Shown here in pieces: positions 1 through 64,000 of a stretch of DNA of 64,000 nt. The number at the start of each line of letters is the position of its first letter. Position 1 is the first letter of the stretch. The position numbers and the translations under genes are program-made. Source of the DNA: Pontibacter chinhatensis (GTDB lineage Bacteria; Bacteroidota; Bacteroidia; Cytophagales; Hymenobacteraceae); contig NZ_FOOT01000002.1 in NCBI RefSeq assembly GCF_900113285.1, positions 806,001 to 870,000 of the forward strand. Reading direction: 5' to 3'. The notes beneath the pieces are model-generated. The model was not told the DNA's origin. It ran no database searches and saw only the letters and a list, made by a program, of their open reading frames with translations.

Positions 1-1
1 T

Positions 2-490
2 GACGAAAGGGAGTCTCCGCTGGAGAGACTGGAGCATGCCTTGACCAAGCCTGTGAACTTCCTGATCATGCCTATTTTTGCCTTGGCCAACACCAATATC
101 GCATTTGAGGCGAGCATGCTGGATGGCCTAACCAACACGCTGGGCATGGGTATCATCTTTGGCCTTTTAGTAGGCAAGCCCATCGGCATTGTCTTCTTCT
201 CATGGCTATCAGTAAAGCTGGGGATTAGCTCGCTGCCTGCAGGCACCAAATGGTTACAGTTCGTAGGCTTAGGCTTATTGGCAGGCATTGGCTTTACCAT
301 GTCTATCTTTATCGCCCTGCTTTCTTTCAGCGACCCTGACTTTCAAACGCAGGCCAAGTTTGCTATTCTCGTAGCATCCGTTGTTGCCGGTTTATCAGGA
401 TACCTGTTCCTGAACAGGATGGGGGCAAAGAACGAACTTACGGAAGTGCCCATCACCCGCGAAGAGCCAACACCGCGAGAAGTGTCTTAA
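2..490 (+). CDS. nhaA: Na+/H+ antiporter NhaA, C-terminal part (5' end cut by window edge)
   Basis: The reading frame is open from base 2, so the gene begins outside the window. About 162 residues remain of a family usually near 400-450. The sequence begins DERESPLERLEHAL and continues VNFLIMPIFALANT, matching the stretch of NhaA that leads into the last membrane helices. Further hydrophobic segments follow (IIFGLLVGKPIGIVFFSWL, GLLAGIGFTMSIFIALL, FAILVASVVAGLSGYLFL). The KPIGI and GIGFTMSIFI motifs are typical of NhaA. The family exchanges Na+ for H+ across the inner membrane for pH and sodium homeostasis; the ion-binding aspartates lie upstream of this fragment. A strong hairpin at 541-579 follows the stop codon. 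Confidence 0.93.
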   Translation, partial: DERESPLERLEHALTKPVNFLIMPIFALANTNIAFEASMLDGLTNTLGMGIIFGLLVGKPIGIVFFSWLSVKLGISSLPAGTKWLQFVGLGLLAGIGFTMSIFIALLSFSDPDFQTQAKFAILVASVVAGLSGYLFLNRMGAKNELTEVPITREEPTPREVS

Positions 491-540
491 TAGTGTTTCC
501 TCAGGATAATAGATCATCTTAAACTAGATAACCAGAAACG

Positions 541-579
541 AAAAAGGCCTTGCAAGTATAAAACTTGCAAGGCCTTTTT
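541..579. terminator. Bidirectional terminator between nhaA and ssrA
   Basis: A perfect 16-bp inverted repeat (arms 541-556 and 564-579, 7-nt loop TATAAAA) has an A-run on one side and a T-run on the other. It can end nhaA on the plus strand and ssrA on the minus strand. The loop region contains the heptamer AAGTATA. Confidence 0.9.
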
Positions 580-588
580 GATGATAAG

Positions 589-956
589 TGGAGATGCAGG
601 GATTCGAACCCTGGTCCAGACAAGGAAACCGTCGTGCCTTCTACATGCTTAGGTTTATTCGGATTGTCGGGAGCTTGCAAGTATAAACCAAACTTATGCG
701 CACTCCTTAGGTGCTTTAGTTTCGCCTGTGCACCACACCTTTACACAGACTAGTAAATCGGATCGAAGCCTCATATATGCAGGCAGATTCACGAAACCTG
801 CACGAGACTATGGCTAGTGCTTAATACCTAGATTAAGCAGCCATGGCGTAATTAGATTCGCCAGTTATTGTTCGAACGGATTTTTGACAGGTGGTACGTT
901 CATCACCCGACATGCTTACACGCAATTTGCTCAAGCTGTCAATTCCAGTCATCCCC
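589..956 (-). ncRNA. ssrA: Transfer-messenger RNA (tmRNA)
   Basis: Read on the minus strand, the RNA starts GGGGAUGACUGG at 956 and ends with a T-arm (GGUUCGAAUCC, plus-strand complement near 597-613) and CAUCUCCA at 589. The first seven bases pair with the last stem strand as an acceptor stem (one G-U pair), leaving A as discriminator. The next bases are CUU, so the terminal CCA is not encoded and must be added. The internal tag frame encodes GESNYAMAA followed by UAA, a Bacteroidota-type tag. tmRNA with SmpB rescues stalled ribosomes and marks the unfinished protein for proteolysis. Length is about 368 nt, normal for a one-piece tmRNA. Short open frames overlapping this region are not genes. 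Confidence 0.96.
833..862 (-). other. tmRNA tag-peptide reading frame (GESNYAMAA-stop)
   Basis: On the minus strand from 862 the codons are GGC GAA TCT AAT TAC GCC ATG GCT GCT TAA. The nine-residue tag ends in the hydrophobic AMAA tail recognised by ClpXP-type proteases. GGC is inferred to be the resume codon. Confidence 0.9.
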
Positions 957-1100
957 ATTAAGTTAAAGAACGAATTCTTGGCATTTATACTTCAAGAAGT
1001 ATGCCACAAACATAACGATTATTTATGGCTTTTTGGCTGCTGCCAGCGAATAATTAACGCAAAGCAGCAGCCAAAAAGTTTCAGGTTTATACTTTTATAC

Positions 1101-2237
1101 TTACCTCGATGCCGTGGTTGTGGCAGCTGGTAGCACAGGTGCCTGGTACAGGTCTGTGAGCGAGTTGGTATACTTGTAGCGGTCCAGTTTATACTTGCGC
1201 TGGAACACTTCCGGCACCTTGGCTCCCACCGGCACGAGCATCAGCGAGCTTTTGCCATCGATGGTTTCCCGCTCAAAGGCCACACCCTCGCGGTTATCAA
1301 ACTTCACGTCGAAGTAGTACAGGTAAGGGTACACCCAGTTCACGTACTGCATTTTGCTTGTTCCGGAGAGGCTTCTGATTTCCAGCTTGGCATAATCTTT
1401 CGCAATGGCCTGCTGAAACTCCACGGCGTTCAGGGGCACGTTGTTGAGCACCGGCATCACGTCGAACTGGCCGTCCAGCATCACCCACTTCTGCAAATCC
1501 GGCAGGTATACTTCCAGCAGCACGTGGCCGGCGCCGAACTCCACTGTTTCCACGTCCTTCATCTTCAGGCCCATGGTGCGGGCGGGCAAACCGATGGCGT
1601 TTAGGCAGGCGGTGGTGACGATGCCATACTCTACGCAGCGGAACTGTTTGCCTTCTTTCACCTCAGCCAGTATGGTCAGCGCATCCGGGTTGCTGGGCTC
1701 GTTCATGCCGTTGTGCTGCCACTGCTTGTGCACCCAGTTTACCATGCGCAGCGCTTTCTCGGTATCGTTGGCAGCGCCTGCCACGATAGCATCCAGGTTA
1801 TACTTGGTGCGCAGCTCCTGCAAGTAGGCGTTGTTGCGGTTTTGCTCATACACGAACGTATAAGCCGGCACGGGCTGCTTCTTGTTAAACTCCACCGCCT
1901 CAAAGCCAAAACCCTGCAGCTCTGTTAAGGCATAAGCGGTGTCGTTCAGGTTCACGTAAAAGCGGTACGATTTACCGGCCTGTACTTTAAAGCTGATGGA
2001 GTCGGTGTTGGTGTAGAAAGTAACGTCCTCTTTGCCTTTGTGCACCGCCACTTTCAGCACGTCTGGCGAAATCTGGGGCATGATGTTCCAGTTCCCTTTA
2101 ATCAGCTCTTTGCCCACTCTGTAGTCCGCTACGGCGGCGGTTGCCTTTACCACGGGCAGCCCCATATGGATTTTCTGTGCGAAGGATGGCGCCAGTAGTA
2201 CCAGCATCAGGAGCAGAAATGTGAATGACTTTTTCAT
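1101..2237 (-). CDS. Secreted transglutaminase-like domain protein
   Basis: 378 residues with an N-terminal signal peptide (KKSFTFLLLMLVLLAPSFAQ). The middle carries the transglutaminase/papain-like triad in the right order: Cys in FRCVEYGIVTTACLNAIGLPA, His in GAGHVLLEVYL and Asp in KWVMLDGQFDV. The RCVEYG...GLPAR signature is typical of bacterial transglutaminase-like (transglut_core) proteins, which may act as proteases or acyl-transfer enzymes; the substrate here cannot be told. The protein is probably periplasmic. The start ATG at 2237 is preceded by a 619-nt spacer holding a sigma-54-like box at 2361-2380 and two activator-like sites at 2431-2481. The same cassette precedes the ABC permease gene, so the two are likely co-regulated by the response regulator at 5520. 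Confidence 0.82.
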   Translation of the reverse strand: MKKSFTFLLLMLVLLAPSFAQKIHMGLPVVKATAAVADYRVGKELIKGNWNIMPQISPDVLKVAVHKGKEDVTFYTNTDSISFKVQAGKSYRFYVNLNDTAYALTELQGFGFEAVEFNKKQPVPAYTFVYEQNRNNAYLQELRTKYNLDAIVAGAANDTEKALRMVNWVHKQWQHNGMNEPSNPDALTILAEVKEGKQFRCVEYGIVTTACLNAIGLPARTMGLKMKDVETVEFGAGHVLLEVYLPDLQKWVMLDGQFDVMPVLNNVPLNAVEFQQAIAKDYAKLEIRSLSGTSKMQYVNWVYPYLYYFDVKFDNREGVAFERETIDGKSSLMLVPVGAKVPEVFQRKYKLDRYKYTNSLTDLYQAPVLPAATTTASR

Positions 2238-2360
2238 AGTTTTATTTTGTACTTAGTGATTGGTGAATGATAGTTTTATCTTGTGTATGTATGGTTCAGA
2301 CGCTGTTTCCGGCTGCGGCTTTATACTTTGTCATTTAACTGCCCGCCGGCATAAACACTA

Positions 2361-2380
2361 TAAGAAATTTGGATGCCAAA
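2361..2380 (-). promoter_or_regulatory. Sigma-54-like promoter box upstream of the transglutaminase-like gene
   Basis: On the minus strand the box reads TTTGGCATCCAAATTTCTTA. It fits the spacing of TGGCACG-N4-TTGCW, except that the -12 element is TTTCT instead of TTGCT. The box upstream of the permease gene (5294-5313) is identical at 17 of 20 positions. The predicted transcription start is near 2352, giving a leader of about 115 nt. Confidence 0.55.
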
Positions 2381-2430
2381 AATGTAAAACACTGATTTTA
2401 AGCAACCTAACCACGCATCCAATTTTATAC

Positions 2431-2481
2431 TGTTCGCTTCCGATACACCCCTGCCTGTTACACCTGTGCGCTTCCGTAACA
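2431..2481. promoter_or_regulatory. Two 17-bp TGT..ACA sites, candidate enhancer (activator) sites
   Basis: TGTTCGCTTCCGATACA (2431-2447) and TGTGCGCTTCCGTAACA (2465-2481) are 34 bp apart, start to start. The nearer one lies 50 bp upstream of the sigma-54-like box. The same pair with the same 34-bp phasing stands upstream of the permease gene at 5365-5415. Consensus TGTnCGCTTyCGnnACA. This layout suits an NtrC-type activator bound as two dimers. Confidence 0.55.
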
Positions 2482-2534
2482 CATCCATACTTTCCTGAAA
2501 TCATTTTTTAAATGCCCTTGAGGCTGCCTTTAAA

Positions 2535-2582
2535 AGAAGCGCCCGCCCTGCAGGCTGGGTAGCTTGCAGGGCGGGCGCTTCT
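2535..2582. repeat. 18-bp perfect GC-rich inverted repeat
   Basis: Arms AGAAGCGCCCGCCCTGCA (2535-2552) and its exact reverse complement (2565-2582) are separated by 12 nt. No T-run follows on either side, so it is not a classical terminator. It lies in the 619-nt spacer 2238-2856 between two minus-strand genes. Confidence 0.8.
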
Positions 2583-2684
2583 TCGGGTTAAAATCTATAC
2601 TTTATACTTTGATTTATACTTTGGTGAAGGAGTAAAGCTCCCCAGGTAGGCAGGATGGGTTCATCTTACTCACTATGCCTTTAA

Positions 2685-2772
2685 ACTATTTGTCATCCTG
2701 AAAGGATCTTGGTGGAAGGGAGGTTAAGCCTCTGCGACTTGCTACCAAGATCCTTTCAGGATGACAAATAGT
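2685..2772. repeat. 29-bp perfect inverted repeat, REP/MITE-like
   Basis: The left arm 2685-2713 contains TTTGTCATCCTGAAAGGATC. The right arm 2744-2772 is its exact reverse complement, with a 30-nt spacer. Each arm also contains an internal small palindrome (CCTGAAAGG / CCTTTCAGG). Motifs of the GTCATCCTGAAAGGATCTTG kind are familiar to me as dispersed intergenic repeats in Bacteroidota (from memory). No coding sequence is present. It may also end transcription of the permease gene at 2857. Confidence 0.75.
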
Positions 2773-2856
2773 GAGGTTCAAACGACCCTGCTTCAAGAAA
2801 GGGGGTGGAGTGGGTTGTTCGGAACTTAGGTTTTATACTTCCATCTATACTTTACC

Positions 2857-5214
2857 CTACTCTGTCCGGAGTGAGTTTACCGGGTTGGCCACCGCCGTTT
2901 TAATGGCATGGAAGCTCAGGGTAACAATGGCGATGATGACAGTCGCGATAAAGGCCACGGCAAAGATCCACCAGCTTAGCTCCATGCGGTCGGCGTAGTC
3001 GTTGAGCCAATTGGTCATGAAGTACCAGCCCAGCGGCAGCGCGATCAGGTTAGCGATCAGCACCAGCTTCAGAAAATCCTTGGAAAGCAGGTACACGATG
3101 CTTGCCACGGAGGCGCCCAGCACCTTGCGCACGCCAATCTCCTTGGTGCGCTGCTCTGCCGTAAACAGGGCCAAGCCAAACAAACCAAGGCAGGAAATGA
3201 AGATGGCGATACCCGCAAAATACTTCGTCAGCTGGCCCATGATGGCTTCCGCCTTGTACATCTTCTCAAAATCCTCGTCAAGGAAGTGGTACTCGAAGGG
3301 ATAGGCCGGGTTATGTCGTTTCACAATCTGCTCGATGGCCGCCAGGGCCTGCTTGGTTTGCCCGGCCTCCAGGCGCGCAAACAGCAGGTTATCGAAATCA
3401 GGATGCAGGCGCAGGATAAGCGGCTGCGCCGGGATGTGCATCGACGTAGTATGGAAGTTGTCAATCACGCCGATCACGCGCCCCTCAATGCTCCACTTCA
3501 GCCACTGGCCCACGGGGTCCTGCATCTGCATCAGGCGGGCCGCCTCTTTATTGATGATAAAGGACGCGGTATCTGTTCCAAACTCCCTGGAGAACGTGCG
3601 GCCCTCGAGTAGCTTCACGTCCATGGTTTCTATAAAGTCATAGTCCACCGACATCACGCTGAACAAAACGTTCGTATTCGGGTCTTTTCCTTTCCACTCG
3701 ATGCCTCCGGTAGAGTTGCCCACCGAGATAGGAGGCTGGTCGCTGGCCGTGACATTCAGCACCCCCGGCGTGTTCTGCAGCTCACGCTTCACCACGTCGT
3801 AACGGTCGCGCAGGGCGCCCTCCAGCGGCACGTATACCAGGTTTTCGCGGTCCAGGCCGATGTTTTTAGTGCGGATGTAGTTAAGCTGCAGGTAGGCTAC
3901 CAGGGTGCTGATGATGAGCAGGGCCGAAAGTATAAACTGGAACACCACCAGTCCCTCCCGGACTCCTGCTACCCGGCTGCCCACCTTCACGGTGCCCTTC
4001 AGCACTTTGGCCGGATCGAAGGAGGAGAGGAAGAAAGCCGGGTAGCTGCCTGAAAGGACACCCGTCAGCAGGGCTACTCCCAGCAGCAACAGCACCAGCG
4101 AAGGGTCCGTGAAATCGAGGGAGATGTACTTGCCCGTCAGGTCGTTGAAGTCGGGCAGCAGGATACCGGCCAGGTTGACGGCCACGAACAGCGCCAGAAA
4201 CGCCATCAGCACCGACTCCACCATAAACTGCCGCACCAGCGAGCCCTTGCTGGCCCCGATGGCCTTGCGCACGCCCACCTCTTTGGCGCGCTTGGAAGAG
4301 CGCGCCGTGGCCAGGTTCATGAAGTTGATGCAGGCAATAACAAGGATGAACACTGCCACGACAGAAAACAGGCGCACCCGCTCGATAAAGCCCTGTTTGC
4401 CCTCCCGGAAGTCGTTGTACAGGTACATGTCGGCCACAGGCTGCACAAACACCTCCGTGGTTGACTCCTTATCATACTTTTGGATGAAGGGCTTCACCTT
4501 TTCATTGAAAGCCGCGATGTCGGTGCCCGGTTGCAGCTGCAGAAAAGTGCGCAGCGCGTTGTTTCCCCACTCCTGCAGCCACTCGTTTCCGGGGCTGTTG
4601 ATCCAATCCTCCACCGGCATCACGTAATCGAACTGCATGGTGGAGTTTTTCGGCACGTCCTGCATCACCCCGGTCACTTTATAGCTTTGGGATTCGTTTA
4701 TCCTGAACAGCTTGCCCATCGCCTCTTCTGGGGAGTTGAAGAACTGCCTGGCCACCGTTTCGGAAATCACCACGGAGCGTGGCTGCGCGAGTACCGATTT
4801 GGCATCGCCGTGCAAGAGCGGGAAGGTGAACACCTCGAAAAACTCCGGATCGGTGTAGCGGCCGTTCACCTTCAGGGATTTGTCGCCGTAGGCGAAGAGC
4901 TGCTGCCAGGGCCATGTGGTGCTGCGCACGGCATGTTTTACCTCGGGCATTTCCGCTTCCAGGGCCTCGGCCAGTAGCGCTGGCGTGGCTTCTGTCGTGA
5001 AGTTATCCGAACCGGGGTACTTCTGCGTCTCCATCACCCGGTACAGGTTGTCCAGGTCTGCATGAAAACGATCGACGCTCAGCTCGTCCTTCACCCACAA
5101 AAGTATAAGTATGCTACAGGTCATGCCCAGCGCCAGGCCGGAGATGTTGATGAGCGAAAAGACCTTGTGGCGCATCAGGTTGCGGTAGGCTATTTTAAGA
5201 TAGTTCTGGATCAT
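2857..5214 (-). CDS. FtsX/MacB-type ABC transporter permease
   Basis: 785 residues beginning MIQNYLKIAYRNLMRHKVFSLINISGLALGMTCS (given here as a start, not in full), the standard opening of Bacteroidota FtsX-like permeases. Domain order: TM helix about 20-41, a large periplasmic MacB-type domain, a three-helix FtsX block around 285-420 (with KRAKEVGVRKAIGAS), a second periplasmic domain, and a final FtsX block with EQRTKEIGVRKVLGAS near the C-terminus. The duplicated 'EVGVRKaiGAS' signature is diagnostic. It would work with a separate ATPase, which is not encoded in this window. Substrate unknown; relatives export peptides or lipids or act in stress sensing. It has its own sigma-54-like box and paired activator sites upstream, and lies divergent from the regulator/kinase pair at 5520-8238. 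Confidence 0.92.
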   Translation of the reverse strand: MIQNYLKIAYRNLMRHKVFSLINISGLALGMTCSILILLWVKDELSVDRFHADLDNLYRVMETQKYPGSDNFTTEATPALLAEALEAEMPEVKHAVRSTTWPWQQLFAYGDKSLKVNGRYTDPEFFEVFTFPLLHGDAKSVLAQPRSVVISETVARQFFNSPEEAMGKLFRINESQSYKVTGVMQDVPKNSTMQFDYVMPVEDWINSPGNEWLQEWGNNALRTFLQLQPGTDIAAFNEKVKPFIQKYDKESTTEVFVQPVADMYLYNDFREGKQGFIERVRLFSVVAVFILVIACINFMNLATARSSKRAKEVGVRKAIGASKGSLVRQFMVESVLMAFLALFVAVNLAGILLPDFNDLTGKYISLDFTDPSLVLLLLGVALLTGVLSGSYPAFFLSSFDPAKVLKGTVKVGSRVAGVREGLVVFQFILSALLIISTLVAYLQLNYIRTKNIGLDRENLVYVPLEGALRDRYDVVKRELQNTPGVLNVTASDQPPISVGNSTGGIEWKGKDPNTNVLFSVMSVDYDFIETMDVKLLEGRTFSREFGTDTASFIINKEAARLMQMQDPVGQWLKWSIEGRVIGVIDNFHTTSMHIPAQPLILRLHPDFDNLLFARLEAGQTKQALAAIEQIVKRHNPAYPFEYHFLDEDFEKMYKAEAIMGQLTKYFAGIAIFISCLGLFGLALFTAEQRTKEIGVRKVLGASVASIVYLLSKDFLKLVLIANLIALPLGWYFMTNWLNDYADRMELSWWIFAVAFIATVIIAIVTLSFHAIKTAVANPVNSLRTE

Positions 5215-5293
5215 AGTTTTAGGCTTTGTGGCGGTATAAACGTATGGCTGCGATATTTTTTCAGGGCAATTGCTACGAGGTACAGCAAAGTGC

Positions 5294-5313
5294 TAAGAAA
5301 TTAAAATGCCAAA
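5294..5313 (-). promoter_or_regulatory. Sigma-54-like promoter box upstream of the ABC permease
   Basis: On the minus strand: TTTGGCATTTTAATTTCTTA. It matches TGGCA-type -24 and TTTCT at -12 with canonical spacing, and is nearly the same as the box at 2361-2380. The predicted start of transcription is near 5285, about 70 nt before the ATG at 5214. Confidence 0.55.
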
Positions 5314-5364
5314 GTATAAAAACGTTAATAATCAACCATTTACACAACACAAAGTATAACAAAG

Positions 5365-5415
5365 TGTACGCTTTCGATACACCTTTGCCTGCTACACCTG
5401 TGCGCTTCCGCTACA
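5365..5415. promoter_or_regulatory. Two 17-bp TGT..ACA sites, candidate enhancer sites
   Basis: TGTACGCTTTCGATACA (5365-5381) and TGTGCGCTTCCGCTACA (5399-5415) are 34 bp apart and 51 bp upstream of the -24 element of the box at 5294-5313. The first site sits inside the longer dyad GTGTA-N9-TACAC. The surrounding 50 bp match the region at 2432-2481 at 43 of 50 positions. The sites lie in the 305-nt divergent spacer 5215-5519, so they could also affect the regulator gene at 5520. Confidence 0.55.
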
Positions 5416-5519
5416 AGTATAAACATAGCCATACGTGCCTGAAAAGTCCCATCTCCGCCTCCTTTATTATTATTTGAATAGAATACTTATATTCGATCCT
5501 TCAATAAGCGAGAATACCT

Positions 5520-6893
5520 ATGGCCACAGGAAAAACCGGTAGCGTTTTAGTAGTTGACGACGAAAGCGACGTGCTTTTTGCGCTGAAGATGCTGCTCAAA
5601 ACAGAAGTGAAAGAAGTTGTGACCGAAAAGAACCCGGACAACCTGCTCAGCCTGCTCTCGAAGCAAAAGTTCGACGTCATTTTCCTGGACATGAACTTCA
5701 AGAGCGCTCTGAACACGGGCAACGAAGGCATCTTCTGGCTGCGGCAGATTCTGGAGAAGGACAAGGATGCCACGGTTATACTCATCACGGCCTATGGCGA
5801 TGTGGAGCTGGCGGTAAAGTCGCTGAAGCAGGGTGCCTACGATTTTATTGTAAAGCCCTGGCACAACGACAAGCTGCTGGAAACGCTGCACAACGCCCTG
5901 CAGGCCAAAAGCGGCAAGAAATCAGGCAAGCCTGCCGCACCGGGCGCTGTTACCCATACTTCTATACTTGGCCAATCGGAGGCGCTGCACGACATACTTC
6001 ATAAAATAGAGAAAATTGCCCCTACCGAGGCCAATGTGCTTATACTGGGTGAGAATGGCACAGGCAAGGAGCTGGTGGCAAGGGCGCTGCACGAGAAATC
6101 GTTCCGGGCGACTAAGCCTTTTGTGAGTGTGGACATGGGCTCCCTGACCGACAGCCTGTTTGAGAGCGAGCTGTTTGGCTACAAGAAAGGCGCCTTTACC
6201 GACGCCCGCGAAGACCGTCCTGGCCGCTTTGAAGCCGCCAATGGTGGTACCTTGTTTCTGGATGAGATCGGCAACATTTCGCCGTCCATGCAGGCCAAGC
6301 TGCTCACGGTGCTGCAGAACCGGCAGGTAACGCCGCTGGGTTCTAACACGCCTGTTCCGGTGGATATCCGCCTGATCTCGGCTACGAACGAGCCTATTTA
6401 CGAGCTGGCCGCCAAAAACCTGTTCCGCAAAGACTTAATCTACCGCATCAACACCGTGGAGATAACGCTGCCCCCGCTGCGCCAGCGCCACGGCGATGTG
6501 GAGCTGCTGGCCAGGCACTTTGCTGAAATCTACGCCCGCAAAAACCACAAGCAGGTGCCGGAGTTTGCGCCTGCCACCCTGCAAAAGCTTAACCAGCACA
6601 GCTGGCCCGGCAACGTGCGCGAGCTGCAGCATGCCGTGGAGCGTGCCATTATACTAGCCGAAGGACCGGTGCTGCAACCGCAGGACTTCAATTTCTCGCC
6701 TATGGAGGCAGCGCCTGCCGCACCGGCCATGCCTATTTTTGCCGCCGATACGAGCATGCCGCTGAGCGAGATAGAGCGCGAAACGATCCGCCGCGTGATT
6801 GAGAAGAACAAAGGCAACATCTCCAAAGCTGCCAAGGAGCTTGGCCTTACCCGCACCGCCCTTTACCGCCGCCTGAACAAGTATGATATCTAA
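5520..6893 (+). CDS. Sigma-54-dependent response regulator, NtrC family
   Basis: 457 residues. The receiver domain spans about 8-120, with acidic residues D13/D14, phosphorylatable Asp57 (FLDMNF), Thr in LITAYGD and Lys in VKPW. The AAA+ domain spans about 150-380, with Walker A GENGTGKE (177-184), the sigma-54 contact loop written GAFTDA (224-229) instead of GAFTGA, and Walker B LFLDEIGN. A Fis-type helix-turn-helix closes the protein (NISKAAKELGLTRTALYRRL). Phosphorylation by the kinase encoded immediately downstream (11-bp overlap) should promote ATP-driven opening of sigma-54 promoters. Likely targets are the two minus-strand genes upstream, which carry matching paired sites and sigma-54-like boxes. 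Overlap and orientation mean regulator and kinase are co-translated. Confidence 0.95.
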   Translation: MATGKTGSVLVVDDESDVLFALKMLLKTEVKEVVTEKNPDNLLSLLSKQKFDVIFLDMNFKSALNTGNEGIFWLRQILEKDKDATVILITAYGDVELAVKSLKQGAYDFIVKPWHNDKLLETLHNALQAKSGKKSGKPAAPGAVTHTSILGQSEALHDILHKIEKIAPTEANVLILGENGTGKELVARALHEKSFRATKPFVSVDMGSLTDSLFESELFGYKKGAFTDAREDRPGRFEAANGGTLFLDEIGNISPSMQAKLLTVLQNRQVTPLGSNTPVPVDIRLISATNEPIYELAAKNLFRKDLIYRINTVEITLPPLRQRHGDVELLARHFAEIYARKNHKQVPEFAPATLQKLNQHSWPGNVRELQHAVERAIILAEGPVLQPQDFNFSPMEAAPAAPAMPIFAADTSMPLSEIERETIRRVIEKNKGNISKAAKELGLTRTALYRRLNKYDI

Positions 6894-8238
6894 GCGTCTG
6901 GAGCTCGGGCTGTTGGTCCGGTTTATACTTTTGCTGGGCATGATGTTCGTCACGCTCCAGTACCTGACGCAGTATACCTGGCTGCAGGTAACATCAGGCG
7001 TACTTATCATGCTGGCACAAGTATGGGAGATGGCGCGCTATGTAACCCGCAGCAACAACGAGTTGGCCAGGTTCCTGGAGGCCGTGAAGCAGCGCGATTT
7101 TACCCAGCGCTTTAACGAGCACAGCAATTCCTCGCTGCAGGAGCTGCACAAGGCCTTTAATCTCATCAACGATACCTTCCGGCAACTGCACATCGAGCGC
7201 GAGGCGCAGTTCCAGTACATGCAAACCATCCTGCAGCTAGTAGATACTGGAATTATCGCAGTAGATGCCGAAACCGGCGAAGTGGAGTGGGTGAACGACG
7301 CTTTTAAAAAGATGCTGGGCCTGCCATACCTTAAAAGTATAAACAGCCTGGAGAACCGCTACCCTGCCCTGCACGAGTCGTTGCAGAGTATAAAATCCGG
7401 CGAAAGTATACTTGTGAAGCTGAAGCTACCTGCCGGACAGGCACAGCTGCTGGTGTCGGCCACGGCCTTTACCATGCAGCACCGCGACCTGCTGCTTATC
7501 GTGCTCAAAAACGTGAGCGCCACCGTAGATGCCACCGAAACCGAGGCCTGGCAAAAACTGCTGCGTGTGATGACGCACGAGATCATGAACTCGGTGGCCC
7601 CTATTGCCTCGCTGGCCGACACGCTGAGCAAGCACCTGCACCTGGAGCGCGAGCGTTATACTTCCGAGCCGGATGCCCCCGTGGATTTAGAGCTGCTGGA
7701 AGACACTGAAGAAGGTATCGGCATCATTAAAAAGCGCAGTGAGGGCCTGTTGCGCTTCACGCAGTTTTACCGCAACCTCAACAAGCAGCAGCACCTGAAC
7801 CTGACTACCATTTACGTGCAGGAGCTTTTTAAAAGTATAGATGCCCTCATGCGCCCGCGCCTGAAGGAAGACGGCATCAGCTATACTTGTAAAGTAACGC
7901 CTACTGACCTAACAGTCACCGGCGACGTGAGCCTGCTGGAGCAAGTACTCATCAACCTGGTAACCAACGCCCAGCGGGCCGTGCAGGGGCGGCCCTCCCC
8001 TGAAATTATACTTGTAGCCAAACAACAGGACAGCAAAGTAACCATTGAAGTACATGACAACGGCACCGGCATACCCGAGGAACTGCTAGAGAATATTTTC
8101 ATCCCCTTCTTCACCTCGCACAAAGAAGGCTCGGGCATCGGTCTGAGCCTGTCCAAGCACATCATGCACCTGCACAAAGGAAGTATAAACGTGGAGAGCG
8201 AAGAGGGCGTGGGCAGTACCTTTACACTGGTATTCTGA
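6883..8238 (+). CDS. Membrane sensor histidine kinase partner of the NtrC-type regulator
   Basis: 451 residues. Two N-terminal TM helices (about 8-28 and 34-52) are separated by only a few residues, so there is almost no periplasmic sensor. A PAS-like region follows (about 110-220, with TGIIAVDAETGEVEWVNDAF). The dimerisation H-box is MTHEIMNSVAPI with His232. The ATPase domain has the N-box (INLVTNAQRAV), G1 (HDNGTGIP) and G2 (GSGIGLSLSKHIMHLH). It resembles NtrY-like kinases. ATG 6883 lies inside the end of the regulator gene, which implies translational coupling. It likely senses a membrane or cytoplasmic cue and phosphorylates Asp57 of the upstream regulator. The signal itself is unknown. 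Confidence 0.93.
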   Translation: MISKRLELGLLVRFILLLGMMFVTLQYLTQYTWLQVTSGVLIMLAQVWEMARYVTRSNNELARFLEAVKQRDFTQRFNEHSNSSLQELHKAFNLINDTFRQLHIEREAQFQYMQTILQLVDTGIIAVDAETGEVEWVNDAFKKMLGLPYLKSINSLENRYPALHESLQSIKSGESILVKLKLPAGQAQLLVSATAFTMQHRDLLLIVLKNVSATVDATETEAWQKLLRVMTHEIMNSVAPIASLADTLSKHLHLERERYTSEPDAPVDLELLEDTEEGIGIIKKRSEGLLRFTQFYRNLNKQQHLNLTTIYVQELFKSIDALMRPRLKEDGISYTCKVTPTDLTVTGDVSLLEQVLINLVTNAQRAVQGRPSPEIILVAKQQDSKVTIEVHDNGTGIPEELLENIFIPFFTSHKEGSGIGLSLSKHIMHLHKGSINVESEEGVGSTFTLVF

Positions 8239-8430
8239 TCCTGCTGATGCCATGCTCTCTCCGGCTTCCGGCAAAGTAGCCATACTTCTAAAAGTCCTAA
8301 ATCAATTTAACTATACTTATGCGATTATAGATTTTTCAAAGCATGATATAGATATTATTTATAAACATAAAGGGTACACATAGAGTATATCGGTATAGTT
8401 AACGTATTCATCATCAACCGGTATCGCGCT

Positions 8431-10056
<1,626 letters not shown>

Positions 10057-10094
10057 GCTTTCCGTAGCACGATTCTATACTTTTTATTTATAAG

Positions 10095-10125
10095 CAAAGG
10101 CAGCCGCAAAAAGCGGCTGCCTTTG
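10095..10125 (+). terminator. Hairpin terminator after the catalase gene
   Basis: Arms CAAAGGCAGCCGC (10095-10107) and GCGGCTGCCTTTG (10113-10125) with an AAAAA loop, followed by TTGTT. Confidence 0.85.
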
Positions 10126-10351
10126 TTGTTATACTCCCCTGCTGTTGCAGAATGGCCAATAGCTTCCCAAAAGCTTGTGTACTGCACCCCGGCAAGTCTC
10201 TTTCCTGCCAGCTTCTGATATAACTTTATAGTAATTCATAAATATTCAGGCACAGCATCACAGGAAAATGCTACAAATGCTTACTTTAGCCCCTTAAACT
10301 GGCACTGCGATCTGCTGCTTGGCCAGTTTGGGAATACATACTCTGAACACT

Positions 10352-11368
10352 ATGAAAAAACATTACCGGACCGAAGATAACTGTCTGAACTGCGGGGCCA
10401 CTGTGGCAGGCAAATTCTGCTCGGAGTGCGGGCAAGAGAACCTGGAACTGCGTGAGAATTTTCTGCACTTGGCCATGCACAGCGTGGGGCACTATTTTCA
10501 CTTCGAGTCGAAGTTCTTCAGCAGCATGGTTCCGCTTTTCACGAAGCCCGGATTTCTTACCAAAGAGTATTTTGCCGGCAGGCGCGCCTCCTACCTCAGC
10601 CCTATCAGCATGTACATCTTCATCAGCATCGTGTTTTTCTTCCTGTTCACGGCCAATACCAACATCAACAGAAACAACCTTGTGGAGGATGTTACGCCTG
10701 AAGAAAAGGCTGAAGCCCAGGAAATAATTGGCAGTTTGAAGGGACCTTTGAGCGGAAGGGCGCTTGAGAAAGCAGGAAATCATACTTCGCTCGCCGCCCT
10801 GGGCCAACCAACAGGCGTGGCAGACACTACCCTGCAGGCCGAAACCATTGGCGAGGCTATTGCTGCGGCAGACAAGAAAGGCAAAGACGAGCTGCGCATA
10901 GATATAGGAGAAGATAACGCTTTTGTACAATCTTTAACTGCTAAGCTGAAAAAGGTAATGAGCGACGAACTGAGCCTTGCCCTCTTCAAAAACAAGCTTG
11001 TCGGCCACTTCCCGAAGGTTATGTTCCTGCTGCTGCCCCTGTTTGCCCTTATCCTGAAGCTGGTAAACTGGCGGTCCTCCAAATACTACGTGGAACACCT
11101 GATTTACTCTATCCATGTGCACTCGTTCCTGTTCCTGTTTGGCTCCATTCTGATTTTGCTGGGCTGGCTCCTGCCCTCCCTGTCGGAATACTTTATATTT
11201 CTGGGCGTTTTGGGGGCTATGTGGTACATCTACAGGTCGATGCGCAATACCTACAAAGGGTCGCGGTGGATGACAGTGTCGAAGGTGGTTGTGCTATTCT
11301 TCGCCTACAGCACCCTCTTTACTATCTGCGCACTTTTGGTCGTGGGTGCCACCCTGTACACGATGTAA
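10352..11368 (+). CDS. DUF3667-type membrane protein with N-terminal zinc ribbon
   Basis: 338 residues from ATG 10352; an in-frame TTG at 10319 is less likely because the conserved part starts at MKKHYRTEDN. The N-terminus has a four-cysteine zinc ribbon (CLNCGATVAGKFCSECGQ). The conserved motif FFSSMVPLFTKPGFLTKEYF...RASYLSPISMYIFISIVFFF follows, typical of the Bacteroidota DUF3667 family. A long charged loop (about 100-210) separates the first TM segment from three or four C-terminal helices. Molecular function is unknown. No obvious operon partner; dnaX follows after a repeat-rich spacer. Confidence 0.8.
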   Translation: MKKHYRTEDNCLNCGATVAGKFCSECGQENLELRENFLHLAMHSVGHYFHFESKFFSSMVPLFTKPGFLTKEYFAGRRASYLSPISMYIFISIVFFFLFTANTNINRNNLVEDVTPEEKAEAQEIIGSLKGPLSGRALEKAGNHTSLAALGQPTGVADTTLQAETIGEAIAAADKKGKDELRIDIGEDNAFVQSLTAKLKKVMSDELSLALFKNKLVGHFPKVMFLLLPLFALILKLVNWRSSKYYVEHLIYSIHVHSFLFLFGSILILLGWLLPSLSEYFIFLGVLGAMWYIYRSMRNTYKGSRWMTVSKVVVLFFAYSTLFTICALLVVGATLYTM

Positions 11369-11389
11369 GCCAGAGGAAAGTATAACTTT

Positions 11390-11495
11390 CTAACTCTAGA
11401 GACGCAAAGTATTGCGTCTCTACAACTCTTTGACTCTTAAACTCTCTAACTCCTTAACTCCTAAACTCTCTACCTCTTAAACTCCCAAACTTTCT
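11390..11495. repeat. Low-complexity AACTC-type tract with an 11-bp hairpin, upstream of dnaX
   Basis: Contains a perfect hairpin TAGAGACGCAA-AGTA-TTGCGTCTCTA (11397-11422), then a strand-biased run of variants of AACTCTCTAACTCCT up to about 11490. A very similar tract and hairpin occur at 27872-28150 before the endonuclease V gene. Confidence 0.75.
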
Positions 11496-11517
11496 CCCAT
11501 CTGAGCTTCGGATTGAT

Positions 11518-11525
11518 TATCTTTG
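11518..11525 (+). promoter_or_regulatory. TAnnTTTG promoter box at the dnaX start codon
   Basis: TATCTTTG fits the Bacteroidota -7 consensus. It ends only 6 nt before ATG 11532, so transcription from it would begin at or about the start codon (leaderless mRNA). No clear -33 TTTG is present at 19 nt upstream. Confidence 0.4.
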
Positions 11526-11531
11526 TATGCA

Positions 11532-13370
11532 ATGGAGAACTTTGTAGTATCAGCGCGTAAATATCGCCCGGCCACGTTCGATAGCGTCGTGGGGCAGCAC
11601 CACATCACCAACACCCTTAAAAACGCCATCAGCAGCAAGCACCTGGCGCAGGCTTTCCTTTTCTGCGGTCCGCGTGGGGTGGGTAAAACTACCTGTGCCC
11701 GTATTTTGGCTAAAACGATTAACTGCCAGAACATTACTCCGGAGGTAGAGGCCTGCAACGAGTGCGAATCCTGCCGCAGCTTTAACTCCAACAGCTCCTT
11801 TAACATTCACGAGCTCGATGCCGCCTCCAACAACTCGGTAGAGGACATCCGAAACCTGGTGGAGCAAGTGCGCTATGCCCCTCAGACCGGAAAGTATAAA
11901 ATCTACATCATAGACGAGGTGCACATGCTCTCCAACCAGGCCTTCAACGCTTTTCTGAAGACCCTGGAGGAGCCGCCTTCGTACGCCATTTTTATATTGG
12001 CCACCACCGAGCGCCACAAGATTATCCCCACCATACTTTCGCGCTGCCAGATCTTTGACTTCAACCGCATCCGGATTGAGGACATGGTGCGCCACTTGGG
12101 CAACATCGCACAAAAGGAAAGTATACAGGCTGAGCCTGATGCCCTGCACCTGATTTCGCAGAAAGCGGACGGTGCCCTGCGCGATGCCCTCTCGATCTTC
12201 GACCAGATGGTGACCTTCTCGGGCCACAACGTAACGTACAAGGCCACGGTTGAGAACCTGCACATACTTGATTACGACTATTATTTCCGGCTCACGGACC
12301 ACTTGCTGGCGCAGAACCTGCCCGGCTCGCTGCTGCTGTTCGACGAGATCCTGAAGAACGGATTTGATGCGCATAACTTCCTGATCGGCATTGCGGAGCA
12401 TTTCCGAAGCCTGCTGGTGTGCAAAGACCCGCAAACCATACAGCTGCTGGAGGTATCGGACAACATCAAAGCCAAGTATGCCGAGCAATCGCAGAAGGCT
12501 TCTGTTTCGTTCCTGCTCTCGGGCCTGAACCTGGTAAGCACCTGCGACACCAACTATAAGAGCAGCAAAAACCAGCGCCTCCACGTGGAGCTGTGCCTGA
12601 TGAAGCTGGCCCACCTGAATGCGGCCCTGAACTTTGCCCAGGAGGGATCAGAACCAAAAAAAGCTAAGGTAGCGGCTCCGGCACCAGCCTCTACCAGTGC
12701 AAACGGTGCCACCGCCCCTGCCGCTACACCTTCGGCACAGTTGCAGCAGCCCGTGTCCGCCAGCAGCGTGCCATCGGAGCGACTGCAGCAAGCGCCGCAG
12801 CCACAGCAGGTAACACCAGAGGCACAGCTTGCTCCGCCTAAGGCCGCTGCGCCCGCTCCGGAGAAGCCGCGCCCAGGCGTACAGCTGCCTCCACCGAAGA
12901 AGCTGGGCAAACTGCCCAGCCTGAAAGACCTGCAAAACCCACAGGTGGCCGTGGCGAGTGTGGCTGTTGCAGAGGAAGAGGACGAAGGAAGCTACGGCGC
13001 TATTGTGCCGGTGGATGAGGCCAGGTTGAAGACGGTGTGGCACAGCATTCTCCGCCGCAAGAAGGCCGAGAACATGATGGATTACACGCTCCTCAACCGG
13101 CAGTACCACATCAGCCCCGACAACGAGATCGTTCTTCAGCTGGAAAACCATGTGCTAATGGACCAGTTCACGGCTTTGCGCCCCGACATATTGCGCGAGC
13201 TGAAGCAGCAACTGGGCAACCGAAGTATACAACTGCGCGCTGAAGTGGTGGAAGTACAGGACGAGGGCCGGAAACTCTATACTTCGGCAGACAAATTTAA
13301 CTACCTGTCTGAAAAGTACCCGGTGCTCATCGATCTGAAACAACGTTTCGGCCTGGACGCTGATTTTTAG
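11532..13370 (+). CDS. dnaX: DNA polymerase III subunits gamma/tau
   Basis: 612 residues from ATG 11532 (MENFVVSARKYRPATFDSVVGQ region); a TTG at 11523 is an unlikely start. The clamp-loader AAA+ ATPase loads the sliding clamp onto primed DNA. Walker A is GPRGVGKTTCARI. The zinc module has CNECESCRSF plus the preceding Cys of NCQN. Walker B is IIDEVHML and sensor 1 is ILATTERHKI. Residues about 375-490 form a Pro/Ala/Gln-rich linker, then a C-terminal tau-type domain (VWHSILRRKKAENMMDYTLLN). It is preceded by a low-complexity tract and a TAnnTTTG box. No recR or ybaB homologue lies next to it. Confidence 0.96.
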   Translation: MENFVVSARKYRPATFDSVVGQHHITNTLKNAISSKHLAQAFLFCGPRGVGKTTCARILAKTINCQNITPEVEACNECESCRSFNSNSSFNIHELDAASNNSVEDIRNLVEQVRYAPQTGKYKIYIIDEVHMLSNQAFNAFLKTLEEPPSYAIFILATTERHKIIPTILSRCQIFDFNRIRIEDMVRHLGNIAQKESIQAEPDALHLISQKADGALRDALSIFDQMVTFSGHNVTYKATVENLHILDYDYYFRLTDHLLAQNLPGSLLLFDEILKNGFDAHNFLIGIAEHFRSLLVCKDPQTIQLLEVSDNIKAKYAEQSQKASVSFLLSGLNLVSTCDTNYKSSKNQRLHVELCLMKLAHLNAALNFAQEGSEPKKAKVAAPAPASTSANGATAPAATPSAQLQQPVSASSVPSERLQQAPQPQQVTPEAQLAPPKAAAPAPEKPRPGVQLPPPKKLGKLPSLKDLQNPQVAVASVAVAEEEDEGSYGAIVPVDEARLKTVWHSILRRKKAENMMDYTLLNRQYHISPDNEIVLQLENHVLMDQFTALRPDILRELKQQLGNRSIQLRAEVVEVQDEGRKLYTSADKFNYLSEKYPVLIDLKQRFGLDADF

Positions 13371-14134
13371 AATTGCTGTTGTTACCCCACCCCAACCCTC
13401 CCCTAAAAGCAGGGGAGGGAGATTTATGCAGAGCCGGGTCCAACCACCCCTACCCCTCCTTAGCTAAGGCGGGGAGTTTTATTGCTTGGACTGAAGTATA
13501 AGTTTCATAGCTGCAGAAGTATAACCCACCCCAGCCCCTCCGAGGAGGGGAGTCTGTTTTTGCTTATGCTAAAGTATAAGTTTCATAGCAAACGTATTAA
13601 CACCCCTATTGAGCTTTGCTCGCAAGTTTCGAACTCCCGTTCTCGCTTGTCCTCAAGGGGACAGCTCTGAATTACTAATTTATACTTTCCTTTCCAGTAG
13701 CAGCGGCTATCGAACCTATTCCCAGCCTTTGGGTTGAGCGCCTTGTGGATGTTGCGGTGCCCGAAGGGCAGCCCGCAGCGGAGCGAGGAGCAGCTTCAGA
13801 CACACCGCGCGATGCCCGAAGGCGAGGCCTCCCGGCCTAGGAGGGTAGAAAGTAGGAGATGAAACTATAGGTATGTAAGGCTAGAGGATGAACGGGAGCT
13901 AGCAAGGATAGCTTGGTTCCAGTGGAAAGAAGCGGTAGCTATAGGAAGTATAAACCGGTAAGTATAAAAGTATGGTGTACGCGGACTTGGAAATCCGCAG
14001 CAGAGAAGGTCCCGGACAAGGATGTCTGGAACAGCGGGAATGGCAGCAAGTATAAAGTATAACAGAAGCAAAAAAGAACACATGTTATTTAAACAAAATC
14101 CTACTATCTTTATAAAAACTACATCATCAAAACT
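13371..14134. repeat. Intergenic island of palindromic repeats, no gene
   Basis: This 764-nt spacer holds several C-rich palindromes: CCCTCCCCT-AAAAGC-AGGGGAGGG (about 13396-13419), CCCCTCCTTAGCTAAGGCGG-type (about 13454-13474) and CCCCTCC-GA-GGAGGGG (about 13536-13551). An exact 18-bp direct repeat AAGTATAAGTTTCATAGC lies at 13494-13511 and 13572-13589. The stretch 13730-13850 is GC-rich and looks like a further repeat unit (GCCCGAAGGGC and GCCCGAAGGCG motifs). Around 13980-14000 there is GCGGACTTGGAAATCCGC. A long minus-strand open frame through here is a by-product of base composition. The last about 70 nt are AT-rich and probably hold the promoter of the peptidase gene. Confidence 0.7.
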
Positions 14135-17095
14135 ATGGCGATAAAAAGAGGTTCCTCTTTGCTGTTGCTTGCGCTGGGCCTTACGTTCACGCAATGCAAA
14201 AACGAAGCATACCAAACCCAATCCACCCCTGATACGGCTGTAACAGCGGCTGCAACCCCTGCCGAGAAGGAGTATAAGTACGAGACTGTCCCCAACGACC
14301 CGCTCAACGCCCGCATTTATACCTTGGACAATGGCTTGAAAGTATACTTGTCGGATTATGAAGAGGCGCCGCGCATCCAGACCTTTATTGCGGTGCGCGC
14401 CGGTTCTAAAAACGACCCGGCCGATGCCACTGGCCTGGCCCACTACCTGGAGCACATGGTGTTTAAAGGCACCACTGAGCTGGGCACCCGTGACTGGGAG
14501 AAAGAGAAAGTAGAGCTGGACAAGATAGAGGCACTGTACGAAAAGTATAGGACCACCAAAGACGAAGCCGCGCGCAAGAAAATCTACCACCAGATCGACT
14601 CTATCTCCGGCGTGGCCGCCACGTATGCCGTTGCCAACGAGTATGACAAGATCCTGGGCGCCATCGGAGCCAAAGGAACCAACGCCTATACTTGGGTAGA
14701 CCAGACGGTGTATACCAACGACATCCCGAGCAACCAACTGGAGCGCTGGATCGAGCTGGAGGCCGACCGTTTTGCCGACATGGTACCGCGTATTTTCCAT
14801 ACCGAACTGGAGGCCGTGTACGAAGAGAAAAACCGCACCCTGGACAGCGATGGCCGCAAAGTAGCTGAGGTCATTAACACCGCCCTTTTCCCGACGCACC
14901 AATATGGCACGCAGACCACGATTGGTACCATCGAGCACCTGAAAAACCCTTCTATCACCGAGATCAAGAAGTACTACACCAAGTACTACATCCCCAACAA
15001 CATGGCCATTGCCATGAGCGGCGACCTGGACTTTGACCAGACCATCCGCCTGATCGATAAGTACTGGGGAGGTATGGAGAAGCAGCCGGAGCCCGCCTTT
15101 ACCGTGGCACAGGAGCAGCCCATCCAGCAGCCGATTGTGAAAGAGGTGCTGGGGCCGGACGCGGAGAACGTATCGCTTGCCTTCCGTACGCCAGGCATCA
15201 ACGAAAGAGATGCGTTGGTAATCCAGATGATCAGCAATTTGCTCTACAACGGCCAGGCCGGCTTGATAGACCTGAACCTGAACCAGCAGCAGAAAGTGCT
15301 ACAGGCCTACGCCTACGACACGCCGATGAAAGACTACGGCACGTTCCGGATGACGGGCATGCCGCGCCAGGGCCAGACGCTGGACCAGGTACGCGACCTG
15401 TTGCTGCAGCAGCTGGAGCTGATCAAGAAAGGTTCTTTTGACGAGTCGCTGATACAGGCCGTGGTGAACAACGACAAAATCAACACCATGAAGGCCTACG
15501 AGGATAACAGCAACCGTGCGGATGCCTTCGTGACGTCCTTTATCTATGAAATGCCTTGGCAGAAGTTTGTGAACCGTCCGGCCGAGTTTGCCAAGATTAC
15601 GAAGCAGGACGTGATGGACGTGGCCAACAAGTACTTCGGCAACAACTACGTGCTGGTATACAAGAAAACCGGCAAAGACCCGAACGCCCAGAAAGTAGAG
15701 AAGCCGGCCATCACGCCGGTAGCCGTTAACCGCGATGCGCAGTCGGAGTACTACAAGACCTTTATGGCCAAGGAAGTACAGCCGCTGGAGCCGGTTTTTG
15801 TAGACTACACCAAAGACATCACCGAAACGAAACTGAAGCAGAACATCCCGCTGCTCTACACCAAAAACAAGGAAAACGGCCTGTTCCAGCTCTACTATAT
15901 CTTGGACATGGGCACCAACAACGACCCGAAACTGGGCATGGCCGTGAATTACCTCAAGTACCTGGGCACCGACAAGTATACGGCCGAGCAGCTGCAGAAG
16001 GAGTTTTACCAGCTGGGCACCTCGTTCGATGTGTTCTCCAGCGGCGACCAGGTATATGTGAGCCTGACAGGATTGGATGAGAACTTCGAGAAAGGCCTGA
16101 ACTTGTTTGAGAGCGTACTGGCCAACGCCAAGCCAGACCAACAGGCGCTCAACGACATGGTGGCTGGGGTACTGAAAGCCCGCGACGATGCCAAGAAAAA
16201 CAAAGGCATCATTCTGCAGCAGGCCATGATGAACTACGCCAAGTATGGCCCCAAAAACCCGTTTAACACCGTGCTGAGCGAGAAGCAGCTCAAGGCCCTG
16301 AAGCCGCAGGAACTGGTGAACATCATCAAGAGCATCCCGACCTACGAGCACCGTGTGCTATACTATGGTCCACGTGAAACAGAGAACCTGGTAGCAGCTT
16401 TGAACACCGGCCACAACGTACCGGCCAAACTCAAGCCGGTACCTGCAGAAGTAGTTTACCCAGAGCTGGACATCAAAGAGCCTACCGTGTACTGGGCCGA
16501 CTATAACATGGTACAGGCCGAGATGTTGTTCGTGAGCAAGTCGGTACCGTATAGCAAGGACATCATACCGGTAGTGCGCCTCTACAACGAGTACATGGGC
16601 GGCATCGTGTTCCAGGACCTGCGCGAGTCGAAGGCTCTGGCCTACTCTACTTACTCGTACTATGGCACGGCTTCCAAGAAAGAGCGCGCCAACTACCTGG
16701 TATCTTACATAGGGGCACAGGCCGATAAGCTGTCTGAGGCGATGGCGGGCATGCAGGCGCTGCTAACGGATATGCCGCTGGCCGACGCCAACTTCCAGAA
16801 CGCCCAGGCCGCCTTGCGCAACAGCATCTCTACCGAGCGCATCACCAAGTCCGGCATCCTCTTCGACTACGAACGTGCCAAGAAACTGGGCCTGAACTAT
16901 GACATCCGCCAGGACGTGTACCAAAGCGCCAACTCCATGACTTTCGACCAGCTGAAGGAGTTCCAGCAGAAGTATGTAAAAGCCCAGCCACAGGTTATAC
17001 TTGTGATCGGCTCTAAAGACAGACTTAACTTTAAGGATCTCGAGAAGTATGGCAAAGTAAAACAGCTGGATTTGGAAACGCTGTTTGGTTATTAG
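14135..17095 (+). CDS. M16-family zinc metallopeptidase, probable lipoprotein
   Basis: 986 residues, a full-length two-lobed pitrilysin/insulinase-type protease. The N-terminus has a signal sequence ending LLALGLTFTQC, where Cys can be lipidated (Q at -1 is unusual for a lipobox). The inverted zinc motif HxxEH is HYLEH in DATGLAHYLEHMVFKG, with the third ligand expected in LEAVYEEKNRTLD. The second, inactive half begins around residue 560 and includes RESKALAYSTYSYYG, the usual C-lobe signature. It probably degrades peptides in the periplasm or on the envelope. It is a single-gene unit ending in a hairpin at 17116-17152. Confidence 0.93.
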   Translation: MAIKRGSSLLLLALGLTFTQCKNEAYQTQSTPDTAVTAAATPAEKEYKYETVPNDPLNARIYTLDNGLKVYLSDYEEAPRIQTFIAVRAGSKNDPADATGLAHYLEHMVFKGTTELGTRDWEKEKVELDKIEALYEKYRTTKDEAARKKIYHQIDSISGVAATYAVANEYDKILGAIGAKGTNAYTWVDQTVYTNDIPSNQLERWIELEADRFADMVPRIFHTELEAVYEEKNRTLDSDGRKVAEVINTALFPTHQYGTQTTIGTIEHLKNPSITEIKKYYTKYYIPNNMAIAMSGDLDFDQTIRLIDKYWGGMEKQPEPAFTVAQEQPIQQPIVKEVLGPDAENVSLAFRTPGINERDALVIQMISNLLYNGQAGLIDLNLNQQQKVLQAYAYDTPMKDYGTFRMTGMPRQGQTLDQVRDLLLQQLELIKKGSFDESLIQAVVNNDKINTMKAYEDNSNRADAFVTSFIYEMPWQKFVNRPAEFAKITKQDVMDVANKYFGNNYVLVYKKTGKDPNAQKVEKPAITPVAVNRDAQSEYYKTFMAKEVQPLEPVFVDYTKDITETKLKQNIPLLYTKNKENGLFQLYYILDMGTNNDPKLGMAVNYLKYLGTDKYTAEQLQKEFYQLGTSFDVFSSGDQVYVSLTGLDENFEKGLNLFESVLANAKPDQQALNDMVAGVLKARDDAKKNKGIILQQAMMNYAKYGPKNPFNTVLSEKQLKALKPQELVNIIKSIPTYEHRVLYYGPRETENLVAALNTGHNVPAKLKPVPAEVVYPELDIKEPTVYWADYNMVQAEMLFVSKSVPYSKDIIPVVRLYNEYMGGIVFQDLRESKALAYSTYSYYGTASKKERANYLVSYIGAQADKLSEAMAGMQALLTDMPLADANFQNAQAALRNSISTERITKSGILFDYERAKKLGLNYDIRQDVYQSANSMTFDQLKEFQQKYVKAQPQVILVIGSKDRLNFKDLEKYGKVKQLDLETLFGY

Positions 17096-17115
17096 TATAG
17101 ACTTTAGACAAGTAT

Positions 17116-17152
17116 AAAAAAGCGGCAGCCATACTTTGGTTGCCGCTTTTTA
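17116..17152 (+). terminator. Hairpin terminator after the M16 peptidase gene
   Basis: AAAAAGCGGCAGCC and GGTTGCCGCTTTTT pair with one G-U, loop ATACTTT, followed by TATTTA. The rest of 17153-17420 shows no gene; it contains a small GGCCTG-TGG-CAGGCC palindrome near 17197. Confidence 0.85.
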
Positions 17153-17420
17153 TTTAGTACCGCTTCAGTAGCTATTTCTGGCAGCTCATTTATGTTGGCC
17201 TGTGGCAGGCCTTCATAGCTGCTGGCTGCCCTGCAGGTTTATAATTCGGATGGGCAGCCTAGACAGGATTTCCAGAGAAAACACCTGCTGGTCTGGTTTA
17301 TCGCTTTGCTGGTCTAATAGTGGTAACGCATGCGGCTGGACTTGCTATATTAGTACAGGCACCAGGCATTTAGCCACAGGCAGGCTTATGCGTACCAGAA
17401 ATAACCTAATGCTCCGGAAT

Positions 17421-17630
17421 ATGGAAAACAGGATGAATTACACCAAAGCGACAGTACTTCTCGTGACAGGCATCCTTGCTCTTGCAGCCTCGCTATGGCT
17501 GGGTGCCGAGAGTAAGGCCTATGGTTTTTTAATCGGGTATGGCTACGCGGCCTTGGGTGGCGGCGTTTTGGGGATGATGTATACTTACCTGAAGCGGCAA
17601 AAGCCTCCTAAGAGGGATGTTGCAAGTTAA
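17421..17630 (+). CDS. Small two-helix membrane protein
   Basis: 69 residues from ATG 17421; ATG 17433 (preceded by GGAAAACAGG) and ATG 17409 are alternative starts. Two hydrophobic segments (ATVLLVTGILALAASLWLGA and the glycine-rich GFLIGYGYAALGGGVLGMMY) are followed by a basic tail KRQKPPKRD, so the C-terminus is probably cytoplasmic. I do not recognise a family. It is isolated between the M16 peptidase terminator and the convergent NmrA-like gene. The open frame continues upstream to 17202, but that part is not membrane-protein-like and is probably untranslated. Confidence 0.5.
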   Translation: MENRMNYTKATVLLVTGILALAASLWLGAESKAYGFLIGYGYAALGGGVLGMMYTYLKRQKPPKRDVAS

Positions 17631-17669
17631 ATGCTGCATAAGCTATACTTATAAAGTATAGTTCCTTAC

Positions 17670-18587
17670 CTACCGCCTCGCCAGCACCTCGGCTACGCTC
17701 GTCCACGCTATATCAGGGTAGCGGTTGTTATCCAGCGGCTCCAGCTTGGGCAGTCCGCTGTACATATCGCGCATGTACTGCATGCCTTGCCAGGCCGGAA
17801 AGACTTCCTGTTTATTTGGCGTAAGTGCTTTTGTGATTTTTATAAGAGTTTCCAGCAAGCCCAATCCACCGACCTTGAATAAGCTAAACTCTTCGCCGGT
17901 AGCCTTACTCGCAGCTTCTCTCAACCCATGCACATTAAGCACGTCTCCGGCAATGCGCAGGTAACGGGGTGTGGAGGAATCAAGGGCTGCGGCGGCAGTA
18001 TATTCAGCGGTATTTTGGATGGTGGTAAAGTCCATCAGCTGGTTTGCATCGCCATAGTACAAAACCCGCTTTAATGGGAAAAGGACGATGGGCGCTTGCC
18101 CGGTGAGCAGGTCGGCGAACATACCACATAAAATGGACGTGGCGGCTATCGGGGCTTTATCTAATCGCTCTTTAAATGCCTTCCGGAGGTCCAGGTTGCG
18201 GTTGCGGCCGTAAGGCAGCTTCGTAAAATCGATGGCAAAGTCGGAAGGAATAAAACGGGGCACGCCTGCAGCCACCGCCGCACGTAGCAGCAAGGTCTGA
18301 ATGCCCACTACCACATAGTGCAGCCCCGACAGTGCTGATACGACACAAGTTGCCCCCTCGCAGGCTTTGGCCAGTGCAGCAGCGTTATGGAAATCCACCT
18401 CGCAGATAGTGGCTCCTGCCTTTCGCAATGCCTCCACTTTTTCCCTGTCGCTGTTGCTGCGGACCAGCACGCGCACCTGGGCTCCCCTCGCCAGAAGCGA
18501 CTTGGCAATGCGCCCTCCTAAATCCCCTGTGGCACCTGCCAGCACGATAGTGAAGGCATGCGGTTCCAATGTATTGTTCATCGTCAT
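17670..18587 (-). CDS. NmrA-like NAD(P)-binding oxidoreductase
   Basis: 305 residues from ATG 18587; an upstream in-frame start at 18665 would add 26 unconserved residues. The Rossmann motif VLAGATGDLGGRIAKSLLARG lies at the very N-terminus, followed by RVLVRSN, which suggests NADP preference, and a typical NmrA/isoflavone-reductase body (VDFHNAAALAKACEGATCVVSALSG, FIPSDFAIDF). The family includes redox sensors and reductases. The substrate is unknown. The gene is monocistronic, and its end is 39 bp from the convergent small membrane-protein gene. Confidence 0.85.
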   Translation of the reverse strand: MTMNNTLEPHAFTIVLAGATGDLGGRIAKSLLARGAQVRVLVRSNSDREKVEALRKAGATICEVDFHNAAALAKACEGATCVVSALSGLHYVVVGIQTLLLRAAVAAGVPRFIPSDFAIDFTKLPYGRNRNLDLRKAFKERLDKAPIAATSILCGMFADLLTGQAPIVLFPLKRVLYYGDANQLMDFTTIQNTAEYTAAAALDSSTPRYLRIAGDVLNVHGLREAASKATGEEFSLFKVGGLGLLETLIKITKALTPNKQEVFPAWQGMQYMRDMYSGLPKLEPLDNNRYPDIAWTSVAEVLARR

Positions 18588-18926
18588 AGCTGCTCGTTTA
18601 CCTTCGGTTGTAGCAGGTTTTGCGGCAAAGGTTACAACAGGTTCGCAATTGGCCAGACTTTTCATAACTGCTCTTTCAGGTTGCAAGCCCGAAAGGACGA
18701 GAACGAGCTTTCTGAGTGCTTCTGCATCAATTTATTCAGATATAAGGAGAAGAAAATAGCATCAAAGTGCGCTCCCCTTTGGCATTTCTGCTTAAAGCCA
18801 CTTCTATACCGCTGGCTCTGTTTTTAGCTTCCCTGACAAAAAACAGAGAACATAATGATAATCAAGAAGTTAAATTAAAATAATACCAATAGTAAATTTT
18901 TTATTACCATTTTAATTCTTAAGCCT
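18588..18926. other. Divergent spacer, no gene seen
   Basis: 339 nt between two divergent genes. The left half could be the upstream part of the NmrA-like gene if translation starts at 18665. The right 80 nt (about 18840-18926) are strongly AT-rich and are the likely promoter region of the CHRD gene. TTTGGCATTTCTGC at 18778 faintly resembles the sigma-54-like boxes but lacks the rest. Confidence 0.5.
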
Positions 18927-19769
18927 ATGTTACACAGCCTATCCAAAATCAATGTCTTTGCACTAGCGTTAGTGCTCAGCACGATTGTCTTTACCGGCTG
19001 TAAGGACGATGACGACTCCCCGATACCTTTCCCTGACACGAAGGTGTATGATCTGGAATCCGTAGCAGATCCGAACATAGAGGGTACCGCTACCTTTGTA
19101 AGAGTAGACGCAAGAACAACATCCGTCACTATTGTATTGACAGGAACACCCACCGGAGGAGTACATCCTGCCCACATCCATGCCAACACCGCAGCTGAGG
19201 GCGGTCCTATCGTTATTTCATTAAACTCAGTGGACGGCACGACAGGCACCAGCACCACTATTATACAGGAAGATGACAGTGGAAATCCCGTTACCTTCGA
19301 GGACCTGATGGAGTACGATGGTCACCTGAACGTGCACCTGAGCGAGGATCAACTGGACGTGATTGTGGCGCAAGGCGATATCGGGCAGAATGAGCTGACA
19401 GGCAAAGCCAAGCGCTACGAACTTGAAGAGGCGGCTGTACCAGGTATTAGCGGCACCGTTTTGTTTGAGGAGAGGAGAAACGGGGAAGCGTTAGCCACCA
19501 TTTCATTGGAAGGCACTCCGGAAGGAGGCGTGCATCCGGCCCATATTCATGAAAACTCTGCAGAGGAAGGTGGCGGCATAGTGTATACTTTTAACCCGGT
19601 GAACGGCACCACGGGCATGAGCATGTCTAACGTGGCAGAGCTCGACGACGGCACGCCATTTGGCTACAAGGATGTGCTGAAGTATGACGGCCATGTGAAT
19701 GTGCACCTGAGCCCTGAACAATTAGATGTCATCGTAGCCCAGGGGGATATTGGTGTTAATGCGGATTAG
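18927..19769 (+). CDS. Lipoprotein with two CHRD domains
   Basis: 280 residues. The signal ends LVLSTIVFTGCKDDDD, a lipobox with Cys25 followed by acidic residues. Two tandem CHRD-type repeats follow (about 45-150 and 160-278). Each contains TGTPTGGVHPAHIH.N or EGTPEGGVHPAHIH.N, then VNGTTG/VDGTTG, and ends with YDGH.NVHLS..QLDVIVAQGDIG. The HPAHIH histidines are conserved in both and could bind metal. Function unknown; CHRD domains occur in many secreted bacterial proteins. The gene is a single unit with a strong terminator behind it. Confidence 0.88.
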   Translation: MLHSLSKINVFALALVLSTIVFTGCKDDDDSPIPFPDTKVYDLESVADPNIEGTATFVRVDARTTSVTIVLTGTPTGGVHPAHIHANTAAEGGPIVISLNSVDGTTGTSTTIIQEDDSGNPVTFEDLMEYDGHLNVHLSEDQLDVIVAQGDIGQNELTGKAKRYELEEAAVPGISGTVLFEERRNGEALATISLEGTPEGGVHPAHIHENSAEEGGGIVYTFNPVNGTTGMSMSNVAELDDGTPFGYKDVLKYDGHVNVHLSPEQLDVIVAQGDIGVNAD

Positions 19770-19787
19770 GGATATATAAAGGTATAA

Positions 19788-19826
19788 AGCAGCAGCGGCA
19801 GCCAAAGTATGGCTGCCGCTGCTGTT
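19788..19826 (+). terminator. Hairpin terminator after the CHRD gene
   Basis: AGCAGCAGCGGCAGCC (19788-19803) pairs with GGCTGCCGCTGCT (from 19811) across AAAGTAT, followed by GTTTTT. Confidence 0.85.
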
Positions 19827-19844
19827 TTTATGCTTTCTGTTTCT

Positions 19845-19880
19845 CATGCCGCAAGTTTAGCGACAGCGTAACTTGTGGCT
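19845..19880 (+). repeat. Left terminal inverted repeat of the RAYT element
   Basis: 36 bp; reverse-complement match to 20663-20698 with two mismatches. Confidence 0.8.
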
Positions 19881-19888
19881 AATCATAG

Positions 19889-19907
19889 CGCCAGTTTGCA
19901 ACTGGCG
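19889..19907. repeat. REP-type hairpin CGCCAGTT-TGC-AACTGGCG
   Basis: 8-bp perfect arms with a 3-nt loop. Related copies inside the element: AAACTGGCGGCATG near 19974, CCGCCAGTTTGAG near 20556, and GCCAGTTACAAACTGGC near 20637. Confidence 0.7.
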
Positions 19908-19987
19908 AAAGTATAAGTATAACATCTTTACGAACCGACAGCCATGCCAAACCACCTGTTACCACTGCGCTCAAACTGGCGGCATGC

Positions 19988-20536
19988 TTAGTTTAAAAGT
20001 ATAATGTCCACCATTCCTTTTTGGCCAGCGTAGTCTGTGGCACTACTATAAGGGTAATCCTGCGGCGCCCATACAAAGCCAGCTTCCACGGGGTTGTTGT
20101 GAATGTAGTTCAGCTTCTGCTCTATTAGGATATTCGAATTGAGTTCGATAGGCTGGTTGTGCTGCTGCCAGAACTGGAAATCCTGGTTATTGCTATTCCT
20201 CTTACCTTCCCGCTCGAACATCCAGAGCATCCACTCCTTGCGGCTTTCCTGAGGATTATCGACTATGGCTTTTACTATGGTCTTGGAAGTATGCTTTTTC
20301 AGGTCGCGGATGATGTGGGATTGATTTTCTTTCTGTGAGCCGATAATGAGATGCACGTGGTTGGACATGATACACCAAGCGAATACTTCTAGTCCTTTGT
20401 TCTTGATGCAGTAATTTAGGCTGTCAACTACGATGTGTTTATAAGCAGGTCTGGTAAAAACATCTATCCAATGTATCGTTGCGAAAGAAATAAAGTGCAG
20501 CTGGCTCTGATCGCTAATCTTATAGTTTCTGCTCAT
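19988..20536 (-). CDS. REP-associated tyrosine (Y1/HUH) transposase
   Basis: 182 residues. The HUH motif is CIMSNHVHLIIGS (His-Val-His), and the catalytic tyrosine is expected in LNYIHNNPVEAGFV, a hallmark of RAYT/IS200-like proteins. Such enzymes nick and join single-stranded DNA at REP hairpins. They are usually single-copy domesticated elements that spread short repeats and not themselves. The gene is intact and sits within inverted REP-like ends (19845-20698). Start ATG 20536. Confidence 0.9.
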   Translation of the reverse strand: MSRNYKISDQSQLHFISFATIHWIDVFTRPAYKHIVVDSLNYCIKNKGLEVFAWCIMSNHVHLIIGSQKENQSHIIRDLKKHTSKTIVKAIVDNPQESRKEWMLWMFEREGKRNSNNQDFQFWQQHNQPIELNSNILIEQKLNYIHNNPVEAGFVWAPQDYPYSSATDYAGQKGMVDIILLN

Positions 20537-20662
20537 GGCATACTATACGTGCATACCGCCAGTTTGAGTGAAGCGGTAACTGGTGGTTAGATTGGCCGTC
20601 AGTTTGTAACTGCCGAAAGTATAGTTTGCTGAAAACGCCAGTTACAAACTGGCCTCATGTGC

Positions 20663-20698
20663 AGCCACAAGTTGCGCTATCGCTAAACTTGCGGCATG
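20663..20698 (-). repeat. Right terminal inverted repeat of the RAYT element
   Basis: 36 bp; pairs with 19845-19880 with 34 of 36 matches. Confidence 0.8.
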
Positions 20699-20741
20699 TG
20701 TGGTATGGGAAGACTTCCAGGTACTAATTAAGATTAAAAAA

Positions 20742-20774
20742 TAAAGTTGGCAACCACAATGGCTGCCAACTTTA
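20742..20774 (-). terminator. Hairpin terminator for the AT-rich gene at 20792
   Basis: TAAAGTTGGCA (20742-20752) and TGCCAACTTTA (20764-20774). On the minus strand it is followed by TTTTTTAAT. Confidence 0.8.
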
Positions 20775-20791
20775 CACTGAATCATCAGTTA

Positions 20792-21412
20792 TCAGTTAAA
20801 TTTATTTATTCTAGAGATATTAGTAAGAGGTTTATTATAAAAGGTCAGTGTAATAAACATCGTTCTGAATACCTCATTAACTTCAACTGTCAACTCACAG
20901 ACATTATCTATAGAAGGATCTTTAAAAGTAACTATCGTCTCATTATTGAGGCCTTTACTATTATGGACTTCTTCACCAAATAAAAGGGACAATTCATCTA
21001 ATATTTTGTCAAGAGTAGTTCTCCCTCCAATACTTTTCATTGCATCACGTTCTACAATGACATCTTCAAAACTCATCATCTTTGATAAGGAGATCTGGTA
21101 CAACTTGTTTTCTGTAAAGAATAACCTTGTACCGTCGAATTCAATACCGAATTTTTTGTAATCTCTGTTGCGATTATAAAAATTCTCAACAATATACTCC
21201 GTGTTCTTTCCTTCGCTTGCAGTAACATCTAATTCTAAATTATATTTTCCATCAAACTTTTCTTTCTTATCACCATACTTAAAATCCCTAAACCCATTAA
21301 GGTTTTTTAAGTTATTAATATTCTGCGCACAGAGATTGTTCTGGACAAAAAGCATGAATAAGGCCGAATGGAGTAATAATAGGAGTCTGCGGGAACTGTA
21401 AAAAGGCTTCAT
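20792..21412 (-). CDS. Exported protein of unknown function, AT-rich gene
   Basis: 206 residues from ATG 21412; an in-frame start 33 bp upstream is less likely. A signal peptide (SSRRLLLLLHSALFMLFVQNNLCAQ) is followed by about 175 residues with alternating charged and hydrophobic residues (NLNGFRDFKYGDKKEKFDG, GTRLFFTENKLYQISLS, LDELSLLFGEEV). No family recognised with confidence. The composition is clearly lower in GC than its neighbours, with many AAT, AAA and TTA codons. It lies next to the RAYT element, suggesting foreign origin or relaxed composition in a strain-variable spot. It has its own terminator. Confidence 0.6.
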   Translation of the reverse strand: MKPFYSSRRLLLLLHSALFMLFVQNNLCAQNINNLKNLNGFRDFKYGDKKEKFDGKYNLELDVTASEGKNTEYIVENFYNRNRDYKKFGIEFDGTRLFFTENKLYQISLSKMMSFEDVIVERDAMKSIGGRTTLDKILDELSLLFGEEVHNSKGLNNETIVTFKDPSIDNVCELTVEVNEVFRTMFITLTFYNKPLTNISRINKFN

Positions 21413-21571
21413 ACTTGGACTAAATGGGGCTAAAAGTTTTATCAATATATTTTAAATAATTCTTAGACTATATTAATTAAAGTAGGACCAAATAAGTTCA
21501 CTTTGTTTACATCAAACCCAGGTCTAATTACCTATTTCTTTAGATACCTCGCTCTATCTTAGTTGAAAAAT

Positions 21572-21603
21572 GAAAGGCTGCCCAATCGCTCAGGCAGCCT
21601 TTC
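21572..21603. terminator. Hairpin terminator between icd and the AT-rich gene
   Basis: GAAAGGCTGCC (21572-21582) and GGCAGCCTTTC (21593-21603). Read on the minus strand it would end icd, which stops at 21624; on the plus strand it is followed by CCTTTT. Confidence 0.75.
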
Positions 21604-21623
21604 CCTTTTATACTTTATACTTC

Positions 21624-24233
<2,610 letters not shown>

Positions 24234-25601
24234 ATGAGTACAATTTACACTTCACTTAGCTTACACGTCTTACGCTTTCTGCTTATTTCCTGCTTCGCTA
24301 TTTTAGTTTTACCGGCCTCCGCGCAACTTAAAATCATGCCTTTGGGCAACTCCATCACCCAAGGTGATAGCAACAAGCACCCCAGCTACCGCTATGAGCT
24401 CTGGAAGATGCTGATTGATGCAGAGGTGGATTTTGAATTCGTCGGCTCGCACCATGAAAACAAAAACGGTGACAACCCTGCTGTAAAAGGCACGGAGTAT
24501 AAAGGGAAAATCTATACGAATTACAACGAAGGCCACTGGGGCTGGCGTGTGGACGAGATACTTAACGGGAAAGAAGGAGAACCAAACAAACAGCGGCTAA
24601 GCCAATGGCTTAAAAGGTATACGCCGGATGTTGTACTGATGCACCTGGGCACCAATGATATGTTTCAGAACCAGAGTGTAGAGGAAACGCTGGGCGAACT
24701 CCGGGAGGTGGTACGCCAGCTTCGGGCTGATAATCCGGATGTGGTCATCTTCATGGCGCAGCTCATTCCGGCAGATGAGGGCGTGGGCAACGTACAGGCA
24801 AATCAGAACATCAGCAAGCTGAACGCACGCATCCCTGCCCTTGCAGAGGAACTCACCACGCTTCAGTCTCCGGTAATTGTAGTAGACCAAAGTACCGACT
24901 TCGATGCCACCTGGAACCCGAACTCAGTCGAAGGCCAGGGTGATACGCATGATGGCCTGCACCCTAACTTTATTGGCGAGCGAAAAATGGCTCAGCGCTG
25001 GTTCGACGCCCTCATGAATGAGGAGATCGTTCCGCTCCCCGTGGAACTTACCAGTTTCAGCGCCCGCCCAAGTATAAACGGGCAGGTGCAACTGGAGTGG
25101 CAAACCGCATCTGAGACGGATAATGCCTATTTTGAAGTGCAGCGTTCGAAAGACGGGGTAGAGTTTCTGGAGATTGGCCGGGTTGCGGGGGCCGGTACCA
25201 CTGTAGTAGCACAGAACTATACTTTCACGGACTCTACAGCTTCTCCGGGTGATGTATACTATAGGTTAAGGCAGGTAGATACCGACGGCACCAGCCATCT
25301 ATCGCAGGTGGTGCATGTGCAGGTGAAAGAGCAACCGCAGAGGCTGAAAGTATACCCCACCAGCAGCAAGGGCCAGCACGTGACGCTGCACCTGCAGCAC
25401 AGCCACCCCAGCCAGCTAGCTGACGTGCATGTGTATACCAAAGAGGGGAAACTGGTACACAAACAGCAACTGGCTCAGGCTCCTAACGGCACTTTCAGCA
25501 CGAAAATAATCACAGACCAACTACACGGCGCGGGCATTTACCTGGTGCGGGTGCTGGCTGGCGACAAAGTATACTTCTCGAAGTTTGTGGTGGAACGGTA
25601 G
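24234..25601 (+). CDS. Secreted SGNH/GDSL hydrolase with type IX secretion tail
   Basis: 455 residues. Signal peptide to about residue 32 (FCLLI-type core ending LPASAQ). SGNH esterase domain about 33-265: block I GNSITQGD with Ser40, block III HLGTNDM, block V DGLHPN with Asp240 and His243. Closest in flavour to acetylxylan esterase or cellulose-binding GDSL proteins. Then a short linker and an FN3-like/T9SS-substrate region (SFSARPSINGQVQLEWQTASETDNAYFEVQRSKDG), ending in a type A sorting domain (LKVYPTSSKGQ ... GIYLVRVLAGDKVYFSKFVVER). It is probably exported to the cell surface by PorSS and acts on a polysaccharide ester. Its stop codon abuts that of the convergent gene with no gap. Confidence 0.9.
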   Translation: MSTIYTSLSLHVLRFLLISCFAILVLPASAQLKIMPLGNSITQGDSNKHPSYRYELWKMLIDAEVDFEFVGSHHENKNGDNPAVKGTEYKGKIYTNYNEGHWGWRVDEILNGKEGEPNKQRLSQWLKRYTPDVVLMHLGTNDMFQNQSVEETLGELREVVRQLRADNPDVVIFMAQLIPADEGVGNVQANQNISKLNARIPALAEELTTLQSPVIVVDQSTDFDATWNPNSVEGQGDTHDGLHPNFIGERKMAQRWFDALMNEEIVPLPVELTSFSARPSINGQVQLEWQTASETDNAYFEVQRSKDGVEFLEIGRVAGAGTTVVAQNYTFTDSTASPGDVYYRLRQVDTDGTSHLSQVVHVQVKEQPQRLKVYPTSSKGQHVTLHLQHSHPSQLADVHVYTKEGKLVHKQQLAQAPNGTFSTKIITDQLHGAGIYLVRVLAGDKVYFSKFVVER

Positions 25602-26228
25602 TTATACTTTGTCCTGCTCCTCCAGCAGCTGTATCACTTCCTCGTCGGAGGTTTGGGAAAACTGCACATAAAACTGGCCTACCGCCTGGAAGAACGGGGG
25701 CGTGAGCAGGCAAACAAAGTCATCCACCATCTTAGAGAAGCGTGTGGCGGCCTCGGGAGGGGCAACAGGCACAGCCACTACGATCTTGCGCGGATGCTCC
25801 TTTCGCACCAGCTCCACAGTGGCCTCCAGCGTGCGGCCGGTGGCAATGCCATCATCCACAATAATCACCACACGGTCCTGAAGCGGGATGTGCTGCCGCT
25901 TGCCCATAAACAGGCTATACTTCTGCTTCAGGCTTTCCCGGATGCGCCCCACCTCCTGCCGGATATACGCTTCCGGCACATCAGGGCGCGGGCTGTAACT
26001 AACGCTGTCCATACTTACGGCACCGATGGCAAATTCGGGGTTCAGGGGGTGGCCTATCTTTTTGGATACCGTTACCTCCAGGGGCATGCCCAGCTTCTTG
26101 GCTATAGGGGCAGCTACCGGCACGCCACCGCGCGGAATGGCCAGCACCACCCCCTGCTCTCCGGTATACTCCTGCAGCCGCTCTGTCAGCAGTTGCGCCG
26201 CCTCCTCCCTGTTTCGGATCATATCCAT
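25602..26228 (-). CDS. Phosphoribosyltransferase-fold protein
   Basis: 208 residues from ATG 26228; ATG 26222 is possible, and the frame extends uselessly upstream to 26288. Type I PRTase fold: N-terminal VVLAIPRGGVPVAAPIAKKLG, a conserved SKKIGHPLNPEFAIGAV hood, and the PRPP loop VVIIVDDGIATGRTLEAT. This is the COG1926 type, whose substrate is not established. Located just downstream of a dienelactone-hydrolase-like gene on the same strand (185-nt spacer). The two domains are fused in some actinobacterial proteins, so they likely act together. Its last base abuts the SGNH gene end. Confidence 0.88.
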   Translation of the reverse strand: MDMIRNREEAAQLLTERLQEYTGEQGVVLAIPRGGVPVAAPIAKKLGMPLEVTVSKKIGHPLNPEFAIGAVSMDSVSYSPRPDVPEAYIRQEVGRIRESLKQKYSLFMGKRQHIPLQDRVVIIVDDGIATGRTLEATVELVRKEHPRKIVVAVPVAPPEAATRFSKMVDDFVCLLTPPFFQAVGQFYVQFSQTSDEEVIQLLEEQDKV

Positions 26229-26238
26229 GGTTTTAATT

Positions 26239-26408
26239 TTGAATGAGTGATTGAGTAAATGAGTGTATGTAGCTGTGCGCACCGGCAAGTATAGAATCGT
26301 TAAGTATCAAACTCAGACAAAGCCGACCGTCCATAAACTATAGCTGCAAGTAGCGAGTAACGAACAATCAACAACTATTCACGCACCCACTCATTCGCTC
26401 ATTCACAA
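26239..26408. repeat. Spacer with ACTCATTC-type simple repeats
   Basis: GAATGAGTGATTGAGTAAATGAGTG (shown in parts: GAATGAGTGATTGAG then TAAATGAGTG) at about 26240-26264, and the opposite-strand form CACTCATTCGCTCATTCAC at about 26388-26406, flank the spacer between the hydrolase and PRTase genes and can pair with each other. Confidence 0.6.
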
Positions 26409-26413
26409 CTATC

Positions 26414-27097
26414 CTAGGGCTGGTCCTGGCGCAGGGGCTGCTGCTTTTCGGGCTTCACATACTTCCGGAACCAGTCGGTGGCCAGTTGGGCAGCCATTTC
26501 CAGCGCACCCGGCTCTTCAAACAGGTGCGTGGCGTCGGGCACGATTTCCAAATCCTTGATACACTGCATCTGGTCCTGCGCCTGCATGTTCAGCGCCAGC
26601 ACTTCCTCATCCTTGCCACCCACAATCAGCAGCGTCGGCACGCGCAGGTCGGGTAAAACGGCATCGGCCAGGTCAGGGCGGCCACCGCGGCTCACCACGG
26701 CCTTTACAATCTCAGGTCCCTCGGCGGCAGCGGCTCCGATGGCGGAGGCGGCTCCCGTGCTGGCCCCAAAGTAAGCCAGGTTAAAATCCTGGGTGCGCGG
26801 GTCCTGCTGCACCCAGTAGGTCGTGTCGATGAGGCGGCGCGTGAGTTTGGGGATATCAAAGCGGTTGCTGTACTCCTGGTCTTCCTCCTCGGTGAGCAAG
26901 TCGAAGAGCAGCGTGGCAAAACCCGACCGCTGCAGGTGATCTGCCACAAAGCGGTTGCGGCTGCTGAGGCGGCTGCTTCCGCTGCCATGCGAGAAGATAA
27001 TTAACCCGGAGGCGTTCTCCGGAATCACCAAATCGCCAACTAAATGGGCATCCTTCAGCTCTATCCGGACACTGTCGTTGAAAGTATAGTTCATCAT
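26414..27097 (-). CDS. Dienelactone-hydrolase-like alpha/beta hydrolase
   Basis: 227 residues. Alpha/beta-hydrolase fold: oxyanion region LIIFSHGSGSSRLSSRN, nucleophile elbow AYFGASTGAASA (G-A-S-T-G, Ser), acid in LLIVGGKDEEVLAL (Asp), and His in VPDATHLFEEPGALE. The HGSGSSR variant is typical of the hydrolases paired or fused with COG1926 phosphoribosyltransferases. Cytoplasmic, no signal peptide. Probably in one transcription unit with the PRTase gene downstream. Substrate unknown; esters or lactones are possible. Confidence 0.88.
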   Translation of the reverse strand: MMNYTFNDSVRIELKDAHLVGDLVIPENASGLIIFSHGSGSSRLSSRNRFVADHLQRSGFATLLFDLLTEEEDQEYSNRFDIPKLTRRLIDTTYWVQQDPRTQDFNLAYFGASTGAASAIGAAAAEGPEIVKAVVSRGGRPDLADAVLPDLRVPTLLIVGGKDEEVLALNMQAQDQMQCIKDLEIVPDATHLFEEPGALEMAAQLATDWFRKYVKPEKQQPLRQDQP

Positions 27098-27229
27098 AGC
27101 TTGTTATCTTACACTAGTATAAGCATCTGGTTATCTGCCTACTTTGATTACGAACCACCCTACCCAAAGTTCAGAAAGTATACACCTGCCCCCGCTGTGC
27201 GTATCAGGAGAAGTATGGCCTGAATCACG

Positions 27230-27871
27230 ATGCGTTATTTATACTTTATACTTGCCTTATTGCTTCTATTGAGTGCCTGCAGCCCTGACAGGAAACCTGA
27301 TGGCGAGCAGCAGACGAACTCCCTGGAGACGGAGCAGGAAGGAACGGTGGCAGCCGACACTACTTTTGAGCAGGCATTCAACCAGTTCTTTTCGGCACTG
27401 CAGGCTGCTGATACGGCCGCTCTAAACCAGTTTCTGCACCCGAAGTATGGCTTATGGGTGATTGAGCAGCCGGGCGCGGTGCCTAAAATGACTTTCGTAA
27501 GAAATATCAGCAGCTTTAAACGTGCGTTTCAGGATCGCTCTTTCCTGACGGTAAAAGACGAGGTAAAAACCTGCGACCTGCAACAGGAATCCTGGCCTAC
27601 CTTCAACTGTGCAGACATGGATTACGAAGCCGGTAAATCAGGCTATAGCAAGGACGGGTGCTTTGCAGCCGGCCCCGGGCCTTTCGTGAAAAGCGGCTAC
27701 TGGAATTATGCCGACCTGCCTCCGGCACAGTTAAAACAGGTAGAAGCCACCTTGCCGCTGGTACAGCAATCCGTCCTGCACACCGCCACCTCCTTCGAGT
27801 TTCACTTCGGCTTTGTAGAAGGCCGCTGGTATCTGCTGTTCGCAAAGCTAATCTACCCCTGCAGCGCCTGA
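27230..27871 (+). CDS. Lipoprotein of unknown function
   Basis: 213 residues. Lipoprotein signal RYLYFILALLLLLSACSPD with Cys17, a short acidic/Gln linker, then a compact domain of about 160 residues (FEQAFNQFFSALQAADTAALNQFLHPKYGLWVIEQPG). The opening resembles NTF2/SnoaL-like folds, but catalytic residues cannot be pointed out. It has five cysteines after the lipid site (including CDL, FNCADM, DGCFA, YPCSA), so disulfides are likely. A TATACTT-rich start; followed by a low-complexity spacer. Confidence 0.65.
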   Translation: MRYLYFILALLLLLSACSPDRKPDGEQQTNSLETEQEGTVAADTTFEQAFNQFFSALQAADTAALNQFLHPKYGLWVIEQPGAVPKMTFVRNISSFKRAFQDRSFLTVKDEVKTCDLQQESWPTFNCADMDYEAGKSGYSKDGCFAAGPGPFVKSGYWNYADLPPAQLKQVEATLPLVQQSVLHTATSFEFHFGFVEGRWYLLFAKLIYPCSA

Positions 27872-28150
27872 GGAGAGTTTGGGAGTTTGAGAGTTAGAGA
27901 ATTTAGGAGTTAAAGAGTCGTAGAGACGCAATACGTTGCGTCTTAGAACTGGAAAGGTTGGATTGTGATGAGTCTATACTTTCAAGGAGCTTCTACAGCT
28001 ACCACCATTAATCAGAAAAAACGTATGCACGTAACAATGAGCTTAGACTTCAAACCAAGCCCATACTTTCTAACCTTCTAACTTTCTAACCTTCTAACTT
28101 TTTAACTCCACAACTCTCTAACTCCTAAACTCTCTAACCCTCTAACTCCC
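27872..28150. repeat. Low-complexity GAGTT/AACTC tracts with a hairpin before the endonuclease V gene
   Basis: First GAGTTTGGGAGTTTGAGAG-type sequence (27874-27920), then the hairpin AGACGCAA-TACG-TTGCGTCT (27924-27943). About 110 nt of ordinary sequence follow, then a CT-rich tract of TAACCTTC, TAACTTTC and AACTCTC words (28068-28148) running straight into ATG 28151. The first and last tracts are roughly reverse complements of each other and resemble the tract before dnaX. Confidence 0.75.
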
Positions 28151-28837
28151 ATGTCTTACTTCCGACGCTTCGACTACCCTGCCCCGGACCCGGCTACACT
28201 TGCCCGCCTCACCGAAGAGCAGCGCCGGATGCAGGAGCGCATCGTTATCCAGAAGCCGGATTTTGACCTGAAGCTGATAGCCGGCTGCGATTCTTCCTTT
28301 ATCGGGGAGGACACCATCCTTTCGGTTTTTATACTTTTAACCTATCCGGAGCTGGAGGTGGTGGAGAAAGTATGGCACCATGGCCCGGTGGAGTTGCCTT
28401 ACATCCCGGGCTTTCTGGCTTTCCGGGAGGCACCCAATTTGCTCAAAGCCTACGAAAAGTTGGAACAAAAGCCCGACCTGATCATGGTGGACGGCCACGG
28501 CATTTCGCACCCGCGCCGCCTGGGCATTGCCACGCACCTGGGCCTGCACCTGAACAAGCCCACCATGGGCGTGGCCAAGAAAGTGCTGGTAGGCAAGTAT
28601 AAAGAGCCCGCCGCTACTAAAGGCTCCATTTCTCCTTTGGTGTATAAGGATGAGATCATCGCCAACGTGCTCCGCACCAAGGATAACATCAAGCCCGTCT
28701 TCGTCTCGCCCGGCCATCTGATGGACCTGGAGTCCGCGACAAGTATAGCGCTGGCCTGCGCCACCAAGTATAAACTGCCCGAGCCCACCCGCCTGGCCGA
28801 CCACTACGCGGCTGTTTTCAAGAGCGAGGTGAAATAA
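28151..28837 (+). CDS. nfi: Endonuclease V (deoxyinosine 3'-endonuclease)
   Basis: 228 residues, normal length. Cleaves the second phosphodiester bond 3' to deoxyinosine, starting repair of deaminated adenine. Conserved metal-binding acids: Asp47 in IAGCDSSFIG, Glu in PGFLAFREAP, Asp in PDLIMVDGHGISHPRR. The family motifs YIPGFLAFRE, VDGHGI and HPRR.GIA.H are all present. Also conserved: GVAKK.L.G and SPGHLMDLESA. No signal peptide. The ATG directly follows a low-complexity CT-rich tract. Confidence 0.96.
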   Translation: MSYFRRFDYPAPDPATLARLTEEQRRMQERIVIQKPDFDLKLIAGCDSSFIGEDTILSVFILLTYPELEVVEKVWHHGPVELPYIPGFLAFREAPNLLKAYEKLEQKPDLIMVDGHGISHPRRLGIATHLGLHLNKPTMGVAKKVLVGKYKEPAATKGSISPLVYKDEIIANVLRTKDNIKPVFVSPGHLMDLESATSIALACATKYKLPEPTRLADHYAAVFKSEVK

Positions 28838-29235
28838 CAAAGTATACCTTCCCTTCTTTTGTATTTTTCTATTTTCAGCAGGCAAAGCTACGCCTCAAGG
28901 TATAACTATTAGACTATCAACTATTTATACTTTCATAGGAAATACAACCCGCCCTGTTTACAACTCCAGTTCAACTACACTTTCCTCAATCACGCGATAT
29001 TTTTCGCTACACTATTCTCACCTGAAAGGGAGATCGCATACGCTCCAGAAACACAAAAAAGCCGCCAAAGAGGGCAAAAACCGGCTTTCATAGGCACTTA
29101 CTGCTTTTTATCACCTTAAAAAGCGGCTAAGATCACTTCTTTAACTGCGCAAGGTCATTCGCTGCGGAGGCGGGCTGCTATAGTTTTGCATCATAGAAAT
29201 AACACAAAATAGTAGCAACCTTAACCCCTTGCATC
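28838..29235. other. Spacer, promoter region of the YceI operon
   Basis: 398 nt without a gene. A weak hairpin AAAGCCG..CGGCTTT occurs near 29058-29089. The TAnnTTTG box at 29181-29188 is the only promoter-like element seen. Confidence 0.5.
29181..29188 (+). promoter_or_regulatory. TAnnTTTG promoter box for the YceI operon
   Basis: TAGTTTTG, 47 nt before ATG 29236. No TTTG at the -33 spacing, so support is partial. Confidence 0.4.
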
Positions 29236-29835
29236 ATGAGAACTTTCAATCCCATAAAACTGCTAAGCCTGCTTAGCCTCCTGTTAGGATTAAGCCTAGG
29301 CAACACGCTGCTCGCCCAGGATCAGTATAAACTGGCCGCAAAGCCTGAGCTAAAAGTAAAAGGCACCTCTACCCTGCACGACTGGGAGATGACTTCCGCG
29401 CAGGCCCAGGGCACAGCTGAAATAATTGTGGAGGGTAGCACCCTTAAAACCGTGAAGTCTGCCTCCGTGACCATGAAGACCCAGTCTATCAAAAGTGGCA
29501 CGACTAAGATGGACGACCTAGCCTACGAGTCGCTTAAGGCTACCAAGTTCCCAGACATCACATTCACGCTGACTTCTTTCCGCGCACTGGACAACAACCG
29601 CGGCCTGGCTACAGGTAACCTGACCATCGCCGGTACTACCAAGCCTGTGACTTTTAACGTGGAGACAAGCACAAAATCCAGCCTGGTGCAAATGGCAGGT
29701 GAGGCGAACATCAAGTTCACCGACTTCGGCATCAAGCCACCTACAGCGCTTTTAGGCACTGTAAAAACCGGTAACGAGCTTAAACTCAACTTCAAGGTAG
29801 GCTTCCAGCCCGTTGCTTCTTACACAAAAAACTAA
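29236..29835 (+). CDS. YceI-family periplasmic lipid-binding-type protein
   Basis: 199 residues. Signal peptide (LLSLLSLLLGLSLGNTLLAQ) then a YceI-fold beta barrel: VKGTSTLHDWEMTSAQAQGTA, IKSGTTKMDDLAYESLKATKFPDITFTLTSF, the GNLTIAGTTKPVTF motif and IKFTDFGIKPPTALLGTVKTGNELKLNF. YceI proteins are lipocalin-like and bind polyisoprenoids or other lipids. First gene of a three-gene unit (spacings 21 and 12 bp) with an outer-membrane barrel protein and a second YceI-like protein. Confidence 0.93.
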   Translation: MRTFNPIKLLSLLSLLLGLSLGNTLLAQDQYKLAAKPELKVKGTSTLHDWEMTSAQAQGTAEIIVEGSTLKTVKSASVTMKTQSIKSGTTKMDDLAYESLKATKFPDITFTLTSFRALDNNRGLATGNLTIAGTTKPVTFNVETSTKSSLVQMAGEANIKFTDFGIKPPTALLGTVKTGNELKLNFKVGFQPVASYTKN

Positions 29836-29856
29836 CGATTTTAAATACTGAACGTC

Positions 29857-31212
29857 ATGAAAAAGTTTACACTTTCACTGGGCCTGATGCTTGGCTTAAG
29901 CCTGAGCTCCTTTGCGCAGATTACGTTATCTGACCTGCCATACGCCCGCCCTTACGATAAAAGGGGACTGAATACCTTCGAAACGCCGAAGCAGGACACA
30001 GCAGCCTTTGATGGCATTAAAGTGAGACTTGGCGGCGGCTTTGCGCAGCAGTTCCAGGGCCTGAAGCACAAGAACTCGGCCACAGCCCTGATGCAGCAGC
30101 AAGGCAACAACGAGGTGAACCTCAACCAGCTGATGCCTATCGAGAACGGCTTTAACCTGGCTGCAGCCAACCTGAACCTGGATGTGGCGCTGGCCGACGG
30201 TATCCGACTCAACCTGATTACTTACCTGTCTTCCAGACACCACCCAGAGGCCTGGGTAAAAGGTGGCTACATTCAGGTAGATAAGGCGGAATTCCTGAAC
30301 AGCCCGCTGGTGGACAAGCTGATGGAGAACCTGACCCTGAAAGTGGGCCACATGGAAATCAACTACGGCGACGCCCACTTCCGCAGAACCGATAACGCCC
30401 ATGCCTTGCACAACCCCTTCGTGGGCAACTACATCATGGATGCCTTCACCACTGAAATCGGTGCTGAGGTTATCTACCAGAACAATGGCTTCCTGGCAGT
30501 AGGCTCCGTAACAGGCGGTGAAATCCAGGGTGGTATCCAGAATCCGGACCAGCGCAAGCCCTCTTTCATCGGTAAACTGGGCTACGACAGCCAGCTGAAC
30601 GAAGACCTTCGGGTACGCTTAACGGGCTCTGTGTACACCACTGCCGGCTCTGTGAGAAACACCCTGTATGGCGGCGACCGTGCCGGCTCACGCTACTACC
30701 TGGTGATGGACCCTGCCCGAATTGCAAGCGGTGTAGCCGTTACGACAGCTACGCACTTCACTTCAGGTCATATCAACCCGGGCCTTACCAACAGCATCAC
30801 AGCTATGGTTATCAACCCGTTCGTGAAGTACCGCGGCCTGGAGCTCTTCGGCAACTTTGAGCAGGCCAAAGGCAAAGGCAGACTTGGCGCAGCCGACGAG
30901 CCAAAAGACCGCACCTGGACACAAGTAGGCACTGATGTGGTGTACCGCTTCGGAAGCAACGAAAACCTGTACGTGGCAGGCCGCTACAATGCCGTAGAAG
31001 GACGCCTGGCCCCACTGGCTGCAACTCCGGACGTGCTTAACAACAAAGTGAACCTGAACAGAATACAGGTAGGCGGCGGCTGGTTTGTAACTAAAAATAT
31101 ACTTGCCAAAGCGGAGTACGTGAAGCAGCAATACAAAGGCTTTGCTCCTACCGATATCCGCCACGGCGGTGAGTTCGAAGGCTTCATGATTGAAGGAGCC
31201 ATATCTTTCTAA
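29857..31212 (+). CDS. Outer-membrane beta-barrel protein, porin-like
   Basis: 451 residues with a signal peptide (KKFTLSLGLMLGLSLSSFAQ) and a sequence of alternating amphipathic strands (LAAANLNLDVALADGIRLNL, RVRLTGSVYTTAGS, YRFGSNENLYVAGRYNAVEGR) ending in Phe (GAISF), as expected for a barrel inserted by BamA. I recognise no named family. Encoded between two YceI-like genes with very short spacers, so it is probably the outer-membrane partner of these lipid-binding proteins. Transport or tethering is inference only. Confidence 0.78.
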   Translation: MKKFTLSLGLMLGLSLSSFAQITLSDLPYARPYDKRGLNTFETPKQDTAAFDGIKVRLGGGFAQQFQGLKHKNSATALMQQQGNNEVNLNQLMPIENGFNLAAANLNLDVALADGIRLNLITYLSSRHHPEAWVKGGYIQVDKAEFLNSPLVDKLMENLTLKVGHMEINYGDAHFRRTDNAHALHNPFVGNYIMDAFTTEIGAEVIYQNNGFLAVGSVTGGEIQGGIQNPDQRKPSFIGKLGYDSQLNEDLRVRLTGSVYTTAGSVRNTLYGGDRAGSRYYLVMDPARIASGVAVTTATHFTSGHINPGLTNSITAMVINPFVKYRGLELFGNFEQAKGKGRLGAADEPKDRTWTQVGTDVVYRFGSNENLYVAGRYNAVEGRLAPLAATPDVLNNKVNLNRIQVGGGWFVTKNILAKAEYVKQQYKGFAPTDIRHGGEFEGFMIEGAISF

Positions 31213-31224
31213 AGCTGAATAACC

Positions 31225-31788
31225 ATGTTACCTGTTCGTATCTTTCTGGTTGCTGCCTCTATGCTGATGAGCGCAGCGGTACTGCCCGAGAAAAAAGAGT
31301 TTGTCGTGATTACGGGCAACAAAGTAACCGTAGCCGCAGGCACCTCGCTAGGCACCATCAACTGCGCCTACACCAGTAGCAGCAGCCAGAAAGATACACT
31401 TTTGCTCAACAGGCAGATTCCCCGGGGAAAAAGGCTAAAACTGGCCATACCTGTAAAGGATTTTAACTGCGGCAATATTCTCCTCAACAAGGACTTTGAG
31501 AAGACGCTGAACGCCAGCCAGCACCCTTACACCAAGATTGAGGTGGTGTACCTGAGACGGGAGGGCAAAAACTACAAAGGCGACCTGAACCTGTTAGTGG
31601 CAGGCAAAAGCATTCCGCTGCAGAACGTGAGCTTCTACCCTTGTGCCGGCAAAGGCGCCAGTAACCTGAGAGGCAACATCTGTTTGAACTTCTCCGAGCT
31701 GGGCCTGGCCACACCAAAAAAAATGGGCGGACTGTTTAAAGTGGAAGATGAGCTACAGGTAACAGTGGAACTGCAAATGGCAGAATAA
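31225..31788 (+). CDS. Divergent YceI-like exported protein
   Basis: 187 residues. Signal peptide (LPVRIFLVAASMLMSAAVLP) followed by a YceI-like pattern: GTSLGTINCAYTSS, LKLAIPVKDFNCGNILLNKDFEKTLNASQHPYTKIEV, GDLNLLVAGKSIPLQNVSF, and FSELGLATPKKMGGLFKVEDELQVTVEL. It is clearly more distant than the first gene of the operon and has four cysteines (NCAY, NCGN, PCAG, ICLN) that could form disulfides. Last gene of the operon. Confidence 0.8.
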   Translation: MLPVRIFLVAASMLMSAAVLPEKKEFVVITGNKVTVAAGTSLGTINCAYTSSSSQKDTLLLNRQIPRGKRLKLAIPVKDFNCGNILLNKDFEKTLNASQHPYTKIEVVYLRREGKNYKGDLNLLVAGKSIPLQNVSFYPCAGKGASNLRGNICLNFSELGLATPKKMGGLFKVEDELQVTVELQMAE

Positions 31789-32022
31789 ATAAGCAAGATA
31801 AGGTTAGATTAATTTGAATAGCAGCAGGAGGCAGCCACTAGAGCTGCCTTTTGCCGTTTTATACTTCTTTGCAGATGCTTCTATGCCATTATGTCCTTAG
31901 AACTCCATTTTACGCGAAATAAACCTGTCATAATTTCAGTAGAATCACACCATAATACCATTGGTGTATCCTTTGCTGCTAAGCTCGTAGAATGAAGATT
32001 AGGGGAAAACAGGTAAAACGAT

Positions 32023-34641
32023 ATGAACTTTAATAACTATACCATCAAAGCCCAAGAGGCCATCCAAAAGGCCACTGAGATAGCAGGCGGCAACCAGCAG
32101 CAGGCTATTGAAACCGGGCATATTTTAAAAGCAATACTGGAGACAGACGAGAACGTAACCAACTTCCTGCTCCAGAAACTCAACATCAACGGCAACATCC
32201 TGCACAGTAAATTGGATGAGATTGTGGCCGCCTACCCCAAAGTGAGCGGCGGTAGTCCATACCTGGCGAATGATGCGGCAGCGGCTTTGCAGAAAGCAAC
32301 CTCCTACCTAAAGGAGTTTGGCGATGAGTATGTGGCCATTGAGCACATGCTGCTGGGCATACTGGCCGGTCGTGACCGGGTAGCCAGCCTGATGAAGGAT
32401 GTGGGCTTTAACGAGAAAGACCTCAAGAAAGCGATAAAAGAACTGCGTGGCGGCGCCAAGGTAACCGACCAGAACGCGGAGGCCAAGTATAACTCGCTCA
32501 AGCGCTATGCCCGCAACCTGAACGAGATGGCCCGCAGCGGCAAGATAGACCCTGTGATTGGCCGAGACGAGGAGATTCGCCGCGTGCTGCAGATCCTGAG
32601 CCGCCGCACCAAGAACAACCCGGTACTGCTGGGTGAGCCTGGCGTGGGTAAAACCGCCATTGTGGAAGGCCTGGCGCAGCGCATCGTGAGTGGCGACGTG
32701 CCGGAGAACCTGAAAAACAAGACGCTCATGAGCCTGGACATGGGCCTGCTGGTGGCAGGTGCCAAGTATAAAGGTGAGTTCGAGGAGCGCCTGAAGGCGG
32801 TAATCAAAGAGGTGGTGGATGCCGAAGGCGAGATCGTCCTTTTCATCGACGAGATCCATACATTAATTGGCGCCGGAGCCGGTGGCGACAGCGCCATGGA
32901 CGCGGCTAACCTGCTGAAGCCGGCCCTGGCCCGCGGCGAGCTGCATGCCATTGGTGCGACTACCCTGAAGGAGTACCAGAAGTATATCGAGAAGGACAAG
33001 GCCCTGGAGCGTCGTTTCCAGGCGGTGATGGTGGACGAGCCAAGCGTGCAGGATGCCATTTCCATACTTCGCGGTATCAAAGATAAGTATGAAGTACACC
33101 ACGGGGTGCGTATTAAGGACGACGCCATTATTGCGGCCGTGGAACTTTCGAACCGCTACATCTCAGACCGCTTTTTGCCCGACAAGGCCATTGACCTGAT
33201 GGACGAAGCGGCCGCCAAACTGCGCATCGAGATCGACTCGCTGCCGGTGGAGCTCGACGAGATTCAGCGCCGCATCATGCAGCTCGAGATTGAGCGGGAG
33301 GCTATCCGCCGCGAAAACGACCGCGACAAGGAAGCCATACTTTCGAAGGAGATTGCCGAGCTGTCCACCAAACGCGATGACCTGAAAGCCAAGTGGCAGA
33401 ACGAAAAGCAGATTATAGAAGGCATCCAGAAAGAGAAAGAGAACATCGAGAACTATAAGCTCGAGGCAGAGCAGGCCGAACGCAGCGGCGATTATGGCCG
33501 CGTGGCGGAGCTGCGCTACGGCAAGATTCAGGAAGCAGAGGCACACCTGAAAGAACTACAGGAGCAAGTGCGCCAGATGCAGGGCGAAAACCCGATGCTC
33601 AAAGAAGAGGTGAACTCCGAAGACATTGCCGAAGTGGTTGCCAAGTGGACCGGCATTCCAGTGAGCAAAATGCTGCAGAGTGACCGCGAGAAGCTGCTGC
33701 ACCTGGAGCAGGAGCTGGGCAAACGCGTAGCCGGTCAGGAAGAAGCCATCGAGGCCATCTCCGACGCTGTGCGCCGCAGCCGTGCCGGTATGCAGGACCC
33801 GAAACGCCCGATTGGCTCCTTCATCTTCCTGGGCACGACCGGTGTGGGTAAAACCGAGCTGGCCAAGGCGCTGGCCGATTACCTGTTCAATGACGAGAAC
33901 GCCATGGTGCGCATCGATATGAGTGAGTACCAGGAGCGCCACGCCGTGAGCCGTATGATTGGGGCGCCTCCGGGATACATTGGATACGACGAAGGCGGTC
34001 AGCTGACAGAGGCCGTGCGCCGCAAGCCCTACTCGGTGGTGCTGCTGGATGAGATTGAAAAAGCGCACCCGGACGTGTTCAACATCCTGCTGCAGGTGCT
34101 CGACGACGGCCGTCTGACCGACAGCAAGGGCCGCGTGGTGAACTTCAAGAACACCATTATCATCATGACGTCCAACATCGGTTCGCACATCATCCAGAGC
34201 AACTTTGAGCTGATGGATGAGATCAACCACGACGAGGTGATTGAGCGCACCAAGGACGAGGTGTTCGAGCTGCTGAAGAAGTCGGTCAGGCCGGAGTTCC
34301 TCAACCGAATCGACGAGCTGGTGATGTTCCGTCCACTGAGTCGCGAGGATATCCGCAAGATCGTTACCATCCAGTTTGGCCACATCCAGGACCGTCTGGA
34401 CGAGGCCGGCATACGGCTTGTCGCAACCGAAGAGGTGCTGGACTACCTGGGCGAGCAGGGCTACGACCCGCAGTTTGGCGCCCGTCCGCTGAAGCGTGTG
34501 CTGCAGCGCCAGGTACTCAACGAGCTGTCGAAGGAGATTCTGGCCGGCACCATCAACAAAGACTCTGTGGTGGAGGCCGTGCTGGAGGATGGCCGCATCC
34601 GCTTCAACAACGTGGATGTGCAAATCCCGACGAATGAATAA
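32023..34641 (+). CDS. clpB: ATP-dependent disaggregase ClpB
   Basis: 872 residues, full length. Works with DnaK/DnaJ/GrpE to pull apart aggregated proteins. Clp N-domain repeats occupy about 1-145. AAA-1 has Walker A GEPGVGKT (204-211) and Walker B LFIDEIH. A long coiled-coil M domain lies around 400-530, absent from ClpA/C. AAA-2 has Walker A GTTGVGKT (604-611), Walker [10 protein letters not shown] and [17 protein letters not shown]. The conserved pore-loop tyrosines ([13 protein letters not shown] and GYIG) are present. Cytoplasmic. Single gene, terminator at 34669-34706. No CIRCE-type operator was recognised upstream. Confidence 0.97.
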
Positions 34642-34668
34642 GAATAGATTAGTTTAAAGTTTAGCTAC

Positions 34669-34706
34669 AAAAAAGCGGCACTTCTGATGAGGTGTCGCTT
34701 TTTCTT
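34669..34706 (+). terminator. Hairpin terminator after clpB
   Basis: AAAAAAGCGGCAC and GGTGTCGCTTTTTC pair with one G-U; T-rich tail. Confidence 0.8.
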
Positions 34707-34897
34707 TTTCCGGGCCAGCACTTTTGGATACAGGTGGTGCCCGGGCAGCTTATGCCATCTCCTAAAATTGCACTTATCTATACTTAATCATATTAAAACA
34801 AAGTTTTAAACAGGTTTATGAAAATTGTTTTTGCACAGGATTCAACTCCCCTAAAACGCTGGCGTATAAAAAGTTGGATTTAAAAACTTTGAAAGCT

Positions 34898-35629
34898 ATG
34901 AAAAAAGTCATGTTATACTTTGTTGCGGGATCAATGATGGCCGCAACCGCATGTAGCAGCACAGGCTCTGCTACTGCCGACTCTACTTCGATGGAAAGGT
35001 CTGAGACCGTGACCTCTCCTGGCAGAACCACCGATGAAACAACGACCACCAACACGAACACAACTACAAACACAGGAAATACCGGCACCACGACAACGAC
35101 AGGCACCAACACCGACAGACCCGGAACCATCGGGGCAACTGGGGCAGCTACAGCCACCTCCGGCATGGATGCCACCATGGACATGACCAGCCTGACCAAC
35201 CTGGATGACGCCACTTTTATGATGACAGCCGCCAGCAGCAACCTGCTGGAGATAGAGCTAGGTGAGATGGCGCTTGAGAAGGCCACAGACCCTAAGGTGA
35301 AGGAGTATGCCCAGATGATGATAGATCACCATACAGAAGCCAACCAGGAAATGGAGTCTATCGCTTCTGAAATGGGTGTAGAATTGCCAACTACCATGAT
35401 GCCGATGCACCAAACCATGGTGGATAAGCTTGCCAGCAAGACCGGCGCTGGCTTTGATGAAGACTATATGGACACCATGGAGCGCGCCCATAAAATGGAT
35501 ATCGCTATGTTTGAGGCTAAGACCAGAAACGCACAGAACGAGCAGGTAAAAGCCCTGGCGGCTAAGACCTTGCCAAAGCTGGAGTCTCACGAGAAAATGG
35601 CAAACGAGATTGAAGACACTGTAGATTAA
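34898..35629 (+). CDS. DUF4142 ferritin-like lipoprotein
   Basis: 243 residues from ATG 34898; a TTG at 34874 is an unlikely start. Lipoprotein signal KKVMLYFVAGSMMAATACSS, then an 80-residue Thr/Asn/Gly-rich linker (for example TTTTNTNTTTNTGNTG), then a four-helix DUF4142 domain about 105-243 (DATFMMTAASSNLLEIELGEMALEKATDPKVKEYAQMMIDHHTEAN). The DHHTEAN and RAHKMDI motifs and KTLPKLESHEKMA are typical. Function of the family is unknown; it may be a stress-related envelope protein. Single-gene unit. Confidence 0.88.
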   Translation: MKKVMLYFVAGSMMAATACSSTGSATADSTSMERSETVTSPGRTTDETTTTNTNTTTNTGNTGTTTTTGTNTDRPGTIGATGAATATSGMDATMDMTSLTNLDDATFMMTAASSNLLEIELGEMALEKATDPKVKEYAQMMIDHHTEANQEMESIASEMGVELPTTMMPMHQTMVDKLASKTGAGFDEDYMDTMERAHKMDIAMFEAKTRNAQNEQVKALAAKTLPKLESHEKMANEIEDTVD

Positions 35630-35652
35630 GCAAAAGAGCTTATACTAAACAG

Positions 35653-35686
35653 CAAAAGCCATCGGGTTATTATCTGATGGCTTTTG
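35653..35686 (+). terminator. Hairpin terminator after the DUF4142 gene
   Basis: CAAAAGCCATCGG and CTGATGGCTTTTG with a short loop, then TGTT. Confidence 0.8.
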
Positions 35687-35836
35687 TGTTGTAGGCGCCT
35701 TAGTCCCCCTTTTCATACCGATTTATACTTTCCATAAAGCCGTTTAGAAGCGGGAGGCACCGCTATACTTAAAAGCAGGTTTATACTTTAAAATTACCGC
35801 TTTATCTATATTTTGCATAATCTATACTTAACCGCT

Positions 35837-36685
35837 ATGCAAAAGAGAATTTATACTTTCCTCCTGCTGTTCCTCTGTGTACTTACTGCCGAGGCAGCCA
35901 AGGTCGATACTCTGGTGATTCAGAGCCCATCGATGCATAAAACGCTGAAGGCCGGCGTGGTGACACCCGAAGGGCACGGCAAGAAAAAGAACGGCCCCTA
36001 CCCTGTTTTATACTTGCTGCACGGCTACAGCGGCAACTTCAGCAACTGGCTCAAAACGCCGCCGCAAAAAGACCTGCTGCAAAGTATGGCCGACAAATAC
36101 CAACTCATCATCGTTACGCCGGAGGGCGGCTTCAGCGGCTGGTACTTCGACAGCCCTGTGGACAAGTCCAGCCAGTACGAGACCTATATCACGCAGGAGC
36201 TGCGGCAGGAGGTGGAGCGCAAGTATAGCACCATCAGCGACCGCAGTGGACGGTTTATCTCGGGCCTGAGTATGGGCGGGCACGGCGCTTTATACTTGTC
36301 GGCACGCCACCCGGAGCTCTACCTGGCCGCCGGAAGTATGAGCGGGGCGCTGAACGTGTCCAGGATTGATTCGGATAAGCTGCTTGAAAGTATAGAGGCC
36401 TTGCTGGGGCCAAAGCAGGAAAACCAGGAGCTGTTCCGCCAGAACTCTGTCGTGCACATGGTGCCGCAGCTAAAGGCCAGCGGCGTTAAGTTTATGATTG
36501 ACTGTGGCGTGGATGACTTCCTGATTGAAGATAACCGCGAGCTACACCGCCGCCTGGTGTATGAGAAGGTGCCGCACGAGTACATCGAGCGTCCGGGTGC
36601 CCATACCTGGGCTTACTGGGGCAATGCGCTAGAGTACCACCTGCTGTTCTTCCAGAAGGTGCGCGCAGAGGCGCTGGCGCAGTAG
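35837..36685 (+). CDS. Exported esterase of the D/S-formylglutathione-hydrolase type
   Basis: 282 residues from ATG 35837; the in-frame TTG 35813 is unlikely. Signal peptide KRIYTFLLLFLCVLTAEAA. Esterase-D fold: PVLYLLHGYSGNFSNWL (oxyanion hole), nucleophile Ser145 in ISGLSMGGHGALYLS, acid in DCGVDDFLIEDNR and His in ERPGAHTWAYW. Relatives include feruloyl and acetyl esterases and mycolyltransferase-like proteins. The signal peptide argues against the cytoplasmic formaldehyde pathway and for extracellular ester cleavage. Separated from the convergent STAS-like gene by a shared terminator. Confidence 0.9.
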   Translation: MQKRIYTFLLLFLCVLTAEAAKVDTLVIQSPSMHKTLKAGVVTPEGHGKKKNGPYPVLYLLHGYSGNFSNWLKTPPQKDLLQSMADKYQLIIVTPEGGFSGWYFDSPVDKSSQYETYITQELRQEVERKYSTISDRSGRFISGLSMGGHGALYLSARHPELYLAAGSMSGALNVSRIDSDKLLESIEALLGPKQENQELFRQNSVVHMVPQLKASGVKFMIDCGVDDFLIEDNRELHRRLVYEKVPHEYIERPGAHTWAYWGNALEYHLLFFQKVRAEALAQ

Positions 36686-36707
36686 CAACAGTATACTTTA
36701 AAAAAGT

Positions 36708-36743
36708 AAACGCCCGCAGAACTGGCTTGTTCTGCGGGCGTTT
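36708..36743. terminator. Bidirectional terminator, esterase / STAS-like gene
   Basis: AAACGCCCGCAGAAC (36708-36722) and GTTCTGCGGGCGTTT (36729-36743), loop TGGCTT; A-run and T-run on the two sides. It begins two bases from the end of the convergent gene. Confidence 0.9.
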
Positions 36744-36744
36744 T

Positions 36745-37113
36745 TTATTCCTCTCCCGTCTGCACCCAACGCAGCGCCTTTTCGCGGTCTGCCAGGTTAA
36801 AGTAGCGCACGCCCTTCTTTTTTACCGGGCTGATGATCTTAGCCGCCCACTCCTGCCATACTTTCTCGCCTACCATGGCTACGCGATCGTACTCGCGGCC
36901 GTGCACCAAATCGAACAGGGCGTTTTCCAGTGCGGCACCGGGCTTTACCCAACTCAGGTTCACCATCTCGTAGTATAGCCGCGCAGAACCGTAGCGCTTC
37001 ATCCTGTCCCTGATCTGCTCGCGGTACAGGTCAAAGTCGTCGTTGGTCAGCTCGCCGCTTACCCGCACGGCCAGCATGTCTTCGTGTGTCTCTGCAAGTA
37101 GTTCTATCATCAC
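36745..37113 (-). CDS. STAS/SpoIIAA-like domain protein
   Basis: 122 residues, a stand-alone SpoIIAA-like/CRAL-TRIO-type domain (MIELLAETHEDMLAVRVSGELTNDDFD, then LYYEMVNLSWVKPGAALENALFDL and RVAMVGEKVWQEWAAKI). Such proteins are widespread in bacteria and often stress-linked, with no firm biochemical role. No TM or signal. Single gene. Confidence 0.83.
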   Translation of the reverse strand: MMIELLAETHEDMLAVRVSGELTNDDFDLYREQIRDRMKRYGSARLYYEMVNLSWVKPGAALENALFDLVHGREYDRVAMVGEKVWQEWAAKIISPVKKKGVRYFNLADREKALRWVQTGEE

Positions 37114-37351
37114 TTAAAGTATAGGCAAAGGGTAGTTAGACAAAAGACCATTTGACGAAGGAAAGAAGTATAACAGGCTATTTATGCTTACTTGGCTCCG
37201 TCAGCATACTTCAAGGTATAAAATGATAAGTATGACACTAAGTTAACTTAAAGTATAAACCCTGGAACAACATTAAGCATCTACCTGAATTGTTGCTCTT
37301 TATACTTGAAATGTCTTTTATCCTCTGTCTAAAGTTCTTCTGTCCTATTAC

Positions 37352-38560
37352 TTACCTAAACACCAGATTCACCGGTTTCTGCACCTGCGCCTCCTGGCCG
37401 GTGGCGGAGAGTTTGCCTGTGGCTTTGTCTACCTTAAACGCGGTGATGTTGTTGGAGCGCTCGTTGGCTACCAAAAGTATACTTCCGGATGGGTCGAGGG
37501 AGAAATCGCGGGGCCAGTCGCCGCCGGTACTCATGTGCTGTACTGGTTTCAGCTGGCTACCCTCCTGTTCCACGGCGAACACGGCAATGCTGTTGTGCCC
37601 GCGGTTAGACGTATACAGGAACTTGCCGTCCGCCGATACTTTGATGGCCGCCGGATAATTGTCACCCTTAGCATCTTCCGGCAGTGTAGTCAGGGTTTGT
37701 GCTTCTGTGAAAGTGCCTTTCGCGGCATCGTACTCTAGAACGGTTACCGTGGAGTTAAGCTCGTGCAGCAGGTAAGCGTACTTGCCGCTCGGGTGAAAGG
37801 CCATGTGGCGCGGCCCAGAGCCGGGCGCTGAAGTATAGGCTACGGCAGGGTTGTTCGGAGCTAGTTTCCCGTCCTCTAGCCTGTATCCAAACACTTTATC
37901 AGCCCCCAGGTCCACGGCAAAGCTATACTTGCCATCTGGCGAAGGAGCGATGTAGTGAGCGTGCGGCTTTTCCTGGCGCTCCTTGTTCGGGCCGGTGCCT
38001 TTGTGCTGCAGCACCTGCGGCTGTCCCAGCTGTCCATCCGCCTGCACCGGCAGGGCGGCCACGTTTCCGCCCACATAGTTGGCTACCAGCACCGTATTTC
38101 CCCCGGAAAGCCAGATATGGCAAGGCGCGCCGCCACCCGATGGAGCTTGGTTCAATAGGGTTAGCTCCTTCCCCTCCTCTCCCACGGCAAATGCACTTAC
38201 CGCACCACTTTCCTTGCCTTCAAAATTGGTGGTCTCGTTTACTGCGTACAGGTGCTCCCCGGTAGCGTCCAATGTAAGGTACGAGGGATTCTCTCCGGCC
38301 TTAAAGCCGGCCACGCGCGTCAGCTCACCTGTCTCAGGGTTAAGGCTGTATAGGAAGATGCTCTCCTCCTCGGGTTTGGCATAGGTGCCCACGTAAAACG
38401 TGCTCATTTCCATAGGCTCTGGTTCAGTTGTAGTGGCAGTGGCTGTGTCTTGCTGCTCGACGGCATTGTTACAAGCCGCTACAGAAAATAAAAGAGCTGC
38501 CAGCCCCAGCACTGGCGTGGCTGGCAGCTTAAAGCGGGTAAAGAAGGCGTTCGTTTGCAT
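37352..38560 (-). CDS. Lactonase-family beta-propeller lipoprotein
   Basis: 402 residues. Lipoprotein-type signal (PVLGLAALLFSVAACNN), then a seven-bladed propeller of the 6-phosphogluconolactonase (Pgl)/carboxy-muconate lactonase family: FYVGTYAKPEEESIFLYSLNPETGEL, NPSYLTLDATGEHLYAVNE, GGGAPCHIW, KPHAHYIAPSPDGKYSFAVDLGADKV and GSGPRHMAFHPSGKYAYLLHEL. The family hydrolyses sugar lactones; export argues for a periplasmic role distinct from the pentose-phosphate pathway. Single gene. Confidence 0.9.
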   Translation of the reverse strand: MQTNAFFTRFKLPATPVLGLAALLFSVAACNNAVEQQDTATATTTEPEPMEMSTFYVGTYAKPEEESIFLYSLNPETGELTRVAGFKAGENPSYLTLDATGEHLYAVNETTNFEGKESGAVSAFAVGEEGKELTLLNQAPSGGGAPCHIWLSGGNTVLVANYVGGNVAALPVQADGQLGQPQVLQHKGTGPNKERQEKPHAHYIAPSPDGKYSFAVDLGADKVFGYRLEDGKLAPNNPAVAYTSAPGSGPRHMAFHPSGKYAYLLHELNSTVTVLEYDAAKGTFTEAQTLTTLPEDAKGDNYPAAIKVSADGKFLYTSNRGHNSIAVFAVEQEGSQLKPVQHMSTGGDWPRDFSLDPSGSILLVANERSNNITAFKVDKATGKLSATGQEAQVQKPVNLVFR

Positions 38561-38650
38561 GGGCGAAGGGTTAGAAAGGTTGTGCCCGTGAAGTTATACT
38601 TTAATAGCAATTCTCTAGGGCTTAGTCCCAATTTCTAATCTATCTTCCCA

Positions 38651-39997
38651 TCAATCCGCCTGATACTTATCAATAAACTTGCGCCCTATCCTGTCGCCGC
38701 GCCGCACAAAAGGACGGATAATCAGGCGGGTGCCGTTCTCGTAGGTAAAGAACCTGTAGGCCCAGTTGCTGAGCACCACCAGCTTGTTGCGGAAGCCCAC
38801 CAGCGCCATCACGTGCACGAACAGCCACACCACCCAGGCCAGGAAGCCCCCAAAGTGCAGATTGCCCGGCAGGTCGGCTACGGCACGGTTGCGCCCGATA
38901 ATGGCCAGCGATCCCTTGTCTTTATACTTGAAGGGCTCCAGCGGCTCTTTGCGCAGCAGGCGTGGCAGGTTCTTGCCCAACAGCTTGCCTTGCTGTATGG
39001 CAGGCTGTGCCACTCCCGGGTGCCCTTTCGGGAAATCCGGCAGTTTCATGAAAGCAATGTCCCCGATGGCAAACATGTTATCATAGCCCAGCACATGGTT
39101 GTACTCGTTCACCAGAATGCGGCCGCGCTCCACGGAGGTTTCCGGCAAGCCCTCTATCAAGGCTCCCGACACGCCTGCCGCCCAAATAAGGGTATTGGTT
39201 CTAATCTGATCGCCATCCTTGAGCATGGCTAGCACACCATCGTAAGAGCTCACGAGCGTGCCCAGCCGGATATCCACCCCGAGCTCATGCAGGTACTTGT
39301 AGGTTTTCTCGCTTGACTCCGGCGACATGGGCGGTAGCAGGCGGTCCATGCCCTCTACCAGGATGATGTTCATCTGGCTGAAATCCAGGCCGGGATAGTC
39401 GGTAGGCAGGACGTGAGCCTTCATTTCAGCCAGGGCACCGGCCAACTCCACGCCGGTAGGGCCGCCGCCCACAATCACGAAGTTCATGAGTTCCTGGCGC
39501 CTTTCGGGGTCCTTGGTCATGCTGGCCTGCTCAAAGCACTGCAAAATCTGGCTGCGCAGGTTCAGGGCCTCGGGTATCTGCTTGAGCGGGAAGGCAAATT
39601 TCTTTATCTGGTCGTTGCCGAAGTAATTGGGCTTGGTGCCGGTGGCAATCACCAGGTAGTCGTAAGACACGTCGCCGATGACGGTGTGCACGACCCTGGC
39701 CTCCGGGTTAATGCCGGTTACCTTTACCAGGCGGAAGTGGAAGTCCGGGTACTTGTCGGAGCTGAACATTTTGCGCAGCGGCTCGGCAATCGAATCCGGC
39801 TCCAGGCCGGCCGAGGCCACCTGGTAAAGCAGCGGCCAGAAGCCGTGGTAGTTCTGCCTGTCAAACATCACCACCTGAAAATCTTTGTTGGGGAGCTGTT
39901 TGGCAAGGTTTATACCTCCAAAGCCCCCGCCAATAATCACGACCCGGGGTTTTGTCGTGTCAGGGATGTTAAGGGAAAGTTCTTCAGGTTCAAGCAT
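38651..39997 (-). CDS. ndh: Type II NADH:quinone oxidoreductase (NDH-2)
   Basis: 448 residues. FAD site PRVVIIGGGFGGINLAKQLP at the N-terminus, second Rossmann motif FVIVGGGPTGVELAGALAEM for NADH, the ATGTKPNYFG strand and FAIGDIAF for FAD. The C-terminal region (GFLAWVVWLFVHVMALVGFRNKL) is a hydrophobic membrane-anchor typical of NDH-2. Passes electrons from NADH to quinone without proton pumping, giving a bypass of the complex I encoded further along. No pntAB or cytochrome genes nearby. Confidence 0.92.
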   Translation of the reverse strand: MLEPEELSLNIPDTTKPRVVIIGGGFGGINLAKQLPNKDFQVVMFDRQNYHGFWPLLYQVASAGLEPDSIAEPLRKMFSSDKYPDFHFRLVKVTGINPEARVVHTVIGDVSYDYLVIATGTKPNYFGNDQIKKFAFPLKQIPEALNLRSQILQCFEQASMTKDPERRQELMNFVIVGGGPTGVELAGALAEMKAHVLPTDYPGLDFSQMNIILVEGMDRLLPPMSPESSEKTYKYLHELGVDIRLGTLVSSYDGVLAMLKDGDQIRTNTLIWAAGVSGALIEGLPETSVERGRILVNEYNHVLGYDNMFAIGDIAFMKLPDFPKGHPGVAQPAIQQGKLLGKNLPRLLRKEPLEPFKYKDKGSLAIIGRNRAVADLPGNLHFGGFLAWVVWLFVHVMALVGFRNKLVVLSNWAYRFFTYENGTRLIIRPFVRRGDRIGRKFIDKYQAD

Positions 39998-40177
39998 AGT
40001 ATGGTTTGTTAAAGCTTGTAGCGGTCAAAAACATTGTTGTTTTGCTATATAAATGCGCAAAGCACTATATAGGCAACAAACGAAACACCGGTTTGTTAGT
40101 TGCCGAATGCAATTTTGCCGTCGCTACAGGCCGGGGCCTATACCATACTTATACTTCCGGAAAGGAGTGTTGTGTTA

Positions 40178-40828
40178 CTATTTATTGCCGTTTAACAGGC
40201 CGCGTAGCAGCTGCGGGATGGCCATCATGTTAACCGTGGGGTACATGTGCCGGTTTTGCTGCTGTTGTATCTGCTGTTGCTGCCAGAAGCGGAAGTTCTG
40301 CGCGTCGCTCATCGGGGTGATGCGCGACATTTCCTCCAGGCGGCGCGGGTCCAAATCGCGGGTGATGATGGCCGTACCCTTGTCAGGGAGCCTTACGTTG
40401 GCCACAGCTTCCTTAAAGTCGCGTTCGGTGGGCCAGGGAAATACCTCCACAGTGGGTAGCTCGGTAGGGTCTTCCTGCATCTGCATGATGATAGAGTAGC
40501 TCTGGCTCTCGTAGTTTTTGGGGATGATGAGGTACTGCGTCTTAAAGCCCAGCGCGGCAAAAAGCACGCTGTCGCCGGCCAGCACCGGCATGGAGAAGTA
40601 GCCGTAGTCGTTGGTGTAGGTGCCGCGGTTGGTGCCCGGCACAAATACGCCCGCCCCTGCCACACCGTACAGGCTGTCGCCGGTGGCCACAAAGCCGGAG
40701 AGCTGCACCACGCGCTGCCTGGTCTGCGCCTCGGCCTTATCAGGCGTCAGCAGCAGCAAAAACAGCGGTAGCCACATCCACTTCAGGGCATTCGGGAGGG
40801 AAGCACGTAGAATAGCAGGAAAGGTCAT
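40178..40828 (-). CDS. Exported protein with carboxypeptidase-regulatory-like domain
   Basis: 216 residues. Signal sequence around 15-35 (WMWLPLFLLLLTPDKAEAQ), then a CarboxypepD_reg-like beta-sandwich (VVQLSGFVATGDSLYGVAGAGVFVPGTNRGTYTNDYGYFSMPVLAGDSVLFAALGF, quoted in overlapping parts in the family's usual order). The tail is Gln-rich (WQQQQIQQQQN). Such domains are usually at the N-terminus of TonB-dependent receptors; here it stands alone. Function unknown. Confidence 0.78.
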   Translation of the reverse strand: MTFPAILRASLPNALKWMWLPLFLLLLTPDKAEAQTRQRVVQLSGFVATGDSLYGVAGAGVFVPGTNRGTYTNDYGYFSMPVLAGDSVLFAALGFKTQYLIIPKNYESQSYSIIMQMQEDPTELPTVEVFPWPTERDFKEAVANVRLPDKGTAIITRDLDPRRLEEMSRITPMSDAQNFRFWQQQQIQQQQNRHMYPTVNMMAIPQLLRGLLNGNK

Positions 40829-40915
40829 AGGCTACAATTATACTTATTAATTCTTTTATAATAGCCACTTTTGGCTAATTTTGTTCAGGCAGCCCCGGCC
40901 ACTATTACAACCCTT

Positions 40916-41302
40916 ATGAGACTGAAACACTTTAGCCTGGCCTTCGGGCAGCAGGTACTCAAAGCTCTTGCCGACGAGTCCAGGCTGCGCATACTTCACC
41001 TGATCCTGCGCAACCGCGAGATGTGCACCTCCGACCTGGAGCAGGTGCTGGACTTTACCCAGACCAAGACCTCGCGCCACCTGGCTTACCTGCGCAATGC
41101 CGGTTTGGTGGCCCCCCGCAAGCTGGACCAGTGGGTGTACTATTCCATAAAGGATGAGGGGGCCGACTTTGTGAACCAGATCTTTTCCTACATGGAGCGC
41201 GACACCATCCTGCAGAAGGACCTGGAAGTATACCAGATTTTGTACTCTAACCGCGAGCTGGCCGTCACGAAGCTGCAGAACCGCCGCTGGATAGCATCTT
41301 AA
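40916..41302 (+). CDS. ArsR/SmtB-type winged-helix regulator
   Basis: 128 residues from ATG 40916; the TTG 40871 is unlikely. Winged helix: LKALADESRLRILHLILRNREMCTSDLEQVLDFTQTKTSRHLAYLRNAGLVAPRKLDQWVYYSI (given as the order of motifs: ADESRLRIL, TKTSRHLAYL, WVYYSI). The metal-binding helix ELCVCDL of true arsenic sensors is reduced to EMCTSDL with one Cys, so it probably does not sense metal that way. Target unknown. The HAD phosphatase gene follows 137 bp downstream. Confidence 0.88.
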   Translation: MRLKHFSLAFGQQVLKALADESRLRILHLILRNREMCTSDLEQVLDFTQTKTSRHLAYLRNAGLVAPRKLDQWVYYSIKDEGADFVNQIFSYMERDTILQKDLEVYQILYSNRELAVTKLQNRRWIAS

Positions 41303-41439
41303 ATCCCGGCAAAGTATAACTCCCGAACCATCGTTTTAGTATAGCAGTTCCAAAACGGCGCCATCTCTTTCTGCACTGCTCCCGAAACATCCGCCCCACA
41401 AAGGCGTTTTACTTCTACCTGACCCTGTTATACCCTGAT

Positions 41440-42141
41440 ATGAAAGCATACAAGCATATTCTCTTCGACCTGGACCATACGCTGTGGGATTTTGAGAAGA
41501 ACTCCGAAGAGACCCTTTATACTTTGTACGAGCAGTTTGAGCTGGCAAAGTATGGCAAATTCACCTGCGACTCGTTTTACCGCAAGTATAGGTTTGTGAA
41601 CATGCGCCTCTGGGACCTCTACAACAAAGGCAAGATAGACCAGCAGGAACTGCGCCGGAGCCGCTTTGTGAAAACCCTGACCGGCCTGGGCCTGGAGGAG
41701 CACGAGGTGCCGGAGGGCATTTCGGAAGCCTACACTTCGCTCTGCCCTACCAAGAAAGCCGTGTTCCCGCATACCTACGAGGTGCTGGAGTACCTGCAGC
41801 CGAAGTATGGCCTCCACATCATCACCAACGGCTTTAAGGAGGTGCAGCAGGTAAAGATGAGCTCGGCCATGCTGCACGATTACTTTAAGGAAGTGGTTAC
41901 CTCTGAGTGCTGCGGGTATAAAAAGCCGGACCAGCGCATGTTCCGCCACCTGCTCGACAGGATAGACGTGAACCCCGAGCAGTGCCTTATGATTGGCGAT
42001 AACTTCGAGTGCGATATCGAGGGTGCCCGCAACGCCGGCATAGACCAGGTATACTTTAACCCGGAGAGGATAAAGACGCGCCAGCGGCCGAAAGCGACTT
42101 ACGAGATAAGCTGCCTGAGCGAGCTGAAGCAGATACTATAA
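41440..42141 (+). CDS. yjjG: HAD-family nucleotidase, YjjG type
   Basis: 233 residues. HAD motifs: I FDLDHTLWDF (nucleophile Asp and acid Asp), II IITNGF (Thr), III Lys in SECCGYKKPD, IV MIGDNFECDIEGA. The helical cap and the sequence HTLWDFEKNSEET are characteristic of YjjG nucleotidases, which dephosphorylate non-canonical pyrimidine nucleotides and keep them out of DNA. Cytoplasmic. Terminator follows. Confidence 0.88.
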   Translation: MKAYKHILFDLDHTLWDFEKNSEETLYTLYEQFELAKYGKFTCDSFYRKYRFVNMRLWDLYNKGKIDQQELRRSRFVKTLTGLGLEEHEVPEGISEAYTSLCPTKKAVFPHTYEVLEYLQPKYGLHIITNGFKEVQQVKMSSAMLHDYFKEVVTSECCGYKKPDQRMFRHLLDRIDVNPEQCLMIGDNFECDIEGARNAGIDQVYFNPERIKTRQRPKATYEISCLSELKQIL

Positions 42142-42144
42142 CAA

Positions 42145-42174
42145 AAAAGGGCGGTGGAAAACCACCGCCCTTTT
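42145..42174 (+). terminator. Hairpin terminator after yjjG-like gene
   Basis: AAAAGGGCGGTGG-AAAA-CCACCGCCCTTTT, perfect 13-bp arms. Confidence 0.9.
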
Positions 42175-42195
42175 CGTTTATACTTGGCTATTTAA

Positions 42196-42606
42196 TTAGT
42201 CTTTTATGTCGCCGCCTGTCTCCAGGGTTCTGAACTCGGCCTGCAGCATCTTAATTTTGCCTTTGTCGTCGGTGCCAAGTTCCTTCTCCACAGTCTCCTT
42301 GTGGGCGTTCAGGCGCTCCAGCACGTTTTTGGCGTTCTGCCAGTCCTCATCGCCCCAGTTGGCTTTCTTCTCGCGCACGTTCTCCATAAACGTGATGTAG
42401 GCCTGGCGCATGTTGGCGGCCGTGATGGCGTTTATGTCGGCATGCTCGCCCAGCAGTTCCTGCTGCATCGGCAGTTTATCATCCTGTACAGTTACAACCG
42501 CAGCATTAGCTTCGGCAAAGGTATAGTTTGCGGCCTCAGCAGCAAAAGAAAAGCCCAGGGCCGCAGCCAGCATTACTTTTGCGTAGGTCTTCGTTGTCTT
42601 TTTCAT
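42196..42606 (-). CDS. Small exported helical protein of unknown function
   Basis: 136 residues from ATG 42606; an upstream in-frame start at 42633 is less likely. Signal peptide KKTTKTYAKVMLAAALGFSFAAEAA. The rest is helical and charged (ADINAITAANMRQAYITFMENVREKKANWGDEDWQNAKNVLERLNAHKETVEKELG), resembling small periplasmic proteins found beside stress genes in Bacteroidota. No family assigned. Confidence 0.65.
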   Translation of the reverse strand: MKKTTKTYAKVMLAAALGFSFAAEAANYTFAEANAAVVTVQDDKLPMQQELLGEHADINAITAANMRQAYITFMENVREKKANWGDEDWQNAKNVLERLNAHKETVEKELGTDDKGKIKMLQAEFRTLETGGDIKD

Positions 42607-43080
42607 AGTACTTAAAATTTTGGTTACTACCACCGCCTACTGGCAGTGGCCGGAACCTTATACGCAGGATAGTGCAATTTGGGTTACACTCCCCCACATC
42701 ATAACCTTAGCTTCCGTCCGCAAAAACATACTTTCACCTGATTCTCAACAAGTACAAAGTATAAATTTGTGCAATTCGCATTCCTTAAAAGTATAGCAAA
42801 TAGCGGCTATTATACTTTGGAATGGCAAACCCGAAAGAGCGAGAATCAAGGAGCAAACAAAGTATACTTCAGAGTATAAGAGGAAGTATAAATCAGAAAA
42901 TTCTACTTGCAGAATGAGGGAAATGCTGCGCGATCGCTCCGCTAGTCTCCCGTAAGCAGCAAAGTGTAATTGGTCAGTCAGCCGGAACTGTAGCCGAAAC
43001 CTGTGTAAAAAAGTATGGCCACAAGCTGCGTACTGCAACCTGTGGCCATACTTTTGATGCCTCTCTTCAGCCAGGGCTGC
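42607..43080. other. Spacer very dense in AAGTATA, with a hexosaminidase terminator
   Basis: 474 nt with no gene. Between about 42755 and 42895 there are six copies of AAGTATA/TATACTT in 140 nt, including AAGTATACTT near 42862. A hairpin at 43009-43055 ends the minus-strand gene. Confidence 0.55.
43009..43055 (-). terminator. Hairpin terminator after the GH20 gene
   Basis: AAAAGTATGGCCACA (43009-43023) and TGTGGCCATACTTTT (43041-43055), perfect 15-bp arms; T-run on the minus strand. Confidence 0.8.
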
Positions 43081-45654
43081 TTACATGGAGGTTTGGTTTT
43101 GGATGGTGATGGTTTGTCCGCCACGCCCTGCAGCGTTAAACACGCGCAGCTTCACGGCTCCGGTTGCCTCAACAGGCGCCGTATACTTCTGGCTAGTTGC
43201 TGTTGGCTCTGTGCCGTCTGTCGTGTAGCGGATGGTGAAGCCGGGGAACTGCACATTGGCCGCTACTTTTCCGTCTACCACCTTTGCACCCGCCGTCGGG
43301 ATTCGGTAGCCATACCCGCCTGCGTAGGCATCCAGCCGCGGCAGCTCTCGCTTGCCTACCACGTTGATAAACTCAGACCAGGCCTGGCTGTAGAGCTTCT
43401 CGCTTTTCGCCGCATCTTTTTCCTTGGCCCAGTTTGGGTCCTTTGACCAGGCACGCTCAGCCACACCCAGCAGCTTAGGCAGCAACTTATACTCGAAGGC
43501 CTCGGTGGTCAGGTTTGTCTCAGACCACAGCGGCGCTTCGATGCCCACAATATTCGACTTTCCTTTCTCGGTCAGCGGCTCTTTGCTCTTGATGATGGAG
43601 CGGTCCAGCGGGTTCCCCTTGTTATCCTCTTTCAGGTTGCGGAGGTAATCGTAAGGAATGAAGTAAAACGGCTTGTCGATGTCTACATAGCCACCCCAGT
43701 ACAGGCCCGGCTCGCCGTAGGAAGTGTTGTAGGCAAGGTCCAGGTAAAAGTGAGTCACGCCCGTCAGGATTACTTTATACCCGGCATTCGCCATGCGGTA
43801 GGCCAAGTCCTCGGCTCCTGAACCAGGGTCGTTTTTCCATACGTTTACATGGAAGTTCTCATTGGCGAACTGCTGGTTCGGCACCCAGTTCACTTTTCCG
43901 TTCATAACTTCCTTTCGCAGTCCTATTTCCTCCCAACCCGACAGGTACAGGCCGCGCTTCTTGAGCATCTGGTTCACCTTGCCGAAGTAGTAGTACCACA
44001 GGTCGTCTGTATTTTTCACCTCTGCGTTCTGGCTGATGAGGCGCTGCACGGATGGTGATTTCTCCCACACCCCTGACGGTACCTCATCCCCGCCAAAGTG
44101 TATCGTGTGCAGCGGGGCATCGGCCTCTTTATACATGGCCATAATCTCATCCACCACTGTTTCCAGGAAAGTATAGGTAGAAGGCAGCGACACGTCCATG
44201 ATGTTGTCGTTCCAGCCCTGCACCGAGCGGTACACCGACTTATCGTTCAGGTCGCGCAGCAGGTAGCGCTCTGCTTCCTCCTTTTTGCCCTCGTCCATCA
44301 ACTTCGTGTAGCGGGCATCCATAGCCTTAATGGCCGCCCTGGCGTGGCCCGGAGACTCTATTTCCGGGATTACCTCGATGTGGCGGTCGCGCGCATACTT
44401 CAGGATTTCAATAAAGTCCTCTCTGGTGTAAAAGCCCGTACCCGCTTTGTTAGCCGCATCTGGCCCGGAACCGTAGGAAGGCACAATGCTGCTGCCATCG
44501 GTGGTATGGGCACGCGTGCCGCCCACAGCGGTAAGCTCGGGCAACGGACGGATTTCCAGGCGCCAGCCCTCATCCTCGCTGAAGTGGAAGTGCAGCTTGT
44601 TCATCTTGTACAGGGCCATCACGTCCAGCACCTTCAGCACCTCCGCCTTCGGCTGGAAATTGCGGGCCATGTCCATCATAAAGCCTCTGTAGCCAAAGCG
44701 CGGCGCATCCTTCACCTCTACGCCTGGCACCTCTACCGTGGCCGCCTTGCCCGCGTAGGCCGTGGCCGGCAACAGCGTTTTCAGCGACTGCACGCCGTAG
44801 AAGGCGCCGGCAGCTGAGGAAGCGGTTATCTCAATTCGCTCCGGTGTTACACTCAGTGTATACTCTTCTGCTCCCATGCCAGGCTTCTTCCTAAGGAAAA
44901 TTGCCTTGCCAGTGGCATTGCTTTGTACAGCAGGCTGCTGCCCTGTGGCCGTAGCCAGTACCGCTGCCAGGTGCTCTGCTTCCTTTTTGAAGTCTGCGTC
45001 TGCTACCAGGGTTACCTTGGCGTCTACCACAAATGGCGCGCCTTTTTCCTGGTAAGAAACCGGCGTCGGGAAAACCTTGGTCAGTGCTGTCGCTGGCATA
45101 TCTTGTATCGCGGCGTTCGCCTCATAGGTCTTGGCTGCGAATTGTTGGGTGGCCTCATCAAAGTGGGTTCCCGGCTCAACTTTCAGCGAAACAGGGATAC
45201 CTTTTCCCGGCTCCGCATCATAAACGATGTAAAACCCAACGGGGAAGTTGGAAACATTCCGGACAGCGCGGCCCAGCACCTCTACCGTAGCCGACGCACC
45301 AGGCGCTATTTCCTTAAACTCCGGCCCCGGAGCCAGGTAGTGCAGGTCACCGTTAAAGTGCTTTACAATCGCCACCGTCGTGTCAGCCGACCTGACGGCA
45401 CCTCCGTTAAAATAGAGCTTCCACCCTTTGGCAGGAAGTGCCTCCGCCCCATTGTTGGTTATCGTTAAAACCGACCGGGACTGTGCCTTGCCCTCGTGGT
45501 AATTATCAGCCAATTCTAACTTCAGCTCCAGGCCCTGCGCTGCTGCACTCGCCTCGTTGGCGGACGATACGGCAGCGGTATCCGTGGAAACTTGGGAGCA
45601 GCTCATCAGCATGGCCTGGGCAAGCACCCACACCCCTATGGTTAGTTTTCTCAT
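43081..45654 (-). CDS. Beta-N-acetylhexosaminidase, GH20, lipoprotein
   Basis: 857 residues from ATG 45654; the frame extends to 45690 but the signal starts MRKLTIGVW. Lipoprotein signal ending AMLMSCSQ. Domain order: CHB_HEX-type carbohydrate-binding domain (about 50-165), GH20b domain (about 205-330), TIM-barrel catalytic domain (about 340-710) with the acid/base pair Asp523-Glu524 in HFGGDEVPSGVW, and a C-terminal chitobiase-like/CHB domain (IRYTTDGTEPTATSQKYTAPV). It removes terminal GlcNAc from chitin fragments or glycans, probably at the cell surface. No SusC/D genes adjacent, so it is not in an obvious PUL. Confidence 0.94.
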   Translation of the reverse strand: MRKLTIGVWVLAQAMLMSCSQVSTDTAAVSSANEASAAAQGLELKLELADNYHEGKAQSRSVLTITNNGAEALPAKGWKLYFNGGAVRSADTTVAIVKHFNGDLHYLAPGPEFKEIAPGASATVEVLGRAVRNVSNFPVGFYIVYDAEPGKGIPVSLKVEPGTHFDEATQQFAAKTYEANAAIQDMPATALTKVFPTPVSYQEKGAPFVVDAKVTLVADADFKKEAEHLAAVLATATGQQPAVQSNATGKAIFLRKKPGMGAEEYTLSVTPERIEITASSAAGAFYGVQSLKTLLPATAYAGKAATVEVPGVEVKDAPRFGYRGFMMDMARNFQPKAEVLKVLDVMALYKMNKLHFHFSEDEGWRLEIRPLPELTAVGGTRAHTTDGSSIVPSYGSGPDAANKAGTGFYTREDFIEILKYARDRHIEVIPEIESPGHARAAIKAMDARYTKLMDEGKKEEAERYLLRDLNDKSVYRSVQGWNDNIMDVSLPSTYTFLETVVDEIMAMYKEADAPLHTIHFGGDEVPSGVWEKSPSVQRLISQNAEVKNTDDLWYYYFGKVNQMLKKRGLYLSGWEEIGLRKEVMNGKVNWVPNQQFANENFHVNVWKNDPGSGAEDLAYRMANAGYKVILTGVTHFYLDLAYNTSYGEPGLYWGGYVDIDKPFYFIPYDYLRNLKEDNKGNPLDRSIIKSKEPLTEKGKSNIVGIEAPLWSETNLTTEAFEYKLLPKLLGVAERAWSKDPNWAKEKDAAKSEKLYSQAWSEFINVVGKRELPRLDAYAGGYGYRIPTAGAKVVDGKVAANVQFPGFTIRYTTDGTEPTATSQKYTAPVEATGAVKLRVFNAAGRGGQTITIQNQTSM

Positions 45655-45869
45655 GTTGTTTGTCTGTGACTTTCTGTATAAAGTGGACAATGCGTTACTT
45701 TCTCGCTATCAAGTTATAAATAATTCAGAGATATAATAAAATAGGGATGGATTGATTTAATAGCTCAGGGCAAAAAGTGTGGTTCCTGCGTTTGCGAATA
45801 CCATGCCTGCGCATGCCTAAGGCATAATACCTGCCGCCTGCTGATGCCGGAAAATCAAATAATATGCCT

Positions 45870-45877
45870 TACCTTTG
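45870..45877 (+). promoter_or_regulatory. TAnnTTTG promoter box for pruA
   Basis: TACCTTTG, 70 nt before ATG 45948. Confidence 0.4.
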
Positions 45878-45947
45878 TATAGATAGCCCCTGGCGGCTAC
45901 GTATACTATTGTATAACCTAATTCTCAAATCTGTAACTATATACGTA

Positions 45948-47582
45948 ATGGCAACCGGATTTTTTAGAGTACCAACCCCAGTAAACGAGCCTGTAAAATC
46001 GTATGCGCCGGGCTCCCCGGAGCGCGAGGAACTGCAGCGCACTTATAAAGAACTCAAGTCGAAGCAGCTGGACATCCCGATGTACATCGGCGGCGACAAA
46101 GTATACACCGATACCAAGAAGCCGGTAGTGCAGCCGCACGACCACCAGCACATCCTCGGCCACTTCAGCGAGGGCGACGCGTCACACGTGGAACAAGCCA
46201 TTAACGCCGCGCTTGCCGCCCGCGAAGCCTGGGCCGCCATGGGCTGGGAGCACCGCATCAGCATCTTCCTGAAAGCCGCTGAGCTATTAGCCGGCCCCTG
46301 GAGAGCACGCCTGAACGCCGCCACCATGCTGGGCCAGTCGAAGAACGCTTACCAGGCCGAGATTGACTCAGCCTGCGAGCTGATCGACTTCCTGCGCTTT
46401 AACGCCCAGTATGCCACCGAAGTATACCAGATGCAGCCGGAGTCTTCGCCGGGCGTATGGAACCGCATGGAGCACCGTCCGCTCGAGGGCTTCGTGTTCG
46501 CCCTGACGCCGTTCAACTTCACGGCTATTGCCGGCAACCTGCCTTCCTGCGTGGCCATGATGGGCAACGTGGTGGTATGGAAGCCGGCCAACACCCAGAT
46601 TTACGCTGCCCAGATGATCATGGAGCTGTTCCGCGAGGCAGGCCTGCCGGACGGCGTCATCAACTTGGTGTATGTGGACGGCCCAACAGCCGGAGACGTT
46701 ATCTTCAACCACGCTGATTTTGCCGGTATCCACTTTACAGGCAGCACCGGCGTGTTCCAGAACATCTGGAAGACCATCGGCACCAACATCCACAAGTATA
46801 AATCATACCCGCGCATTGTGGGCGAGACCGGCGGCAAGGACTTTATACTTGCCCATAAGTCGGCCGATGCCAAGGCGCTGGCCACAGCCATCTCCCGCGG
46901 CGCGTTCGAGTTCCAGGGCCAGAAGTGCTCTGCCGCCTCGCGCGCTTACATCCCAAGCAACCTGTGGGACGAGGTGAAAGGCTACGTGCAGGAAGACCTG
47001 AAGTCCTTCAAGATGGGCGCGCCGGAGGATTTCGGCAACTTCATTAACGCCGTTATCGACGAGAAGTCGTTTGACAAAATTGCCCGCTACATCGACAACG
47101 CCAAGGAGAGCAACGAAGTAGAGGTAATTGCCGGCGGCAACTACGACAAGTCGAAAGGCTACTTCGTGGAGCCAACGGTGCTTCTTGCGCACAACCCGCA
47201 GTACGTGACCATGTGCGAGGAAATCTTCGGACCGGTTATCACCCTATACGTGTATGACGAGAACAACTTCGAGGATACCGTAGAGCTGGTAAATTCCACA
47301 TCGCCTTACGCCCTGACTGGCGCCATCTTCTCGCAGGACCGCTACGCTGTGGAGTACGCCACCAAGAAGCTGGACCAGGCAGCCGGCAACTTCTACATCA
47401 ACGACAAGCCGACCGGTGCGGTGGTAGGCCAGCAGCCATTCGGCGGCGCCCGCGCTTCCGGCACCAACGACAAGGCCGGCTCCATGCTGAACCTGCTGCG
47501 CTGGGTATCGGCCCGCTCTATCAAAGAAACGTTCGTTCCGCCAGTGGATTACCGCTACCCGTTCCTGGGAGAGAACAAGTAA
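45948..47582 (+). CDS. pruA: 1-pyrroline-5-carboxylate dehydrogenase (L-glutamate gamma-semialdehyde dehydrogenase)
   Basis: 544 residues from ATG 45948; the upstream extension to 45864 is not conserved. Oxidises glutamate semialdehyde to glutamate with NAD+, the second step of proline breakdown. Aldehyde dehydrogenase fold: ALTPFNFTAIAGNLP, GDVIFNHADFAGIHFTGST, catalytic Glu in IVGETGGKDF, catalytic Cys in FEFQGQKCSAASRAYIP, and EIFGPV. No proline dehydrogenase domain is fused or adjacent, so PutA-type function is absent. Followed by a perfect terminator. Confidence 0.95.
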   Translation: MATGFFRVPTPVNEPVKSYAPGSPEREELQRTYKELKSKQLDIPMYIGGDKVYTDTKKPVVQPHDHQHILGHFSEGDASHVEQAINAALAAREAWAAMGWEHRISIFLKAAELLAGPWRARLNAATMLGQSKNAYQAEIDSACELIDFLRFNAQYATEVYQMQPESSPGVWNRMEHRPLEGFVFALTPFNFTAIAGNLPSCVAMMGNVVVWKPANTQIYAAQMIMELFREAGLPDGVINLVYVDGPTAGDVIFNHADFAGIHFTGSTGVFQNIWKTIGTNIHKYKSYPRIVGETGGKDFILAHKSADAKALATAISRGAFEFQGQKCSAASRAYIPSNLWDEVKGYVQEDLKSFKMGAPEDFGNFINAVIDEKSFDKIARYIDNAKESNEVEVIAGGNYDKSKGYFVEPTVLLAHNPQYVTMCEEIFGPVITLYVYDENNFEDTVELVNSTSPYALTGAIFSQDRYAVEYATKKLDQAAGNFYINDKPTGAVVGQQPFGGARASGTNDKAGSMLNLLRWVSARSIKETFVPPVDYRYPFLGENK

Positions 47583-47606
47583 CCGCCGGCCAAACGGCAG
47601 CCACCA

Positions 47607-47641
47607 CAAAGGCCACGCCCTATAACGGGGCGTGGCCTTTG
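47607..47641 (+). terminator. Hairpin terminator after pruA
   Basis: CAAAGGCCACGCCC (47607-47620) and GGGCGTGGCCTTTG (47628-47641), loop TATAACG. Confidence 0.9.
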
Positions 47642-47725
47642 TATATTTAATATTGTTTTAACTTTATTTTTCTTAGAACCTACCTATCCTAACGCTTTTA
47701 AGCTATTTTGCAGTGCAGGTATACT

Positions 47726-47756
47726 TTTGATTAATGGCTATTTATACCTAATTTTG
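47726..47756 (+). promoter_or_regulatory. Consensus Bacteroidota promoter for nuoA-J
   Basis: TTTG (47726-47729) and TAATTTTG (47749-47756) with exactly 19 nt between, the full -33/-7 consensus. ATG of nuoA lies 31 nt downstream. Confidence 0.65.
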
Positions 47757-47787
47757 CTCCCAAATTTCAAGAAAGCGACACAACGTA

Positions 47788-48162
47788 ATGGAACCATCTG
47801 TAAATCAGTATCTACCATCGGACTTTCTCCCTATCCTGATTCAGTTTGCGGCTGCGCTCGGGTTTGTGGTTTTTGCACTGGTGCTTACCCACATCCTTGG
47901 CCCCAAGCGAACCAGTGAGGTAAAGGGCGCCGCCTTTGAGAGTGGTATCGAGTCCGTAGGTGATGCCCGTACCCCGATCTCCTACAAATACTTCATCACG
48001 GCTATCCTGTTCGTGCTCTTCGACGTGGAGATCATCTTCATGTACCCTTGGGCGGTAAACTTCCGGGAGTATGGCATGGCCTTCTTCACCCCGATGCTGA
48101 TTTTCCTTACTGTACTGCTGGCGGGCTTCTTTTACGAAATCAAGAAAGGCATACTTAAGTAG
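47788..48162 (+). CDS. nuoA: NADH-quinone oxidoreductase subunit A
   Basis: 124 residues, three TM helices (IQFAAALGFVVFALVLTHIL, KYFITAILFVLFDVEIIFMY, PMLIFLTVLLAGFFYEI). The FESG and SYKYFITAILFVLFDVEIIFMYPWA motifs (the latter in the loop to TM2) are the subunit A hallmark. Membrane arm, near the quinone site. First gene of the locus. Confidence 0.96.
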   Translation: MEPSVNQYLPSDFLPILIQFAAALGFVVFALVLTHILGPKRTSEVKGAAFESGIESVGDARTPISYKYFITAILFVLFDVEIIFMYPWAVNFREYGMAFFTPMLIFLTVLLAGFFYEIKKGILK

Positions 48163-48248
48163 GACCTGAACATTAAACTTTTGAGGATTAACCGTTGTTC
48201 TTAAAGCCGGTTCAAACCATACTTTCAGAGCAACAAAATAATCTTGAC

Positions 48249-48806
48249 ATGAGCGATACAAACAATAAAGATATTACCATGGCAGAGGCCCCTGAGGGCT
48301 ATTCCGGCGCAGGTTTCTTTGCCACCTCCCTGGAGAAAGTAATTGGCCTGGCCCGTAAGCACTCGCTTTGGCCATTGCCTTTTGCCACTTCCTGCTGCGG
48401 TATCGAGTACATGGCCACCATGGGTGCCAACTACGACATCTCCCGCTTTGGCTCGGAGCGCCCAAGCTTCTCGCCGCGCCAGGCCGACATTCTGCTAGTA
48501 ATGGGTACCATTGCCAAGAAAATGGGACCGGTGGTAAAGCAGGTGTATGAGCAGATGGCCGAGCCGCGCTGGGTGGTTGCCGTAGGTGCCTGCGCCTCTT
48601 CCGGCGGTATCTTCGACACTTACTCTGTACTGCAGGGCATCGACCGCATCGTGCCGGTGGATGTATACGTGCCAGGCTGCCCGCCGCGCCCTGAGCAAAT
48701 CCTGGACGGCCTGATGCGCGTGCAGGAGCTCGCTGAAAGCGAATCGCTTCGCCGCCGCGACTCTCCGGAATACCAGGCACTGTTAGCCTCATACAACATT
48801 AAATAA
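48249..48806 (+). CDS. nuoB: NADH-quinone oxidoreductase subunit B (N2 cluster)
   Basis: 185 residues from ATG 48249; the TTG 48195 start is unlikely. Cysteines for the N2 4Fe-4S cluster: SCCGIEYMAT, GACASSGG and PGCPPRPE. Transfers electrons to quinone next to subunit D. 86-bp spacer from nuoA. Confidence 0.96.
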   Translation: MSDTNNKDITMAEAPEGYSGAGFFATSLEKVIGLARKHSLWPLPFATSCCGIEYMATMGANYDISRFGSERPSFSPRQADILLVMGTIAKKMGPVVKQVYEQMAEPRWVVAVGACASSGGIFDTYSVLQGIDRIVPVDVYVPGCPPRPEQILDGLMRVQELAESESLRRRDSPEYQALLASYNIK

Positions 48807-48811
48807 GCAGC

Positions 48812-49318
48812 ATGGAGCTTACAAACGAAAACGTACTCGGCAAGATCATCAGCGAGTTTGGGGAAGAAAACATCCAGGACCCATACAATCCGGATGGTAT
48901 CATGACGATCACGACAAACCGTGAAACGATTCATGACCTGATAAAGTACCTGCGCGACGACAAGGAGCTGCAGATCAGCTTCCTGACGACCATGTGCGGT
49001 ATCCACTACCCGGGCCAGGGCGATAAGGAAATGTGTGTGATGTATCAGCTGCACAGCCTGCGCCACAACTACCGCATCCGCCTGAAAGTGTACAGGCCTG
49101 CTTCGGACCCGGTATTGCCAACCATGACCGACCTCTACGCCACCGCCAACTGGATGGAGCGTGAGGCTTTTGACTTTTACGGCTTTATCTTTACCGGGCA
49201 CCCGAACCTGACGCGCATCCTCAATATCGAGGAGATGGAGTACCACCCGATGCTGAAGCAGTACCCGCTGGAAGACCAGACCAGGGAAGATAAGATTAAC
49301 ACATTTTTCGGACGTTAA
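48812..49318 (+). CDS. nuoC: NADH-quinone oxidoreductase subunit C
   Basis: 168 residues. C-terminal motif [25 protein letters not shown] is diagnostic of the 30-kDa subunit. Separate from nuoD (not the fused CD form). 5-bp spacer from nuoB. Confidence 0.95.
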
Positions 49319-49369
49319 GCCAGTTTTTTATAGTTACCCATACTATAACTGACAGAAAAGGAGACCATA

Positions 49370-50614
49370 ATGGCTACTGAAAATAAAACCGCCGAGCTTA
49401 CCGAGATAGAGCAGTTCCGCAAAGACCACGGACTCTCCATTAAGGAAGAGCGGCCGCTTACCACGCTCAACCTGGGTCCAACCCACCCGGCCACGCACGG
49501 TATTTTCCAGAACATCCTGCAAATGGATGGGGAAGTGATTGTGGATGCGGTGCCAACGATTGGCTACATCCACCGTGCCTTCGAGAAGATAGCAGAGCGG
49601 AGGCCTTTTTACCAGATCACGCCGCTGACTGACCGCATGAACTACTGCTCCTCCCCTATCAATAACATGGGGTATCACATGACGGTGGAGAAGCTGCTGG
49701 GCATTACGGTGCCCAAGCGCGCGCAGTACATCCGCGTGATCATGATGGAGCTGGCCCGTATCTCCGACCACCTGATCTGTAACTCGATCCTGGGGGTGGA
49801 CTCCGGTGCCTTTACCGGCTTCCTGTACGTGATGCAGGAGCGTGAGCACATTTATGACATTTACGAGGAAGTATGCGGTGCCCGTCTGACGACCAACATG
49901 GGACGCATCGGCGGCATGGAGCGCGACCTATCTCCGAAGGCCCTGCACCTGATCGACGAGTTCCTCAAGCGCTTCCCGAAAGTATGGGCGGAGTTCGAGA
50001 AAATGCTGACCCGCAACCGTATCTTCATCGACCGAACCGTGGGCGTGGGCGCTATCTCCGCTGAGCGTGCCCTGAGCTACGGCTTTACCGGTCCGAACCT
50101 GCGCGCCACCGGCGTTGACTACGACGTGCGCGTGATGAACCCATACTCTTCTTACGACGACTTCGAGTTCGAAATCCCGGTGGGCTCCAAAGGCGATACC
50201 TACGACCGCTACCTGGTGCGTAACGAGGAAGTATGGCAAAGCCTTAAGATCATTGAGCAGGCCTACAAAAACCTGCCTGAAGGCTCTTACCACGCCGATG
50301 CCCCGCACTACTACCTGCCGCCAAAGCAGAAAGTATACACCAGCATGGAGGCGCTCATCTACCACTTCAAGATTGTGATGGGTGAGATTGAGGCTCCGGT
50401 GGGTGAAGTATACCACAGCGTGGAGGGAGGCAACGGAGAGCTTGGCTTCTACCTGATCAGCGATGGCGGCCGCACGCCGTACCGCCTGCACTTCCGCCGC
50501 CCATGCTTCATCTACTATCAGTCTTATACTGAGCTGATTAAAGGTGGACAGCTGGCCGACGCGATTCTGACGCTGAGCAGCCTGAACGTAATCGCCGGGG
50601 AACTGGACGCATAA
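49370..50614 (+). CDS. nuoD: NADH-quinone oxidoreductase subunit D
   Basis: 414 residues. 49-kDa subunit forming the quinone chamber: [35 protein letters not shown], and the C-terminal [38 protein letters not shown] order. Good ribosome site AAAAGGAG before ATG 49370. Confidence 0.97.
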
Positions 50615-50615
50615 A

Positions 50616-50680
50616 CTTAGAACAATTATCATTTCCCATTGATCATTGATCATTGCTAAATGATAGATGATAAATGAATA
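50616..50680. repeat. GATCATT simple-repeat tract between nuoD and nuoE
   Basis: TTGATCATTGATCATTGC followed by AAATGATAGATGATAAATGA; the two halves are partly complementary. The tract runs directly into the nuoE start codon(s). Confidence 0.6.
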
Positions 50681-51216
50681 AAATGGCAGAGACAATAAAC
50701 GAAGTGAAGTTTTCTGATGAGGCAATGGCCGAGATCCAGCGCTACATCAGCCACTATCCGGAAGGACGCCAGAAGTCTGCTATACTTCCGATCCTGCACA
50801 TTGCGCAAGCAGAGTTTGGCGGTTGGGTGAGCCCGGAGGTAATGGACAAGGTTGCCGAAATCCTGAACATACAGCCGATCGAAGTATACGAGGTAGCGAC
50901 GTTCTATACCATGTTCAACCTCAAGCCGGTTGGCAAGCATGTGCTGGAAGTATGCCGCACCGGCCCTTGCTGCCTGCGCGGCGCCGACCAGATCATCGAC
51001 CTGATCAAGCAGAAGCTGGGTATTGAGGAGGGCGAGACCACTGCCGACGGGATGTTCACGCTGAAGCCGGTGGAGTGCCTGGCCTCTTGCGGCTCAGGCC
51101 CGATGCTGCAGGTGCGCGAGAAGTTCTACGAGAACCTCGACAGCGAAGAAAAGCTGGACGAGTTCCTGGAGATGATGCGCCAGAGCGAAGTGGAAAAGCC
51201 ACATCACCTGAAGTAG
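50674..51216 (+). CDS. nuoE: NADH-quinone oxidoreductase subunit E
   Basis: 180 residues from ATG 50674; ATG 50683 (MAETINEVKF) is equally possible, since the first start lies inside the repeat tract. 24-kDa subunit with a 2Fe-2S cluster: CRTGPCCLRGA and CLASCGSGPML give the four cysteines. Part of the NADH-oxidising module with F. Confidence 0.95.
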   Translation: MNKMAETINEVKFSDEAMAEIQRYISHYPEGRQKSAILPILHIAQAEFGGWVSPEVMDKVAEILNIQPIEVYEVATFYTMFNLKPVGKHVLEVCRTGPCCLRGADQIIDLIKQKLGIEEGETTADGMFTLKPVECLASCGSGPMLQVREKFYENLDSEEKLDEFLEMMRQSEVEKPHHLK

Positions 51217-51378
51217 TAATTTTGACAAAAGACTGATTGACAAAAGACAAAAGAGGAGAAGGACACAAACCATTAAAAAGTCTTTTGTCCTTTGTCAAAA
51301 ACGCCTTTGTCCAGATAAATAGATGAACCATGGCTAGTTACCAGCATAGGCAACTGCCGACATAGATATCCTGCTAAA
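51217..51378. repeat. Inverted simple-repeat tract between nuoE and nuoF
   Basis: TTTTGACAAAAGACT (51220-51234), further GACAAAAGACAAAAG, and the complementary AGTCTTTTGTCCTTTG (from 51279) with TTTGTCAAAA give an imperfect hairpin of about 80 nt inside the operon. No T-run terminates it; it could modulate transcript stability. Confidence 0.6.
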
Positions 51379-52725
51379 ATGGGACTTAAAATATTAACTG
51401 AGCATATCAACGTTCCCGGCATCGAAACGCTGGAAGTATACCGTAAGCACGGCGGCTACCGCTCGGTAGAGAAAGCCCTGAAAACGATGTCTCCGGATGA
51501 GGTGGTGGAAGAGGTAAAGACATCCGGCCTGCGTGGCCGTGGTGGCGCTGGCTTCCCGACGGGTATGAAATGGAGCTTCCTGGCCAAGCCGGAGGGTGTT
51601 CCGCGTTACCTGGTGTGCAACGCCGACGAGTCGGAGCCGGGCACTTTCAAGGACCGCTGGTTCATGGAGAAAAACCCGCATGCGCTGATTGAGGGCATGA
51701 TCACATCGAGCTACGCGCTCGGTGCCAACACCTCTTATATCTACATTCGTGGTGAGTTGTTGTTTGTGCTGCGCATACTGGAGAAGGCCATCGCAGAAGC
51801 GTATGCTGCTGGTTTGCTTGGCAAAAACATACTTGGCTCCGGCTATGACCTGGATCTGCACGTGGCCCCCGGTGGTGGTGCCTACATCTGCGGTGAAGAA
51901 ACCGCATTGCTGGAGTCGCTGGAAGGTAAGCGCGGCAACCCGCGTAACAAGCCTCCGTTCCCGGCGGTGAAAGGCCTTTTTGCCTGCCCTACCGTGGTAA
52001 ACAACGTGGAGACGATTTCTTCTGTGCCATGGATCGTGAACAACGGCGGCGCAGAGTATGCCAAGGTCGGTATTGGTCGAAGCACCGGTACCAAGCTTAT
52101 CTCAGCCAGCGGCAACATCAATAACCCAGGCGTTTACGAAATCGAGCTGGGCGTGCCGGTAGAGGAGTTCATCTACTCCGATGAGTACCTGGGCGGTATC
52201 TGGAAAGGAAAGCAGCTGAAGGCGGTAGTACCGGGCGGTTCTTCCGTGCCGATTCTGCCAGCCAACCTTATCCTTAAAACAGCAGCCGGCGAAGATCGCC
52301 TGATGACCTACGAGTCGCTAGCCGACGGTGGCTTTGTGAGCGGTTCGATGATGGGTTCGGGTGCCTTTATCGTGTTTGACGAGGACCAGTGCATTGTGCG
52401 TAACACGTGGAACTATGCCCGCTTCTACCACCACGAGTCGTGCGGCCAGTGCAGCCCGTGCCGTGAAGGTACAGGCTGGATGGAGAAGGTGCTGCACCGC
52501 ATCGAGTACGGCCACGGCCATCAGCAGGACATCGACCTGTTGGTAAGCGTAGCCAAGCAGATAGAGGGTAACACCATTTGCCCGCTGGGTGATGCGGCGG
52601 CATGGCCGGTAGCAGCTGCTATCCGTCACTTCCGCGACGAGTTTGAGTGGCACATCAAGCATCCGAAGGAAGCAACCGCTCCGGGTGCGGTGTACAGAGG
52701 CCAGCTTGACACGGTAACAGCTTAA
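51379..52725 (+). CDS. nuoF: NADH-quinone oxidoreductase subunit F (FMN/NADH site)
   Basis: 448 residues. NADH-binding GLRGRGGAGFPTGMKW, FMN region NADESEPGTFKDR, and the 4Fe-4S (N3) cysteines in ESCGQCSPCREGTGW. Entry point of electrons from NADH. Confidence 0.97.
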   Translation: MGLKILTEHINVPGIETLEVYRKHGGYRSVEKALKTMSPDEVVEEVKTSGLRGRGGAGFPTGMKWSFLAKPEGVPRYLVCNADESEPGTFKDRWFMEKNPHALIEGMITSSYALGANTSYIYIRGELLFVLRILEKAIAEAYAAGLLGKNILGSGYDLDLHVAPGGGAYICGEETALLESLEGKRGNPRNKPPFPAVKGLFACPTVVNNVETISSVPWIVNNGGAEYAKVGIGRSTGTKLISASGNINNPGVYEIELGVPVEEFIYSDEYLGGIWKGKQLKAVVPGGSSVPILPANLILKTAAGEDRLMTYESLADGGFVSGSMMGSGAFIVFDEDQCIVRNTWNYARFYHHESCGQCSPCREGTGWMEKVLHRIEYGHGHQQDIDLLVSVAKQIEGNTICPLGDAAAWPVAAAIRHFRDEFEWHIKHPKEATAPGAVYRGQLDTVTA

Positions 52726-52842
52726 GTATAAAATCATACTTCCTGCATACATAAGGGGTAGGAAGGCTTAAAACAGTATAGCTAAAATCGTTTAACGTGT
52801 TCGCGATCAACGAATACCGAAAAACGGACAACGATAACAACA

Positions 52843-53823
52843 ATGGCTAAAGTAACGATAGACGGCATTGAGATAGAGGTAGAAGACGGAACTACCATAC
52901 TTCAGGCTGCAAGAAAAATCGGGGGCGACGTAGTACCGCCTGCCATGTGCTTCTATACCCCGCTGAAGGGCAGCGGTGGCAAGTGCCGTGTGTGCCTGGT
53001 GAAGGTAACGCAGGGCTCTACCAGAGACCCACGCCCGATGCCGAAGCTCGTTGCCTCGTGCATCACGCAGGTACAGGATGGCATGGTGGTGGAAAACACA
53101 ACCAACGAGGATGTACTGAACGCCCGCAAGGGCATCGTGGAGATGCTGCTCATCAACCACCCACTGGATTGCCCTATCTGCGACCAGGCCGGTGAGTGTA
53201 GCCTGCAGGATCTTTCTTACGAGCACGGTATTAGCGGACAGCGCTTCGAAGAAGAGCGCCGCACCTTCAACAAAGTGGATCTGGGCCCATACATCCAACT
53301 GCACATGACGCGCTGCATCCTGTGCTACCGCTGTGTGTATACGGCCGACCAGATCACGGAGAAGCGCGTGCATGGCGTACTGGGTCGTGGCGATGCTGCC
53401 GAGATCGGTACTTACATCGAAAACGTGATCGACAACGATTTTTCTGGTAACGTGATTGATGTGTGCCCGGTGGGAGCCCTGACAGACAAGACATGGCGCT
53501 TTAAGAACCGTGTGTGGTTTACCAAACCAATGGATGCCCACCGCGACTGCCCTACCTGCTCCGGCAAGGTTACGCTCTGGACACGAGGCGAAGAGGTGCT
53601 GCGCGTAACGGCCCGCAAGGACCAGTACAACGAGGTGGAGGAGTTTATCTGTAACACCTGCCGCTTCGACAAGAAAGAGGTGAAAGACTGGACGATTGAA
53701 GGTCCTCGCCACATCGACAGAGGCTCTGTAATCTCTGCCAACCATTATGAGCTGCCGGTGGTAAATGTTCCGATCGTTCCAAACCTGCCAACATCCACTA
53801 AGAAAAACCTGCCACAGGAATAA
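52843..53823 (+). CDS. nuoG: Short NADH-quinone oxidoreductase subunit G
   Basis: 326 residues against about 700-900 in most bacteria. Keeps the 2Fe-2S ferredoxin domain (CFYTPLKGSGGKCRVCLV), the His/Cys cluster HPLDCPICDQAGECSLQDL and the 4Fe-4S cysteines CILCYRCV...CPVGAL. It lacks the large molybdopterin-type C-terminal domain. I believe this short form is common in Bacteroidota (from memory). The reading frame ends naturally, 3 bp before nuoH, so it is not a truncation. A 117-bp gap after nuoF. Confidence 0.9.
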   Translation: MAKVTIDGIEIEVEDGTTILQAARKIGGDVVPPAMCFYTPLKGSGGKCRVCLVKVTQGSTRDPRPMPKLVASCITQVQDGMVVENTTNEDVLNARKGIVEMLLINHPLDCPICDQAGECSLQDLSYEHGISGQRFEEERRTFNKVDLGPYIQLHMTRCILCYRCVYTADQITEKRVHGVLGRGDAAEIGTYIENVIDNDFSGNVIDVCPVGALTDKTWRFKNRVWFTKPMDAHRDCPTCSGKVTLWTRGEEVLRVTARKDQYNEVEEFICNTCRFDKKEVKDWTIEGPRHIDRGSVISANHYELPVVNVPIVPNLPTSTKKNLPQE

Positions 53824-53826
53824 GAA

Positions 53827-54882
53827 ATGGAGTCTGTAGACCTATTATACAAAGCGATTTACATTCTGGTTATCTTCGGTATTACCCTGCTGATAGCCAC
53901 CTACTCTACTTACTTTGAGCGTAAGATAGCCGCCTTTATCCAGGACCGTGTGGGCCCAAACCGTGCCGGTCCGGCTGGTTTGCTGCAGCCACTGGCCGAC
54001 GCCGGCAAGCTGTTCTTCAAGGAGGATTTCATCCCGACGAAAGCTAACAAGGCGCTGTTTATCCTCGGCCCGGGCGTGGCTATGCTGGTAGCGACCATGT
54101 CGAGTGCGGTAATCCCCTTCGGTGACATGCTCATTATTGGTGGCCGCGAAGTATACCTGCAGGCAATAGAAGTAAACATCGGGGTGCTGTACATCTTTGG
54201 TGTGGTATCGCTGGGTGTATATGGTCTGATGATCGGTGGCTGGGCTTCCAATAACAAGTACTCATTGCTAGGCGCCATCCGTGCGGCTTCGCAGGCCATC
54301 AGCTACGAGCTAGCCATGGGCCTTTCCCTCATTGCGGTGCTGATGATGACAGGTTCCCTGTCACTGCGCGAGATTGCCGAGCAGCAGGCCGGCTTTAACT
54401 GGAACATCTGGTACCAGCCGCTGGGCTTCCTGATTTTCCTGGTGTGTGCCTTTGCGGAGACAAATAGAACGCCATTTGACTTACCGGAGTCTGAGGCCGA
54501 GCTGATTGGTGGTTACCACACGGAGTATGGCTCGATGAAGCTGGGCATGTACCTGTTTGCCGAGTATATCAACATCTTTGTAGTGTCGGCGGTTATGTCT
54601 ACGCTATACTTTGGCGCCTACAACTTCCCATTCATGGAGAACCTGCGCCAGGCAATCAGCGATCCGGTGCTGGCCAATAACGTGGTAACGATTATAGGCG
54701 TGGTGGCGATGTTCATCAAGATATTCCTGTTCATCTTCTTCTTCATGTGGGTACGCTGGACACTGCCGCGCTTCCGCTATGACCAACTGATGAAACTGGG
54801 TTGGAACATCCTGATTCCACTGTCTATCCTGAACATCCTGCTGACAGCGGCCGGAATTCTGCTGAAAGACTATTTATTTTAA
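53827..54882 (+). CDS. nuoH: NADH-quinone oxidoreductase subunit H
   Basis: 351 residues, eight-TM quinone-site subunit: ERKIAAFIQDRVGPNRAGPAGLLQPLADA, FAETNRTPFDLPESEAELIGGYHTEYG (the glutamate-rich loop) and FFFMWVRWTLPRFRYDQLM. Confidence 0.97.
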   Translation: MESVDLLYKAIYILVIFGITLLIATYSTYFERKIAAFIQDRVGPNRAGPAGLLQPLADAGKLFFKEDFIPTKANKALFILGPGVAMLVATMSSAVIPFGDMLIIGGREVYLQAIEVNIGVLYIFGVVSLGVYGLMIGGWASNNKYSLLGAIRAASQAISYELAMGLSLIAVLMMTGSLSLREIAEQQAGFNWNIWYQPLGFLIFLVCAFAETNRTPFDLPESEAELIGGYHTEYGSMKLGMYLFAEYINIFVVSAVMSTLYFGAYNFPFMENLRQAISDPVLANNVVTIIGVVAMFIKIFLFIFFFMWVRWTLPRFRYDQLMKLGWNILIPLSILNILLTAAGILLKDYLF

Positions 54883-54966
54883 ACTATAGTATCGAACTTT
54901 GAATGCCAGCGGCAGGCAGCATGTTAAAATATAAACTGCCAGCCCTGCTATCAAAAAGACATAGAG

Positions 54967-55476
54967 ATGGAACCACTATCAAATAGAAGAAAGGAAGTGA
55001 CGCAGAAGGAGATGACGTTCGCAGAACGCGCCTACCTTCCTGCTATCGCGCAGGGGCTTGGAATCACACTGAAGCACTTCTTCAAAAAGAAAGCAACCGT
55101 ACAATACCCGGAGCAGACGCGCGAGCGTAGCGAGCACTGGAGAGGCCTGCACGTACTGAAGCGTGACGAGCAGGGCCGCGAGCGCTGCACCGCCTGCGGT
55201 CTTTGCGCCGTAGCCTGCCCAGCCGAGGCTATCACCATGACGGCCGGAGAGCGCAAAGCCGGTGAGGAGCACCTGTACCGCGAGGAGAAGTATGCCGTAA
55301 CCTACGAGGTGAACATGCTGCGCTGCATTTTCTGCGGACTGTGTGAGGAGGCTTGCCCGAAGGCGGCCATCTTCCTGCAGGACGATAAGATTGCCCCTGC
55401 CCGCTTTGAGCGCGACGAATTTATCTATGGCAAAGACCGCCTGGTTGAGCCACTGAAAACCACTGAAACGAAATAG
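54967..55476 (+). CDS. nuoI: NADH-quinone oxidoreductase subunit I
   Basis: 169 residues. Two 4Fe-4S ferredoxin sites: CTACGLCAVACPAEAI and CIFCGLCEEACPKAAI. Carries electrons between the G/B clusters. Basic N-terminus contacts the membrane arm. Confidence 0.96.
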   Translation: MEPLSNRRKEVTQKEMTFAERAYLPAIAQGLGITLKHFFKKKATVQYPEQTRERSEHWRGLHVLKRDEQGRERCTACGLCAVACPAEAITMTAGERKAGEEHLYREEKYAVTYEVNMLRCIFCGLCEEACPKAAIFLQDDKIAPARFERDEFIYGKDRLVEPLKTTETK

Positions 55477-55481
55477 CCATA

Positions 55482-55994
55482 ATGGACAGCCTTTTCTTTT
55501 TCCTTGCTTCACTAACGCTGCTGTGCGCCCTGATGGTAGTTCTTTCTAAGAACCCAGTGCATAGCGTACTGTTCCTGATCATTACATTCTTCACCATCTC
55601 CGGCCATTATGTGCTGCTGAACGCGCAGTTCCTGGCCGTGGTGAACATCATTGTATACGCGGGTGCCATCATGGTACTCTTCCTCTTCGTGATCATGTTC
55701 CTGAACATGAGTAAAGCGGGAGACAAGATTAAAACCTCCACCATCAGCAAGTTTGCAGGGGCCATAGCCGGCGGTATGATGTTCGTGGTACTGGTTGCCG
55801 CCCTGAAAGATGCGACCATCGCAGGCCTTAACCCGGAGACCTACAACTCGCAGGCGGGTATGGTGGAGAACCTGGGCTATGTGCTGTTCACTGAATACCT
55901 GCTGCCTTTTGAGCTTGCCTCTGTCTTGTTCCTGGTAGCCATGGTGGGTGCCGTAATGATTGGCAAAAAAGAGCAGGGCGAAAGCCATTTCTAG
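55482..55994 (+). CDS. nuoJ: NADH-quinone oxidoreductase subunit J
   Basis: 170 residues, five TM helices; VVNIIVYAGAIMVLFLFVIMFLNM is the conserved TM3 with its pi-bulge. Last gene of the first nuo block, followed by an 18-bp perfect terminator. Confidence 0.95.
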   Translation: MDSLFFFLASLTLLCALMVVLSKNPVHSVLFLIITFFTISGHYVLLNAQFLAVVNIIVYAGAIMVLFLFVIMFLNMSKAGDKIKTSTISKFAGAIAGGMMFVVLVAALKDATIAGLNPETYNSQAGMVENLGYVLFTEYLLPFELASVLFLVAMVGAVMIGKKEQGESHF

Positions 55995-56016
55995 ATCAAA
56001 GCTTCTTTACAAGTAT

Positions 56017-56061
56017 AAAAAGCAAAAGGCCGGAGTTCATACTTCCGGCCTTTTGCTTTTT
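56017..56061. terminator. Strong bidirectional terminator after nuoJ
   Basis: AAAAAGCAAAAGGCCGGA (56017-56034) and its exact reverse complement (56044-56061), 9-nt loop. It should end nuoA-J on the plus strand and the convergent lipoprotein gene at 56083 on the minus strand. Confidence 0.9.
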
Positions 56062-56082
56062 ATAGGTTGGCACTTTTATACG

Positions 56083-57132
56083 TTACAGCTGCCCCTGCGC
56101 AATCGACAAATCCAGCTCCAGTAATTCTGAGTGCCCTTTATCATCATCCGACACCACCACCACTTTATACTTTCCTTCCTCCCCCTTTCGCACCACCACC
56201 GACTCAGCTTTGCCCACGTAAGGGCCGCCATCCTCGTTCGTTAGCTGCACCACCGGCACCGCCAAAGGGTTCGCCTCATCGGAGGCATGCGGCAGCATCT
56301 TCAAGTCTATCCTACCCAGGAAACTACCGTGCACCGTGCCGTCGTCAATGGCGTTGGGGGTTTCCTCCACTGAGGCCGTAAAGAATAGTTCACCATCCAA
56401 GGCAAAGGCCCCGGAGAAACCTGCATGCAGCTCCCCTAACTGCGGCAGGCTGAAATAATAAACCGCAACCGCCGGGATACCACCACGGCCAAGTATAAAA
56501 TCCTCAAAAGCATCCGCCTCAAAACGGAAAAGCACATTTTGCCCTTTACTCAAGGTACGCTGCAACAGATAAGTATAGGCTTTGTCCATTGCCAAGCCCT
56601 CCAGGTTCAGTTGCTCGGTAGCCTCCAGCCGCAGTACCTGCCTTAGGAAAGTATAAAACCGCGACAGATTCAGTTCCTTCACCTCCATACCCTTGGTCAG
56701 ATTAACCAAATACCCTACCTCCCGATTCTTAGCGGACCCGGAGCCAAGCATGATCAGCATCTCGTTACGGCCATAGGTAAGCAGCGCCATACTTTCGAGG
56801 TCTGGCTTGAGATCTTTCGGAATACGGCCACCCTTTATACTTGTCGTGTCGAAGATGGGGTAGCGCTGTGTCAGTTCATACTTTTCGTTCAGCCGGTAAA
56901 GATACGGCGAGTCATCACCGAGTACAAAAAAAGCGCCTTGGGCATACTCCAGCCCCGAGGCAGAGGGCAGATCCTGATAAAACACCTGCCGGGTGGTGGT
57001 GGCAGATAGCTGTACTGGCTCAGGCAGATCTGTATGTCGGGCAGCAGTACTGCTGGTTGCAGGCGGTTCTGTTTTACAGGCCAGCAGGAGCAGCGGGGTC
57101 AACAGAAAGTATAAAAAATGGCATTTCCTCAT
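56083..57132 (-). CDS. Lipoprotein with beta-propeller-like character, inserted in the nuo locus
   Basis: 349 residues. Lipoprotein signal FLYFLLTPLLLLACKTE with Cys near residue 19. The remainder resembles a phytase-like/DUF6929-type propeller (QDLPSASGLEYAQGAFFVLGDDSPYLYRLNEKYELTQRYPIFDT, DLESMALL, LNLEGLAMD, GHSELLELDLS, given in order of appearance). Function unknown. It lies on the opposite strand between nuoJ and nuoK and shares the nuoJ terminator. Confidence 0.72.
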   Translation of the reverse strand: MRKCHFLYFLLTPLLLLACKTEPPATSSTAARHTDLPEPVQLSATTTRQVFYQDLPSASGLEYAQGAFFVLGDDSPYLYRLNEKYELTQRYPIFDTTSIKGGRIPKDLKPDLESMALLTYGRNEMLIMLGSGSAKNREVGYLVNLTKGMEVKELNLSRFYTFLRQVLRLEATEQLNLEGLAMDKAYTYLLQRTLSKGQNVLFRFEADAFEDFILGRGGIPAVAVYYFSLPQLGELHAGFSGAFALDGELFFTASVEETPNAIDDGTVHGSFLGRIDLKMLPHASDEANPLAVPVVQLTNEDGGPYVGKAESVVVRKGEEGKYKVVVVSDDDKGHSELLELDLSIAQGQL

Positions 57133-57312
57133 AAGTATAAACAGTAATTCCCATAGCTACGGAAACAGGTTCCAAAAGTATAAACCGGGTTTGTATCATC
57201 CTTTCACGGAAATATCAAAAGCCGGATTTGAGAACGCCTTAACTGTGCACGGAAGCCCGCTGCAGGGCAAGAAGAATAGGGAAATATGTTATGGTTTTTA
57301 CAAAAATGGGGA

Positions 57313-57320
57313 TAACTTTG
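57313..57320 (+). promoter_or_regulatory. TAnnTTTG promoter box for nuoK-N
   Basis: TAACTTTG, 54 nt upstream of ATG 57375, in the 242-nt divergent spacer 57133-57374. Needed because the first nuo block is terminated and an opposite gene intervenes. Confidence 0.5.
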
Positions 57321-57374
57321 CGACTTGATTTTTGGATCGTAATTTAAGAGTAATACGTTCTCAGTCACACAAAA

Positions 57375-57704
57375 ATGAACAACATTCCTGAGGTCATCAG
57401 AACCATCCCGTTAGACTACTACCTGTATTTCAGCGCGGCTCTTTTTGTAATCGGTGTTATCGGCGTACTGACGCGCCGCAACGCCATCGTGATTTTTATG
57501 TGTGTGGAGCTGATGCTGAACTCGGTGAATCTGCTGCTGACGGCCATCGCCTCTTACAGGGGCGACTCCAGTGCGCAGGTGTTCGTGTTCTTCATCATGG
57601 CTGTTGCAGCCGCCGAAGTAACCGTAGGTCTTGCCATTATCGTGATGACCTACCGTAACATCCGCTCTACCGATGTACAACTGCTGAACTACCTGAAGTG
57701 GTAA
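57375..57704 (+). CDS. nuoK: NADH-quinone oxidoreductase subunit K
   Basis: 109 residues, three TM helices. The conserved MCVELMLNSVNL glutamate and VAAAEVTVGLAIIVMTYRN are diagnostic. Membrane arm, proton channel. First gene of the second block. Confidence 0.95.
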   Translation: MNNIPEVIRTIPLDYYLYFSAALFVIGVIGVLTRRNAIVIFMCVELMLNSVNLLLTAIASYRGDSSAQVFVFFIMAVAAAEVTVGLAIIVMTYRNIRSTDVQLLNYLKW

Positions 57705-57746
57705 CAGCCCTAACCATACGCCGAATAGCTTAAACTTTTAACACAG

Positions 57747-59711
57747 ATGCAAGAGATTGTAATGCCGATTAACAACCAGGGTATGGCACTGCTTTGTCTG
57801 CTGGTTCCGTTACTGCCGCTGGCCGGCTTCATTATAAACGGACTGGGCAACCGCAGTATTGCCAAGGGCCTGGTAAGCTTTATTGGTAGCGGCACAGTGC
57901 TGGCTTCTTTCCTGATCACGGTTTACCTGTTCCTGGATTTCACCTCTAACGGAAGCCGCGCCTATACTGTTGACTTCTACGACTGGATTTCGGTAGGTAG
58001 CATGCAGATAGGGTTCTCCTTCCTGATCGACCAGCTGACACTGCTGATGATGCTGATGGTGACCGGTATCGGTTTCCTGATTCACCTGTACTCTGCCGGC
58101 TACATGAGCCACGACGAGAACTTCGGTAAGTTCTTTGCCTTCATCAACCTGTTCATGTTCTCGATGCTGCTGCTGGTGATGGGCTCCAACTACGTGATGA
58201 TGTTCGTGGGCTGGGAAGGCGTGGGCCTTTGCTCTTACCTGCTCATCGGCTTCTGGAACAAGAACACCAACTATAACAACGCCGCCAAGAAAGCCTTCGT
58301 GATGAACCGTATCGGTGACCTGGGCTTCCTGCTGGCTATTTTCCTGATATTCATCACCTTCGGTTCTGTTTCTTTCCCGCAGGTATTCTCAGAAGCGGCA
58401 CAGTACACCGGCGGTATCGATTCTGGCGTGATGATCGCCATTACGCTGCTGCTGTTTGTAGGCGCCATGGGTAAAAGTGCGCAGATTCCGCTCTTCACCT
58501 GGCTTCCGGACGCGATGGCAGGTCCTACACCGGTTTCAGCGCTCATCCACGCCGCGACCATGGTGACGGCTGGTATTTACATGGTGCTCCGCTCTAACGT
58601 GCTGTATGCGCTGGCCCCTACTACAATGGAGGTTATCGCTATTGTGGGTGTGGCTACGGCACTGGTGGCTGCCACCATTGGCCTGGCGCAAAATGATATC
58701 AAGAAGGTACTGGCCTACTCCACCGTATCTCAGCTGGGCTATATGTTCCTGGCGCTGGGTGTGATGGCCTTCACCTCTTCTATTTTCCACGTGCTCACAC
58801 ACGCCTTCTTCAAGGCGCTGCTCTTCCTGGGTGCCGGTTCGGTTATTCATGCCATGAGCAACGAGCAGGACATTCGCCACATGGGTGGGCTGCGCAAGTA
58901 CCTGCCTATCACCTTTGTCACCTTCCTGATTGGTACACTGGCTATTTCCGGTATCCCGCCGTTTGCCGGTTTCTTCTCTAAGGATGAGTTGCTGGCGCAT
59001 GTATGGGTGCACAGCAAACTGCTGTGGGGCCTGGGTGTGCTGGTATCGTTTATGACCTCGTTCTACATGTTCCGCCTGCTGTTCCTGACTTTCTTCGGAA
59101 CGTTCCGTGGCACGGAGGTGCAGAAATCACACCTGCACGAATCTCCAATGTCCATGACGTTGCCGTTGATCGTGCTGGCTATACTTTCAACAATAGGTGG
59201 TTTCCTGGGCATACCGCCCATTTTCGGAGAAAACATGCACGTGCTGCAGAACTACCTGGCTCCTATCTACCAGTTTGCCAGCGTAGCTAACCCGGCCGCA
59301 GTAGAGCCGATGCATCTTGATCATTCCACTGAATGGCTGCTGATGGGAATTTCAGTAGTGGTAGCCCTTGTAGCTGCCGGCATAGCCTATACTACCTACG
59401 TGAGCAAGAATACGGTTCCGGCTCCTGAGGGCACAAAGCTTTCCCCGCTGCACAACCTGGTTTACAACAAATACTACATCGACGAGATCTATGACACGGT
59501 AGTTGTGAAGCCAGTAATGTGGATGTCAGCCACTTTCCACCGTGTGGTAGACCTGCTGGTGGTAGACGGGATCGTGAACGGACTCGGAAAGCTTGTCACT
59601 CACTTCAGCCGCACGCTCCGCCATGTGCAGAGCGGTGCCATCGGCTTCTACTTGATGGTGATGGTGCTGAGCATCGTCCTGATTATATTTTTAAACTTCT
59701 TTATCGGATAA
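57747..59711 (+). CDS. nuoL: NADH-quinone oxidoreductase subunit L
   Basis: 654 residues, the distal antiporter-like proton-pumping subunit (about 16 TM). Motifs FLIHLYSAGYMSHDENFGKFF, WEGVGLCSYLLIGFW, GKSAQIPLFTWLPDAMAGPTPVSALIHAATMVTAG and a long C-terminal amphipathic helix region before the last TM. Start ATG 57747; ATG 57762 is also possible. Confidence 0.97.
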   Translation: MQEIVMPINNQGMALLCLLVPLLPLAGFIINGLGNRSIAKGLVSFIGSGTVLASFLITVYLFLDFTSNGSRAYTVDFYDWISVGSMQIGFSFLIDQLTLLMMLMVTGIGFLIHLYSAGYMSHDENFGKFFAFINLFMFSMLLLVMGSNYVMMFVGWEGVGLCSYLLIGFWNKNTNYNNAAKKAFVMNRIGDLGFLLAIFLIFITFGSVSFPQVFSEAAQYTGGIDSGVMIAITLLLFVGAMGKSAQIPLFTWLPDAMAGPTPVSALIHAATMVTAGIYMVLRSNVLYALAPTTMEVIAIVGVATALVAATIGLAQNDIKKVLAYSTVSQLGYMFLALGVMAFTSSIFHVLTHAFFKALLFLGAGSVIHAMSNEQDIRHMGGLRKYLPITFVTFLIGTLAISGIPPFAGFFSKDELLAHVWVHSKLLWGLGVLVSFMTSFYMFRLLFLTFFGTFRGTEVQKSHLHESPMSMTLPLIVLAILSTIGGFLGIPPIFGENMHVLQNYLAPIYQFASVANPAAVEPMHLDHSTEWLLMGISVVVALVAAGIAYTTYVSKNTVPAPEGTKLSPLHNLVYNKYYIDEIYDTVVVKPVMWMSATFHRVVDLLVVDGIVNGLGKLVTHFSRTLRHVQSGAIGFYLMVMVLSIVLIIFLNFFIG

Positions 59712-59723
59712 GGTTCTTAGAAG

Positions 59724-61175
59724 ATGATTACAGCTCTATTACTTTTCTGGCCTGCCCTTGCCGCACTGCTGGTGTTGCTTATTAAAGGACAGGGTGCCAA
59801 GAAAGTGGCCTTTGTAGCAGCGCTTGTAGAATTTGCGTTGTCACTTTTCGCCCTCTCGGCCTTCGATACGCAGAGCGGTGCGTTACAGCATAAGCTAAGC
59901 CTGCCATGGATCGAAAGCGCAGGTATCAGCTTCAGCATAGGTATGGATGGCATTAGCCTGCTGATGGTACTCCTGACGACGTTCCTGGTGCCGCTGATCG
60001 TCCTTTCGTCTTACAAGCACGAGTATAAGAACCCGAACGTTTTCTACGCGCTTGTGCTGTTTATGCAGACGGGCCTGATTGGCGTGTTTGTGGCCATGGA
60101 TGCTTTCCTGTTCTACTTTATGTGGGAGGTGGCCCTTATTCCGATTTACTTTATCGCTGCCGTTTGGGGCGGTGCCAACAGAATCCGCGTTACGTTTAAG
60201 TTCTTTGTATACACCATCTTCGGTTCGCTGTTCATGCTGGCTGCTTTCGTATACTTGTACCTGCAAACGCCCGGCACGCACTCTTCCGATGTAAACGCTT
60301 TCTACCAGCTGACCCTGTCCGCCGAGTCGCAAAGCTGGATCTTCTGGTTCCTGTTTATCGCCTTTGCCATCAAGATGCCTGTGTTCCCGTTCCATACCTG
60401 GCAACCGGACACCTATACCGAGTCACCTGCACAGGCGACGATGCTGCTTTCCGGTATCATGCTGAAAATGGGTATTTATGGTGTACTGCGTTGGTTACTG
60501 CCCGTAGTGCCTTACGGTGTTAGCCAGTGGGATGAGCTGGTGCTGGTACTGGCCATCATCGGTATCGTGTATGCCTCTATCATCGCTATTCGCCAGCGTG
60601 ACCTGAAGCGCCTGGTGGCTTACTCCTCTATTGCGCACGTTGGCCTGATTGCCGCCGGTATCTTTACCCTGAACGAGCAGGGCCTGCAGGGTGGCGTAAT
60701 ACAAATGCTGAGCCACGGTATAAACGTAGTAGGCCTGTTCTTCATTATTGACATCATCTTCAGCCGCACCAATACCAGGGAAATCACCAGCCTAGGTGGT
60801 ATCACGCAGAACGCCAAAATGCTGTCCATCTTCTTTATGGTGCTGCTACTGGGTTCGGTGGGGCTACCGCTGACCAACGGCTTCGTGGGTGAATTTCTGC
60901 TGCTTTCCGGTGTGTTCCAGTACCAGGCGGGCTTTGGCGCCGTGGCCGGCCTAACGATTATACTTGCTGCCGTGTACATGCTGCGCATGTTCCAGGGCGT
61001 GATGTTCGGCACAAAGTCCGAAGCAACAGAGAACTTCACAGACCTTACCTTCAACGAGAAAGCCGTGCTGATTCCGCTGGTGGTGATGGTATTCTGGATT
61101 GGTTTGTTCCCTAACACGTTCCTGAGCATCTCGGAGCCTGCTGTGAACAACCTGCTGAGCATTATTAACCGCTAA
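59724..61175 (+). CDS. nuoM: NADH-quinone oxidoreductase subunit M
   Basis: 483 residues, antiporter-like subunit. Key residues in MWEVALIPIYFIAAVWGG, KMPVFPFHTWQPDTYTESPAQATMLLSG and LKRLVAYSSIAHVGLI. 12 bp after nuoL. Confidence 0.97.
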   Translation: MITALLLFWPALAALLVLLIKGQGAKKVAFVAALVEFALSLFALSAFDTQSGALQHKLSLPWIESAGISFSIGMDGISLLMVLLTTFLVPLIVLSSYKHEYKNPNVFYALVLFMQTGLIGVFVAMDAFLFYFMWEVALIPIYFIAAVWGGANRIRVTFKFFVYTIFGSLFMLAAFVYLYLQTPGTHSSDVNAFYQLTLSAESQSWIFWFLFIAFAIKMPVFPFHTWQPDTYTESPAQATMLLSGIMLKMGIYGVLRWLLPVVPYGVSQWDELVLVLAIIGIVYASIIAIRQRDLKRLVAYSSIAHVGLIAAGIFTLNEQGLQGGVIQMLSHGINVVGLFFIIDIIFSRTNTREITSLGGITQNAKMLSIFFMVLLLGSVGLPLTNGFVGEFLLLSGVFQYQAGFGAVAGLTIILAAVYMLRMFQGVMFGTKSEATENFTDLTFNEKAVLIPLVVMVFWIGLFPNTFLSISEPAVNNLLSIINR

Positions 61176-61215
61176 GCGGATAAAAGAATAAAGAGTTTTA
61201 GAGAATTACGACGAC

Positions 61216-62604
61216 ATGACCTCGATCATACTTCTATCTGTCTTTGGTATTGTGAACCTCTTTGCAGGCTTTGCAAAGAACAAACAGGTGCTTCTGCCGC
61301 TTGTGCTGGTTTTCCTGGCCATTGTTTTCGGTGTTAACCTGCTCGACTGGAACAATACCCAGACATACTTCAGCAACATGCTCACCATCGACAACTATGC
61401 GGTGGCGTTTACGGGCATCATGACACTGACCACCCTGCTGCTTCTGCCCTTCTCGCAGAAGTACATCTCCAACAACGACGCTAACCTGGGCGAATATTAC
61501 TCCCTGATGCTGTTCGCGCTGGTGGGAGCCGTGATGATGGTGGGCTATGAGAACCTGATCATGCTCTTTATCGGTGTGGAGATCATGTCGATTGCGATGT
61601 ACGTGCTGGCAGGTTCCGACAAGACGAGCCTTCGCTCTAACGAAGCAGCTCTGAAGTACTTCCTGATGGGCTCTTTCTTCACCGGTATCATGCTGTTTGG
61701 TATCGTGCTGATTTATGCCGCTACCGGAACCTTCAATATCACCGAGATTAGTGCCGCACAGGCCAGTGCTTTAAGCGAGGGCTTGCCGGACTCTATCTTT
61801 GTAATGGGCATCCTGATACTTGTTATCGGTATCTCCTTCAAGATTTCTGCAGCGCCCTTCCACTTCTGGGCTCCGGACGTGTATGAGGGCACACCTACTT
61901 TGTTTACGGCCTTCATGTCAACGGTGGTGAAAACTGCCGGTGTGGCTGCTTTTTACAAGCTGATGGTTGCAGCCTTTGCCGCCTCTTACGCAGCCTGGTT
62001 CCCTACGCTGGTGGCCATTACGGTGCTTACCCTGGTTATCGGTAACATTGGTGCCGTTATCCAGACGAGCTTTAAGCGCATGATGGCTTACTCGAGTATC
62101 TCGCATGCAGGTTACATGCTGATGGCTCTGATTGCCTTCAACGAGTCTTCTGATAAATCTATCCTGTTTTACTCTGCTGCTTACTCTTCTGCCAGCATCG
62201 CGGCGTTTGGCGTACTGAAGCTGGTGCAGGATCAACGCAGAAGCCATCTTTACGAAGCCTTCAACGGCCTAGGTAAAACAAACCCGCTGCTGGCCTTCAC
62301 CATGACCGTATCCATGCTGTCTTTAGGAGGTATCCCGCTTACAGCAGGTTTCTTCGGTAAGTTCTTTGTGTTCTCCGCAGTGCTGGCTAATCCGGACATG
62401 CTGTGGCTGGTGGTGCTGGCGGTGGTGCTGGCTGCTGTGGGTATTTACTACTACCTGCGCGTGGTAATTGCCATGTACATGCAGCCGGCTGCAAACTACG
62501 ATACCATCCGCGTAAATAGCTTTTCCAGTTTCACGCTGATTGTTCTGACAGTTCTGACTATCCTGCTGGGTATAGCTCCCGCGCTGGTGAGCGAGCTGCT
62601 CTAG
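61216..62604 (+). CDS. nuoN: NADH-quinone oxidoreductase subunit N
   Basis: 462 residues, third antiporter-like subunit: FIGVEIMSIAMYVLAG, KISAAPFHFWAPDVYEGTPTLFTAFMSTVVKTAG and FKRMMAYSSISHAGYMLM. Last gene of complex I; terminator 62626-62652. Confidence 0.97.
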   Translation: MTSIILLSVFGIVNLFAGFAKNKQVLLPLVLVFLAIVFGVNLLDWNNTQTYFSNMLTIDNYAVAFTGIMTLTTLLLLPFSQKYISNNDANLGEYYSLMLFALVGAVMMVGYENLIMLFIGVEIMSIAMYVLAGSDKTSLRSNEAALKYFLMGSFFTGIMLFGIVLIYAATGTFNITEISAAQASALSEGLPDSIFVMGILILVIGISFKISAAPFHFWAPDVYEGTPTLFTAFMSTVVKTAGVAAFYKLMVAAFAASYAAWFPTLVAITVLTLVIGNIGAVIQTSFKRMMAYSSISHAGYMLMALIAFNESSDKSILFYSAAYSSASIAAFGVLKLVQDQRRSHLYEAFNGLGKTNPLLAFTMTVSMLSLGGIPLTAGFFGKFFVFSAVLANPDMLWLVVLAVVLAAVGIYYYLRVVIAMYMQPAANYDTIRVNSFSSFTLIVLTVLTILLGIAPALVSELL

Positions 62605-62625
62605 GTAAGATTTATACTTTATGAG

Positions 62626-62652
62626 AAAGGCTGCCTAAAAAGGGCAGCCTTT
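62626..62652 (+). terminator. Hairpin terminator after nuoN
   Basis: AAAGGCTGCC and GGCAGCCTTT with a 7-nt loop, followed by TTGTTTTG. Confidence 0.85.
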
Positions 62653-62771
62653 TTGTTTTGGGGCAGAACAGTTTCCAAGTATAAATTGTGAAAATTGTTA
62701 CTTCAGTTCTCCTTTATACTTATATTGTTCCTGGTAAATCCTTCCTCATTGCCTGTATACCTCCACTGCTT

Positions 62772-63905
62772 ATGGTAAACCCTCTCCTGATTGGCCTGGC
62801 AAGTGGTGGCGCTTTCTTATTGTCCTTTCTGCTCTTTAACCACCCCAAAGCAAGTAATGTACGAGCCAACAGATGGCTGGGGCTTTTTGTGGCAACTCTG
62901 GCTGCCTCAGCACTTCATGTTTTCCTGAACAACCTGAACCTGCAGGCACGGTATCCACAGGTTCTGCTGCTGATAGAAGTAGCAGAGTTCCTGACAGCTC
63001 CGGCGCTTTACCTCAGTATACTTTTCTTCACCATCCTGGGCCGGAAGTATAAAAGAGTTGACCTGTGGCACTTTGCACCAGCTGCCACTATCCTGCTGTT
63101 TTTGATGAAGCCTCTTTTTACGGGCAAGAATGTAGAGTTTGCTGATGAGCTTGTAAAACAGGGCGTTTTAACCATGCTGATGCTGGCAAAGCCCGTACAG
63201 ACTGTAGCGTATCTGTTTCTCTCCTACCACCAGCTCGAGCGGCATCAAAGGGCTATCCGGCAGGTTGCTTCCGCTACAGAGGCAGTAGATCTACACTGGC
63301 TAAAGAAACTGCTAGCAGTATGGGGAGTTGTGCTGTTGGCTTGGCTGAACCTGGCCTTTTTCGGTTTTACTCCTCTGTTTAACTACACGCCCATTCTATA
63401 CTTGGCTGGTTTGTATTTTTTAACTCATTTCTCGATCCGACAGCAAGAGGTGTATGCCTTCTCGCCATCCGAGCTGAAAGAACTGGAGCCGGTTATCAGC
63501 AGCACCCACGTCGCAATGACGGAGAAGCAAAAAAGGCTATCAGACAGCCAGTTGGTCTTCCTGCAGGAGAAACTGGAGCAGTTGATGCGGCGTGAGAAGG
63601 TTTACTTGGACAATGAACTGAGTTTACCAACTCTGGCGCAGCGAGTAGGTGTCTCAGCTCACGAGCTGTCTTACCTCATCAATGCAGCATACTGCGAGAA
63701 CTTCTACTCGTTTGTAAACAGGCACCGGGTGGAGGAGGCAAAGCACCTGCTCGTGTCGCAGCAATATGAACAATTAAACATGGTAGGCATTGCGTACCAA
63801 GCTGGGTTTAACTCTAAAACCACTTTCAACACGGCGTTTAAAAAGTGGACGGGCCAATCGCCAAGCCAGTATCTGCAAGGCCTTAAAGAGCCAAAACAGG
63901 CGTAA
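62772..63905 (+). CDS. Membrane-anchored AraC-family regulator
   Basis: 377 residues from ATG 62772; a GTG at 62688 would add 28 residues. Seven or so hydrophobic segments in the first 240 residues (LLIGLASGGAFLLSFLLFNH, WLGLFVATLAASALHVFL, ALYLSILFFTILG, ILLFLMKPLF and others), then a C-terminal AraC-type domain with two helix-turn-helices: LSLPTLAQRVGVSAHELSYLIN and VGIAYQAGFNSKTTFNTAFKKWTGQSPSQYL. The family links a membrane sensor to DNA binding; signal and targets are unknown. Could regulate a gene starting past the window (ATG near 63993-63998). Confidence 0.88.
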   Translation: MVNPLLIGLASGGAFLLSFLLFNHPKASNVRANRWLGLFVATLAASALHVFLNNLNLQARYPQVLLLIEVAEFLTAPALYLSILFFTILGRKYKRVDLWHFAPAATILLFLMKPLFTGKNVEFADELVKQGVLTMLMLAKPVQTVAYLFLSYHQLERHQRAIRQVASATEAVDLHWLKKLLAVWGVVLLAWLNLAFFGFTPLFNYTPILYLAGLYFLTHFSIRQQEVYAFSPSELKELEPVISSTHVAMTEKQKRLSDSQLVFLQEKLEQLMRREKVYLDNELSLPTLAQRVGVSAHELSYLINAAYCENFYSFVNRHRVEEAKHLLVSQQYEQLNMVGIAYQAGFNSKTTFNTAFKKWTGQSPSQYLQGLKEPKQA

Positions 63906-64000
63906 AAGGCGTTCGCATGGGTGCAGCGGAACAGGTTTTTGCCTGTTGTTCATCAATTTCGAGCCAGATGTACAAACTCAAAAAGGCAAGATATGATGAC
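63906..64000 (+). other. Window end; possible start of a next gene
   Basis: 95 nt after the AraC-type gene. AAAAAGGCAAG precedes ATGATG at 63993-63998, a plausible ribosome site and start codon, but too little sequence remains to call a gene. Confidence 0.3.

Follow-up and report, generated by a model that had tools for sequence, protein, structure and literature searches.

Systems of DNA recognition and word abundance

To our knowledge, uptake sequences are known from two proteobacterial families, and the receptors known or proposed for them are type IV minor pilins. In the Neisseriaceae, uptake of the DNA uptake sequence (DUS) was shown and the type IV minor pilin ComP is its receptor. DUS exist as dialects with a constant CTG core, and Simonsiella muelleri harbors two dialects in a single genome (PMC3630211). 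For the USS of the Pasteurellaceae, a type IV minor pilin has been proposed as receptor (PMC12616744). A different type of abundant word is represented by HIP1 and the alternate HIPs, which are palindromic, GC-rich and accompanied by matching methyltransferases (PMC4390886).

Here we report on the word AAGTATAAA of Pontibacter chinhatensis, using a window (the whole 64,000-base stretch of DNA analyzed), its genome and those of its relatives. We propose that AAGTATAAA is the self-recognition word, or dialect, of this species and that it acts like a DNA uptake sequence, a reading to which we assign a probability of slightly below one half (about 0.48). Like the DUS, it is a short, non-palindromic word present in thousands of copies per genome at a matching density, with a constant core (TAT-R-notT in Pontibacter), dialects that follow phylogeny, genomes with two dialects and relatives without the word (PMC3630211). 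Unlike in the case of DUS, the 32 Pontibacter genomes tested have no pilus ATPase above the cut-off, uptake is what we infer, and close copies form mainly direct pairs. With the USS it shares the lack of palindromy and the presence of divergent dialects within a family (PMC12616744), but Pontibacter was found without the pilin machinery (no PF00437 match above the cut-off in 32 genomes). Like HIP1, the word is hyper-abundant in both coding and spacer DNA, has alternates in certain lineages and is missing from others that lost it, but, unlike the HIPs, it is AT-rich, and both AAGTATAAA and AGGTATAGC are non-palindromic (PMC4390886).

Abundance and placement of the word

The first-pass annotation had claimed a hyper-abundant heptamer, AAGTATA/TATACTT, in genes and spacers. 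This claim was borne out: the window contains 159 copies (80 on the + and 79 on the - strand), whereas 100 dinucleotide-preserving shuffles gave a mean of 4.65 (sd 2.24, largest 11). Three details had to be corrected: the first 10 kb hold 31 rather than about 40 copies; the density, said to stay similar to the end of the window, is patchy, with 0 to 13 copies per 2-kb bin (87 and 72 in the two halves); and the full word exceeds seven bases, since the 9-mer AAGTATAAA occurs 60 times, whereas base or dinucleotide composition would give 0.3-0.4 copies. AAGTATG is enriched as well, as a second form. The features of the window are as follows.

1..64000, both strands (counts): AAGTATA core, 159 copies, 60 of them AAGTATAAA; 61 further copies of AAGTATG
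554..560, + strand: AAGTATA copy adjoining the tmRNA gene
586-956, - strand: tmRNA gene (Rfam RF00023, 111.6 bits)
679..685, + strand: AAGTATA copy within the tmRNA gene
42757..42890: cluster of six copies spanning 134 bases
51434..51440, + strand: copy in nuoF (gene 51379-52725), common to several AAG-dialect species in the alignment
56011..57182: nine copies in the nuoJ-nuoK interval, within and around a DUF6929 gene (56083-57132, - strand)

The first three sites of the word in this list agree with earlier placements of six copies near 42755-42895, one copy in the tmRNA near 680 and one in the putative terminator loop at 551-560. The region 43084-45690 encodes, according to Pfam, a family 20 glycosyl hydrolase rather than ClpB.

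The high count might be sought in a compositional or assembly artefact. In favor of this, a Markov model of order 5, the check proposed initially, predicts 147 of the 159 copies. However, this null is ill-posed for AAGTATA because its 6-mers already consist of the motif, and it was rejected; orders 0-4, with 6.0, 4.9, 9.5, 29 and 77 copies predicted, fail to explain the count. A lack of enrichment in the rest of the genome and in relatives, which would have refuted the claim, was not observed: the 5.07-Mb genome contains 4,309 copies of AAGTATAAA versus 32 of the reversed word (2,097 and 2,212 versus 13 and 19 in the reversed-word controls), and large numbers were found in many relatives. Both within and outside coding DNA, the word is 18 to 22 times as frequent as the average 7-mer of equal A/T content, and independent assemblies are concordant within clades. 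An artefact is thus already refuted, and we give it practically no weight. Among 2-kb fragments, 97% contain at least one 7-mer and 72% a 9-mer.

Clear differences emerge between genes and spacers. In 164 kb of the genome, the 18% of non-coding DNA holds 203 of 397 word copies, corresponding to a density of 6.85 per kb in spacers versus 1.44 per kb in genes. The 194 intragenic copies occur in all frames, 98 in sense and 96 in antisense orientation. The codon-pair bias noted in the first-pass annotation applies as a general statement, with 69 ATA-CTT pairs against 4.5 expected and 42 AGT-ATA pairs against 2.1 expected in the same 164 kb. The share of copies in non-coding DNA and the TATA within the core would suit a promoter or another transcription signal. 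Nevertheless, spacers between convergent genes are the densest (9.34 copies per kb, 15 regions) and those between divergent genes the sparsest (4.66, 18 regions), tandem spacers carry 51 copies along the gene direction and 74 opposite to it, and about half of all copies are intragenic without a preferred sense. The promoter reading was therefore rejected on spacer type and copy direction, and any role of this kind is very improbable.

The same data bear on a further possibility, namely, that an abundant protein of the chromosome, such as a nucleoid organizer or a segregation or recombination factor, binds the word, possibly in a Chi-like manner, and that selection maintains it site by site. 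The higher density in spacers is in its favor, as is the scarcity of the word on second replicons, with 12 AAGTATAAA per 233.8 kb versus 64 per 160 kb of chromosome; these replicons are three second contigs of two-contig assemblies and are presumed plasmids. The same scarcity also supports the uptake reading, since DUS and USS are likewise scarce in mobile or foreign DNA. Copies that are 7-25 bp apart are mainly in the same direction (41 versus 7 in genome G000, 48 versus 8 in G085), as cooperative binding would favor; the prevalence of direct over inverted pairs is also an observation that counts against the uptake reading. Yet this bias is absent from the pooled AGG genomes (6 versus 14). 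Inverted pairs of the terminator type were considered and rejected, as direct pairs outnumber them among close copies in all but the pooled AGG genomes. KOPS and Chi are replication-polar signals. In contrast, the word has no polarity: over the 164 kb, which have a single GC-skew sign, 204 and 193 copies lie on the two strands, so that the strand or replication asymmetry suggested for examination, a skew of the Chi or KOPS type along one replichore, was not found there. In addition, selection of thousands of single sites would be costly, and 8 of 50 species lack the word. We consider binding sites of such a protein quite unlikely.

Dialects and site conservation across Pontibacter

Of the 50 Pontibacter genomes analyzed, 19 carry AAGTATAAA, 12 AGGTATAGC, 4 AACTATAGC and 1 ATATATAAA, whereas 4 are AAC and AAG mixed, 2 are weak and 8 are without the word. 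These dialects (AAG, AGG, AAC and ATA) emerged from an unsupervised k-mer ranking and differ in their 5' half only, the 3' half TAT-R-notT being constant in all four. They group by clade, separate assemblies within a clade agree on the word, and the mixed AAC/AAG genomes are neighbors of AAC and AAG genomes. The word, which is restricted to Pontibacter among the genomes searched, and its dialects are new; no account of this motif was found in the literature searched, in which subscription journals and preprints are poorly covered. All 8 motif-less genomes, but only 2 of 40 clear motif genomes, measure at least 5.2 Mb; these represent few lineages, and the large size hints at best that a filter against foreign DNA may have gone.

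Where sequences can be aligned, word copies arise by substitution. The first-pass annotation had suggested that site conservation be compared between relatives, and the outcome depends on the dialect. Between AAG species, retention of sites exceeds that of background 1.3- to 4.4-fold: from G000 to G083, 24 of 40 AAGTATAAA were kept versus 97 of 482 background 9-mers, and from G000 to G058, 44 of 70 AAGTATA were kept versus 346 of 1414. AAG sites are released in the AAC species G085 (10 of 34 kept versus 451 of 974 for background) and G099 (9 of 31 versus 452 of 962). No excess was seen for the sole AAC pair (G085 to G099, 19 kb aligned), in which AACTATA was kept at 42 of 71 sites versus 731 of 1223 for background and AACTATAGC at only 6 of 22, a result that speaks against the uptake reading.

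Such maintenance and release of sites would fit any recognition-dependent process, including one similar to that of HIPs. In this case, a methyltransferase with a non-palindromic target (of the type IIG or III kind) would make and keep the word, acting with mismatch repair guided by methylation or with biased mutation, and dialects would correspond to changes of the target. HIP1 and its alternates offer precedents in their similar abundance, lineage differences and matching methyltransferases (PMC4390886). The existence of alternates sustains part of the initial comparison with HIP1 and also counts against the uptake reading. However, this likeness is less apt because HIPs are palindromic, the Pontibacter word is not, and only its 5' half switches among dialects. 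We regard a HIP-like origin as unlikely, and our comparison suggests that the word resembles the DUS of Neisseriaceae more than HIP1.

Candidate uptake machinery and a proposed model of self-recognition

Matches to the pilus ATPase (PF00437) exceeded the cut-off in 13 of 14 control genomes but in none of 32 Pontibacter genomes, 28 of which had sub-threshold matches. Systems for which an uptake receptor is known or has been proposed differ in this respect, which is a point against the uptake reading. ComEC is present in all 32 genomes tested, motif-less ones included, and that of G089 has one internal stop; the retention of an intact ComEC by motif-less species is a further point of this kind. 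Because there is no pilus ATPase above the cut-off and ComEC occurs in every genome tested, the best reading is that the receptor is not a type IV pilin.

Several receptor candidates were rejected, and none of those examined proved to be the receptor, which counts against the uptake reading. HHH_3 proteins occur in 56 of 56 genomes; as components of transformation machinery, they and ComEC are nonetheless in line with uptake. DUF5689 (PF18942) does not follow the motif: it was detected in 22 of 55 genomes and is absent from the P. chinhatensis genome; for the protein of about 430 amino acids that was inspected, we take the neighboring gene to be SusD-like. The flavobacterial outer-membrane barrel, present in 15 of 50 Pontibacter genomes, is likewise out of step, as it occurs in 13 of 40 clear motif genomes and in the motif-less G111 but not in the P. 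chinhatensis genome. That DUF5689 and the barrel do not track the motif also weighs against the uptake reading. The comparison of the ComEC neighborhood in 15 genomes revealed nothing that tracks the motif. As for related machinery, the ComEC and HHH protein involved in transformation of Riemerella anatipestifer, another member of Bacteroidota, are both found in Pontibacter, whereas its barrel/DUF5689 pair is missing from the P. chinhatensis genome and does not keep pace with the motif (PMC8459023); the phrase "uptake sequence" is absent from that paper. No report on natural transformation of Pontibacter was found in the literature searched, a further point against the uptake reading.

We infer that recognition occurs at DNA uptake, that the dialects trace the evolution of a single receptor and that the sites are maintained by drive and not by selection acting on each of them. 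According to this model, a DNA receptor of the cell envelope would bind A-xx-TAT-R-notT in outside DNA, and DNA of the same species or of species with like spelling would be taken up preferentially via ComEC and then recombined. Molecular drive would accumulate and maintain the word genome-wide, in genes as well as in spacers, because word-carrying alleles would be imported more often than word-lacking ones. A shift in the receptor preference for the first three bases would cause old sites to drift away and new ones to build up, giving rise to dialects and mixed genomes, and the word would decay once recognition is lost. The wider proposal is slightly more doubtful than the role of AAGTATAAA itself: Pontibacter may possess a pilus-independent, sequence-specific recognition of self-DNA. 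Bacteroidota would then have an uptake-sequence system with four or more dialects, genomes between two dialects, repeated loss inside a single genus and a receptor class not yet described.

If true, a system of the same form in bacteria devoid of that pilus ATPase would imply a further origin of self-DNA recognition, based on a different receptor. With its four dialects, its mixed genomes and several lineages that lack the motif, this single genus represents a natural experiment on the birth, switch and death of a word, and this variety allows the receptor to be sought by association. If the word does not serve in uptake, a one-directional, genome-wide dialect word would add another class to those of HIPs and uptake sequences. 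In practical terms, use of the word may open the way to transforming Pontibacter.

Abundance and placement of the word

The window contains 159 copies of the heptamer AAGTATA/TATACTT, 80 on one strand and 79 on the other, compared with 4.65 ± 2.24 copies (maximum 11) in 100 dinucleotide-preserving shuffles. This bears out the hyper-abundance claimed in the first-pass annotation, although its estimate of about 40 copies in the first 10 kb was too high, the true count being 31. Its copies at 554 and 679 were located where it had put them, and its six-copy cluster near 42755-42895 spans 42757-42890. Markov models of orders 0, 1, 2, 3, 4, and 5 predict 6.0, 4.9, 9.5, 29, 77, and 147 copies, respectively; the agreement at order 5, which the first-pass annotation had named in advance as a refuting outcome, arises because that model is trained on the motif itself, and the lower orders fall short. 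Of the 21 single-base neighbors of the 7-mer, AAGTATG has 61 copies in the window and the other 20 have at most 19 each. The profile extends AAGTATA to the 9-mer AAGTATAAA, the next two places favoring A, and T is almost absent from the first place after AAGTATA (2/159).

The other refuting outcome it named, a lack of enrichment in the rest of the genome and its relatives, did not occur: there are thousands of copies genome-wide, and many Pontibacter genomes are enriched. The 5.07-Mb genome contains 2,097 + 2,212 copies of AAGTATAAA and 13 + 19 of the reversed word. Across the family (150 genomes, 50 from Pontibacter itself), only Pontibacter is enriched in AAGTATAAA, with a bimodal distribution within the genus. 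A set of 390 genomes from the order, 19 of them Pontibacter, gave a maximum outside the genus of 402 copies (in G340, whose control count is 512); on visual inspection, no outside genome with more than 100 copies surpasses 2.7 times its own control.

Placement was analyzed in 164 kb of this genome (G000), with 129 genes predicted by a purpose-written simple caller (82% coding). Spacers hold 203 of the 397 copies (6.85 per kb). The other 194 lie in genes (1.44 per kb), 98 of them in sense and 96 in antisense orientation, and occupy every frame. Enrichment over the mean of 448 7-mers of equal A/T content is about 22-fold in spacers and 18-fold in genes. Density is highest in convergent-gene spacers (9.34 per kb) and lowest in divergent-gene spacers (4.66); tandem spacers contain 51 copies along the gene direction and 74 against it. 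Amino acid identity at motif codons of nuo genes was 99/119 to motif-less Pontibacter (other codons, 18,092/21,092) and 36/48 to other genera (other codons, 6,847/9,230). The word is therefore placed where the protein permits. A DUF6929 gene (56083-57132, minus strand) lies reversed between nuoJ and nuoK, with nine motif copies in and around it. The second contigs of three two-contig assemblies, which are putative plasmids, contain 12 AAGTATAAA in 233.8 kb, and chromosome stretches of the same assemblies 64 in 160 kb.

Neighboring copies were compared in G000 (706001-870000) and in 80-kb stretches of G083, G085, G099, and G109. Copies starting 7-25 bp apart mostly share their direction (same:opposite, G000 41:7, G083 20:2, G109 16:7, G085 48:8, G099 27:5, and G058, AAG word, 7:0), although these loci are partly orthologous and hence not independent; pooled AGG genomes show the contrary (6:14). 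For copies 26-80 bp apart, the bias shrinks (G000 35:30, G109 19:14, G083 17:15, G099 21:18, G058 13:10) but remains in G085 (38:16) and AGG genomes (41:21). Spacings of 7-8 bp arise from self-overlap of the word. Simple duplication does not account for the pairs, since those inspected have dissimilar flanking sequence. The direct pairs may reflect cooperative or oligomeric binding. Such binding would also suit a chromosome protein with the word as its binding site, a less likely reading. The strands are balanced (204/193) over a stretch in which GC skew keeps one sign, which speaks against a polar chromosomal signal.

Dialects and their history in Pontibacter

With NuoF as the anchor, the nuo stretch orthologous to that of the window (about 16 kb, but about 9 kb in two cases) was obtained from 49 additional Pontibacter genomes and from 3 genomes outside the genus; Pfam matches confirmed the identity of NuoF and further nuo genes. 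K-mers were ranked by their excess over base composition, without specifying a pattern in advance. Pooling the 18 genomes with the fewest copies of AAGTATAAA yielded AGGTATAGC (47-fold), and in 9 intermediate genomes CAACTATAG (37-fold) and AACTATAGC (26-fold) stood out. Dialects, named by the first three bases of the word, were assigned by hand from the rankings: 19 AAG, 12 AGG, 4 AAC, 4 mixed AAC/AAG, 1 ATA (G002), 1 weak (G131, 87% complete), and 9 labeled "none". Whole-genome counts bear these labels out: those of AGGTATAGC are 1,365-2,768 in the 12 AGG genomes versus 57-297 in the remaining 38, and those of AACTATAGC are 2,017-2,985 in G119, G121, G085, and G099, 2,213 in G018, 891 in G033, 752 in G058, 318 in G043, and at most 201 in all others. 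The ATA dialect is known from sampled stretches of G002, with 28 ATATATAAA in 76 kb (98-fold) and 35 in 96 kb against 0 reversed. The 3' half is common to all four dialects and reads TAT, A/G (86-94%), non-T (T 3-5%).

Among the nine genomes labeled "none", G117, the sister of G002, has a weak GGTATAAAA (13 copies in 56 kb, 51-fold), perhaps a dialect decaying or being born; in the other eight, no comparable word emerged from samples of 36-56 kb per genome, where the leading words are mostly rich in CTG/CAG. Across 76 kb of G117 (L067, L068, L122, and the nuo stretch), 15 GGTATAAAA were seen, with a varied preceding base. In 21 kb of Hymenobacter sp. CRA2 (L136), GATTTCG occurs 22 times, about 12-fold over base composition, and is possibly another overrepresented word in a neighboring genus.

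On a FastTree phylogeny built from the nuo alignment (53 rows, 10,212 columns), where G033 has a long branch and unsure placement and base make-up is uneven across many rows, AGG genomes form a single fully supported group, and AAC and mixed genomes group together, adjoining AAG genomes. All labels together require 11 changes versus 30.4 when shuffled, and the nine "none" rows by themselves require four; for the group of G125, G028, and G127, the tree fits loss and original absence alike. Genomes of at least 5.2 Mb make up 8/8 of the motif-less versus 2/40 of the clear motif genomes (G109, G089), a hint only that the motif-less state goes with a large genome, because the lineages are few.

Site conservation and release

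At gap-free aligned sites, the word differs between species through substitutions (slice of 17 sites, several in gapped columns). Counting only sites with an aligned counterpart, AAGTATA of G000 was kept at 122/144 sites in G109 (93.4% identical; background of 7-mers with six A/T, 1435/2269), with 253/397 G000 sites excluded because the 80 kb fetched from G109 covers part of the 164 kb. In G083 (83.5%) it was kept at 66/113 (background, 442/1699), with AAGTATAAA at 24/40 (9-mers with eight A/T, 97/482), and in the mixed genome G058 (78%) at 44/70 (346/1414). Old-dialect AAG sites are let go in the AAC species: AAGTATA of G058 was kept at 10/34 in G085 (background, 451/974) and 9/31 in G099 (452/962), only 2 sites in each having turned to AACTATA in place, and AACTATA of G058 was kept at 20/36 and 26/35, respectively. 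The claim of excess conservation is based on AAG species; between the AAC species G085 and G099 (19 kb aligned), AACTATA was kept at 42/71 versus 731/1223, with no excess, and AACTATAGC at 6/22, not above background.

Candidate uptake machinery and comparison with known words

We infer that the word may work like a DNA uptake sequence (DUS), i.e., at uptake, with a probability just short of one half (0.48), lowered slightly because the AAC pair lacks excess conservation. ComEC (PF03772) was identified in 32/32 genomes, motif-less ones included. Only in G089 is comEC split by a stop, into 422 + 194 amino acids (L130, G089:C1:2761217-2781216); this genome also ranks last among the 23 AAG-rich genomes in word density, at 231 per Mb, a suggestive coincidence in one case. 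HHH_3 was found in 56/56 genomes, and among the matches listed, many genomes have a protein of about 315 amino acids with two such domains. According to excerpts of PMC8459023, Riemerella anatipestifer transformation requires ComEC, DprA, ComF, RecA, and an HHH protein, as well as a DUF1343 protein, an outer-membrane barrel, and a DUF5689 surface protein. The barrel/DUF5689 pair was located in Riemerella columbina, a Flavobacterium, and a Chryseobacterium; barrel matches in Pontibacter were strong (E <1e-46) in 15/50 genomes and weaker (E >=2e-11) in the rest. Neither gene follows the motif across the Pontibacter searched, and both were rejected as word receptors.

The type IV pilus/T2SS ATPase (PF00437) was above the cut-off in 0/32 genomes, with sub-threshold matches in 28, as compared with 13/14 control genomes above it. 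This is a real difference from DUS, and the word is therefore said to work like a DUS and is not classed as one. The likening to HIP1 of cyanobacteria in the first-pass annotation holds for hyper-abundance in genes and spacers but is less apt in form, since HIPs, as excerpted from PMC4390886, are palindromic and methyltransferase-linked. DUS, as excerpted from PMC3630211, are the better match in abundance, form, fixed-core dialects, mixed genomes, and maintenance followed by release.
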